From IMG/VR virus record IMGVR_UViG_3300031537_000006, positions 1-35,698 of that record: a DNA stretch of 35,698 nt. One strand, given 5' to 3'. This stretch comes from a virus. How positions within the stretch are numbered: the stretch's first letter is position 1; each line of letters opens with the position of its first letter. The translations under genes and the position numbers were made by a program. Shown piece by piece: positions 1 through 35,698 of this stretch. The notes beneath the pieces are model-generated. The model made no database searches. It was not told the origin of the DNA and saw nothing but the letters and a program-made list of their open reading frames with translations.

Positions 1-546
1 TTGCTGAAGAAGGCAATTGTAGAAAGGGGTTTTAAATACAGTTTTAAGGCATGGAAGGATATGGACGGGAAACTGTGGATCATAGATGCCCATCGCAGGA
101 AGCAAGCCCTTAAAATGCTCCAGTCTGATGGGTATTACATTGCCCCGATCCCTTATGAAATAATACATGCCGAAACAAAGAAAGAAGCCATCGAGGAGAT
201 TGCCTTTGTAAACTCTCAGTACTCGGATATAAACCCGGATACTGAACTGTTCAAAAAGTATGAAATTAACTTAAGCGATCTGCCTATTTCCATGAAGGAG
301 TTTAATATCAGTTTTGGGGACGGCTCTGGTAGTTCTGGTGATCCCAAGGAAGAAAAAACTGAACAGAAAGATGTTATTTATAAATTTCATATTTACTTTT
401 CCCTGGAATCTGATAATACTTTTATCAATTCAATCATAAAGAAATTGATAGCCATAATGTTAAAAAATAGCCTTAATTTTAAGATATTAAACAACAATGA
501 TATCGAAATAGACCCTGAAAACATTACAAAAAATGTTGAACAATAA
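1..546 (+). CDS. ParB-like nuclease-domain protein, 5' truncated by window edge
   Basis: This is the C-terminal part of a ParB/sulfiredoxin-superfamily protein, and the frame is open at base 1. The fused gene at 21524 shows that about 37 N-terminal residues are missing, so the TTG at base 1 is not a real start. The visible part has the family motif as DAHRR (residues 29-33). Bases 1-321 match 21635-21955 at about 95%, with the first 125 bases identical. After that the two genes differ: this copy has a short Gly/Ser linker and about 70 charged residues of unknown role, while the other copy has a DNA methyltransferase domain. The stop overlaps the next gene by 14 bp. ParB-type folds bind or cut DNA or hydrolyse nucleotides; the exact activity here is unknown. 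Confidence 0.75.
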   Translation: MLKKAIVERGFKYSFKAWKDMDGKLWIIDAHRRKQALKMLQSDGYYIAPIPYEIIHAETKKEAIEEIAFVNSQYSDINPDTELFKKYEINLSDLPISMKEFNISFGDGSGSSGDPKEEKTEQKDVIYKFHIYFSLESDNTFINSIIKKLIAIMLKNSLNFKILNNNDIEIDPENITKNVEQ

Positions 547-985
547 CGATAAGCAGATACTTTTTGCCGGTATCCAAAATGGGATAGGGTTCACTAGGTC
601 TTGTTATCTTATAAATAAATCACCAAGGGACATATCTAGGTTTATTAAAGAGAACCCTGAAGTTTATAAAAGTGTCCTTGAATCTCACCAACGATATAAG
701 CACTATCTACTTTCACTTGCAAATGATATGGCAAATAAAAAGAATGTAACCGGTTGGCTAAACCAGGTCAGAAAATTGAAAGACGCCCCTGATAAAATTT
801 ATCTTTGGGAAGATTATTGTAAAAAGGATCAGGCTGATAAAAATAAAATAATCAGGGCACACCATATTATTAAGGATGAGCAAGAAACAGCTACGGCATG
901 CGGTTTTGAATATGAGGAATTTGTGGATTTCATAACAGCGGACAATGAGTTGGATATTTATTTTTCAAACCCATTGTTAAAATAA
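533..985 (+). CDS. Hypothetical protein with helix-turn-helix-like N-terminus
   Basis: This is a 150-residue protein of unknown function. Its ATG lies inside the last codons of the preceding ParB-like gene, so the two are probably translated together. The first 60 residues look like a helical DNA-binding segment, with a short alternation around NGIGFTRSCYLINKSPRDI that resembles helix-turn-helix regions of small terminase subunits. This resemblance is weak and is inference only. The C-terminal half is acidic and ends in a hydrophobic tail. No signal peptide or membrane segment is seen. Confidence 0.6.
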   Translation: MLNNNDKQILFAGIQNGIGFTRSCYLINKSPRDISRFIKENPEVYKSVLESHQRYKHYLLSLANDMANKKNVTGWLNQVRKLKDAPDKIYLWEDYCKKDQADKNKIIRAHHIIKDEQETATACGFEYEEFVDFITADNELDIYFSNPLLK

Positions 986-1031
986 AAAAATATATATATC
1001 TTTATGTAAATTAATAATTTGTGTCAAAAAA

Positions 1032-1529
1032 TTGAACTATAAATCAAAATATCACCGTTGGAATCAATCAGATAGGGATATAATTAAAAAGAACTATCTC
1101 ACAAAAACAAACGGTGAAATAGCTAAAATATTAGATCGCACCCCAGAGTCAGTTAGAAAAGAATTTGAAAAGCTCAAATTAAAACGTCCAACAAAATCAC
1201 AAGAACAGAAACAACCAAAAAAACTTGGCCGAAAACCAAGGAAAAAGAATGTGTTTGATGCAATCCAGAACGGGATAAACGAGAGAAAACGTATTGAAAA
1301 AGAGATTAAAAGGGAGGAACATAGGAGAAAGAAGTTACTTCAAGAAGCAATGTGGGCAGCTAATTTCGTATCTAAAGAAAGCCAAAAGCAAAAAATAAAA
1401 TCCCCTGATACCAGAAACATGGTTTCTGTTCGTGTAGATAACAAAACAGTTTTTTTCTTCAACCCATCTGCATCTCATGAAAAGATCGAAAACCGTATAT
1501 CAGCTTACAAAGAAAAATGGTGCAAATAA
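1032..1529 (+). CDS. Putative SANT/Myb-like helix-turn-helix DNA-binding protein
   Basis: This is a 165-residue basic protein. Residues 9-52 look like a SANT/Myb or HNH-associated helix-turn-helix: a Trp near the start, then DIIKKNYLTKTNGEIAKIL and a second recognition-like helix with RTPESVRKEF. A very Lys/Arg-rich coiled segment follows (about residues 53-110), then a small beta-rich end. The only usable start is TTG at 1032, because no ATG or GTG lies in frame between the upstream stop at 978 and that codon. The role is probably DNA binding; the target is unknown. Confidence 0.55.
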   Translation: MNYKSKYHRWNQSDRDIIKKNYLTKTNGEIAKILDRTPESVRKEFEKLKLKRPTKSQEQKQPKKLGRKPRKKNVFDAIQNGINERKRIEKEIKREEHRRKKLLQEAMWAANFVSKESQKQKIKSPDTRNMVSVRVDNKTVFFFNPSASHEKIENRISAYKEKWCK

Positions 1530-1725
1530 TAACATTCCATATATATAGACCCTTGATTGGGCATCCTTCTGGTGAGGAGTTTCGCCGTGTACAGTTGGGA
1601 TAAACGGCATTAATTTGTATGAGAAAAACCCCAATAGATCATACATCTGCGAAGTGGCCCAACCCCAGGAAGGAATAAGTAAAACAGATAGGGGTAAGCT
1701 GGGCAAATAACCCAGCTTTTTTATT
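1530..1725 (+). ncRNA. Candidate structured intergenic RNA ending in a terminator
   Basis: No convincing protein gene is seen in this stretch. It contains several possible stems: GCCGT with ACGGC around 1583-1607, GGTGA with TCGCC around 1573-1588 (an alternative to the first), and TTGGGC with GCCCAA across about 100 nt. It ends in a strong intrinsic terminator. The higher GC content and terminal hairpin are what one expects of a small RNA or a structured 3' UTR. The family was not recognised and no promoter for it was identified. Confidence 0.3.
1696..1724 (+). terminator. Rho-independent terminator
   Basis: An 8-bp perfect stem (AAGCTGGG at 1696-1703 with CCCAGCTT at 1711-1718) closes a 7-nt loop and runs into a T-rich tract. 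It separates the left-edge genes from the promoter and operon that start just downstream. Confidence 0.8.
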
Positions 1726-1740
1726 TTAAATTCCCCGAAA

Positions 1741-1812
1741 AACTTTTGATAATTGTGAAACATTTATTATCTTAGATGCGTAAAAGAAAATATAAGCAAC
1801 AATAAAAAGCCA
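1741..1812 (+). promoter_or_regulatory. Bacteroidota-type promoter with conserved leader, copy 1 of 5
   Basis: The -33 element is TTTG (1745-1748). After a 19-nt spacer the -7 element TATCTTAG (1768-1775) matches the Bacteroides TAnnTTTG pattern. The downstream leader (GTAAAAGAAAATATAAGCAA) is shared with copies at 5336, 17801, 20385 and 35138. This copy differs from the 35138 copy at one base over about 66. It drives the operon that starts at 1820. Confidence 0.8.
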
Positions 1813-1819
1813 AAAAATT

Positions 1820-2128
1820 ATGAAAACATTAGAAGAAATGAGACAAGCTGTTAAAACTAAAGAAGCAAAGATTTTAACTATAGATTTAGCCAATAAATTA
1901 AAAGGTAAAAAAATAAGAACTATTTATTTTGGTTATAAAGGTCAGGACGGTATTGATGAATTTATCATAGGAGATATTAAGCGTGAAATTTATGCAAGTG
2001 GAAAAGAAGGCAAACTTTGTTTATTTACTTCTGATGGCCGTAATACTTATATACGTGCACATAAAGAAAATAATGGTGATTTTACATGTTCAGATAGTGA
2101 TAGATTTGTTTATTTCATTGAATTATGA
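1820..2128 (+). CDS. Hypothetical protein, first gene of promoter-1 operon
   Basis: This 102-residue protein was not recognised. It has a helical N-terminus (about 30 residues) followed by a beta-rich part. It is soluble, with no signal peptide. The ATG lies 8 nt after the conserved promoter leader, and its stop overlaps the start of the next gene (ATGA), so it heads a translationally coupled operon that leads into the SNF2-like helicase. Confidence 0.6.
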   Translation: MKTLEEMRQAVKTKEAKILTIDLANKLKGKKIRTIYFGYKGQDGIDEFIIGDIKREIYASGKEGKLCLFTSDGRNTYIRAHKENNGDFTCSDSDRFVYFIEL

Positions 2129-2448
2129 AAATTAAAGTTATTTCAGTACGCCTTTTAAGCCTTGTCAAAATATCCGACAAGGCTTATAAAGCTACTGCAT
2201 TTAATGGTTCAACTGCAATTATTCCAATATCGCATGTTTTTGGATGTGATTATGATGTACAAAAATCAGAAGCTTATTGGATAAGTGCATGGATACTTGA
2301 AAAAAAAGAGCTACAATATTCTAATAAAAAAACTGCTTGGTTAGATAAGGATACAGGTAGAATTTTGCATAACATTCAATACGAACATCATATTCCAAAT
2401 AAGGTTGATAAAATTAAAATAGAGCATGACGAAAGCCTTTTTAAATAG
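2125..2448 (+). CDS. Hypothetical protein
   Basis: This 107-residue protein was not recognised. It is a mixed alpha/beta soluble protein with many aromatic residues in the middle (around YWISAWILEKKELQY). It overlaps its upstream neighbour by 4 bp and its downstream helicase neighbour by 23 bp, so all three are likely made together. A role linked to the helicase is possible, but only position supports it. Confidence 0.6.
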   Translation: MKIKVISVRLLSLVKISDKAYKATAFNGSTAIIPISHVFGCDYDVQKSEAYWISAWILEKKELQYSNKKTAWLDKDTGRILHNIQYEHHIPNKVDKIKIEHDESLFK

Positions 2449-3625
2449 CCAGGTAAAAGCAATTGATAAACTTAACAGTGTCAAATGCGGTGCTTTGTTT
2501 ATGGAGGCTGGTACTGGAAAGACACGCTCTGCATTGGAACTTATTCGAAACACAGATGCTGATTATGTTTTATGGTTCACCCCATTTCAGACAAAAAAAA
2601 ACCTGCAGGCGGAAATAAACAAATGGGGGGGCATGGATTGTGATATAGTTGGAATAGAAAGTATCCAGAACAGCGATAGGATTTATCTTGAAAATTACAG
2701 GAAAGTTGAAAAAGCAAAAAGGGCATTTATTGTTTGTGATGAAAGCCTAAAAATAAAAAATGCCGATTCCATTAGGACACAAAGGTTAATAGAATTGTCA
2801 AAAATGTCCGAATATAGGCTTATATTAAACGGGACACCGCTTTCAAGTAATTTACTTGATCTATGGTCCCAGATGCAATTTTTGAGCCCTAAAATAATGA
2901 ATATGGATATTGCGGAATTTAAAAACACTTTCTGCGAATACATAAAAATAACTTACTATTCTACAGGATATAGCAGATCATATTCAAAGGAATTCATAAA
3001 TAAATATCATAATATTTATTATCTCTATTCAATGATTGAACCTTTTATTTTTGAAAGTAAACTATCATTGAGTATCGGGCAGCAAAACATTGATCTGAAT
3101 TATTTACTTACCGAAGAAGAAATAAATCAGCATGATGTGCTGAAAGAAAAATATCTTGATAAAGAATACTTGATTGCCAACAACAACAATATATTTCTTG
3201 AAATCACCCAAAAAATGCAGCATAATTATTCTTTAAGCCCAGAAAAATTTACTATTATAGATAAGATTTTATCCGGCATAGATCATTCAAAAGTTTTAAT
3301 TTACGCAAAGTATATTGATACCCAGGAAGCTTTAAGGAAATATTATAATGACATAAGGATAATGAGCCTTCAGAAGCATTCTTTTGGCCTTAACCTTCAG
3401 GATTATAACATCATAATATTTTGGGATAAGACTTGGGATTATGCCCAACGTGAACAAATTGAACGCAGGATTTACCGTGAAGGGCAAAAGAATGATTGTG
3501 TCTATTATGACCTTACCGGTAATGTAGGGCTGGAATCAATGATAAACCAAAATATTGAACGCAAAAGGACTTTGCTTGATATATTTAGTGAAAAAACAAT
3601 GGAACAATTAAAAAAAGAATTATGA
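2426..3625 (+). CDS. SNF2-family (superfamily 2) DNA helicase/translocase
   Basis: This 399-residue protein carries the superfamily-2 motifs in order. Walker A is MEAGTGKT (26-33), Walker B-like is CDES (104-107) where DEAH or DEAQ is usual, motif III is LNGTPLS (134-140), motif V is SFGLNLQ (319-325) and motif VI is QIERRIYREGQ (344-354). The arrangement and the spacing to the C-terminal RecA domain fit compact phage SNF2-like ATPases. Such enzymes move along double-stranded DNA or remodel protein-DNA complexes rather than unwinding it. The gene overlaps both neighbours and is followed by the ParB-like and PAPS-reductase-like pair, which suggests a shared DNA-directed job. The DES variant of motif II is a little unusual. 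Confidence 0.85.
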   Translation: MTKAFLNSQVKAIDKLNSVKCGALFMEAGTGKTRSALELIRNTDADYVLWFTPFQTKKNLQAEINKWGGMDCDIVGIESIQNSDRIYLENYRKVEKAKRAFIVCDESLKIKNADSIRTQRLIELSKMSEYRLILNGTPLSSNLLDLWSQMQFLSPKIMNMDIAEFKNTFCEYIKITYYSTGYSRSYSKEFINKYHNIYYLYSMIEPFIFESKLSLSIGQQNIDLNYLLTEEEINQHDVLKEKYLDKEYLIANNNNIFLEITQKMQHNYSLSPEKFTIIDKILSGIDHSKVLIYAKYIDTQEALRKYYNDIRIMSLQKHSFGLNLQDYNIIIFWDKTWDYAQREQIERRIYREGQKNDCVYYDLTGNVGLESMINQNIERKRTLLDIFSEKTMEQLKKEL

Positions 3626-4167
3626 AAGAAACTTTTAAAAGCCCTGTTTATAATGTGATAGCCGTACCAATTGACAAAATTGAGGCTAATGATTATAACC
3701 CAAACCACGTGGCAAAACGGGAAATGGATTTGCTTTACCAAAGCATTAAATGTGACGGGTATACCATGCCTGTTGTTTGTTTTTATGATAAAGACAGGGA
3801 CAAATATATCCTTGTGGACGGTTATCATAGGCATTTGGTAATGTTAAGGCATAAGGATATCTATGATCGTGAAAACGGTATGTTGCCGGTATCCGTAATT
3901 GAAAAGGATATAAGCGACAGGATGGCATCAACAGTGAGACATAACCGGGCAAGGGGAAAGCATGAGGTCGAATTACAGGCTTCCTTGGTTGCAATGCTAA
4001 AAGCGGGATGGGATGAACTCAAGATAATGAAAGAACTCGGTATGACACTTGAAGAGGTTCAGCGACTCATCGGATTGCGTGGCATCGCATCGGAAATAAA
4101 AGGGGTCCCTTATTCGATTGAAAGGCAGATTGTGGAAGCCGGGGAAGATGTTAAACCTGAAGATTAA
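3622..4167 (+). CDS. ParB-domain protein, IbrB-like
   Basis: This 181-residue protein has a ParB/sulfiredoxin-type domain in its first 115 residues, with DGYHR (66-70) and NRARGKH (108-114), the two motifs typical of the IbrB branch. The C-terminal part looks like a helix-turn-helix (helices around AGWDELKIMKELGMTLEEV). Start and stop are clear: ATG overlaps the helicase stop, and the next gene begins 5 nt after its stop. In characterised E. coli strains IbrB acts with IbrA in gene regulation; in phages the same pair is common and its chemistry is not established. The order helicase, IbrB, IbrA argues for one functional unit. Confidence 0.8.
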   Translation: MKETFKSPVYNVIAVPIDKIEANDYNPNHVAKREMDLLYQSIKCDGYTMPVVCFYDKDRDKYILVDGYHRHLVMLRHKDIYDRENGMLPVSVIEKDISDRMASTVRHNRARGKHEVELQASLVAMLKAGWDELKIMKELGMTLEEVQRLIGLRGIASEIKGVPYSIERQIVEAGEDVKPED

Positions 4168-4172
4168 TAATT

Positions 4173-5303
4173 ATGGGACGTACATCAATAAGGGGAACTG
4201 AAAACGTTCTTGAAGCTACTAAAAAAAGGATATCCTTCCTATTCGACAATTATGATAATATTTCATTATCGTTTTCTGGGGGAAAAGATAGTACAGCATT
4301 GTTTCATTTGGTAAATGAGGAAGCAAAAAAAAGGGACAGAAAATTTATTCTTTATTTTCAGGATCAAGAAGCTGAATACCAAGGAACTATTGATATAATG
4401 GAATGGGCTATGAGACAGGCCAATGTTATCCCATTATGGTACCAGGTCCCAATATTTATGACAAATGCGGCCAGTCACCAACAATTATTTTTATGGGCAT
4501 GGGGAGAAGGCGAAAAGTGGATAAGGGAAAAAAATCCAATTGCAATTCATTCAATTGAAAACAAATATCCAAAAAGGTTTTACAAATTCAATTTATGGGT
4601 ATCACAGCAATTGAGAAAAAGAAAAGGTAAATGCGTTTCAATAATTGGATTGAGGGCAGAAGAAAGCCCGGATCGTAGGTTTGTTATGTTCGGTGAGAAT
4701 AGTGAATTATTCTGGCTACGAAGAAAAGTGAAACCGGACAAAGCTTACCCAATTATTGACTGGAAATATAAGGATGTTTGGAAATATATTATAGAGGGGA
4801 ATTTCAGATATAACAAGATTTATGATAAAATGTATATGTTGGGAGGAAATTTGAGATATTTCAGGGTTTCAAACCTTGTACATGAAAAAGCATTTAGATG
4901 CCTTACCGATTTACAGGAACTTGAGCCTGAAACTTATGACAAACTTGAAGAAAGGCTTCAAGGTGTACATACAGCGGCCATGTATGGAAAGGAAAATTTA
5001 ATATATTCAATAAAGGAATTACCGAAACAATTTAGGACATGGAAGGAATATAAGGAATTTCTATTATCGTCAATACACCCTGATTTAAAAAGATTATTTG
5101 AATATCAATGGAGCCGGTTTGGTGATACGGATGATGTTGGGGCGTGTAAATATATGGTAAAAAGAATACTCCTATGTGATTGGGAAGGAAATATAACATG
5201 GAAAAGGGATTTTGAATTTAATTATAGCAAGGATCAGATACTTTATAAAAACAAGTTGAAGAGAGAAGATGAAATAATAAAAAAATGGATGAAAACATTA
5301 TAA
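4173..5303 (+). CDS. PAPS-reductase-family protein, IbrA-like
   Basis: This 376-residue protein belongs to the adenine-nucleotide alpha-hydrolase/PAPS-reductase fold. The PP-loop SGGKDS is at residues 35-40, DQEAEYQG follows near residue 70, and GLRAEESPDRR lies near residue 160. The extended C-terminal half and the length match the IbrA (DUF3440-type) group. In related PAPS reductases and in DndC the loop activates sulfate or sulfur carriers with ATP. Whether this protein moves sulfur onto DNA, RNA or anything else cannot be seen. It follows the IbrB-like gene by 5 nt and ends the promoter-1 operon. Confidence 0.82.
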   Translation: MGRTSIRGTENVLEATKKRISFLFDNYDNISLSFSGGKDSTALFHLVNEEAKKRDRKFILYFQDQEAEYQGTIDIMEWAMRQANVIPLWYQVPIFMTNAASHQQLFLWAWGEGEKWIREKNPIAIHSIENKYPKRFYKFNLWVSQQLRKRKGKCVSIIGLRAEESPDRRFVMFGENSELFWLRRKVKPDKAYPIIDWKYKDVWKYIIEGNFRYNKIYDKMYMLGGNLRYFRVSNLVHEKAFRCLTDLQELEPETYDKLEERLQGVHTAAMYGKENLIYSIKELPKQFRTWKEYKEFLLSSIHPDLKRLFEYQWSRFGDTDDVGACKYMVKRILLCDWEGNITWKRDFEFNYSKDQILYKNKLKREDEIIKKWMKTL

Positions 5304-5333
5304 CTAAAAATAAATTATAAAACCCCCAAAAAA

Positions 5334-5408
5334 CTTTTGATATTTATGAAACATTTTATATCTTAGTATCGTAAAAGAAAATATAAGCAACAATTTAAAG
5401 CCAATAAG
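5334..5408 (+). promoter_or_regulatory. Bacteroidota-type promoter with conserved leader, copy 2 of 5
   Basis: TTTG (5336-5339), a 19-nt spacer and TATCTTAG (5359-5366) form the promoter. The leader GTAAAAGAAAATATAAGCAA then CAATTTAAAGCC runs almost to the ATG at 5409. The ending CAATTTAAAGCC is shared with copy 3 and nearly with copy 4, which sets these three apart from copies 1 and 5. Confidence 0.8.
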
Positions 5409-5678
5409 ATGAAAAGATTTGAACAAAGAGCAGAAGAAAGAAAAGAGCGGATGAACATTCTATTCGAAGAGGTTGAAGCTATTAACAGCTTTATTAAGGC
5501 TGAGACAAAAAAATTTGATATGCTTATTAAGCAATCTGAACAAACAAGGCTGGCAATACTGCAAAAAACTGGAGAACTTGAGCTTTTTCAAGACACAAAT
5601 GAACACGAAACAGAAATTCTCGAAACCCTTGAAAAAGAAGAAAACTTTGAAGAAAAATTATTATTATATCTAAAATAA
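5409..5678 (+). CDS. Small coiled-coil protein
   Basis: This 89-residue protein was not recognised by family. Almost the whole chain is charged and helical with heptad-like hydrophobics from about residue 15 to 60, consistent with a coiled coil; the C-terminus is acidic. It is the first gene after promoter copy 2 and starts a run of tiny overlapping genes. Confidence 0.6.
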   Translation: MKRFEQRAEERKERMNILFEEVEAINSFIKAETKKFDMLIKQSEQTRLAILQKTGELELFQDTNEHETEILETLEKEENFEEKLLLYLK

Positions 5679-5683
5679 TAAAA

Positions 5684-5851
5684 ATGAACTACATCGAACT
5701 ATACAAAAAAATGGTTCCTAAATTAGGAATAGTAGAACTAATTAGGCAGAAAAAATCATTTGAAAATGACATTAAATCGCCTGGGTTTTCCTCATCAAAG
5801 GAAGCCATTATTTTGGACATTATTTATAAACGATTAGAAGAAATATCATGA
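5684..5851 (+). CDS. Small hypothetical protein (55 aa)
   Basis: A 55-residue reading frame starts at an ATG 5 nt after the preceding stop and ends in TGA overlapping the next ATG. It begins MNYIELYKKMVPKLGIVELI and is predicted to be helical. The tight spacing and A-rich leader support translation. The function is unknown. Confidence 0.5.
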   Translation: MNYIELYKKMVPKLGIVELIRQKKSFENDIKSPGFSSSKEAIILDIIYKRLEEIS

Positions 5852-5997
5852 CCACAGAACAATTAGATCAGGGTATAGCTGATATTAACAATTTAATGTT
5901 AATATCAAATTCAATTGAAACAGCAAAAAAGCTGTTAATAAGGAATGAAGAATTAACAAAAAAAATTAAATCATGTTGTTGCTTGCTTTATTTTTAA
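5848..5997 (+). CDS. Small hypothetical protein (49 aa)
   Basis: A 49-residue frame overlaps the upstream stop (ATGA). It is a helical, slightly acidic peptide that ends with three consecutive cysteines and a hydrophobic tail. The last 25 bases also encode the start of a membrane peptide in another frame. The function is unknown. Confidence 0.45.
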   Translation: MTTEQLDQGIADINNLMLISNSIETAKKLLIRNEELTKKIKSCCCLLYF

Positions 5998-6056
5998 TTT
6001 GCACGTGCATTCTGATAATATTAATCATGAAAGCACCAGAAATAAAAGAAAATTAA
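5973..6056 (+). CDS. Tiny single-pass membrane peptide (27 aa)
   Basis: A 27-residue frame starts with ATG inside the previous gene. Residues 1-19 are almost wholly hydrophobic (MLLLALFLICTCILIILIM), followed by a short charged tail. A single-span membrane peptide of this kind could belong to lysis or host-membrane modulation, but nothing specific shows it. Its small size means it could be spurious. Confidence 0.35.
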   Translation: MLLLALFLICTCILIILIMKAPEIKEN

Positions 6057-6085
6057 CCTGCCAGTTTCCGCTAATTATGGCGGTG

Positions 6086-6146
6086 CCCCTGATCCTTTCG
6101 AGGACAGGGGTTTTGGCAGTAGAAACACATAAAAATAATAACATGG
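6086..6146 (+). promoter_or_regulatory. UUCG-capped hairpin with conserved leader, element 1 of 3
   Basis: CCCCTG (6086-6091) pairs with CAGGGG (6105-6110). After a bulged A, TCCT pairs with AGGA and closes a TTCG tetraloop (6097-6100). TTTT follows, then TTGGCAGTAGAAACACAT and an A-rich run to the ATG at 6143. The same hairpin-plus-leader arrangement recurs at 18405 and 19003. It is probably a terminator or attenuator coupled to a leader. Confidence 0.65.
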
Positions 6147-6364
6147 GAATATCTATAAATTTTAATATTAACGATGAAATCTTTACAATAAAAGATTTTA
6201 AAATAGTAATTGGTTTTATAAAAGAAACCGATGTAAAAATTGATAAATTTGGAAATACTACTATTAGGCATTGGATTGAAGAATCTAATGGAAAATTCTT
6301 TTTTATGGACGATAAATTCTGTTTTAAAACAGAAGATGACCTCATTAATTATATCTTATCATGA
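6143..6364 (+). CDS. Small hypothetical protein downstream of UNCG hairpin
   Basis: This 73-residue protein was not recognised. It starts MGISINFNINDEIF and appears mostly beta-stranded, with a Phe-rich stretch near FFFMDDKFCF. The ATG at 6143 is preferred over upstream starts because those would translate through the UUCG hairpin and its leader. Its stop overlaps the next ATG (ATGA), so the two are coupled. Confidence 0.55.
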   Translation: MGISINFNINDEIFTIKDFKIVIGFIKETDVKIDKFGNTTIRHWIEESNGKFFFMDDKFCFKTEDDLINYILS

Positions 6365-6621
6365 AAAAAGTAAAAATAATTCTTGAACAAAATGACAGCA
6401 AAACCATTAATAATTTCGCTATCATACGCGGAAAAGAAGACAGGGGGCAAACTATTATTGAAATAGGATCTCCAATATTTTTGAGATATTGGGTCCTTCT
6501 TTTACTTGATGTAGTATCAGATAATAAAGATATTTCAACTTTTAAATCACTAACGTACAATAATAATTATAAATATACCCCTAACCAGGCCGCAATGGAT
6601 TTCTATTTATTAGCACAATAA
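6361..6621 (+). CDS. Hypothetical protein
   Basis: This 86-residue protein was not recognised. It has a basic N-terminal strand region, then a hydrophobic middle (around FLRYWVLLLLDVV) that could be a buried helix or a short membrane-associated segment. It overlaps the preceding gene by 4 bp. Confidence 0.5.
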   Translation: MKKVKIILEQNDSKTINNFAIIRGKEDRGQTIIEIGSPIFLRYWVLLLLDVVSDNKDISTFKSLTYNNNYKYTPNQAAMDFYLLAQ

Positions 6622-6650
6622 ACATTTATTCAATATATAATAATAATATT

Positions 6651-7226
6651 ATGAATGTATTAACACAAATTATAATCATACCCATTTTAGTCTGTTTTTT
6701 ATTTTTTATACTCAGGAAAGCGAAGAAGATAAAAGAAAACAATGACCGTGTATTCAATGATTATATAAATAAATGCATTATTATAATGCTCTTATTATTG
6801 TCGAATACAGTAAGATCACAAGATGTAATGATCGGATGTTATGCCGGTACTGCAAAGTTTATTACAAATATTCAAATAAATGACTTAGTAGGGATAGGTC
6901 CGGTGTTTTCACACGGTAATGCGAATATTACTGACGTGTCAATGAAAATAACCCAGGTTGGGGCTATTATGTCATTCGCCCCTTATCCTGAATATGGGAA
7001 GATAATGTTAGGTTCATCATACATAAAATATGATTGCACTGAGGACAACAACCTGTTTTTTTCTCCTGAAAAGCTTAGGAATTTCTCTGTCGATATAGGG
7101 GCTATGGTTTATATCGATAAGTCAGATATATGCTCTTTTTACATATCTAACGACTGGTCAAATTGGATATTGACTTTAGGTGTTGGGATAAACATCATTA
7201 ATTTGTATAAATTCATTTATAAATAA
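6651..7226 (+). CDS. Putative secreted or outer-membrane beta-barrel-like protein
   Basis: This 191-residue protein has an N-terminal membrane helix (residues 3-22), a basic stretch, and a second hydrophobic segment (about 43-53) followed by NTVRSQD, which looks like a signal-peptide cleavage region. The rest alternates in a way typical of Bacteroidota outer-membrane beta-barrels, with repeated Gly-rich strands such as VGAIMSFAPYP and LGVGINI. An internal start near residue 46 would give a simple secreted barrel. A phage-encoded surface protein of this type could block receptors or alter the envelope during infection, but this is inference. Confidence 0.5.
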   Translation: MNVLTQIIIIPILVCFLFFILRKAKKIKENNDRVFNDYINKCIIIMLLLLSNTVRSQDVMIGCYAGTAKFITNIQINDLVGIGPVFSHGNANITDVSMKITQVGAIMSFAPYPEYGKIMLGSSYIKYDCTEDNNLFFSPEKLRNFSVDIGAMVYIDKSDICSFYISNDWSNWILTLGVGINIINLYKFIYK

Positions 7227-7236
7227 AATTATTATT

Positions 7237-7458
7237 ATGAAATTATCAGATTTAAGAATGGATGACATTTTTGTCTTTAAGGGTGAATCTTTAAGTAGAG
7301 ATTTTATGTATAAGGAAAAGATTGGCAATAAGTATTATTATACTTATAGGTCAGGATTAGCAATTTACGAAATTGATATTAATAAAGAGGTAAAATTGAT
7401 TGATTCGCCTCGTTCTAAAAGATGGTATAACATGTTAATTAAAAAATTATGGTGGTAA
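7237..7458 (+). CDS. Small hypothetical protein
   Basis: This 73-residue protein was not recognised. The first 55 residues look like an all-beta fold (KLSDLRMDDIFVFKG opening) with a basic C-terminus ending in two Trp. It starts 10 nt after the barrel-like gene and overlaps the next gene by 10 bp. Confidence 0.5.
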   Translation: MKLSDLRMDDIFVFKGESLSRDFMYKEKIGNKYYYTYRSGLAIYEIDINKEVKLIDSPRSKRWYNMLIKKLWW

Positions 7459-7892
7459 TATTCAAATGCAATGAGTTTGTTTTATATAAACGATGTGCTG
7501 GTATATGTGATACCAATATATACCGTATTGATAGTTCTTCTGATGAAGACATGCCATTTAATTGCCCCGTTTATTATCCTGTAGTGTGGGAGGGCAGACA
7601 ATATAAAGAGATAGAGAAATTTGATTGCAGAGTAGTCAAATTAAGTTACGAACTTAACGGCTGCGGTGATTATATGACAGTAATACCAATAAGCCCTAAA
7701 AAATATAGAGAAGAAGAACATCAAACAAAAGCAGCCGTGGTAATAAGCGAAAAAGCGGGGTGGACTTTGTTCCGCATATATAGTGATTGGGGGCAATGCT
7801 ATGAAATGAACATACACAATAGCCTTACAAAAGAGATTGAAGCAGCAAAAAAAGCAGCAAAAGAACAAGGGCTGCTCTTTAATGGGGCATAA
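7449..7892 (+). CDS. Hypothetical protein
   Basis: This 147-residue protein was not recognised. It contains seven cysteines spread through the chain, a beta-rich first two thirds and an Ala/Lys-rich helix at the end (EIEAAKKAAKEQGLLF). The start overlaps the preceding gene. A structured intergenic stretch follows. Confidence 0.5.
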   Translation: MVVIFKCNEFVLYKRCAGICDTNIYRIDSSSDEDMPFNCPVYYPVVWEGRQYKEIEKFDCRVVKLSYELNGCGDYMTVIPISPKKYREEEHQTKAAVVISEKAGWTLFRIYSDWGQCYEMNIHNSLTKEIEAAKKAAKEQGLLFNGA

Positions 7893-7925
7893 CTTTAATT
7901 AAACGTTTCATAATAAATAATTGAT

Positions 7926-8025
7926 AAGCCCATCTTCTGAGAACGCAGGATCAACCAATAGCCCATTCAAATATCTGTAATAGAGGCGGTCGTTCGAAAT
8001 AGATCATTTTTAGGTGGGCTTTTTA
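7926..8025 (+). ncRNA. Candidate structured RNA closed by a 9-bp stem
   Basis: AAGCCCATC (7926-7934) can pair fully with GGTGGGCTT (8013-8021, with one G-U pair), enclosing about 80 nt; a T tract follows. Inside, GAACG (7941-7945) can pair with CGTTC (7991-7995). No reading frame fits. It may be a small RNA or a large terminator structure between two small genes. A tRNA fold was tested by eye and does not work. Confidence 0.35.
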
Positions 8026-8043
8026 AACTTAAATTAACTAGCG

Positions 8044-8136
8044 ATGGAAACAATAACAGTAAATTGGGATGTAAACATAACAAGCGGAAATGAAACTATA
8101 ACACTTGAAGAACTTGAATGCGAAACAATGAAGTGA
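8044..8136 (+). CDS. Tiny hypothetical protein (30 aa)
   Basis: A 30-residue acidic frame starts at an ATG shortly after the structured element and ends 9 nt before the next gene. It opens METITVNWDVNITSGNETI, a beta-like pattern. Short length makes it uncertain. Confidence 0.35.
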   Translation: METITVNWDVNITSGNETITLEELECETMK

Positions 8137-8145
8137 AACAGCAAT

Positions 8146-8400
8146 ATGAAATCTACCGAAAGATTAAACAGGAGATATGTTTTTGTAAATAATAACATGA
8201 ATTTATTGCTTAAGTTAGATAAGCATAAAAATTGGAATGAATTTGCAAAACATCAATATATACCTGTCATATCTGAAAAAGCACGTAAATATATTGGATA
8301 TTCATGTAAAACTAATAATGTAGATATTTGCTGGACATTATACAGGCTGGCAAAAGAATTGCACCAGGAAAATATAAAATATCAATTATATAATATTTAA
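8146..8400 (+). CDS. Hypothetical protein
   Basis: This 84-residue basic protein was not recognised. It is rich in Lys, Asn and Tyr and appears helical. It has an A-rich leader and lies 11 nt before the next gene. No motif was found. Confidence 0.5.
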   Translation: MKSTERLNRRYVFVNNNMNLLLKLDKHKNWNEFAKHQYIPVISEKARKYIGYSCKTNNVDICWTLYRLAKELHQENIKYQLYNI

Positions 8401-8411
8401 AAATAAGAATT

Positions 8412-8660
8412 ATGGCAAGTGTTGAAAATTTAACAGAACAAAACGTAGGTGAATTGCAAAAAGTATTTGAAGATATGAAGCAAGGAAACCCATATTTAAG
8501 GTATAAGTTTTATAACCAAGACGAAAAAACCGAACCAGATGCACCTGATATGCAAAGCAGGATAAGTGCGCTGGAAGAAAAGATTGATACTTTAACGAGA
8601 AAGATTGATTTAATATTTGGTGAATTTGTATTAATAAATGGCCGGTTTGTTAAGGTATAA
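8412..8660 (+). CDS. Small coiled-coil protein
   Basis: This 82-residue protein was not recognised. Residues 48-68 (SRISALEEKIDTLTRKIDLI) form a clear leucine/isoleucine heptad pattern, so it likely makes a short coiled coil and oligomerises. The N-terminus is acidic. Confidence 0.55.
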   Translation: MASVENLTEQNVGELQKVFEDMKQGNPYLRYKFYNQDEKTEPDAPDMQSRISALEEKIDTLTRKIDLIFGEFVLINGRFVKV

Positions 8661-8664
8661 GAAC

Positions 8665-8702
8665 CGTGCGAAAATTAACCACCTCCGTTGATTCGAAGCA
8701 CG
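8665..8702 (+). other. Intergenic imperfect hairpin
   Basis: CGTGC (8665-8669) pairs with GCACG (8698-8702), with possible inner pairs GAA/TTC and AAC/GTT. It lies between two small genes, about 50 nt before the likely start at 8751. There is no T tract, so it is not a simple terminator. Confidence 0.3.
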
Positions 8703-8750
8703 AAACTAAGTAAAAGAAAAATAGGGAGGGAATTTTTTAAAACATATAAA

Positions 8751-9161
8751 ATGGAAGAAGCTAAAAAACAACTTACAGATTTACTGTGGAAATATGCTGA
8801 TAAAGTACATAGTGCAGGTTCGTGTGGTGAGCTTGGTGATTCATTTCAGGCATTAGATTCAGATGTTTTTTCTGATGTCGCAGATGAAATACTACAAGAC
8901 TTTGAACCAAAAAAATGTATGCCTGATAATATTAATACGAAAGAAGAACACGAAGAATATTTGAAAGCGATTGGTTATGAAAAGTATGTAAAAGATTTGG
9001 AACACCATAAAGACACAACCATTGGATTGTATGCATTCGATAAAAAATTAGACAAAGTTTTTGAATGGATGCCAGATGTTAATGGATGTAAAACTAGCGT
9101 AGAAGCGTATTTAGTTGAACAAATTGAATACCTAAAGTCAATTGTATTTCAAATCAAATAG
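8751..9161 (+). CDS. Acidic hypothetical protein
   Basis: This 136-residue acidic protein was not recognised. It is mainly helical and starts MEEAKKQLTDLLWKYADKVH. The ATG at 8751 follows an A-rich leader; a TTG 63 nt upstream is in frame but sits in the preceding hairpin region, so it was not chosen. Confidence 0.55.
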   Translation: MEEAKKQLTDLLWKYADKVHSAGSCGELGDSFQALDSDVFSDVADEILQDFEPKKCMPDNINTKEEHEEYLKAIGYEKYVKDLEHHKDTTIGLYAFDKKLDKVFEWMPDVNGCKTSVEAYLVEQIEYLKSIVFQIK

Positions 9162-9272
9162 TTTTGAAAAAACTAAAGTGAGATGGGGTTTTTCTTTTAC
9201 GGCTTAACCCACTAACCTTGATTAAATGAACGAATGTAGCACTTTCAGCTAAAACGTAAATAATATACGATC
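9162..9272 (+). other. Intergenic stretch with possible long-range stem
   Basis: No gene is seen here. AAAGTG near 9175 can pair with CACTTT near 9239, and a GGGTT/AACCC pair lies inside. The evidence for a functional RNA is weak. Confidence 0.2.
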
Positions 9273-9419
9273 TATGGAAGTAAATAGTAAAAAATTTGAT
9301 GAGCTTTACAAAGAGTGGAGCGGAGAACACCACACGACAAATAGCAACAAGAAAGTGCATGATAGTGCTTAATGTACAGACTTTGCAGAATATTGCCTTA
9401 AATGGGCTGTGAGCAAGGG
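9273..9419 (+). repeat. 147-bp exact direct repeat, copy A
   Basis: This segment is identical base for base to 12658-12804, 3385 bp downstream. It starts with an ATG and spans an in-frame TAA. The flanks differ on both sides. The lack of any substitution points to a recent duplication or ongoing gene conversion. Confidence 0.9.
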
Positions 9420-9462
9420 AGAAATTTATCTATTCGATTATCACGTAGTAAAAACAGAGTAA
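9274..9462 (+). pseudogene. Small gene interrupted by an in-frame TAA
   Basis: The frame from the ATG at 9274 encodes 32 residues, then TAA (9370-9372), then 29 more sense codons in the same frame to TAA at 9460. The part after the stop (beginning CTDFAEYCLKWAVSKG) has normal protein-like composition, so the whole looks like a 62-codon gene with one nonsense codon. The same TAA is present in the second copy at 12659. It is either a short functional peptide, a duplicated pseudogene or, less likely, a readthrough product. Confidence 0.45.
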
Positions 9463-9502
9463 TAACTTCCACGATTTGCGATCGTGGGCAAAATGTAAAA
9501 TT

Positions 9503-9739
9503 ATGATACCAACAAGAGAAAAAAACCCAAATGGTCTGCATCAAAGGTATGTCGTTTCAAAAACAAACGGTAATCCAGTTGATGAAAGTGCTGAATATTT
9601 TGTACTTAGAGTTGATAAAAACGGGAAAGACCCAAAGCATGTAGCTGCTTGTAGAAAAGCAGTATTGAAGTATGCGGAGGAAATTGCAGATCATTTACCT
9701 GAATTATCAAAAGACCTAATTAAAAGGTATAGTGGCTAA
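9503..9739 (+). CDS. Small hypothetical protein
   Basis: This 78-residue protein begins MIPTREKNPNGLHQRYVVSK. It looks like a small conserved phage protein with a two-strand start and a helical end (HVAACRKAVLKYAEEIADHL). The ATG at 9503 follows a 7-bp hairpin (CCACGAT/ATCGTGG, 9469-9487), which argues against the TTG at 9476 inside that hairpin. The function is unknown. Confidence 0.65.
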   Translation: MIPTREKNPNGLHQRYVVSKTNGNPVDESAEYFVLRVDKNGKDPKHVAACRKAVLKYAEEIADHLPELSKDLIKRYSG

Positions 9740-9745
9740 GTAAAA

Positions 9746-9826
9746 TGTTGATATGAGCTACAGCGCATTATTTATATTATATGTTGTAGCATCGTTTTAA
9801 TGTGCTATAACTCATAAATATCAACA
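9746..9826. repeat. Long imperfect inverted repeat
   Basis: The left arm 9746-9770 (TGTTGATA, TGAGCTACAGCGCATTA) matches the reverse complement of 9798-9826 over about 25 bp, with a few changes and a 4-nt insertion. The centre can also pair differently (GCTACA with TGTAGC). It sits between genes with no T tract. It could be a protein-binding site, a replication or packaging signal, or a miniature-element remnant. Confidence 0.5.
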
Positions 9827-9880
9827 ATACTAATAAAATAAATACTTACAATTGAAACACAAATAAAATTAAAAATATCG

Positions 9881-10315
9881 ATGGAAAATATACCTAAAAA
9901 GATTTACTTGCAAATAGGCGATGCAGATGTAACAATTGACAAAGAAATAAATGACTTTAATGATTTGTTTAAAGGTGCAATCACATGGGCTGATGAACGC
10001 ATAAACGACAATGATATTGAATACGAGCTCAGGCAAGACGCTAATTCGGATAATGGAAAATTAAGTATACCTGATGTTAGCAACTGGGTGGCGTGTGATG
10101 AGCGATTGCCTGAAAATTTACAAACAGTATGGTTAGCAAATAAAGAAAAACAATGGGTATGCCTAGGATGCTTAGTAGATACGAATGAGGGTTATCATTG
10201 GGCAGAAAGCAATGGTGTTATTTACGTGGATGAAGGTAAAATAATTAGTGAATGTGAAAGCGATGATTTAGACGTTACACATTGGTGTGCGCTGCCAGAT
10301 CCACCTTGTTGTTAA
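9881..10315 (+). CDS. DUF551-domain protein
   Basis: This 144-residue protein ends with the DUF551 pattern. WVACDERLPE (about 68-77) opens the domain, a Trp-rich middle follows, and VTHWCALPDPP closes it near the C-terminus. DUF551 proteins are common small phage and prophage proteins with no known function. The N-terminal 65 residues are an acidic extension. The start is an ATG after an A-rich leader and follows the inverted repeat. Confidence 0.75.
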   Translation: MENIPKKIYLQIGDADVTIDKEINDFNDLFKGAITWADERINDNDIEYELRQDANSDNGKLSIPDVSNWVACDERLPENLQTVWLANKEKQWVCLGCLVDTNEGYHWAESNGVIYVDEGKIISECESDDLDVTHWCALPDPPCC

Positions 10316-10391
10316 CGATGGCAATAAGAATAGTTGGCTCATCCGAGTTTGCACAGACTTTGATAGAGAACAAATAAAAACAAAAATAGCG

Positions 10392-10697
10392 ATGGATTTT
10401 AAAGAAAGCGATTTGATATTACTTAGAGTGCCAAACGAACCAGAGTATGAGGGAAGGCAAAGGCATTATAATATTTGGGTTAGAGTTTTATTTAAAGATG
10501 ATAGTAGCTCTAATGGAAAAATTGAGCGTTGCCCATCCTTTGCCTGTGGGGGATATTATGCAAACAAAAAGGGTGATACGGTACAGTTTGAAAACACAAA
10601 AGTATTAGAAGTATTTAACGAAAATGACGGAAATCAGTGGTGCTATTCAGATGATGTTACAAGGTGTAATTGTCCTGGATTATGTAGGAATAAATAG
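10392..10697 (+). CDS. Cys-rich hypothetical protein
   Basis: This 101-residue protein was not recognised. It has clustered cysteines at the C-terminus (CNCPGLC) and two others earlier, so it may bind a metal. The ATG at 10392 has the same local context (tagcgATG) as other starts here. An in-frame ATG at 10287 would overlap the DUF551 gene and read through a non-protein-like part, so it was not chosen. Confidence 0.5.
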   Translation: MDFKESDLILLRVPNEPEYEGRQRHYNIWVRVLFKDDSSSNGKIERCPSFACGGYYANKKGDTVQFENTKVLEVFNENDGNQWCYSDDVTRCNCPGLCRNK

Positions 10698-10990
10698 CAG
10701 ATTGTCATTTTAAATATATTCCAGAAGTTAAAAAAGTAATTGAATATGAAGACGAAGGATGTAATGTATTACATGTTATTTACAAAGACGATAGATATGA
10801 TATATTTGAAATGTCATGGGGGATTGAATCAACTTTTTTCGACGGTAAAAATGACGGGTTTACATTTACGTTAAATGATACTTATGCATGTCATAACGTT
10901 GGGACAATATATCAAAAACTTTTTAAATGGCATTTTGATGTATTTGGGCTTATAGAAAAAGGGCTTGCAATTAATATTAATACTCTATAA
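10694..10990 (+). pseudogene. Start-less reading frame, probable 5'-truncated gene
   Basis: An open frame of 98 codons runs from just after TAA (10691) to TAA (10988-10990), but no ATG, GTG or TTG occurs before an internal ATG at 10811. Its protein-like composition (for example FFDGKNDGFTFTLNDTYACH) indicates a gene that lost its start, or whose expression depends on a -1 shift from the upstream gene. The 59-residue product from 10811 is possible. Confidence 0.4.
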
Positions 10991-11004
10991 ATATAAAAAA
11001 AACT

Positions 11005-11229
11005 ATGAACAAAGAACATAACTTAAATAACGCAGATAACCAACAATTAAATATATCTGGTGTTATGCCTCGTTTTTGCTTTATTTGTGGGAATAAATTA
11101 ATGGAAGTTGGATTAGGTTGGTTACAGTGTGAAAGTGAACAATGTGGAGAAGTATATTTCCCATTCATTGACAAAAATAATAACCAATGCCTAATGCACC
11201 AACGAACTCCGTTTTCTCCTATTAATTAA
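11005..11229 (+). CDS. Zinc-ribbon-like small protein
   Basis: This 74-residue protein has CFIC (25-28) and a second pair, CESEQC, about 15 residues later, the spacing of a zinc ribbon. A further Cys and His lie near the end (CLMHQR). Such small proteins often bind DNA, RNA or a protein partner. The specific role is unknown. Confidence 0.6.
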   Translation: MNKEHNLNNADNQQLNISGVMPRFCFICGNKLMEVGLGWLQCESEQCGEVYFPFIDKNNNQCLMHQRTPFSPIN

Positions 11230-11260
11230 TATATAATATTAACTTGTAAAGATAAAATGT

Positions 11261-11408
11261 ATGATAGCACAAAATAAAATAATCGGAATTTTCGGACACG
11301 GTGGTAATCATTCTTCAGCAATAAAAAGCCGGTAAACAGGGAAAAATAATGTTCGATTCTGAAGCTATGTTCAATGGGTATTTTAATAATAATTTTAAAA
11401 AGCAATAA
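11261..11408 (+). pseudogene. Possible frameshifted small gene
   Basis: A 24-codon frame beginning MIAQNKIIGIFGHGGNHSSA ends at TAA (11333-11335). A shifted frame after the run of five A then continues with KAGKQGKIMFDSEAMFNGYF to TAA at 11408. Read together they make one sensible small protein, which suggests an indel in the A run. Alternatively these are two unrelated tiny frames. Confidence 0.3.
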
Positions 11409-11410
11409 TC

Positions 11411-11749
11411 ATGAGCCAATTTGATGATCAATTAAAACCAAAAGTTAAACAGGAAATCGTAACCGAGGTACAACAGGAATACAAACTCCTGGGATCAATA
11501 AGATTGATACCCGGTTTAAAACTATATAAATTGAATACCCTTACTCTTGAATATAGAGAAGTAACAGTTCAGAAAAAGGTGGTTATCGGACTTGATGGAA
11601 ACGTTCACACCAAAAAGCGGGTAAATGCTGAACAGAATTGTATATATTTCCAAGCCCTCAACATTAAGAATGCAAAGAAGCATGCCATGAGGGAATTGGA
11701 AAAATTAATCAAACACAATCTTGAACTTAAATTCAAAAAAAATGTATAA
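11411..11749 (+). CDS. Hypothetical protein
   Basis: This 112-residue basic protein was not recognised. It begins with a helical stretch (MSQFDDQLKPKVKQEIVTEV), then a beta-rich middle and a Lys-rich helix at the end. The start is an ATG 2 nt after the preceding stop. It overlaps the next gene by 8 bp, so it belongs to a coupled cluster from 11411 to 12651. Confidence 0.55.
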   Translation: MSQFDDQLKPKVKQEIVTEVQQEYKLLGSIRLIPGLKLYKLNTLTLEYREVTVQKKVVIGLDGNVHTKKRVNAEQNCIYFQALNIKNAKKHAMRELEKLIKHNLELKFKKNV

Positions 11750-11951
11750 CAGAGGTGATAAAATATCAGCTTTCTTTTATTCCCCTATCTTTGGGCATAA
11801 CATTTGGGCTAATGGGACAATATTAGGACCAGCGGAAATATTTGTAACTGATATAATTAGGGATGTTTACCAGGTACAATTAGATAATGGGCATATAATA
11901 AATAAAATATCAGCTGATTGTATTGATTTGCCAATGCATGAAGAACTTTAA
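11742..11951 (+). CDS. Small hypothetical protein
   Basis: This 69-residue protein is beta-rich (MYNRGDKISAFFYSPIFGHN) with a pattern like a small SH3-type barrel: a GDKI opening, a middle Gly turn, then YQVQLDNGHII. This fold guess is weak. The ATG at 11742 overlaps the upstream stop, and the next gene overlaps its end. Confidence 0.5.
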   Translation: MYNRGDKISAFFYSPIFGHNIWANGTILGPAEIFVTDIIRDVYQVQLDNGHIINKISADCIDLPMHEEL

Positions 11952-12111
11952 AATAATGTTTACCGATTCCGAAATATTACTCATGAGCTATCAAAAATAC
12001 AGGGATAAAACCGGTAAGAAAGCTCAAAGGCTTAAGGAGCGAATTGAACAGTTTAAAGCCTTTGAAAAGATTGTTCAGGAATACGGCATAAACGACAATG
12101 AAATTCTTTAG
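11938..12111 (+). CDS. Small helical protein
   Basis: This protein of 57 residues from the ATG at 11938 (or 51 from the ATG at 11956) is Lys/Glu-rich and helical, with a likely coiled coil at KKAQRLKERIEQFKAFEKI. The start is uncertain because either ATG fits the local spacing. The function is unknown. Confidence 0.5.
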   Translation: MKNFKIMFTDSEILLMSYQKYRDKTGKKAQRLKERIEQFKAFEKIVQEYGINDNEIL

Positions 12112-12114
12112 TCT

Positions 12115-12651
12115 ATGAACTGGGACGAATTAAAAGAATTAATCGGGCAAACTATAATCAAAAAAGAATCACCAGAAAAGTTAAAGGTTAAAATACTTGC
12201 AAAAGTATCAAACCTTATAAATGTTGATTTAAACTTTAACCAGTGGGAAATTTATAAAATGAAATTGGATAAGTACCCGAATTTAAACCCTTCTTGTTGG
12301 TACATTGAGCATATAAAGGAAGGGATTACTGGTAACTTGGCTGAATTAATTTATCTAATTGCTTGGTATGAAATTGAGGGGGGTATTAATAACCATCATA
12401 GAAAAGAATTGTTCAATAAATTAAATATATCAATAAATACCTGCATTGATGATATTGCAACTCGGTTTGAAAATAGTTTTTATTCCCTGGAAGATATGAT
12501 CGAAGGAATAATATTAATGATTTATTCAAAAGGAAAACAAAACGATCAGGATATAATTCAAGCATTGATTGCTGTTGCGTATTTTAAGGGTTTAATAAAT
12601 ATTGACATAGAAAGTATTTTAATTGAATTAATACATTATAAACTTAATTGA
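12115..12651 (+). CDS. Helical hypothetical protein
   Basis: This 178-residue protein was not recognised. It appears all-helical with alternating hydrophobic faces, including MIEGIILMIYS and IIQALIAVAYFKGLI, which are more likely buried helices than membrane spans. It starts 3 nt after the preceding stop and ends 7 nt before the second copy of the 147-bp repeat. Confidence 0.55.
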   Translation: MNWDELKELIGQTIIKKESPEKLKVKILAKVSNLINVDLNFNQWEIYKMKLDKYPNLNPSCWYIEHIKEGITGNLAELIYLIAWYEIEGGINNHHRKELFNKLNISINTCIDDIATRFENSFYSLEDMIEGIILMIYSKGKQNDQDIIQALIAVAYFKGLINIDIESILIELIHYKLN

Positions 12652-12657
12652 AACAAA

Positions 12658-12804
12658 TATGGAAGTAAATAGTAAAAAATTTGATGAGCTTTACAAAGAG
12701 TGGAGCGGAGAACACCACACGACAAATAGCAACAAGAAAGTGCATGATAGTGCTTAATGTACAGACTTTGCAGAATATTGCCTTAAATGGGCTGTGAGCA
12801 AGGG
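12658..12804 (+). repeat. 147-bp exact direct repeat, copy B
   Basis: This is identical to 9273-9419. Past position 12804 the sequence departs from copy A, so the last 14 codons of the copy-A frame are replaced by a different sequence that stays open in the same frame into the next gene. Confidence 0.9.
12659..12757 (+). pseudogene. Second copy of the TAA-interrupted small gene
   Basis: The 32-residue frame repeats copy A exactly and stops at the same TAA (12755-12757). The frame then stays open across the repeat and through to 13069, so without that stop it would be a fusion to the downstream gene. This looks like a partial duplication that landed upstream of another gene. Confidence 0.45.
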
Positions 12805-12850
12805 GATTATTATAGCAAGTAAAAAATGTATTAAACAAAAAAACAATAAA

Positions 12851-13069
12851 ATGAAAATAGAAAACGCAGTTACATCAAAAACTATCGCAGAAGAAAGCGC
12901 AGAGAAATTCGATGAAAAATTAAATGATTTCTTAAAATCAGATATTACAATTGAACGTGCTTATTTTAATACAAGTATAATTTCTGTTCAAAAAAACGGA
13001 TTAATGGACGAACCTGTTGAAGGAATAAAGACGTTATTTTCATGCCTTATATTTTATCAGGATAATTAA
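12851..13069 (+). CDS. Small hypothetical protein
   Basis: This 72-residue protein starts MKIENAVTSKTIAEESAEKF after an A-rich leader. It is helical first and beta-like later, and was not recognised. An in-frame GTG at 12794 lies inside the duplicated repeat, so the ATG at 12851 was preferred. Confidence 0.5.
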   Translation: MKIENAVTSKTIAEESAEKFDEKLNDFLKSDITIERAYFNTSIISVQKNGLMDEPVEGIKTLFSCLIFYQDN

Positions 13070-13081
13070 AAATTTTACAAA

Positions 13082-13180
13082 AGTTTTCCAAAAAAATAAA
13101 GTTTTCCAAAAATGAAACATCAATATTGATAATACTTTGATATACAAACAGTCATATTGACATGTAGGTTTTCCAAAAAT
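13082..13180. promoter_or_regulatory. Three GTTTTCCAAAAA direct repeats
   Basis: The 12-mer occurs at about 13083, 13101 and 13168, ahead of or at the 5' edge of the gene that starts near 13157. The repeated unit in AT-rich intergenic DNA looks like a protein-binding site, perhaps an operator for the downstream DNA-binding-like protein. The regulator is unknown. Confidence 0.4.
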
Positions 13181-14209
13181 ATTTTTGTAGCTTTATTGTC
13201 AAATTATAAAGAGTTGAATTCACCATTAATTATCAATATAAAAAAAGCTCTCGATCACGAATATTTAAAACTTCATAAATTGGTGATTCAATTGCCAAGC
13301 AATAAAATTCATAGAACAAAATTATTGAAGTTAATATTTAATAGCATTGACAATAAAATAAACCTAAACAATAAAGCAAAAATAATACTTGAAATTACTT
13401 CCGGATGTTCAAGGAATACTTTTTACACTGCTTATTATAATCATTTTGAGGTGAACGATGATACAGTAGGAAAAAAATTGGCATCTGATGTGAATTCAAT
13501 ATCAAAGGCATTAAAGGAACCATTTTTGGTAAACATAATTGAAAAAGGGAGTGGAAGGGGAAGGTTTACATTTCAGGTCACTGGAAAATACATAAAAGAT
13601 GTAGAAGTTAAAACAGAACCTGCAATAGATGTAGAAGAAGTCCTTAAACTTCGTGATGAAGAAATAAGCCGCCCATCATTGATAGAACCGAAAACAAGAA
13701 GGGAGAGGGAGCTTATTGCCCTTAAAGTATTAAAACTGTTTGCAACAGGTTATATGAGTATTTTGGAGGCATGTGAAAGGGTCGGAATTAAATATTTAGA
13801 TTTTGGGGTTTGGGTTCACTCAGATCAGATAATACGAAAACATTATCTTGAGTCTATATTGGTCCGATCCTTCCTTGTTACTTCTAGAAATATAACAGAA
13901 GCACAAGATTATATAGGAATGCTATTTTCACAAGGGCACCGGGTTATCGAAAATAGTGATTATTCAAAACTTTATACTAAAGGGCATCCAGAAGGTGTCT
14001 GGATTGAAACGAAAAGGAGTATTCAAAAACAACAATTTAGTTTTACCGAGATTTCAACTTTAATCAGGGAAATAAAAGAAAGTGCCATCCCTAATTTATT
14101 AGTAAAGGATGAACTCGAGGGGTTCAGTGGAGAGGAACTGGCAGAATTTGCAAATAACATTCAAAAACGTCTCGAAGAGGCAAAAAAACGAAGAAAAGAA
14201 AATGAATAG
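13157..14209 (+). CDS. Putative DNA-binding protein, possible small terminase subunit
   Basis: This protein of about 350 residues was not firmly recognised. It has a helical N-terminal half, a middle with GSGRGRFTFQVTG, and a later helix-turn-helix-like region (LFATGYMSILEACERVGI). The C-terminus is Lys/Glu-rich coiled coil (AEFANNIQKRLEEAKKRRKE). Position upstream of TerL, with the helix-turn-helix and coiled coil, would fit a small terminase subunit or a regulator. No ATG is available: starts are TTG at 13157 or TTG at 13196. The latter leaves all three upstream repeats outside the gene and may be the true one. Confidence 0.55.
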   Translation: MTCRFSKNIFVALLSNYKELNSPLIINIKKALDHEYLKLHKLVIQLPSNKIHRTKLLKLIFNSIDNKINLNNKAKIILEITSGCSRNTFYTAYYNHFEVNDDTVGKKLASDVNSISKALKEPFLVNIIEKGSGRGRFTFQVTGKYIKDVEVKTEPAIDVEEVLKLRDEEISRPSLIEPKTRRERELIALKVLKLFATGYMSILEACERVGIKYLDFGVWVHSDQIIRKHYLESILVRSFLVTSRNITEAQDYIGMLFSQGHRVIENSDYSKLYTKGHPEGVWIETKRSIQKQQFSFTEISTLIREIKESAIPNLLVKDELEGFSGEELAEFANNIQKRLEEAKKRRKENE

Positions 14210-14483
14210 AATTTTAAACAGGTGCGATGCCATCAGTTTTACTATTATATTACCTGGTACAATTGATGAAATTGATTGTAAAAGTTCAGATTATCTGGAC
14301 ATAAGAGAAGCCCTAAGAAAATTTTTTGATTTTCGGGATATAACCATTAAATTCTTGAAAAAAAACCAGGATGGGACTACCAGTTTCAGTGATGAGCCTC
14401 ACTTCATTAATGACATTGCTCAGTTCAGGGTATACAGGGGAAGTAAATTCATTATTATGGGGGAATTACGAAAATGGAAATAA
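14202..14483 (+). CDS. Hypothetical protein
   Basis: This 93-residue protein starts MNRILNRCDAISFTIILPGT, overlapping the stop of the upstream gene by 8 bp and the start of the methylase gene by 10 bp. It is mixed alpha/beta and was not recognised. Its place between a DNA-binding-like protein and the methylase gives no firm role. Confidence 0.5.
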   Translation: MNRILNRCDAISFTIILPGTIDEIDCKSSDYLDIREALRKFFDFRDITIKFLKKNQDGTTSFSDEPHFINDIAQFRVYRGSKFIIMGELRKWK

Positions 14484-15046
14484 AAAAGTACAACATTATT
14501 TATGCTGATCCTGCTTGGTCATTTAAGAATAAAAATACGGGTGGTAGTTTAAAATCTGGTGCTGCAAATAAATATGATGTAATGTCATTTGGTGATATTT
14601 GTAATTTACCAGTAAAAAATATCACAGAGGATAATTGTGTATTGTTTATGTGGTGGGTAGCATCTATGCCATTGGAGGCTTTAAAGGTTATTGATTCTTG
14701 GGGATTTACGTTAAAAACAATGACAGGGTTTGTATGGGTCAAAAAAACAAAAAATTGGAAAAATTGGTTTGGTATGGGATTTTGGACAAGGCAAGTAACT
14801 GAAAATTGTTTAATTGCTATAAAAGGAAAACCTAAACGAATAAATGCAGGTATACGATCTTTAATTGAGGAAAATGAAGTAATACAAGCTGTAAATGAGC
14901 AACATTCTAAAAAACCAGATATATTTAGGGATAGGATAGTTGAACTTATAGGAGATATACCTAGATTAGAGATGTTTGCTAGAGATAAGTATACAGGATG
15001 GGATTCTTGGGGAAATGAAATTAATTCAGATATATGTTTAACATAA
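14474..15046 (+). CDS. MT-A70 family adenine DNA methyltransferase
   Basis: This 190-residue enzyme has DPAW at residues 12-15, the catalytic motif of MT-A70-type N6-adenine methylases. VLFMWWVAS follows near residue 58, and HSKKPDIFRDRIVELIGD near the C-terminus is the usual late family signature. It transfers a methyl group from S-adenosylmethionine to adenine in DNA. The length fits the compact phage form. A likely role is protection of phage DNA from host restriction, or marking it for packaging or regulation. Confidence 0.88.
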   Translation: MEIKKYNIIYADPAWSFKNKNTGGSLKSGAANKYDVMSFGDICNLPVKNITEDNCVLFMWWVASMPLEALKVIDSWGFTLKTMTGFVWVKKTKNWKNWFGMGFWTRQVTENCLIAIKGKPKRINAGIRSLIEENEVIQAVNEQHSKKPDIFRDRIVELIGDIPRLEMFARDKYTGWDSWGNEINSDICLT

Positions 15047-15058
15047 ACAAGATAAGTT

Positions 15059-15586
15059 ATGAGATTAGATGAAGCTAAATCTATAGCTCAAAAATATGTC
15101 AACATTTTGCATCCTTGGTGCAATAAAATAATGATTGGAGGATCAATTAGACGGCAAAAGACATGGGTAAAGGATATAGAGATAATTTGTGTCCCAAAAC
15201 GTTTTTTTCCTGAAATAAAAGATTTATTCGGAGAAATTCATAAAGAACCTGAACGTCCCATTAAAGAATTCTGTGATTTTGTAAATACCTTGGAAGCTGT
15301 AAAAGGGAACCCGGCTGTAAAATATACACAAAGGGTACTCCCTGAAGGTATTAAACTTGATTTGTTCATGGCTGAAATGGATAACTTTGGTTTAATTTCT
15401 ATGATCAGGACTGGTTCAGCTAATTACTCCAAGGAGGTAATGGTTCAGCTTCTTAAACGTGGATTCAAGTCCGATGAAGGAAGATTGATAAACACACAAA
15501 CGGGTGAAATTGTGCCTGTTGAAACCGAAAAGGATTTTTATAACATTACCGGGATCAGATATGTAAAACCCCAGGACAGAATTTAA
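15059..15586 (+). CDS. DNA polymerase beta-like nucleotidyltransferase
   Basis: This 175-residue protein keeps the polymerase-X nucleotidyltransferase core: GGSIRR (27-32), DIEI (39-42) supplying Asp39 and Glu41, and KLDLF with Asp101 as the third metal ligand. The second acid is Glu, not the usual Asp. TGSANYSKEV follows near residue 132. The N-terminal 8-kDa and thumb domains of full polymerase beta are missing, so it is a stand-alone palm-type nucleotidyltransferase. Roles in DNA repair or end processing are possible. It starts 12 nt after the methylase. Confidence 0.75.
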   Translation: MRLDEAKSIAQKYVNILHPWCNKIMIGGSIRRQKTWVKDIEIICVPKRFFPEIKDLFGEIHKEPERPIKEFCDFVNTLEAVKGNPAVKYTQRVLPEGIKLDLFMAEMDNFGLISMIRTGSANYSKEVMVQLLKRGFKSDEGRLINTQTGEIVPVETEKDFYNITGIRYVKPQDRI

Positions 15587-15604
15587 TTGTTAAAAATTAT
15601 AGTT

Positions 15605-15823
15605 ATGAAACTAAGATTAAAAGAGATGTTAAGCGAATCAAGTAATATAAGCCATAAAAGGGTGATATCGCTTTTGTCATTTATCGTATTGTTTATATTG
15701 GTTGTGGCTTCCCTTTGGGGATTGCAAATAAATGATAAGATTCTGTATGTTTTCGCTAGTTTAACCGGCGGACAAAGTTTACTTTCAGTGGTTGAGAAAT
15801 TTAAGAATGAAAAACGAAACTAA
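15605..15823 (+). CDS. Putative holin-like membrane protein
   Basis: This 72-residue protein has one strong membrane helix (about residues 20-40, ISLLSFIVLFILVVASLWG) and a second weaker hydrophobic segment (about 47-63), between a basic N-terminus and a basic C-terminus. This two-span layout fits small phage holins, but no lysis enzyme is seen next to it. The ATG at 15605 was chosen over the TTG at 15587. Confidence 0.5.
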   Translation: MKLRLKEMLSESSNISHKRVISLLSFIVLFILVVASLWGLQINDKILYVFASLTGGQSLLSVVEKFKNEKRN

Positions 15824-15962
15824 AGTCTGGTTTAAAACTGGATCATTGAAAAACTCCCCCGGCACTATTTCAAGTTATGCCGGGGAGGGATATTATTGGG
15901 TTCGTCATTTCGAAAAGAGGACGATCCATTATTGTTTTATTTTGGATATAAAAGAAAATTAA
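15807..15962 (+). CDS. Small hypothetical protein (51 aa)
   Basis: A 51-residue frame (MKNETKVWFKTGSLKNSPGT) overlaps the membrane protein gene by 17 bp. It is aromatic- and basic-rich with a beta-like pattern. A GC-rich hairpin (about 15853-15886) lies inside the frame and is probably only coding sequence. Confidence 0.45.
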   Translation: MKNETKVWFKTGSLKNSPGTISSYAGEGYYWVRHFEKRTIHYCFILDIKEN

Positions 15963-15975
15963 ATGAAAATTTAGA

Positions 15976-16139
15976 ATGCTGAAAAAGGTATGCAAGTTTG
16001 CATCGCTGGTTCATGAGATGAGGGTAAAATAATAGATTTTAGAATGAGCAATTCAGGGCTAAATAGGGCGTATGCAATAGTTGAAACTGAAGATGGTTTA
16101 CTGCATGATATACCTGTTGATAAACTAATTAAATTATAA
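15976..16139 (+). pseudogene. Possible frameshifted small gene upstream of TerL
   Basis: One frame begins MLKKVCKFASLVHEMRVK and stops at TAA (16030-16032). A -1 shift just before the stop continues with IIDFRMSNSGLNRAYAIVE and ends at TAA (16137-16139). The joined product reads as one protein of about 55 residues. The ATG at 16044 alone would give a 31-residue protein. It is either a single-base error or indel, or a frameshifted gene. Confidence 0.4.
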
Positions 16140-16141
16140 TT

Positions 16142-17782
16142 ATGCTACTTAAAGGGATCGAGGATGTTGCCTTGGTTGAAAAGGTAAAACAAATGAGGCA
16201 GGAACTTTACCAAGTGGACCCGGTAAGCTGGATGGTGGAGCGATATGGTGAACCTGAAAAGTCGTTTTTATGGTCAAAATACAATGGTTATGAAAACCAT
16301 GTTTGGGACGGTACTCCTGATCCTTTTTATAGAGCAATTAATGCCCTAGCAAATGGTAAAGATATAGGTATAGAGGCTGGGACAGGTTGTGGTAAAACTT
16401 ACATAGCTGCCAGAATTGCCTATTGGTTCTTGGATGTTTTTCCAAATTCGGCTGTGATAACAACAGCACCAACCAAAGAGCAATTATTACAGGTTCTCTG
16501 GAAGGAAATAGGGATAGGTTATTCTGCTTTTAAAAGGCTTCGTCCGAACTCAATTCTTTTAACCGGTGATCTCAGGATCAACAAAAAGATGCACTACGAT
16601 GATGAAAGCACCCAAATAATTTATTCGAATAGGATGGTAGGTAAAGTTGGAAGGAAACGTTCAGGGGAGGATTCAAGTGTCGCTTTTCAGGGTATCCATA
16701 ATAAATACCAATTATTTATACTTGATGAGGCTGCCGGGCTTGAGATATCGGTTATCAATGCAATAAAAAACACCAATACGGATAAAAGCAATGGGGCAAT
16801 TAATACAATTTTGGCACTCGGAAACCCTGATAGTCAATTAGATGCTTTACATGTATTTTGTGAAACAGAAAGTACCGAACATGTGATAGTTTCAGCATTA
16901 GATCATCCAAATGTCGTGGCAGGGGCAAGTATACCAGGTGCAGTTTCTAAGGAAAGCATCAAAATTAGGGCCGATGAATTCGGGGAGGAATCTTTTTTCT
17001 ATAAATCAAGGGTCCGTGGGCAAGCCCCGGCAGAAAGTTCAGATTCATTGATTAAGATGGAATGGATCAAGAAATGCACCGTTTGGGATGAGTCGTTTTG
17101 GGGTGAAAAAAGAAAGCTATCAGAGATTGAGGATGTCAAGAGTAGGAATGCTCTCGGTATTGATGTTGCAAACTCCATAGATGGTGATAAGGCAGCACTC
17201 GCTTTCGGAAAGTCAAACATACTACAAGAACTATACGAATTTCAATGTCCTAACGCTTCACATCTTGCATATAATGTAATGCTGGATGATTTCGAGATTC
17301 GGAAAAGAGGATATGATGTTTTTCACGTCCCTAAGATTAAAGATTACGAAATAAAGCACTGGAATATTGGTGTAGATGTCGTTGGAGTTGGAGCTTCAAC
17401 CATTAACACTTTTCATGATAACAAAATAAAGGCAATCGGGCTTCATGGTGGACAATTGGATGAAGCCATTAAACTTGACAAAGAAGGAAAACCCCTTTAT
17501 CAGTTCTCATCCCTTCGGGCTCAGATGTATTTTTATCTAGCTATGGACTTGCGAGATTGCGAAATAATTTTAAATATTGATAAAAATAAGCTAAGAAGGC
17601 TCGCAAAGGAGCTAACAATAATTAAGTACTCAATCAAAGGGGGAAAAATCAAGGTTGAGGATAAAGAAGAAATAAAGAAAAGGCTTGGTGGTAAATCCCC
17701 GAACCTTGCTGATGTCGTTGCATACTGGAATTTTGTAAGAAAAAATTATTATATACCCACAAGGCATTTGCCTTTTAAATAA
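16142..17782 (+). CDS. terL: Terminase large subunit (packaging ATPase and nuclease)
   Basis: This 546-residue protein has the TerL architecture. Walker A is GTGCGKT (80-86), Walker B is LFILDEA (191-197), and the coupling motif is LALGNP (224-229). The RNase-H-fold nuclease domain follows with GIDVAN (Asp341), GVDVVGVGAS (Asp412) and a late acidic residue in NLADVVAYW. It cuts concatemeric phage DNA and pumps it into the prohead through the portal. The ATG is 2 nt after the preceding small gene. TerL is separated from the portal gene by about 5 kb of cargo, where many phages have them adjacent. Confidence 0.92.
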   Translation: MLLKGIEDVALVEKVKQMRQELYQVDPVSWMVERYGEPEKSFLWSKYNGYENHVWDGTPDPFYRAINALANGKDIGIEAGTGCGKTYIAARIAYWFLDVFPNSAVITTAPTKEQLLQVLWKEIGIGYSAFKRLRPNSILLTGDLRINKKMHYDDESTQIIYSNRMVGKVGRKRSGEDSSVAFQGIHNKYQLFILDEAAGLEISVINAIKNTNTDKSNGAINTILALGNPDSQLDALHVFCETESTEHVIVSALDHPNVVAGASIPGAVSKESIKIRADEFGEESFFYKSRVRGQAPAESSDSLIKMEWIKKCTVWDESFWGEKRKLSEIEDVKSRNALGIDVANSIDGDKAALAFGKSNILQELYEFQCPNASHLAYNVMLDDFEIRKRGYDVFHVPKIKDYEIKHWNIGVDVVGVGASTINTFHDNKIKAIGLHGGQLDEAIKLDKEGKPLYQFSSLRAQMYFYLAMDLRDCEIILNIDKNKLRRLAKELTIIKYSIKGGKIKVEDKEEIKKRLGGKSPNLADVVAYWNFVRKNYYIPTRHLPFK

Positions 17783-17797
17783 TTATTTATGCAAAAA

Positions 17798-17874
17798 ACT
17801 TTTGATAATTATAAAACATTTCATAACTTAGTATCGTAAAAGATAATATAAGCAACAATTTAAAGCCAAAAAAG
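17798..17874 (+). promoter_or_regulatory. Bacteroidota-type promoter with conserved leader, copy 3 of 5
   Basis: TTTG (17801-17804), a 19-nt spacer and TAACTTAG (17824-17831) form the promoter; the leader ends CAATTTAAAGCC just before an ATG at 17875. It starts the first cargo cassette after TerL. No hairpin terminator is seen between TerL and this promoter. Confidence 0.78.
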
Positions 17875-18144
17875 ATGGAAATAGAGATAAATGGTATTAA
17901 GTACCAAAAAATTGAAAAATAACCATGCAAAAACTCAAAGACAATGAACAAATTGCTAATGATGTCTACAATGTTTGGTGGCTTATATGGCTTAGGTGGG
18001 AAAACAAGGAAAACAAGGAAAAGACCTAATGTAGTATTAGAGAAAGAATACGAATTGATACAGCAAAAAAAATCTAAGTTATCAAGAAACGATAGGGATT
18101 ATGTTATTTATCAATTTGAACGCCAATACAAACAGATAGATTAA
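17875..18144 (+). pseudogene. Small gene split by an in-frame TAA
   Basis: From the ATG at 17875, directly after the promoter leader, the frame gives MEIEINGIKYQKIEK, then TAA (17920-17922). The same frame stays open and continues through the ATG at 17944 to TAA at 18144. The later part (66 residues from 17944) has a Gly/Met-rich start (LLMMSTMFGGLYGLGG) and a basic helical end (KLSRNDRDYVIYQFERQYKQ). The layout suggests one 90-codon gene with a nonsense codon, although the 66-residue product may still be made from 17944. Confidence 0.5.
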
Positions 18145-18161
18145 TATTAATGCTAATAGTT

Positions 18162-18320
18162 ATGAATGAATCAAGAAAATGTACTGAATGCACTAACTGT
18201 ATTCCTACAAACAAGCAAAAAACACTCGGATATTGCAAGTACAATTGCCAGTATCTATTATCTAAAATGGATAGTTCTATTATTTTTTCATGTAAAGGGT
18301 TTAAAAAGCTATTGTCATGA
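18162..18320 (+). CDS. Cys-rich small protein, likely metal-binding
   Basis: This 52-residue protein has seven cysteines in a zinc- or cluster-binding arrangement: CTECTNC at residues 7-13, then C near 25 and 29, and another in SCKGF near the end. It was preferred over an overlapping hydrophobic frame (18166-18399) because the cysteine spacing is protein-like. The function is unknown. Confidence 0.5.
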   Translation: MNESRKCTECTNCIPTNKQKTLGYCKYNCQYLLSKMDSSIIFSCKGFKKLLS

Positions 18321-18404
18321 CATCTTAATCTTATGTACAGGTTGCTTTATAATCATGATGTTATTGATTATGAATGCTGAAGAAAAAAAAGAAGATTAAA
18401 CATG

Positions 18405-18475
18405 CCAGGGGATGGTTAGCCCGTATCTCTCCGGAGTGCGGGCTTTTATAGGTAGAAACACATAAAAATTATTGA
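18405..18475 (+). promoter_or_regulatory. UCCG-capped hairpin with conserved leader, element 2 of 3
   Basis: CCAGGGGATGG leads into GCCCG (18419-18423), which pairs with CGGGC (18439-18443). Inside, CTC (18427-18429) pairs with GAG (18434-18436) and closes a TCCG tetraloop. TTTTA follows, then GGTAGAAACACATAAAAAT and the ATG at 18478. The left flank is shared with the element at 19003 and the right flank with the element at 6086. Confidence 0.68.
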
Positions 18476-18477
18476 TT

Positions 18478-19002
18478 ATGTTCTTAGATGAAACATTCAG
18501 GGAAGAAATAATACGTCTATGCAAGGAAAACAGCGCTTGCAAGCCAGAATTCAAGAAATTGGTCTCTGCTGAAACCGAGGAAGATTTTTGCAATGTATTG
18601 AAAGATAATTTTCACTGGTGCGTAGAAAACAATGTTGTTACAGAATCTATCGTAACAAAGTACAAGGAAATTTTCAACTGTAATTCTATCTATGGCAATG
18701 AAAATGTAGAAGACGGGTACTTAATAGTAACCGGCAATTCGGAAGTATATGCATATAGCAATTCGGAAGTACATGCCCGAGGCAATTCGGTAGTATATGC
18801 ATATGACAATTCGAAAGTATATACACGAGGCAATTCGAAAGTATATGCTTATGGCAATTCTGAAGTAATTGCCCGAGACAATTCGGTAGTAATTGCCCGA
18901 GGCAATTCGAAAGTATATGCATATGGCAATTCGGAAGTACATGCATATGACAATTCGGAAGTACATGCATATGACAATTCGGAAGTAATAGATTATAGAT
19001 AG
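18478..19002 (+). CDS. Octapeptide-repeat (beta-solenoid-like) protein, copy A
   Basis: This 174-residue protein has two parts. Residues 1-70 form a helical N-terminal domain (ETFREEIIRLCKENSA opening) nearly identical to that of the gene at 35211. From residue 86, eleven copies of an eight-residue unit follow, with consensus GNSxVxAx (for example GNSKVYAY, DNSEVHAY). Regular eight-residue units with alternating V/A and a fixed Asn-Ser suggest a stacked beta-solenoid. No signal peptide or membrane segment is seen. The ATG at 18478 is preceded by a UNCG hairpin element, and the stop is followed at once by another. The function is unknown; a binding or scaffold role is a guess. Confidence 0.7.
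   Translation: MFLDETFREEIIRLCKENSACKPEFKKLVSAETEEDFCNVLKDNFHWCVENNVVTESIVTKYKEIFNCNSIYGNENVEDGYLIVTGNSEVYAYSNSEVHARGNSVVYAYDNSKVYTRGNSKVYAYGNSEVIARDNSVVIARGNSKVYAYGNSEVHAYDNSEVHAYDNSEVIDYR
18733..18996 (+). repeat. 24-bp tandem repeat array (11 units), copy A
   Basis: Eleven 24-bp units in frame with the gene carry a fixed core (gcAATTCGxxAGTA) and variable ends. Unit types are shuffled, and bases 18758-18884 are identical to 35572-35698 in the second array. This fits unit exchange by recombination. Confidence 0.9.
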
Positions 19003-19062
19003 CCAGGGGATGGTTTAGCCCGTATCTCTACGGAGTGCGGGATTTTGGCAGTAGAAATATAA
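19003..19062 (+). promoter_or_regulatory. UACG-capped hairpin with conserved leader, element 3 of 3
   Basis: CCAGGGGATGG is followed by CCCG (19019-19022) paired with CGGG (19038-19041). An inner CTC/GAG stem closes a TACG tetraloop (19029-19032). ATTTT and GGCAGTAGAAA follow. It starts 1 nt after the repeat-protein stop and lies upstream of the gene at 19087. Confidence 0.68.
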
Positions 19063-19086
19063 ATTTAGTTTAACATTCAAAAAATT

Positions 19087-19482
19087 ATGAAAATAAAACT
19101 CCCATCAGGTAGAAAAGCTATTGTAAAAAAAATAAAGATGGTAAATTTAATAAATAGCGAATTAGAAATGAATTTTGCAATAAATGAATCAATTAAAATA
19201 GATAATGAAATTATGAGCATCGTGGATCATCCCAATGACAATCCATTAATAATGATTCCCGAAAAATGGCCAAAAACGGGCCCAATTAACCAAATAAAAC
19301 AACATGATTACATATATCTCGGCGATAAACTTACCGATCCAGAACTGAAAGGAAAGGAGTGTTCAGCAGTCAGGCGCAAGGATGGAAAATGTATCAGAAG
19401 CAATATGGCAACCATGCTCGTGGACTTCGGGGATTGTAAGTGTGTGGTTCTTGCTCGGAGGTTAAGGAAAATTAAACCATAA
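19087..19482 (+). CDS. Hypothetical protein
   Basis: This 131-residue basic protein was not recognised. It opens MKIKLPSGRKAIVKKIKMVN, has a Pro/Trp-containing middle (PEKWPKTGP) and three Cys in its last 45 residues. It follows the third UNCG hairpin element. It is mixed in structure with no membrane segment. Confidence 0.55.
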   Translation: MKIKLPSGRKAIVKKIKMVNLINSELEMNFAINESIKIDNEIMSIVDHPNDNPLIMIPEKWPKTGPINQIKQHDYIYLGDKLTDPELKGKECSAVRRKDGKCIRSNMATMLVDFGDCKCVVLARRLRKIKP

Positions 19483-19486
19483 TATC

Positions 19487-19648
19487 ATGAAAACGAAAAG
19501 ATTTATTGACAGCGACTATTACGAAAACAAAAAAATGTCAAATGAATTATTTCGGTTCATTTTGATTGGATTTATTGTCATTTTATTGATGTTATTTGCA
19601 ATTAAATATGCAAATATCATAGATAAATTAATTCAATCAATTAAATGA
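19487..19648 (+). CDS. Small single-span membrane protein (53 aa)
   Basis: This 53-residue protein has a charged N-terminus (MKTKRFIDSDYYENKKMSNE) and one membrane helix at about residues 21-43. It starts 4 nt after the preceding stop, and its TGA overlaps the next ATG. It is likely an inner-membrane protein of unknown role. Confidence 0.5.
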   Translation: MKTKRFIDSDYYENKKMSNELFRFILIGFIVILLMLFAIKYANIIDKLIQSIK

Positions 19649-19848
19649 TATCTTGGTGTTACACCGGTTTATTTGGATTTCTTATAGCAGATGCCATTAT
19701 TTACACGAGGTACTGGACGGATGTGACTGGAAGCCAATATGGAAATGGAAAACGCATATATCTTGCTTTTATAAGTATATTGCTTGGTTATTTTGCTTTT
19801 ACTGTACATATGTTTATAATTATTTTATGGATAAGCAGAAAATATTAG
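19645..19848 (+). CDS. Small two-span membrane protein (67 aa)
   Basis: This 67-residue protein has two hydrophobic helices (about 5-20 and 38-62) with a charged loop between. The overlap with its upstream membrane-protein neighbour suggests they act together, as in holin pairs or membrane-exclusion proteins. This is inference from layout only. Confidence 0.5.
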   Translation: MISWCYTGLFGFLIADAIIYTRYWTDVTGSQYGNGKRIYLAFISILLGYFAFTVHMFIIILWISRKY

Positions 19849-20186
19849 ACGAAATAGAAACCCTCAAGTATTTAGATGCAACTAATTGGAATTATATTAG
19901 CATCGAGGAGCAAAACTTGAAAAGTAAAGCTATTGTTCTACAAAGCAAACTAAATAAGGCACCATATGATAGAAAATTAATTGACAGTTTTATTAAAGCA
20001 AAAAAAGAATGGTCAATAATTAATGATGTTGTAAAGGCTTACGTCCGTCTCAGGCATCTGCGCATTGAACTTGCAAAATTAGAGGGATTTGATATCCTTA
20101 AGTTGAATCAAGATTTAACAATTCCAGGATATAATCTTGCAACAAATAAGAAATTAAAGAACAACGGGCAATACAATTTATTTTAA
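19827..20186 (+). CDS. Hypothetical helical protein
   Basis: This 119-residue protein begins MDKQKILDEIETLKYL. It is Lys-rich and helical, with a probable coiled coil in the middle (VVKAYVRLRHLRIELAKLEG). The ATG at 19827 overlaps the end of the membrane-protein gene. It was not recognised by family. Confidence 0.55.
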   Translation: MDKQKILDEIETLKYLDATNWNYISIEEQNLKSKAIVLQSKLNKAPYDRKLIDSFIKAKKEWSIINDVVKAYVRLRHLRIELAKLEGFDILKLNQDLTIPGYNLATNKKLKNNGQYNLF

Positions 20187-20188
20187 TA

Positions 20189-20368
20189 TGGAATTATACA
20201 GAATCACAGCATGATATCGATAAAATAAAGCGGTTGATTAAGGAAGAAAACAAAAATGAAATAAAAAAAATATGTCGCATGTTTCTTCCGGAGTATAATC
20301 TCAAAATTGTTGCAAAACTTGATCCTTGGGAAAGGAGTTCATGGATGAATATTGTTGGGTATAATTAA
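20189..20368 (+). pseudogene. Start-less reading frame
   Basis: An open frame encodes WNYTESQHDIDKIKRLIKEE and continues through PEYNLKIVAKLDPWERSSW to TAA (20366-20368), with protein-like composition. The only nearby ATG (20188) is in another frame and stops after eight codons. It looks like a small gene shifted by one base just after its start codon. A TTG inside could start a shorter product. Confidence 0.4.
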
Positions 20369-20382
20369 AATAATTAAAAAAA

Positions 20383-20458
20383 CTTTTGATAATAATGAAA
20401 CATTTTATATCTTAGCTACGTAAAACATTACAAAAGCAACAATTTAAAAGCTAATAAG
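20383..20458 (+). promoter_or_regulatory. Bacteroidota-type promoter with conserved leader, copy 4 of 5
   Basis: TTTG (20385-20388), a 19-nt spacer and TATCTTAG (20408-20415) form the promoter. The leader is slightly different (GTAAAACATTACAAAAGCAA) but ends with the same CAATTTAAAAGC type of sequence before the ATG at 20459. It drives the radical-SAM and ParB-methylase cassette. Confidence 0.78.
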
Positions 20459-20740
20459 ATGAGAACATTAGAATCAAAACAGATTGAAGGAACAATTTCT
20501 GAGAATATCAGATATTTTCAAGTAGACGGAAATACGGTAAAAGCTGTATTTTTGAATGTACAACAGGCACGAGAATATGCAAACAAATTTTTCGACTTTA
20601 ATAATGGAGTTGGATGCAAACATACTCAAAAAGGATTTGCATATTTTACATGGGACTATAAATCGGATTACATTGAAGGGCATAGCACTTATCATAGTAT
20701 ATCAACTATAATAGATATATTTGAAAACGGTAAATTTTAA
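20459..20740 (+). CDS. Hypothetical protein
   Basis: This 93-residue protein was not recognised. It begins MRTLESKQIEGTISENIRYF and appears alpha/beta with many aromatic residues. It is first in the promoter-4 operon, and the radical-SAM gene begins 4 nt after its stop, so a helper role is possible but unsupported. Confidence 0.55.
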   Translation: MRTLESKQIEGTISENIRYFQVDGNTVKAVFLNVQQAREYANKFFDFNNGVGCKHTQKGFAYFTWDYKSDYIEGHSTYHSISTIIDIFENGKF

Positions 20741-20744
20741 GATT

Positions 20745-21521
20745 ATGGCAAATATTTATGAACCTAAAGGAAGGGCAAGGGAGTATTCTCCTCTTGCCCT
20801 TAATTATATAAAAGGATGTGATCACGGATGTTTATATTGTTACGTTCCTACAATGATGAAAAGATTCAATTCTAAATATGTACATAAGAATGTATATTCA
20901 ATTGTTGATTATGATTCTATAAGAAAGACTGCAAAAAAAAATGAAGGGATTGACAAACAGATATTACTTTCATTTACGACAGACCCTTACTCCAAACAAA
21001 TAATCAATCAAACACGTGAAGTATTGAACATATTAAATGAATATAATCATAAAGTCGCGATCTTGTCAAAAGGCGGGAAAAGGATATTACGTGATATTGA
21101 TATTTTTAAAAAATTTGGAGAGAGAATAAAAATAGGGGCTTCATTGACTTTTGATAATAAAAAAGATTCTAAAAAATGGGAATATGGGGCAGCTATTCCA
21201 GATGATAGAATTGAAACGTTAAAAATATTATTTGAACATAATATAAAGACTTGGGTTAGTTTTGAACCGACAATAATTCCTGAACAGACACTAAATTTGA
21301 TAAGTAAAGTTTCAGGATTTGTAGATCATATTAAAATAGGAAAAGTAAATGGATACAATAATATTGATAAGAAAATAGATTGGACTAAATTTCTTGATGA
21401 TGCTGTAAACTTGTGCAGAAAATTAAATATAAGATTTTATATTAAGGAGGATTTACGAAAATTTAACAATGGGACTGTTTTATTTCCGAATGAAATCGAT
21501 ATGGATCATTTTAATTTATAG
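20745..21521 (+). CDS. Radical SAM protein, spore-photoproduct-lyase-like
   Basis: This 258-residue protein has the radical-SAM cluster motif CDHGCLYC at residues 25-32 (CX3CX2C), preceded by ALNYIKG. The following layout resembles the spore photoproduct lyase and DNA-repair-lyase-like branch, with DPYSKQ and a GASLTFD segment. It binds a 4Fe-4S cluster and S-adenosylmethionine to make a radical. The substrate is unknown; nucleic acid is plausible because the next gene, 2 nt away, is a ParB-methyltransferase fusion. The ATG at 20745 was chosen over an upstream TTG. Confidence 0.8.
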   Translation: MANIYEPKGRAREYSPLALNYIKGCDHGCLYCYVPTMMKRFNSKYVHKNVYSIVDYDSIRKTAKKNEGIDKQILLSFTTDPYSKQIINQTREVLNILNEYNHKVAILSKGGKRILRDIDIFKKFGERIKIGASLTFDNKKDSKKWEYGAAIPDDRIETLKILFEHNIKTWVSFEPTIIPEQTLNLISKVSGFVDHIKIGKVNGYNNIDKKIDWTKFLDDAVNLCRKLNIRFYIKEDLRKFNNGTVLFPNEIDMDHFNL

Positions 21522-21523
21522 CA

Positions 21524-22672
21524 ATGAAAAAAGAGATTAAAATTTATAACAAATCGAACCTACCGACAGCTGATTTTGAAATATTTGAGGACTTACAGGA
21601 GGATTTTAAGATCATGGATTTGGACCGGCTTATGTTGCTGAAGAAGGCAATTGTAGAAAGGGGTTTTAAATACAGTTTTAAGGCATGGAAGGATATGGAC
21701 GGGAAACTGTGGATCATAGATGCCCATCGCAGGAAGCAAGCCCTTAAAATGCTCCAGTCCGATGGGTATTACATTGCCCCGATCCCTTATGAACTTATCC
21801 ATGCCGAAACAAAGAAAGAAGCCATCGAAGAGATTGCCTTTGTGAACTCACAGTACTCGGATATAAACCCAGATACAGAACTGTTCAAAAAGTATGAAAT
21901 TAACTTGGAAGATCTGCCTATTTCAATGAAGGAGTTTAATATCAGTTTTGGGGACAGTGCAGATGAAAATGTAATAGATGATGGATTTATAAATCCTGAT
22001 AAAATCAAAACAGATATTAAATATGGAGACATGTTTAAAATAGGTAATCATTTTCTATTATGTGGTGATGCTACAAAAAAAGAAGATTGTGAAAAATTAA
22101 TGCAAGGACTTAAAGCAGATATGATTTTCACCGATCCACCTTATGATTTAGAGGATGATTATTCACATAATATATTTGATATGGCGAAAGAAGACTGTCA
22201 TATATTTATAATGAATTCAGATAAAATTTTAATTAAAAACGTAAATAATGGGATTCAATGGTTTCGTAAATTTTTCGCTGTTGATTTTAGACAAGCAAGA
22301 TTAATAAGTAATAATCAACCGATGACAAGAGTAGATTTAATTGCTGAATTTTGTAAAGGGAAAACAAAATTCAATAATCTTCGTGATGGTTTTTCAACCC
22401 TTATAGAATGTGCGAAGATTCATAATGATAATGAATCTATAAATTTCGGACATAAACAAGCAAAAAAGATAGATCTTCCAGCTAATTTTATAAAGCATTA
22501 TTCAAATGAAAACGAAATAATTATAGATTTATTTGGTGGTTCTGGTTCTACAATGGCCGCATGTGAACAATTGAATAGAAATTGTTATATAATGGAATTT
22601 GAACCAGAAAATTGTCAAATTATAATTGATAGAATGAAAAAATGTTATAATGTAGATTGTATTAAACTATAA
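21524..22672 (+). CDS. ParB-domain / DNA methyltransferase fusion
   Basis: This 382-residue protein joins two domains. Residues 1-145 are a ParB-like domain with DAHRR (66-70). Residues 165-380 are a DNA amino-methyltransferase with DPPY (204-207) and, later, FGGSGS (337-342) as the S-adenosylmethionine site, the beta-type order. It likely methylates adenine N6 or cytosine N4. The ParB part is about 95% identical in DNA to 1-321. The methylase domain has little room for a target recognition region (about residues 215-320), so the ParB domain might help choose DNA. It follows the radical-SAM gene by 2 nt and ends just before a terminator. Confidence 0.85.
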   Translation: MKKEIKIYNKSNLPTADFEIFEDLQEDFKIMDLDRLMLLKKAIVERGFKYSFKAWKDMDGKLWIIDAHRRKQALKMLQSDGYYIAPIPYELIHAETKKEAIEEIAFVNSQYSDINPDTELFKKYEINLEDLPISMKEFNISFGDSADENVIDDGFINPDKIKTDIKYGDMFKIGNHFLLCGDATKKEDCEKLMQGLKADMIFTDPPYDLEDDYSHNIFDMAKEDCHIFIMNSDKILIKNVNNGIQWFRKFFAVDFRQARLISNNQPMTRVDLIAEFCKGKTKFNNLRDGFSTLIECAKIHNDNESINFGHKQAKKIDLPANFIKHYSNENEIIIDLFGGSGSTMAACEQLNRNCYIMEFEPENCQIIIDRMKKCYNVDCIKL

Positions 22673-22695
22673 TTTAACAATCAAATTTAAACATC

Positions 22696-22724
22696 GCCCC
22701 GGTAAAAAGCCGGGGTTTTTTTTT
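22696..22724 (+). terminator. Rho-independent terminator
   Basis: CCCCGG (22697-22702) pairs with CCGGGG (22710-22715) around a 7-nt loop, followed by nine T. It closes the radical-SAM and methylase cassette and isolates it from the structural operon. Confidence 0.88.
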
Positions 22725-22737
22725 GCTTTCATTTTCA

Positions 22738-22746
22738 TAACTTTAG
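22738..22746 (+). promoter_or_regulatory. Possible -7 promoter element before the structural operon
   Basis: TAACTTTAG matches the Bacteroidota -7 pattern. A clean TTTG at the right distance is missing, as the terminator T tract occupies that place. It lies 13 nt before the portal ATG, right after the terminator, so a structural-gene promoter is expected near here. Confidence 0.35.
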
Positions 22747-22758
22747 AAAAAAGATATC

Positions 22759-25224
22759 ATGACATTAACAGATATTTTAGGAAAATTATCGTTTTTAAAG
22801 AAGGGTAAGTCAGAAGGATCGTTTGTTGATAAAAAAACAAAACGTGCGCTTCCGCCTACGACAGGTAGGAGTTCAGTCCCACCAATGTTCAATACATTTG
22901 GGCCAAGCCAGAAATTAGTTGAGGTAATGCCAGATTTTGCTGTAGAATGGTACACAACCCTTGAGAACCTGGCAGCTTATAATCATGATGTTGGTTTTGC
23001 GCTTGATAATATTGTCCAACTTGCGAATACAGATCATGATATAATATTTTCAGAGGATATATCTGATGAATTAAAAAAGCAAATTTTAAGGGAAATTTAT
23101 GATGAAGAAGATAAATGGTATAACTTCTCTGAGGGAATACGTTCATTTAAATCAGACATAATAGCACAGGGAGTAATAAATGGAGCTATAAGTATTGAAA
23201 TTATCCCCGACATTGTTCGAAAAACGATTTATCAGGTTGTAAGAATCCCACCTAAATACATACGGTTTGTTTATGACAGATCACAAGATAAATATTCTTC
23301 TTATCAAATTGTTAATTATCCGCACACAAAAGATACAGATTTTAATGGTTTGGTAAAACTTAACCCATTAACTTATAAATATGTAGCATGGAGGAGATTA
23401 TTTGAAGGGCCATACCCTACACCTCCATTTCTTGCTGCTGTTGAAGGTTTGTTCATTCAGAAGGATATGCTCAAGAATTTTTCAAATATAATGAACAAAC
23501 TCGGTATGCTTGGTTTCCTTTCTGTTAAAGTTGAGCCACCTGAACAGGAAGCCGGTGAAGATGAAACCGCTTATTTTCAAAGATGTGTTACTTATTTGGA
23601 AGATGTCGTTTATCCGCAATTAAACAAAAACCTATCCAATGGGGTGGTCGCTGGTTTCAAAGATTCTCATGAATTTGAACTACAGGGTAATAAAATGAAT
23701 GTATCTGGGGCTTCTGATCTAATGAAAATTGTAGAGTTAATTGTTTTCTCAGGATTAAAACAAGACCCTAATATGCTCGGACGAAATTACTCAACCACTG
23801 AAACTTTCGGGCGGGTTATCCTTGCCAAAATGTTAAACCAGATAAAGGACTGGCAGAAAATGTCTGATTCTATATTTAAGGAAATTTATAAAATGTTCCT
23901 TCTTGTCCGGGGTTACGATCCTAATATAATTACAGATGTAATTAGTGAACCTCCAACTGTTATGGATAAAACAAAGGAAGAAGAAGCTGAAAACAAGAAA
24001 ATCCTCAACGTCAAAGAAAAACGAAACATGGGTATTATCAATCAACAGGATGCTGCTAATGAATTAGGTTATGAAGAGCCAGCAGAAGAAGATTGGCAAA
24101 TTTTAAACCCAATGAACGATCCAAATAATGGAAAAAGCGATCCGGATTCATCAAAAAGCGATCCAAAATCACCCGAAAACGAACCGAAAAGTGATAATGA
24201 GGTAAGAAATGAGATCAAAGCGTTGGAAGTGGCATTAAAAAAACACGTTCCAGAGTTCCAGTATGAAACCCATGAATGTCATGGAGTCCATACCACAGAT
24301 TTTGTTACCCCATCAGATTTCAATGATAGGGAAATGAACAAACTGGTTAATAAATACTTCAATGATACGGTTCAGAATTATAGAAGGGCAATTGTTAAAG
24401 TTTCCAAGATAGTGGCTAACCTTTTTAAAAATTATGGTGAGGCAACCGGCATCGATCGCATCAAAGAGGATGTTTACCTCGCTATTTTAAGAAATTGGGA
24501 GGATCAATTCATTGCCAAACAAAACACCACGTCAGCAGATAATATTGAAAAGATTTATTCTTACTTCAGAAAGGATAAAAAGGTTTTCGGAAACAAAACC
24601 CATTTTTCAAAACAAGCTGGACAATTCGCTGAAGGGGATCCGATCCCTGAAGCTACATTCGATCTATTAGATTTTAGGACTATTGATTATTTATCGGATA
24701 GCGATTCGCTTTATTTGGGTAAATTCATAACCGATGAATCAACAAAGAAAAAAATCGAAAAGTATCTGGAAGAAAAATACATCGCCGGTGATCTTCCCCT
24801 TGGAAATGATCCTAAGGTTTTAAATAAGTTCCAGAATGAATTCGAAAAAGTTTTGAACCTTGAGACTTGGAAAATTCGCCGGGTTATCGATACGACTGTT
24901 AATAACGCCAGAAATGATGCCAATGTAATGTACATGAATCAAGCGAACATTGAAAAATATGAGATTATTGAGATTGTTGATCAACTGACATGTGACTGGT
25001 GCGCTTATATGAACGGAATGGAATTTTCAATTAACAATGCAGTTTCAAAAATACAGAACAAGGTAGATGTCGGCCCTGAAAATGTAAGTTTGATTTCACC
25101 TTTTGCGACTTCCATTCCTATCGAAGATTTTAAGAAATTAAGTGATGCGGAAATACAAGGAAAGAACATCACAACCCCAAGTTATCATCCATCGTGCCGG
25201 GGAAGAACTGTGGCGGTGATTTAA
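22759..25224 (+). CDS. Portal protein fused to MuF-type head morphogenesis domain
   Basis: This 821-residue protein combines two usually separate head proteins. Residues 1 to about 430 are portal-like, forming the dodecameric ring that TerL docks on. A Ser/Pro/Asp-rich linker lies near 455-480. The C-terminal part (from about 490) ends in a SPP1 gp7/Mu gpF-type domain with IRRVIDTTVNNARNDANVM, CDWC (745-748) and HPSCRG (810-815). MuF-type proteins enter the head in small numbers and help assembly or go with the DNA. The fusion is continuous, with no stop or shift. It is the first gene after the terminator. Confidence 0.88.
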   Translation: MTLTDILGKLSFLKKGKSEGSFVDKKTKRALPPTTGRSSVPPMFNTFGPSQKLVEVMPDFAVEWYTTLENLAAYNHDVGFALDNIVQLANTDHDIIFSEDISDELKKQILREIYDEEDKWYNFSEGIRSFKSDIIAQGVINGAISIEIIPDIVRKTIYQVVRIPPKYIRFVYDRSQDKYSSYQIVNYPHTKDTDFNGLVKLNPLTYKYVAWRRLFEGPYPTPPFLAAVEGLFIQKDMLKNFSNIMNKLGMLGFLSVKVEPPEQEAGEDETAYFQRCVTYLEDVVYPQLNKNLSNGVVAGFKDSHEFELQGNKMNVSGASDLMKIVELIVFSGLKQDPNMLGRNYSTTETFGRVILAKMLNQIKDWQKMSDSIFKEIYKMFLLVRGYDPNIITDVISEPPTVMDKTKEEEAENKKILNVKEKRNMGIINQQDAANELGYEEPAEEDWQILNPMNDPNNGKSDPDSSKSDPKSPENEPKSDNEVRNEIKALEVALKKHVPEFQYETHECHGVHTTDFVTPSDFNDREMNKLVNKYFNDTVQNYRRAIVKVSKIVANLFKNYGEATGIDRIKEDVYLAILRNWEDQFIAKQNTTSADNIEKIYSYFRKDKKVFGNKTHFSKQAGQFAEGDPIPEATFDLLDFRTIDYLSDSDSLYLGKFITDESTKKKIEKYLEEKYIAGDLPLGNDPKVLNKFQNEFEKVLNLETWKIRRVIDTTVNNARNDANVMYMNQANIEKYEIIEIVDQLTCDWCAYMNGMEFSINNAVSKIQNKVDVGPENVSLISPFATSIPIEDFKKLSDAEIQGKNITTPSYHPSCRGRTVAVI

Positions 25225-25275
25225 ATTCGTATATTTATAACAAATGATTAAATTATAATTTAAACTTTTCGGAAA

Positions 25276-26787
25276 ATGTCAAACAAAAACAAACGTGTAT
25301 CAAGCCTTACAATAATAGGGAACGGTTCGTTTTTCTATACTCCGGATGCAAATAATAAAGAGGTATTAAAACAAATGCGATCCCAATTTGGGCTGTTTGG
25401 CGGAGACAATTACAGGCAGAATTTGGTCAATCCGAATTTGCAAGATGCGATCCCAAAGGAGGAGGATTTTCTGCCTTTTTGGTTCAGGCATATTTCAGCG
25501 ACAATTGTGGGTGGATATACTTGGAAAGCTACCGAGTTCCCAGAAAAGGTTTTGAAAAAATCTACTCCATTGCTTAAACTTAAGCCTGTTTTTGTTAATC
25601 ATGATCTGCAAGTTTCAAATATTGTTGCCGGTATTGGTGAGACAAAGTGGACTCCCGGCTTTAAATCATCTGATGGGATACAAGTTCCTCCTGGAATCGA
25701 TGCCCCTATTTGGGTGGATGGAAGGTTGCACCCCGATATTTGTAGAAAGCTTGCTGCATACCCGGTGCCTCACATTCAATCCGTTTCTGTTACCGTAACC
25801 TATGAATGGGAACCTTCCCATGTTTTTGAAGATAGGGAAGGGAACGAGGATTCTTGGTTGTTTGAAAATAGGATCGGGCAAGTGGTTAACAACGAAATGG
25901 TACGTAGGGTTGCAACCGAGATCGTGGAGTATTATGAAACTTCACTGGTATGGTCTGGTGCCGATCCTTTCGCTAAGATTCTGAACCAGAAAGGTGAGCC
26001 GATTAACATTGAAAAGTCTGCAATTATTGGCATGCAGAAATTTTCAGACGATCCCCTGACTGATCTTTACAAAGAGCAAAGTCGTTACTTTGTGAACGAT
26101 TCTTGTTTTTCAATTGTAAAAAAGATAGATTTACAAAGAGAGGTAATTGGAAAAATAATAAAAACGGAAAATTTCACTAAAACCCCTCAACAAAAAAAAA
26201 CAAATTCAAATAATTCAAACATGGACGAATTAACTATTTTTATCGCTCAACTTTTAAGTGTTAAGCCAGAAGAGGTAACTACTGAACTCCTTAAAGAGTA
26301 TTCATTGGTTAAAACCACCGATCATAATTCTCTTTTGAATTTGCAAAAAATGGTCGGAGATGCAACTTCGTATACTACACTGAAAACTGAAAAGGAAGAA
26401 GCAGAAAATGCTGTAAATACATTAACTGCTGAAAAGGAAACATTAACTGCTGAAAAAACACAAAACGAACCCCTGGTTGCTTTTGCTAAGGAAAAATTAA
26501 AAGCATCAAAGGATGAAGCTTTACGTCTTTTGAAATTAAGCAATCCTGATGAAGATCCAGATGAATCAGTTGTAGCTTTAGTAAATAGGGCAGAAACTGA
26601 ACAGGATTTCAAAACATTGAACGGTTTAATTGTTCAATATGGTGGAAAAGCCCTAGAAACATTCGAAGGAAGATGTTCAGAATGTGGATCAGAAAAGATT
26701 ACTTTTAGATCAAGCAAGCAAACAGATACAGATCCAAGTGGTGACGTGTTTGAATATCCGAATTTATCGGAAACTTTTCGAAAATAA
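25276..26787 (+). CDS. Prohead protease fused to scaffold domain
   Basis: This 503-residue protein has an N-terminal phage prohead-protease-like domain. FVNHD (His109) and HIQSVSVTV (likely Ser169) are probable catalytic positions, in the order His then Ser seen in HK97-type proteases. From about residue 316 it becomes a scaffold-like region: acidic, with a coiled coil (about 365-395, around NAVNTLTAEKETLTAEK). CSEC (467-470) lies near the end. Protease and scaffold act inside the prohead and are removed before DNA fills it. An internal in-frame ATG at 26221 may give free scaffold. Confidence 0.75.
   Translation: MSNKNKRVSSLTIIGNGSFFYTPDANNKEVLKQMRSQFGLFGGDNYRQNLVNPNLQDAIPKEEDFLPFWFRHISATIVGGYTWKATEFPEKVLKKSTPLLKLKPVFVNHDLQVSNIVAGIGETKWTPGFKSSDGIQVPPGIDAPIWVDGRLHPDICRKLAAYPVPHIQSVSVTVTYEWEPSHVFEDREGNEDSWLFENRIGQVVNNEMVRRVATEIVEYYETSLVWSGADPFAKILNQKGEPINIEKSAIIGMQKFSDDPLTDLYKEQSRYFVNDSCFSIVKKIDLQREVIGKIIKTENFTKTPQQKKTNSNNSNMDELTIFIAQLLSVKPEEVTTELLKEYSLVKTTDHNSLLNLQKMVGDATSYTTLKTEKEEAENAVNTLTAEKETLTAEKTQNEPLVAFAKEKLKASKDEALRLLKLSNPDEDPDESVVALVNRAETEQDFKTLNGLIVQYGGKALETFEGRCSECGSEKITFRSSKQTDTDPSGDVFEYPNLSETFRK
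26221..26787 (+). CDS. Nested scaffold protein from internal start (candidate)
   Basis: An in-frame ATG at 26221 follows an A-rich stretch (ACAAAAAAAAACAAATTCAA-like) typical of start leaders in this window. It begins exactly at the change from protease to scaffold-type sequence (MDELTIFIAQLLSVK). The 188-residue product would be free scaffold, as with lambda Nu3 inside the C gene. Evidence is contextual only. Confidence 0.45.
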   Translation: MDELTIFIAQLLSVKPEEVTTELLKEYSLVKTTDHNSLLNLQKMVGDATSYTTLKTEKEEAENAVNTLTAEKETLTAEKTQNEPLVAFAKEKLKASKDEALRLLKLSNPDEDPDESVVALVNRAETEQDFKTLNGLIVQYGGKALETFEGRCSECGSEKITFRSSKQTDTDPSGDVFEYPNLSETFRK

Positions 26788-26817
26788 TTAGTTGTATAAC
26801 TTTTAAAAATCAATAAA

Positions 26818-27963
26818 ATGAGTACAGGAACTATTCAGAATGCTGCACCTTTAATCATAACGGATATGAAGAGCGATGTTTTACAGCTCGGATTCACAAA
26901 TGATTCTGGTGAAACATTGACCCCAGGACAAGAGGTGACCCTAAAAACAGATGGGACTATCGATATTAGGGACGCTGGTTCAGATATCCCTCTTGGTATA
27001 GTAATAATAGGTGGCGCAGATGGAGAACGTGTCACGATAAGGACATATTTTACAGCAGTCATAAAAGGTAAAATAGTTGATACTGGAATAAATGCCGGAC
27101 AATTGGTCGTACCAAACGGAAACAAAAATTCAACAACAAATATCCCTGAATTTGTTGCAGGTACATCAAGTGATTATGCTGTTGGAATTGCATTAAATGC
27201 TGCGGCTGAAGATGGAGCCATAACAATTGGAATCCTTGATGGAATAGTGGCAGGAAATGATCATGCCTATGCATCCCAGGAGCTTGCCGCTTATGTCAAT
27301 GATGATGAAAGTGCAGCCTATACTGGGACTGAAGAAATGTATGTTTATTTACAAAATATTGCTACTGCTACTACAACAAATGGAATTGCACAGGAAGATA
27401 TATCGGCCAGTGGGGCAACCTGGGAAGGTGGTACAATAGCACAACCGGATGTGCCAAGAAATGTCGTTTTGACGGTGACCGATGGTGATACTTCCATAAC
27501 TGCAGGGACAATTACCGTTACAGGGCTTGATCAGGGAGGTATTGAAGTATCCGAAGTATTTGATGTAACCGATGGATTGGTACAAACAGGTGATGTGGTA
27601 TTTGCAAAAATAACCGCCGTTGCCGGTGCTGATTTTGCTGGAAATGGTGCTGGTGATACTGTTGATATGGGTTACGGTGTAAAAATAGGTTTACCAAACG
27701 GTAAAAAAGGAGGACTTTCTGTAACCAAATTAGTGGCAAATGGGACCGAACAAGCGACTTCAGTTACTGTCGATACTACGAATGGATCATATACATCTTC
27801 AACTGCCCCTGATGGAAGTAATGATTATGAAATCTGGTACGAGGTAAACAGTTCCTATTTAACGAATCTGAATGCCTTAAGAACGGCTTATGAAAACCTT
27901 GAGGCACATGTGTCTGACATTGCTGCAAAACTTGTTACAGCAGGAATATTATCAACCCCGTAA
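26818..27963 (+). CDS. Capsid decoration / head-surface protein
   Basis: This 381-residue protein is rich in Gly, Thr, Val and Asp with few Lys/Arg. The first 130 residues resemble small head-decoration domains (LTPGQEVTLKTDG, DIPLGIVIIGGADGE). The rest has beta-rich Ig-like stretches (ITVTGLDQGGIEVSEVFDV). A helical tail (NLNALRTAYENLEAHVSDI) ends it. It lies between the protease-scaffold and the capsid gene, the usual place for decoration proteins. It should sit on the outer capsid surface. Confidence 0.65.
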   Translation: MSTGTIQNAAPLIITDMKSDVLQLGFTNDSGETLTPGQEVTLKTDGTIDIRDAGSDIPLGIVIIGGADGERVTIRTYFTAVIKGKIVDTGINAGQLVVPNGNKNSTTNIPEFVAGTSSDYAVGIALNAAAEDGAITIGILDGIVAGNDHAYASQELAAYVNDDESAAYTGTEEMYVYLQNIATATTTNGIAQEDISASGATWEGGTIAQPDVPRNVVLTVTDGDTSITAGTITVTGLDQGGIEVSEVFDVTDGLVQTGDVVFAKITAVAGADFAGNGAGDTVDMGYGVKIGLPNGKKGGLSVTKLVANGTEQATSVTVDTTNGSYTSSTAPDGSNDYEIWYEVNSSYLTNLNALRTAYENLEAHVSDIAAKLVTAGILSTP

Positions 27964-27995
27964 CCCCATATTTTAAATATTAAAAATGACTAAAA

Positions 27996-29312
27996 ATGAA
28001 GAAAGTAACAGTTGAAGAATTTCAAAAACTGAGAGTTCATAACCAGAATGTTATGGCGAAAACTTCCGGCACACTGGATAAAAAAGACGTGCGGGATATG
28101 TATGAACGCTCAATGGACGCTTTTGTTAATCAGATAGTCCAGACTAGGATGGGGAGGTTACAGGACACATATGGCAGGAATATTGCCCCTTATGATGTTT
28201 CAATGGATGAAGCCCTGAAAGTTTTTTATGGGGTTGATATGTTTACCTATATGAAACAGATGGATATACACATGGGGACTGATACCCTTGCCTCTGCTGC
28301 TAAAAGGTTCGGAAATGATAACCTGACAAACTTTGGTTTAACCGGGTTGCTGGTTAAGCATTCAGAATTTGACGGTTTGAATAGTACGGGCGATATAAAC
28401 ACAGCCCATAGGTTTATTATACCTGAATTAATCATGTCGGCTATCCGTACCGATTATGAACATAGTTCAATGTATACTAATTGGATCGCAACTGAGCAGA
28501 ATATTACTGGGATGAAAATAACTATGCCATTGATTTTACGTGGTGCCGCTACTCCAAGGAAGATCAGGCAAGGTGAAAGTATACCTTTTGGTACTGTTCG
28601 ATTCGGGCAAAAAGAAGCAACTGTTTATAAAATTGGTATTGGTTTCAAAATCACTGATGAACTTGTTGAACAAAGTTCGTTAAATATGTTGTTTAACTTT
28701 TTGGGAGAAGTTGGAACAGATATGTCAATAGGCGCAGATGTTGAAGCAATTAATACCCTTATAAATGGTGAGCAATCTGATGCTTCAGAAAGCGCGCCTG
28801 TTATAGGTGTAGGATCAACGGTTACAGGATTCACATATAAGGACTTGAAACGCATTGTCGCACGTATGGAGCGTCTAAAGAGAAACGTGACACGTGCTAT
28901 AACTGGCGAAGATGATGGACTTGATATTGCATTGCTTGAGCAATTTAAAGGTTTTGCAGGTGATACAAAACTTGGCAACATAAATGGTATTATGGCAAAA
29001 GTTTTAAGCCTAGCTAACGATATATGGGTCATGCCTTCTAATCAAGTTATGCTCCTTGATCCTACAAAAGCAATGGCGAAACTTAAGTACCGTGGAATGA
29101 AAACTGAAACCAGGAGAAACCCACAAAACCAGGAAGAAGAATTGTTTGTTTCTGATCATATTGGTTTTGCTATACTCAGAAGGGATGCGCGTGTTATACT
29201 TGATAAATCTGTTGCTTATAATTCAACTGCTGGAGAAACAGGCGGGTTTCCAACGTATATGGATGTTGATTCACGTATCGATAACGCATTCAAAAACTTA
29301 CAAGGTAGTTAA
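27996..29312 (+). CDS. Major capsid protein, HK97 fold
   Basis: This 438-residue protein is in the capsid position and has HK97-type features: a helical N-terminal arm (about 1-110, likely cut by the protease or acting as scaffold), then a conserved-looking core. EATVYKIGIGFKITDELVEQ would correspond to the spine helix and P-domain region, and MPSNQVMLLDPTKAM and LRRDARVILDKSV to the later A-domain. It forms the icosahedral shell. Context makes this assignment firm even though individual motifs are weak. Confidence 0.82.
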   Translation: MKKVTVEEFQKLRVHNQNVMAKTSGTLDKKDVRDMYERSMDAFVNQIVQTRMGRLQDTYGRNIAPYDVSMDEALKVFYGVDMFTYMKQMDIHMGTDTLASAAKRFGNDNLTNFGLTGLLVKHSEFDGLNSTGDINTAHRFIIPELIMSAIRTDYEHSSMYTNWIATEQNITGMKITMPLILRGAATPRKIRQGESIPFGTVRFGQKEATVYKIGIGFKITDELVEQSSLNMLFNFLGEVGTDMSIGADVEAINTLINGEQSDASESAPVIGVGSTVTGFTYKDLKRIVARMERLKRNVTRAITGEDDGLDIALLEQFKGFAGDTKLGNINGIMAKVLSLANDIWVMPSNQVMLLDPTKAMAKLKYRGMKTETRRNPQNQEEELFVSDHIGFAILRRDARVILDKSVAYNSTAGETGGFPTYMDVDSRIDNAFKNLQGS

Positions 29313-29314
29313 TT

Positions 29315-29992
29315 ATGGGAGAAATATATATCAAACTAAAAGACAAGACTTCCACATATTGGCTCGCTGAGCAGGGTGTAAGCCTTATTGGAGAAATTCC
29401 TAAGAGAGTAGAAAAAACTGCTTTTGTTTCAAAGCTCCTGAAAAATGGTGTGGCAGAAACTGTATCAGATGAATTTGCTAAAAAATATCTTCTTTCTGAT
29501 GAAGAAAAAATAAAAGCGTTTCAATATAAAGAAGATGAGCTTAAATTTAAGGATCAAATTGAAGCCATAGACAATAAAATAAAATCTGGTGAATTAATAC
29601 TTGCAAAACAATTAATTGAAAAGGCTAAAATTGATTTGATGTCTTTTGGGCCTCAATTTATCGATGAAAACGGACATTTATTGACTGATGTTAAAATAAA
29701 ATTAAAAGATAAAAAAGATTTAGTTGATAAAGAATTGGGTGAAATTGAACATATAAAATCATTGATTGAAGGAGCTATTCAGGCAAAGATCATAGTACTT
29801 AATTCAAATGGTTATTCAATTGATGGTAAAGTCGTGGCGGAGACTGAGGATTCTATGATTGGATACCTTTTAAAATCCAAGAAAAACAGAATAGAAATCG
29901 AAACAAAAGTCAATGATTATGTGAAGCATACAGAAGCAGGTACCAGTAAAGGCAATAGCGAAACAAAAAATCCTGCGAGGGGTAAAAAATAA
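29315..29992 (+). CDS. Structural-module protein of unknown function
   Basis: This 225-residue protein starts 2 nt after the capsid gene. It has a short beta-like N-terminus and long Lys/Glu-rich helical stretches, and ends in a flexible basic tail (KGNSETKNPARGKK). It was not recognised. Its position before the terminator suggests a head or head-tail joining role. Confidence 0.6.
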   Translation: MGEIYIKLKDKTSTYWLAEQGVSLIGEIPKRVEKTAFVSKLLKNGVAETVSDEFAKKYLLSDEEKIKAFQYKEDELKFKDQIEAIDNKIKSGELILAKQLIEKAKIDLMSFGPQFIDENGHLLTDVKIKLKDKKDLVDKELGEIEHIKSLIEGAIQAKIIVLNSNGYSIDGKVVAETEDSMIGYLLKSKKNRIEIETKVNDYVKHTEAGTSKGNSETKNPARGKK

Positions 29993-30010
29993 CATTTCAT
30001 TAATAATTAA

Positions 30011-30044
30011 AAAAAGCCTACAGGACACCTTGTGGGCTTTTTTT
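30011..30044 (+). terminator. Rho-independent terminator after capsid operon
   Basis: AAAAAGCCTACAGG pairs with CCTTGTGGGCTTTTT in a 14-bp stem with a 3-nt loop and two G-U pairs, ending in a T tract. It divides head genes from neck and tail genes and may be bidirectional. Confidence 0.85.
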
Positions 30045-30060
30045 GTAAAAATTTAAATTT

Positions 30061-30555
30061 ATGGCACTTCAAAGCGTAGAAGAATTAGTAAAGGAGCGAC
30101 TGGCTTTTGTCCCGGCTACCGGTTGGGAAACTAAAATAGAAAGCTATAAACTCCAGATGTATTATTTCCTTCAGAAGTATCTCAATATTGCCGATGCCGA
30201 TGTAGAAGTGGATGAAACTTACACCGGGCTTAATCGCATGCTCGTGAAAGAACTAGTGGTATATAATATGATTGTTGAAAAGGCAATTACTACCACCGGG
30301 GGAAGCTCATCCTCATCTGCGCCAGGAGAAGGTTCAAAAAGGATTAAAAAAGCAAAAGCGGACGTGGTAGAGGCTGAGTTCGATTATGCAAAAGCAAGCG
30401 ATGGAACATCCATTGCCTTGGAGGCTGAAAAGTTAATCCCTGAACTGAAAAAAAACATTTGCTCTTATTCCAGGACCCTTGGATTCGGGTTGCCTGAGTT
30501 TTGTCCTGATAAGAAATTATTAAAACCAGCTTTTATAAGCTTTGTACCTGAATAA
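30061..30555 (+). CDS. Head-tail connector (adaptor) protein
   Basis: This 164-residue protein is the first gene after the capsid-operon terminator. It is helical with a Ser/Gly linker (GGSSSSSAPGEGS) in the middle. Size and place, right before a stopper-like and an HK97-gp10-like gene, fit a neck adaptor that sits beneath the portal. No decisive motif was seen. Confidence 0.55.
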   Translation: MALQSVEELVKERLAFVPATGWETKIESYKLQMYYFLQKYLNIADADVEVDETYTGLNRMLVKELVVYNMIVEKAITTTGGSSSSSAPGEGSKRIKKAKADVVEAEFDYAKASDGTSIALEAEKLIPELKKNICSYSRTLGFGLPEFCPDKKLLKPAFISFVPE

Positions 30556-30557
30556 TT

Positions 30558-31010
30558 ATGGCTAAATTTTTAACAGATCAAGACTTTGCGGACATACGAT
30601 CCGCAATTAACGATACAATTGAAACATTCGCACAGCTGCAAGTTACATACAAAAAAAATCAAAAACGGACACGTTCCCGTTTCAATAGAGAATTAACCGA
30701 TAATCAGGTTTTTGATGATTTTACACTTAACGTACTTCAGGTTTGGGAGAAAAATGAAAAGGGGATGTCACAGGTTGACAAAAAAGGGAAGTGGGATTTT
30801 TCCGAGGGTTATCTGCTCACCGGATTCGATTCGATTGAAACACTGAACCTGGTTGATGGAAACGGTAACCTAACAATGGATCAAAATGTTGATAAATTGT
30901 TAATAAGAGGAATAGAATATGAGGTAATGGGGATTATTACCTTAGGACAATTAAAGGATAAAGATTGTCTGGTTAAAATCCAGTTTAAAAAGTTGCTTAA
31001 AAATGAGTAA
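30558..31010 (+). CDS. Head-closure (stopper)-like protein
   Basis: This 150-residue protein starts 2 nt after the adaptor-like gene. It has a helical N-terminus and a beta-rich second half (GYLLTGFDSIETLNLVDGNG). Position between adaptor and gp10-like genes fits the head-closure ring, which seals DNA in the head. It overlaps the next gene by 8 bp. Confidence 0.5.
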   Translation: MAKFLTDQDFADIRSAINDTIETFAQLQVTYKKNQKRTRSRFNRELTDNQVFDDFTLNVLQVWEKNEKGMSQVDKKGKWDFSEGYLLTGFDSIETLNLVDGNGNLTMDQNVDKLLIRGIEYEVMGIITLGQLKDKDCLVKIQFKKLLKNE

Positions 31011-31506
31011 AAATATACATAGATTTGGTGATTGGGATAAAGCATCTAAGCTTGCACAGAATTTGCATAAAGAAATAAATGATGCGAATAGAATAGCTTT
31101 ACAAAAAGTAGGTTTAAAAACAGAAAGAGAAGTTGTTAAATATATCCAAAGTCAACCATCTGATTGGCCTTCTCTGGATGAAAATTATCTCAAAAGAAAG
31201 GAAAGGCAGGGGGATAGCAATTTGATGCTTCGAAAGTCTGGTACTTATATAAATTCAATCAGGAGTTCAGTGATAGCCCCATTAAGTAAAGTGTTTGTTG
31301 GTGTTAAAAAAGAAGCTGTCAGTGATGATGGTGAAGTTTTGGCTAACATAGGCAAAACATTGGAGTATGGAAGCGAGAAAATGAATATACCACCAAGACC
31401 ACATTTCGGGCCTGTAAAAAAAAATATGTTAAAAAAAATTCGCGAAGAAGGTCTTTTTACTAAATATTTGAATGAAGCATTAAAACGTAAATACGGTTTA
31501 AAATGA
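31003..31506 (+). CDS. HK97 gp10-like tail/neck protein
   Basis: This 167-residue protein has the gp10-type ending: TLEYGSEKMNIPPRPHFGP (about 128-146) followed by a helix. The N-terminal helices (LAQNLHKEINDANRIALQKV) also match. HK97 gp10-like proteins belong to the neck or tail-completion group. It overlaps both neighbours (8 bp and 4 bp). Confidence 0.78.
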   Translation: MSKNIHRFGDWDKASKLAQNLHKEINDANRIALQKVGLKTEREVVKYIQSQPSDWPSLDENYLKRKERQGDSNLMLRKSGTYINSIRSSVIAPLSKVFVGVKKEAVSDDGEVLANIGKTLEYGSEKMNIPPRPHFGPVKKNMLKKIREEGLFTKYLNEALKRKYGLK

Positions 31507-32171
31507 AATTGACTTTAAAACAAATTGAAAATGGTATTTCTGAGGCGATAAGGCTTCGGATTGTCGCAGCTGGATATATTCCTGATGTAACTGATTATGC
31601 AACAAATGAACTGTACCAAGCCGCTAGGGACACAATAAAAAATTCAGGTAAAGAGATAATAGAGTGTTTTATTGGGGGAAGTTACAAGAGCAATGAAGAT
31701 GTAAAAAATAATGACATAATAATAAGTAGAAGTGATAAGTCCCCTGCAAAAACAGGGACAATACCAACATTGCAATATGAAAAAGTAGAAGGGGTTCCTG
31801 AATACACAAAAAAGAAAACTACAGAAGGGTTTTTCGATCTGACTTATAAAGTTACATATATATGCTATAATGAAAATTATGCGGATATTATTGAAACTAT
31901 TATACATGAAGCACTTGGTGTAAGGAGGATATTAAATGCACTGAATGATGATGCAACTGTGGCTGGCACATTCAGGTTTGAATATAAAAATTTTGTTGAT
32001 TTGAGTTCAAAAGATTTTATTGAAAGGGCTTATTATTTTAAATCAACTAATATCGATTTATTTGGGGATGAAATATTCGACAATGTTCCAGAAATGAGTG
32101 ACTTTAATTTTGATCCAGTACCATCTGATAATGAAACAATACAAGACGTAGATAATTTCATTGAAAACTAA
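31503..32171 (+). CDS. Tail terminator/completion-like protein
   Basis: This 222-residue protein lies between the gp10-like gene and the sheath, where the tail terminator is expected. It has alternating strands in the middle (FFDLTYKVTYICYNENYADI) and an acidic C-terminal tail (about 195-222). It likely caps the tail tube and joins it to the neck. The call rests on position, not motifs. Confidence 0.5.
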   Translation: MKLTLKQIENGISEAIRLRIVAAGYIPDVTDYATNELYQAARDTIKNSGKEIIECFIGGSYKSNEDVKNNDIIISRSDKSPAKTGTIPTLQYEKVEGVPEYTKKKTTEGFFDLTYKVTYICYNENYADIIETIIHEALGVRRILNALNDDATVAGTFRFEYKNFVDLSSKDFIERAYYFKSTNIDLFGDEIFDNVPEMSDFNFDPVPSDNETIQDVDNFIEN

Positions 32172-32186
32172 AAAAATGTATCTTTA
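32156..32186 (+). promoter_or_regulatory. Possible promoter before tail sheath gene
   Basis: TTTC (32156-32159), a 19-nt spacer and TATCTTTA (32179-32186) fit the same pattern as the five strong promoters, with a weaker -33 element. It sits about 40 nt before the sheath ATG. Confidence 0.35.
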
Positions 32187-32223
32187 CAAAAAGAGTATTT
32201 TTTAAACATTAAAAAAATGGAAA

Positions 32224-34170
32224 ATGGCACAAGAATTATCAGGAGCACCCGGTGTGAAATTATCGGTTACCGACCTCTCAATAATCATAGCTAACTCCTT
32301 AAAAGGAATTAACTGTGTCCAATTGGTCACAAAAAGAGGAGAACCTGGAAAACAATATTTAATTGGGAACTGGAACGAGTTTAAACGGAAACTTGGTGGA
32401 TTAATAACAGGTGTTGATGATCCTCTTATTGCGAAAGCCGCACTCGATGGTGGGGCAGTCTTAAGGGTAACAAGGGCATTCCATTATACCGATATTGACG
32501 ATCTTGATACGGTTGATGGCAACAAGGCTACTGGATCAATAGCAGGAACTGTTACCGAAACGCTTGCAGTTGGTAGTTTCGATGTTTTAGGGGGTTCAGA
32601 AAGTGCTGGGGTTAACCGGGTAACTTCAATTACTGTGAATGGGGTTGAAATTTTGTATACAGCGGTTGATTTCGATACCGATAACGCCACAACTGCAATA
32701 GCGATTGCTTCCCGGATTACCAGTTACAACTCAACCCCTGAATATACAGGTGCTGCGGTTGGCAATAAAATAAACATTACAGCAGTTGCAGGTTCTGGAG
32801 CAACTCCTAATGGTTTTGTGGTTGTGGTCACAACTGAAGGCGATGTGGTCGTGGGAAATGAAACAAACATGGCTGGTGGTGTAACTGCTGGAGCCGTAAG
32901 TTTGCAAATGATCGCTGAGGCTGTTGGTTCAGGTTACAATGGTGCTAAAATTACAACTTCAGCAGCTAAATCAGGCATCACAACCAATGTGGATTTAAAG
33001 GTTGAGCTTCCTGATTCCGATTTGGTTATTGAATTATTTGACATTGATAAAACTGATGCATCAGCTACAGCCGTAACCGCTTTAAATAGCCGTTTGAAAG
33101 GTAAAGAAGCAGGGGTTCGTGTTTCAGCAATCAATGGTTCGATCCCTATTGGTTCAATTTCATTAACCGGTGGATCTCAGACAGTTGCTTCAATAGTAAC
33201 AGCCGATTTTAATGGTTCATCAATTTCAAAAGCTGGATGGCATGCTTTTGATGATGTTACTGATTCAATGAGGGTTTGGAACTTCAACAAAGCAATCCCA
33301 GAAGTTGACATATATCTTGCCAATTACGTGGCAACCAGACAAGACATGAGGGCACATTTAAGGACCCAGGCTGGTTTAACTGCTACGGGAGTTTATGATT
33401 ATAGAATGGGTACCGGTACTTTCTCACATCAACCAATTGATACATTATATGCTTCGATGTGGTACACTGATGCAGAAATAACAGATCCTGATAATCCTGA
33501 AATAAAGGATAAGGATATTACTGCAATAGGGCATTATTGTGGGGCAAGGGCAAGGATGGATCGCAAGCTTGGGGAATGGTTCTCAGCGGCAGGAGATTTC
33601 GGAGGAAAACTTACCGGTATAAACAGGATGAAGTTGAATTTCGGATCACCTGGTAATAAAGCTTCATTTGATAATGTTTATGAGGCAGGTGTTAATTCTA
33701 TTATTGAACATCCAACTTTTAAGATCACCGCTTGGGGAAACCGTTCATGTTTGCTGAATAAAACTAAACTTACCAGTAAGGATAACATCGCCGACATGAT
33801 TGTATTCATTTCGAGGGTGGTTAAAGGAATTGCTGAAGCAATGAGTTTCCGTCCGAATGATTTTATCATGTTCAACCTGTTATACAGGAGCGTTCGTCCA
33901 TTTATTACTGACACTTTGGTTGCTAACCGTGCAATTCAGGGAGATAAAACACCAACTGCTGGAGAAGGAAAGTGGTGGCACTGGCTTGGTGATCAATTTG
34001 CCACTACCCCTGAAGAATTGAGTTTTAATACCCAATCTGACATCGATGTTGGAAAATATAGGGTTCGTTTTGCTTTTAAACCGATTGCTTCGAACGAATA
34101 CATCGCCATCGATATTGCCCCGGCTGATTCGGCAACTATTTTGAATGTTCAAATATTAAATCAAATTTAA
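32224..34170 (+). CDS. Contractile tail sheath protein
   Basis: This 648-residue protein is a myovirus-type sheath. The N-terminal domain opens SGAPGVKLSVTDLS, and the C-terminal conserved part ends with DIDVGKYRVRFAFKPIASNE and a final strand (SATILNVQIL). Between about residues 95 and 330 is a large Gly/Thr/Val-rich insert (TSITVNGVEILYTAVDF, VVVVTTEGDVVVGNETNM), probably a domain exposed on the outside of the sheath. It polymerises around the tube and contracts to drive it through the host envelope. It shows that this phage is a myovirus. Confidence 0.85.
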   Translation: MAQELSGAPGVKLSVTDLSIIIANSLKGINCVQLVTKRGEPGKQYLIGNWNEFKRKLGGLITGVDDPLIAKAALDGGAVLRVTRAFHYTDIDDLDTVDGNKATGSIAGTVTETLAVGSFDVLGGSESAGVNRVTSITVNGVEILYTAVDFDTDNATTAIAIASRITSYNSTPEYTGAAVGNKINITAVAGSGATPNGFVVVVTTEGDVVVGNETNMAGGVTAGAVSLQMIAEAVGSGYNGAKITTSAAKSGITTNVDLKVELPDSDLVIELFDIDKTDASATAVTALNSRLKGKEAGVRVSAINGSIPIGSISLTGGSQTVASIVTADFNGSSISKAGWHAFDDVTDSMRVWNFNKAIPEVDIYLANYVATRQDMRAHLRTQAGLTATGVYDYRMGTGTFSHQPIDTLYASMWYTDAEITDPDNPEIKDKDITAIGHYCGARARMDRKLGEWFSAAGDFGGKLTGINRMKLNFGSPGNKASFDNVYEAGVNSIIEHPTFKITAWGNRSCLLNKTKLTSKDNIADMIVFISRVVKGIAEAMSFRPNDFIMFNLLYRSVRPFITDTLVANRAIQGDKTPTAGEGKWWHWLGDQFATTPEELSFNTQSDIDVGKYRVRFAFKPIASNEYIAIDIAPADSATILNVQILNQI

Positions 34171-34180
34171 AATATAAGTC

Positions 34181-34624
34181 ATGGCTGTAAACAATCCAGT
34201 AAAAAATTATGATTTTGCCCTTGAGATTGACGGGGTAAACCAAGCATACCTACAAGGTGTAACAAAACCTACTGTGGAGTTGACCGAACATAAACAAGGT
34301 ACTGCTGGCAATAACCCGGATGTTAAAACACCCGGAAAGAAGAAAGTTGGCGATCTGGTATGTGAACAAGTAGTACCAGCAGAAACTGGCGATCCAGAAA
34401 TTTGGGCATGGCTCGAAACTGGTAGGACAGGATTAAGGCCAGCATACACTAAAATCGGGTATCTGGTTGAACATAATGGAGTAGGTACCCCTGTTCAGCG
34501 TTGGTTCTTAAAAAATATATGGGTGAAGAAAATTGAAGATTCTGGGCATGATACCAGGGAGGACAATTCAGCCGACATGATGAGGACTGTAACATTCAGC
34601 GTTGAGGATTTTATTCCTGCATAA
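34181..34624 (+). CDS. Tail tube protein
   Basis: This 147-residue protein starts 10 nt after the sheath gene. Length, start (MAVNNPVKNYDFALEIDGVN) and beta-rich pattern with VTFSVEDF at the end fit contractile-tail tube proteins (T4 gp19-like). Hexamers stack to form the inner tube inside the sheath. It ends with an acidic turn. Confidence 0.75.
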   Translation: MAVNNPVKNYDFALEIDGVNQAYLQGVTKPTVELTEHKQGTAGNNPDVKTPGKKKVGDLVCEQVVPAETGDPEIWAWLETGRTGLRPAYTKIGYLVEHNGVGTPVQRWFLKNIWVKKIEDSGHDTREDNSADMMRTVTFSVEDFIPA

Positions 34625-34658
34625 TTAACATTTTTATTAATACTTTAATATTAACATC

Positions 34659-35042
34659 ATGAGTGAAAAATTAGGCATTGAGAACTTAAAAAAAGCTTGT
34701 ATCACCCTTATAAATACTGGTGAAAAATTTGATCAGGCTTTGGAAGACGGCAAAGTAACTGGAATGGAAGCATTAACCATTACCGTTTCATCTGCATCCG
34801 GGTTTATTGGAATCGCCAAAAAAGGTAAGGCCATTCTGGCTGAGTTTAAAGATTTGGACGATGATGAACGTACTGAGTTGTTGAATTATGTCGCTTTAGA
34901 GCTAGACTTAAGAAGTGATTATATCGAAAAGAAAATCGAAGCCGGTTTTAATGTTGCCATTGCTGTTGGGGAATTTTTGGAAATCAAAAAAGAAGATTTC
35001 GAAGTTCAGGAGTCAAAAGACTCCGATAATACTAAAAATTAG
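34659..35042 (+). CDS. Tail-region hypothetical protein
   Basis: This 127-residue acidic protein was not recognised. It is helical with an Ala/Gly/Ile-rich middle (SSASGFIGIAKKGKAILAEF). In this place after the tube gene, phages often have a tail assembly chaperone, but no frameshift site was confirmed. A terminator follows its stop. Confidence 0.5.
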   Translation: MSEKLGIENLKKACITLINTGEKFDQALEDGKVTGMEALTITVSSASGFIGIAKKGKAILAEFKDLDDDERTELLNYVALELDLRSDYIEKKIEAGFNVAIAVGEFLEIKKEDFEVQESKDSDNTKN

Positions 35043-35086
35043 CTTCTTAAGTTCGTTGTTTGTGGTGAAACAACTCTCTTGGTGTG

Positions 35087-35119
35087 ATCCCTGCCTTTAT
35101 AGGTAGGGATTCTTTTTTT
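35087..35119 (+). terminator. Rho-independent terminator
   Basis: ATCCCTGCC (35087-35095) pairs with GGTAGGGAT (35102-35110) across a 6-nt loop (one G-U pair), followed by TCTTTTTTT. It closes the tail operon before the repeat-protein cassette. Confidence 0.85.
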
Positions 35120-35133
35120 ATAAAAAACATAAA

Positions 35134-35207
35134 AACTTTTGATAATTGTGAAACATTTATTATCTTAGATGTGTAAAAGAAAATATAAGCAACAATAAAA
35201 AATTAGC
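35134..35207 (+). promoter_or_regulatory. Bacteroidota-type promoter with conserved leader, copy 5 of 5
   Basis: TTTG (35138-35141), a 19-nt spacer and TATCTTAG (35161-35168) form the promoter. The leader is nearly identical to copy 1, with one base difference (GTG for GCG) over about 66 nt. It drives the second repeat-protein gene, inserted as an independent cassette within the tail module. Confidence 0.8.
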
Positions 35208-35210
35208 GAA

Positions 35211-35698
35211 ATGGAAACATACGAAACATTCAGGGAAGAAATAGTCAATCTATGCAAGGAAAACAGTGCTGAAAAATCAGAATTTAAGAAATTGGTCTCT
35301 GCTGAAACCGAGGAAGGTTTTTGCAATGTATTGAAAGATAATTTTAACTGGTGCACAGAAAACAACGTTGTTACAGAGCATACTGTAACAAAGTACAAAG
35401 AAATTTTCAACCGTAATTCTATCTATGACAATTCGAAAGTATATACACGATACAATTCGAAAGTATATGTTATAGGCAATTCGAAAGTATTTGCCCGAGG
35501 CAATTCGGTAGTATTTGCTACAGGCAATTCGAAAGTATATACACGAGGCAATTCGAAAGTATATGCTTATGGCAATTCGGAAGTACATGCCCGAGGCAAT
35601 TCGGTAGTATATGCATATGACAATTCGAAAGTATATACACGAGGCAATTCGAAAGTATATGCTTATGGCAATTCTGAAGTAATTGCCCGAGACAATTC
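35211..35698 (+). CDS. Octapeptide-repeat protein, copy B, 3' truncated by window edge
   Basis: The frame is open to the last base, so the C-terminus is missing. At least 162 residues are seen. Residues 1-70 (METYETFREEIVNLCKENSA) match the N-terminal domain of the gene at 18478, with only scattered changes. Eleven complete octapeptides (GNSxVxAx) and part of a twelfth follow from residue 73. It has its own promoter (copy 5) where copy A has a UNCG hairpin element, so the two loci differ in control. Its place after the tail tube suggests a moron-type insertion. Confidence 0.75.
   Translation, partial: METYETFREEIVNLCKENSAEKSEFKKLVSAETEEGFCNVLKDNFNWCTENNVVTEHTVTKYKEIFNRNSIYDNSKVYTRYNSKVYVIGNSKVFARGNSVVFATGNSKVYTRGNSKVYAYGNSEVHARGNSVVYAYDNSKVYTRGNSKVYAYGNSEVIARDN
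35427..35698 (+). repeat. 24-bp tandem repeat array, copy B (cut by window edge)
   Basis: Eleven complete 24-bp units and part of a twelfth run in frame. Unit types recur in blocks. Bases 35572-35698 are identical to 18758-18884, and the base just before differs. Confidence 0.9.

Follow-up and report, generated by a model that had tools for sequence, protein, structure and literature searches.

Two octapeptide-repeat genes of a Bacteroidota phage look like mobile accessory cassettes with turnover and exchange of repeat units

The window, a 35,698-nucleotide stretch of viral DNA (IMG/VR record IMGVR_UViG_3300031537_000006), belongs to an uncultured phage with two small accessory genes, A and B, whose proteins are built on an eight-residue unit repeated many times. 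The explanation that we favour, and consider probable as a whole, is that A and B are paralogous moron copies encoding a solenoid whose units turn over and which serves as a cytoplasmic host-factor scaffold. Its account of anatomy and turnover is very probably correct. The genes, their parts and their neighbours are as follows.

18478 to 19002, plus strand: copy A, complete octapeptide-repeat gene (174 aa; ATG at 18478, stop at 19000-19002)
18478 to 18732, plus strand: copy A N-terminal region (helical domain, residues 1-68, and linker to residue 85)
18733 to 18999, plus strand: copy A array (11 complete 24-bp units and the last codon)
35211 to 35698, plus strand: copy B, octapeptide-repeat gene cut off at the contig end (162 codons present)
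35427 to 35698, plus strand: copy B array (11 complete 24-bp units visible; 96-bp, 4-unit higher-order repeat)
16142 to 17782, plus strand: terminase large subunit (TerL), context of copy A (PHROG 2, E 2e-23)
22759 to 25224, plus strand: portal protein, context of copy A
32224 to 34170, plus strand: tail sheath, context of copy B
34181 to 34624, plus strand: tail tube, gp19-like, context of copy B

In both copies, a helical N-terminal domain is followed by in-frame 24-bp units encoding x-N-S-x-V-x-A-x. This architecture had been described in a sequence-only reading and was confirmed by TRF, which detected the 24-bp period, with 11 units visible in each array. The N-terminal domains are homologous, although the earlier wording "nearly identical" overstated the degree (79% amino acid identity over residues 5-80, 88% DNA identity, dS 0.26). 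The lag-4 similarity of the higher-order repeat in copy B was reached in 0 of 2,000 shuffles. Copy A ends in EVIDYR, and no hydrophobic signal segment was found in the repeat proteins. DNA mimicry like that of pentapeptide proteins was rejected, since the arrays carry net charges of -6 (A) and +8 (B) and there is thus no constant acidic surface. Searches of Pfam, NCBIfam, PHROGs and PADLOC gave no known domain explaining the N-terminal domain; the window copies had no PADLOC match, which says nothing about inhibitors. Literature searches for the octapeptide-repeat family returned nothing relevant.

The positions proposed earlier also held: copy A lies near TerL, and copy B lies among tail genes with its own promoter. 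Upstream of copy B, the tail sheath (32224), the tail tube (34181) and one small unassigned gene (34659) follow in order. B lies after the tail-tube region and before the place where the tape measure is expected. Both copies are accompanied by putative transcription signals.

17800 to 17858, plus strand: promoter-like element ahead of the small genes that precede copy A
18405 to 18447, plus strand: terminator-like hairpin immediately upstream of copy A
19003 to 19047, plus strand: hairpin directly downstream of copy A, near-identical to the upstream one
35086 to 35120, plus strand: terminator-like hairpin and T-run between tail gene 34659 and copy B (z -3.2 for 35060-35120)
35138 to 35196, plus strand: promoter-like element belonging to copy B (close copies around 1745, 5335, 17800 and 20367)

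The element of copy B reads as a Bacteroidota TTTG-N19-TAnnTTTG promoter with one mismatch. That of copy A is about 0.6 kb upstream, ahead of other small genes. An integron-like cassette was considered for the hairpins flanking copy A and rejected: no attC core was seen by eye, and the hairpins were read as terminators. A related contig, IMGVR_UViG_3300031364_000005, contains three further copies. By BLASTP the two phages are unrelated in TerL and portal, but at the DNA level they match in promoters, terminators, a 739-bp accessory block and the octapeptide-repeat genes, and these genes therefore look like mobile accessory cassettes. They also have the features by which moron cassettes are recognised, namely their own promoter and terminator, a position between late genes, and presence or absence among related phages. 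A and B would then be two paralogous accessory ("moron") gene copies of Bacteroidota phages, each cassette consisting of an own or nearby promoter, ribosome-binding region, gene and terminator placed in a gap between late genes.

Relatives of the N-terminal domain, a search for which had been proposed, were found: the copy A N-terminal region is homologous to copy B and to the proteins L005, L006, L010, L011, L034, L045 and L046. A and B share the family architecture, a DNFxWC-type helical N-terminal domain and after it an array of the 8-residue unit x-[NS]-[SA]-x-V-x-A-x. A C-terminal domain of L010 and L034 (ECxLSDxAIxR...DELKFE) is absent from copy A, and copy B is cut by the contig end; because the domain is also missing from the L005 and L006 copies, we treated it as optional rather than family-defining. 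At the position of copy B, a relative with a homologous tail tube (L039) has no such gene, and L046 lies between a tail-chaperone-like gene and the tape measure. A search of 395 genomes from the phylum of L010 and L011 yielded few true relatives, and several matches there were unrelated low-complexity repeats. A Klebsiella plasmid match (H11) was likewise discarded, the annotated protein being an unrelated short repeat (MEIWKYGN).

The five arrays of the two phages contain 10-22 complete units, and paralogs differ twofold in length. Units are common to different copies inside one phage (four unit types between A and B), but the two phages have no complete unit in common. When the nearest neighbour of a unit was sought outside its own array, it came from the same phage in 73% of cases against 47% expected. 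These observations support unit turnover and exchange between copies, the latter as the sequence-only reading had suggested. Identical arrays in related genomes, which that reading had named as counter-evidence, were not found in the only close relative; a DNA pattern scan of IMG/VR for near-identical phages that would display population variation returned this one contig alone. Within the arrays, the core codons hardly change, and variation falls on positions 4, 6, 8 and 1. Codons 2, 3 and 5 are identical in 218 of 222 cases (74 units), with a pN of 0.008. The N-terminal domain has a dS of 0.2-0.5 in most pairs, and the array framework is almost without silent change. Variable codons within a unit are mostly unlinked, all four combinations occurring at 98 of 207 site pairs. 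In the explanation that we favour, recombination or slippage on the nearly identical 24-bp framework would add, remove and swap units, both inside one array and from copy to copy; core residues would remain uniform while the combinations of outward residues keep changing.

Neutral shuffling, in which slippage and recombination expand and homogenise the arrays and outward residues vary because they are unconstrained, is possible but not probable. Turnover alone predicts frozen codons and unit duplications, and the variable positions are those that the core does not need; moreover, the distant relatives L010, L034 and L011 have low-diversity arrays of few unit types in which the same kinds of position vary. 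However, pN at outward positions is 0.45 against an array-wide pS of 0.19 (ratio 2.3, bootstrap 2.0-2.7), an indicative value only, as pN/pS is computed here on recombining repeats; a fewest-events count gave a modest excess of replacement change. The outward alternatives are also limited to small sets (E/K/V; Y/H/I/F/S/R) and the third base hardly varies, a pattern not favoured by relaxed constraint alone. The same codon pattern, with differences mostly at first and second bases and a nearly fixed third base (NNT, NNC), resembles AAY-templated variation and could point to a diversity-generating retroelement mutating the outward codons. This we regard as extremely improbable: framework adenines (AAT, GTA, the third base of AAA/GAA) are invariant although template adenines should vary, and no reverse transcriptase (RVT_1) was found in the window or the related contig, both of which may be incomplete.

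The copies also share identical sequence blocks.

18758 to 18884, plus strand: 127-bp block in A, identical to the last 127 contig bases in B
35572 to 35698, plus strand: 127-bp block in B, ending at the contig's last base
18807 to 18860, plus strand: 54-bp block in A, identical to 35525-35578 and 35621-35674

The 127-bp block had been noticed before and exists, but its full extent is not captured, as it ends at the last base of the contig. It is not the sole shared arrangement, as had been thought, since the 54-bp block is identical too. The longest run common to A and B comprises four identical whole units and was reached in 2 of 20,000 unit-order shuffles. In one published JGI metaSPAdes recipe the largest k-mer is 127 (PMC10604447); most likely, the contig stops at 35698 because the assembly graph ran into a repeat. 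Copy B is therefore incomplete here, and the 127 bp are a minimum that the assembler imposes. The opposite contig end is likewise an internal repeat, of 125 bp. Both contig ends and the block's k-mer length could instead be taken to mean that the assembly produced the shared block and the second array as a chimera from copy A. We consider this very improbable, because B has an N-terminal domain of its own, 88% identical to that of A in DNA, and the first half of its array is unique, the first B occurrence of the 54-bp block (35525-35578) is independent of the contig end, and three copies were found independently in the related contig. The possibility of an artefact, raised earlier, thus touches the length of the block and not its existence. 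As a practical point, when a shared block stops at a contig end and is as long as the assembler's k, its length should be taken as a minimum.

AlphaFold2 predicted helices and a beta-solenoid, with six helices in the N-terminal region models, a mean pLDDT of 85.6 for copy A and solenoid pLDDT of about 82-97 over most of the array. The protein would thus be a small helical domain followed by a beta-solenoid with one short strand per octapeptide, in which V5 and A7 point inward, N2-S3 form a turn, and residues 4, 6 and 8, together with turn residue 1, face outward. The beta-solenoid proposed from the sequence agrees with the models and with the inward/outward residue pattern, with the caveat that AlphaFold2 is biased to confident solenoids for repeat sequences (PMC11795689). 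A PDB fold search with both models gave nothing significant (no match with E below 0.24). Strand lengths in the copy B model alternate with a 16-residue period. A two-unit coil parity is only suggestive: it is strong in B, with P 0.002, and gives 0.0065 over all arrays but 0.067 when B is left out.

The same 8-residue unit, with V and A fixed and variation among positions 1, 4, 6 and 8, is present in Porphyromonas phage 005b XAW31785.1, which also shares the N-terminal domain (28% identity), and in Mycobacterium phage Squirty gp51, which has a different N-terminus. For CrAss-like ctyM420 A0A8S5TJI7 the match lay solely in the predicted fold (E 3e-4). The Bacteroides and Porphyromonas proteins carry an additional domain at the C-terminus. 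None of these known phage octapeptide-repeat proteins was seen in several copies that exchange units, unlike those of the window phage. The YdcK repeat (Pfam PF18836) is similarly a beta-solenoid of short repeats, but it is a 17-position model in a different protein architecture; the L010 repeat exceeded its cut-off (44.5 vs 30 bits), and copies A and B had no match to B_solenoid_ydck. Bacterial ice nucleation proteins, modelled as 16-residue tandem-repeat beta-solenoids with outward residue columns (PMC9418140), differ in that outward residues here are variable rather than TxT and belong to a small phage protein with a helical N-terminus. No ice-nucleation repeat family was among the Pfam matches of the window copies.

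Another parallel is the C-terminal helix of T4 gp5, which is beta-helical with the 8-residue period VxGxxxxx (PMC4576200). The arrays might accordingly be virion parts, forming an intertwined trimeric needle or fibre segment, with B in the tail module: the repeat region matches PHROG 430 (gp5-like baseplate hub, E 4e-5 for B), a weak profile match to PDB baseplate spike 9f4a was obtained (E 0.0016), and B sits among tail genes. We judge this quite unlikely. The gp5 helix is trimeric and part of a lysozyme-bearing spike, whereas no lysozyme or OB domain was found in A or B by Pfam and PHROGs profile searches (B being truncated); V-x-G is not in the same form, the unit here being GNSxVxAx with V-x-A; and AlphaFold2, run as monomer models only, gives a monomeric solenoid. 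Copy B has its own terminator and promoter, paralogs differ twofold in length, and the genes of this family also turn up in replication or early regions (L005, L034), beside head genes (L045), and between terL and portal (A, L006). A structural role is not supported. The earlier notion of a "variable surface" accordingly stands for the outward face of the protein and not for a virion or cell surface, given the spread of relatives over replication, head and tail regions.

For the accessory cassettes that we favour, the reshuffled and replaced units suggest a fast-changing binding surface. The predicted scaffold would probably be cytoplasmic, and its most likely use would be to bind a variable host factor during infection, for example in anti-defence or host takeover; we put forward a host-factor function only tentatively. 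More speculative still, and in our view doubtful, is a combinatorial recognition protein in which the solenoid framework is frozen and interchangeable outward residues are recombined at sub-unit resolution among several paralogous moron copies of one genome. If true, this would be a recombination-driven, not retroelement-driven, phage system for generating novel binders of host factors. Phages of several bacterial phyla encode octapeptide-repeat proteins without known function, and here one phage lineage displays them as multi-copy mobile cassettes with a frozen core and fast turnover of outward residues. If the outward diversity is selected, they would be candidates for a phage recognition system that works by recombination.

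The window comprises an entire IMG/VR record, 35,698 bases long. Besides copy A and copy B, the two octapeptide-repeat genes of the window, three copies were found in a related 46-kb IMG/VR contig, IMGVR_UViG_3300031364_000005 (pieces L005, L006, L012 and L013), whose DnaB, TerL and portal genes were named by reading, with no family search behind the names.

Octapeptide-repeat genes of the two contigs and the hairpins around copy A
18478-19002, + strand: copy A, complete ORF of 174 aa
35211 to record end, + strand: copy B, ORF cut by the record end after 162 codons
18405-18447 and 19003-19047: near-identical hairpins on either side of copy A
L005:5246-5986 and 6001-6504: two tandem copies, after a DnaB-like helicase and small genes
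L006:4024-4809: third copy of the related contig, between TerL and portal

Copies A and B share an N-terminal domain of about 70 residues (79% identity over residues 5-80; 88% DNA identity, dS 0.26), followed by in-frame 24-bp units, 11 of them complete in A and 11 in the sequence seen of B. TRF recovered the 24-bp period in both arrays, and B also has higher periods of 48 and 96 bp. Bases 18758-18884 and 35572-35698 are identical over exactly 127 bases, reaching the final base of the contig. The block is real in B; since an assembly that breaks off inside a repeat leaves, at the contig end, a single k-mer common to the other copy, 127 bp is a lower limit and the remainder of B is missing. The sequence-only reading had described paired repeat genes sharing a 127-bp block, which is largely right, except that the assembly determined how long the block appears and where B stops. 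A published JGI recipe runs metaSPAdes with k up to 127 (PMC10604447), and the block length is probably tied to this value, if the window record came from that assembler. A 54-bp identity (18807-18860, 35525-35578 and 35621-35674) shows that A and B share sequence independently of the contig end, and the run of four whole units that they share in identical order was reached in only 2 of 20,000 unit-order shuffles.

Both contig ends fall in internal repeats. At the 5' end, bases 1-125 equal 21635-21759, within a methyltransferase gene at 21524 that has a ParB-like N-terminus (by reading and PHROG 498 overlap). The first ORF (1-546) has this ParB-like region in common with the 21524 gene and then diverges, making a second gene pair with a shared N-terminal region. 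A 147-bp exact direct repeat (9273-9419 and 12658-12804) includes the beginning of a short ORF (MEVNSKKFDELYKEWSGEHH...); past the repeat the two loci differ.

Across the 74 units of the five arrays, the framework is nearly frozen: codon 2 is AAT and codon 3 TCG in 72 units each, and codon 5 is GTA in all 74, while positions 1, 4, 6 and 8 draw on small sets of alternatives. N-terminal dS among copies is 0.2-0.5, except for the copies labelled R2 and R3 (0.013). Had units evolved independently over that span, tens of silent changes would be expected at codons 2, 3 and 5 (a rough estimate), whereas one was seen, TCT, common to A and B; the units have thus turned over much faster than the N-terminal domain. 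A and B have four unit types in common, the window phage and the related phage none. For 73% of units, where 47% would be expected, the nearest unit outside their own array belongs to the same phage. Mean similarity differs little (0.79 within an array, 0.78 within a phage, 0.77 between phages), so the strong signal lies in identical units, not in averages. The relatives support the proposed exchange of units between loci. Putative outward positions have a pN of 0.45 against a pS of 0.19 over the unit (bootstrap ratio 2.0-2.7); at codons 2, 3 and 5, pN is 0.008. Variable codons inside units are mostly unlinked, apart from the adjacent pair 7 and 8, and all four combinations occur at 98 of the 207 nucleotide site pairs. 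Either recombination within units or recurrent change would fit this pattern. A retroelement as the source of variation fails: no reverse transcriptase was found in the window or the related contig, either of which may be incomplete, and framework adenines are invariant.

AlphaFold2 predicted six short helices followed by a single strand for each unit. The mean pLDDT was 85.6 in the A model (92-97 over most of the A array) and 81 in the B model. The strands span unit positions 4-7 or 4-8, which would place V5 and A7 on one side and positions 4, 6 and 8 on the other; as V and A are invariant and hydrophobic, their side is presumably the core. Strand lengths in the B model alternate with a period of 16, a hint that each coil takes two units; even lags also show the higher unit similarity (P = 0.0065 over all arrays; 0.067 when B is excluded). 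AlphaFold2 can return confident yet unrealistic solenoids for near-perfect repeats (PMC11795689). A diverged repeat behind the same domain in the viral contig L046 suggests that perfect repeats may not be needed for the fold. The A and B models gave no significant PDB match; among viral models, the best matches are phage proteins that have not been characterised.

Copy A lies between TerL (16142-17782) and portal (22759); copy B follows a tail sheath, a tail tube and one small unassigned gene. A virion component is suggested by the position of B and by a weak resemblance to the octapeptide helix of T4 gp5, but the gp5 motif differs, B has a terminator-like hairpin and a promoter-like element (35138-35196) on its 5' flank, and relatives are scattered over replication, head and tail regions, which weakens this reading. 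In a relative with a homologous tail tube (L039), the tape measure comes next, without an octapeptide gene; L046 has its relative between a tail-chaperone-like gene and the tape measure. The element before B, which by our reading we take to fit the Bacteroidota promoter consensus TTTG-N19-TAnnTTTG with one mismatch, is nearly identical to one at 1745, with more copies at about 5335, 17800 and 20367, possibly forming a phage-wide regulon. These elements stand upstream of small genes, as also at L006:2760-2859 and L005:3750-3846.

TerL and portal of the two contigs are unrelated. Over a total of about 23 kb at the two ends of the related contig, DNA matches to the window comprised only promoter and terminator elements, the octapeptide genes and an accessory block of 739 bp, a pattern that resembles mobile accessory cassettes. 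The 739-bp block (5386-6124 against L005:4191-4916, 81% identical, in phages with unrelated structural genes) is another shared accessory cassette, near the octapeptide genes in L005. A dispersed terminator element ending near GGTAGAA lies 3' of several accessory genes in both phages (18405-18447 and 19003-19047; L006:3096-3148 and 4800-4883; L005:4121-4208). A phosphoadenosine phosphosulfate reductase-like gene (PHROG 2302) and a radical SAM gene, at 4173-5303 and 20721-21521, also stand outside the structural modules.

Searches of Pfam, NCBIfam, PHROGs and PADLOC yielded no function. The most likely role, offered tentatively, is a cytoplasmic binding scaffold directed at the host; the main alternative is neutral turnover of a solenoid without known function. 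DNA mimicry is disfavoured, the array charges being opposite in A and B.

The same N-terminal domain occurs in more distant relatives: a Bacteroides MAG (L010), a Spirosoma MAG (L011), Porphyromonas phage 005b (L034) and the viral contigs L045 and L046. The arrays of the first three have far fewer unit types, and L010 and L034 carry an extra C-terminal domain. In L045 (5986-6534) the domain is followed by ten-residue units of the GSSSATIKTL type instead of eight-residue ones, suggesting that units of this family can change in length. In actinobacterial phages and plasmids the repeat stands behind other N-termini. The framework is likewise frozen in other genomes, each with its own codons. The arrays of the window and the related contig represent a multi-copy variant, with fast turnover, of a type of phage repeat protein that has no name but is already widespread.
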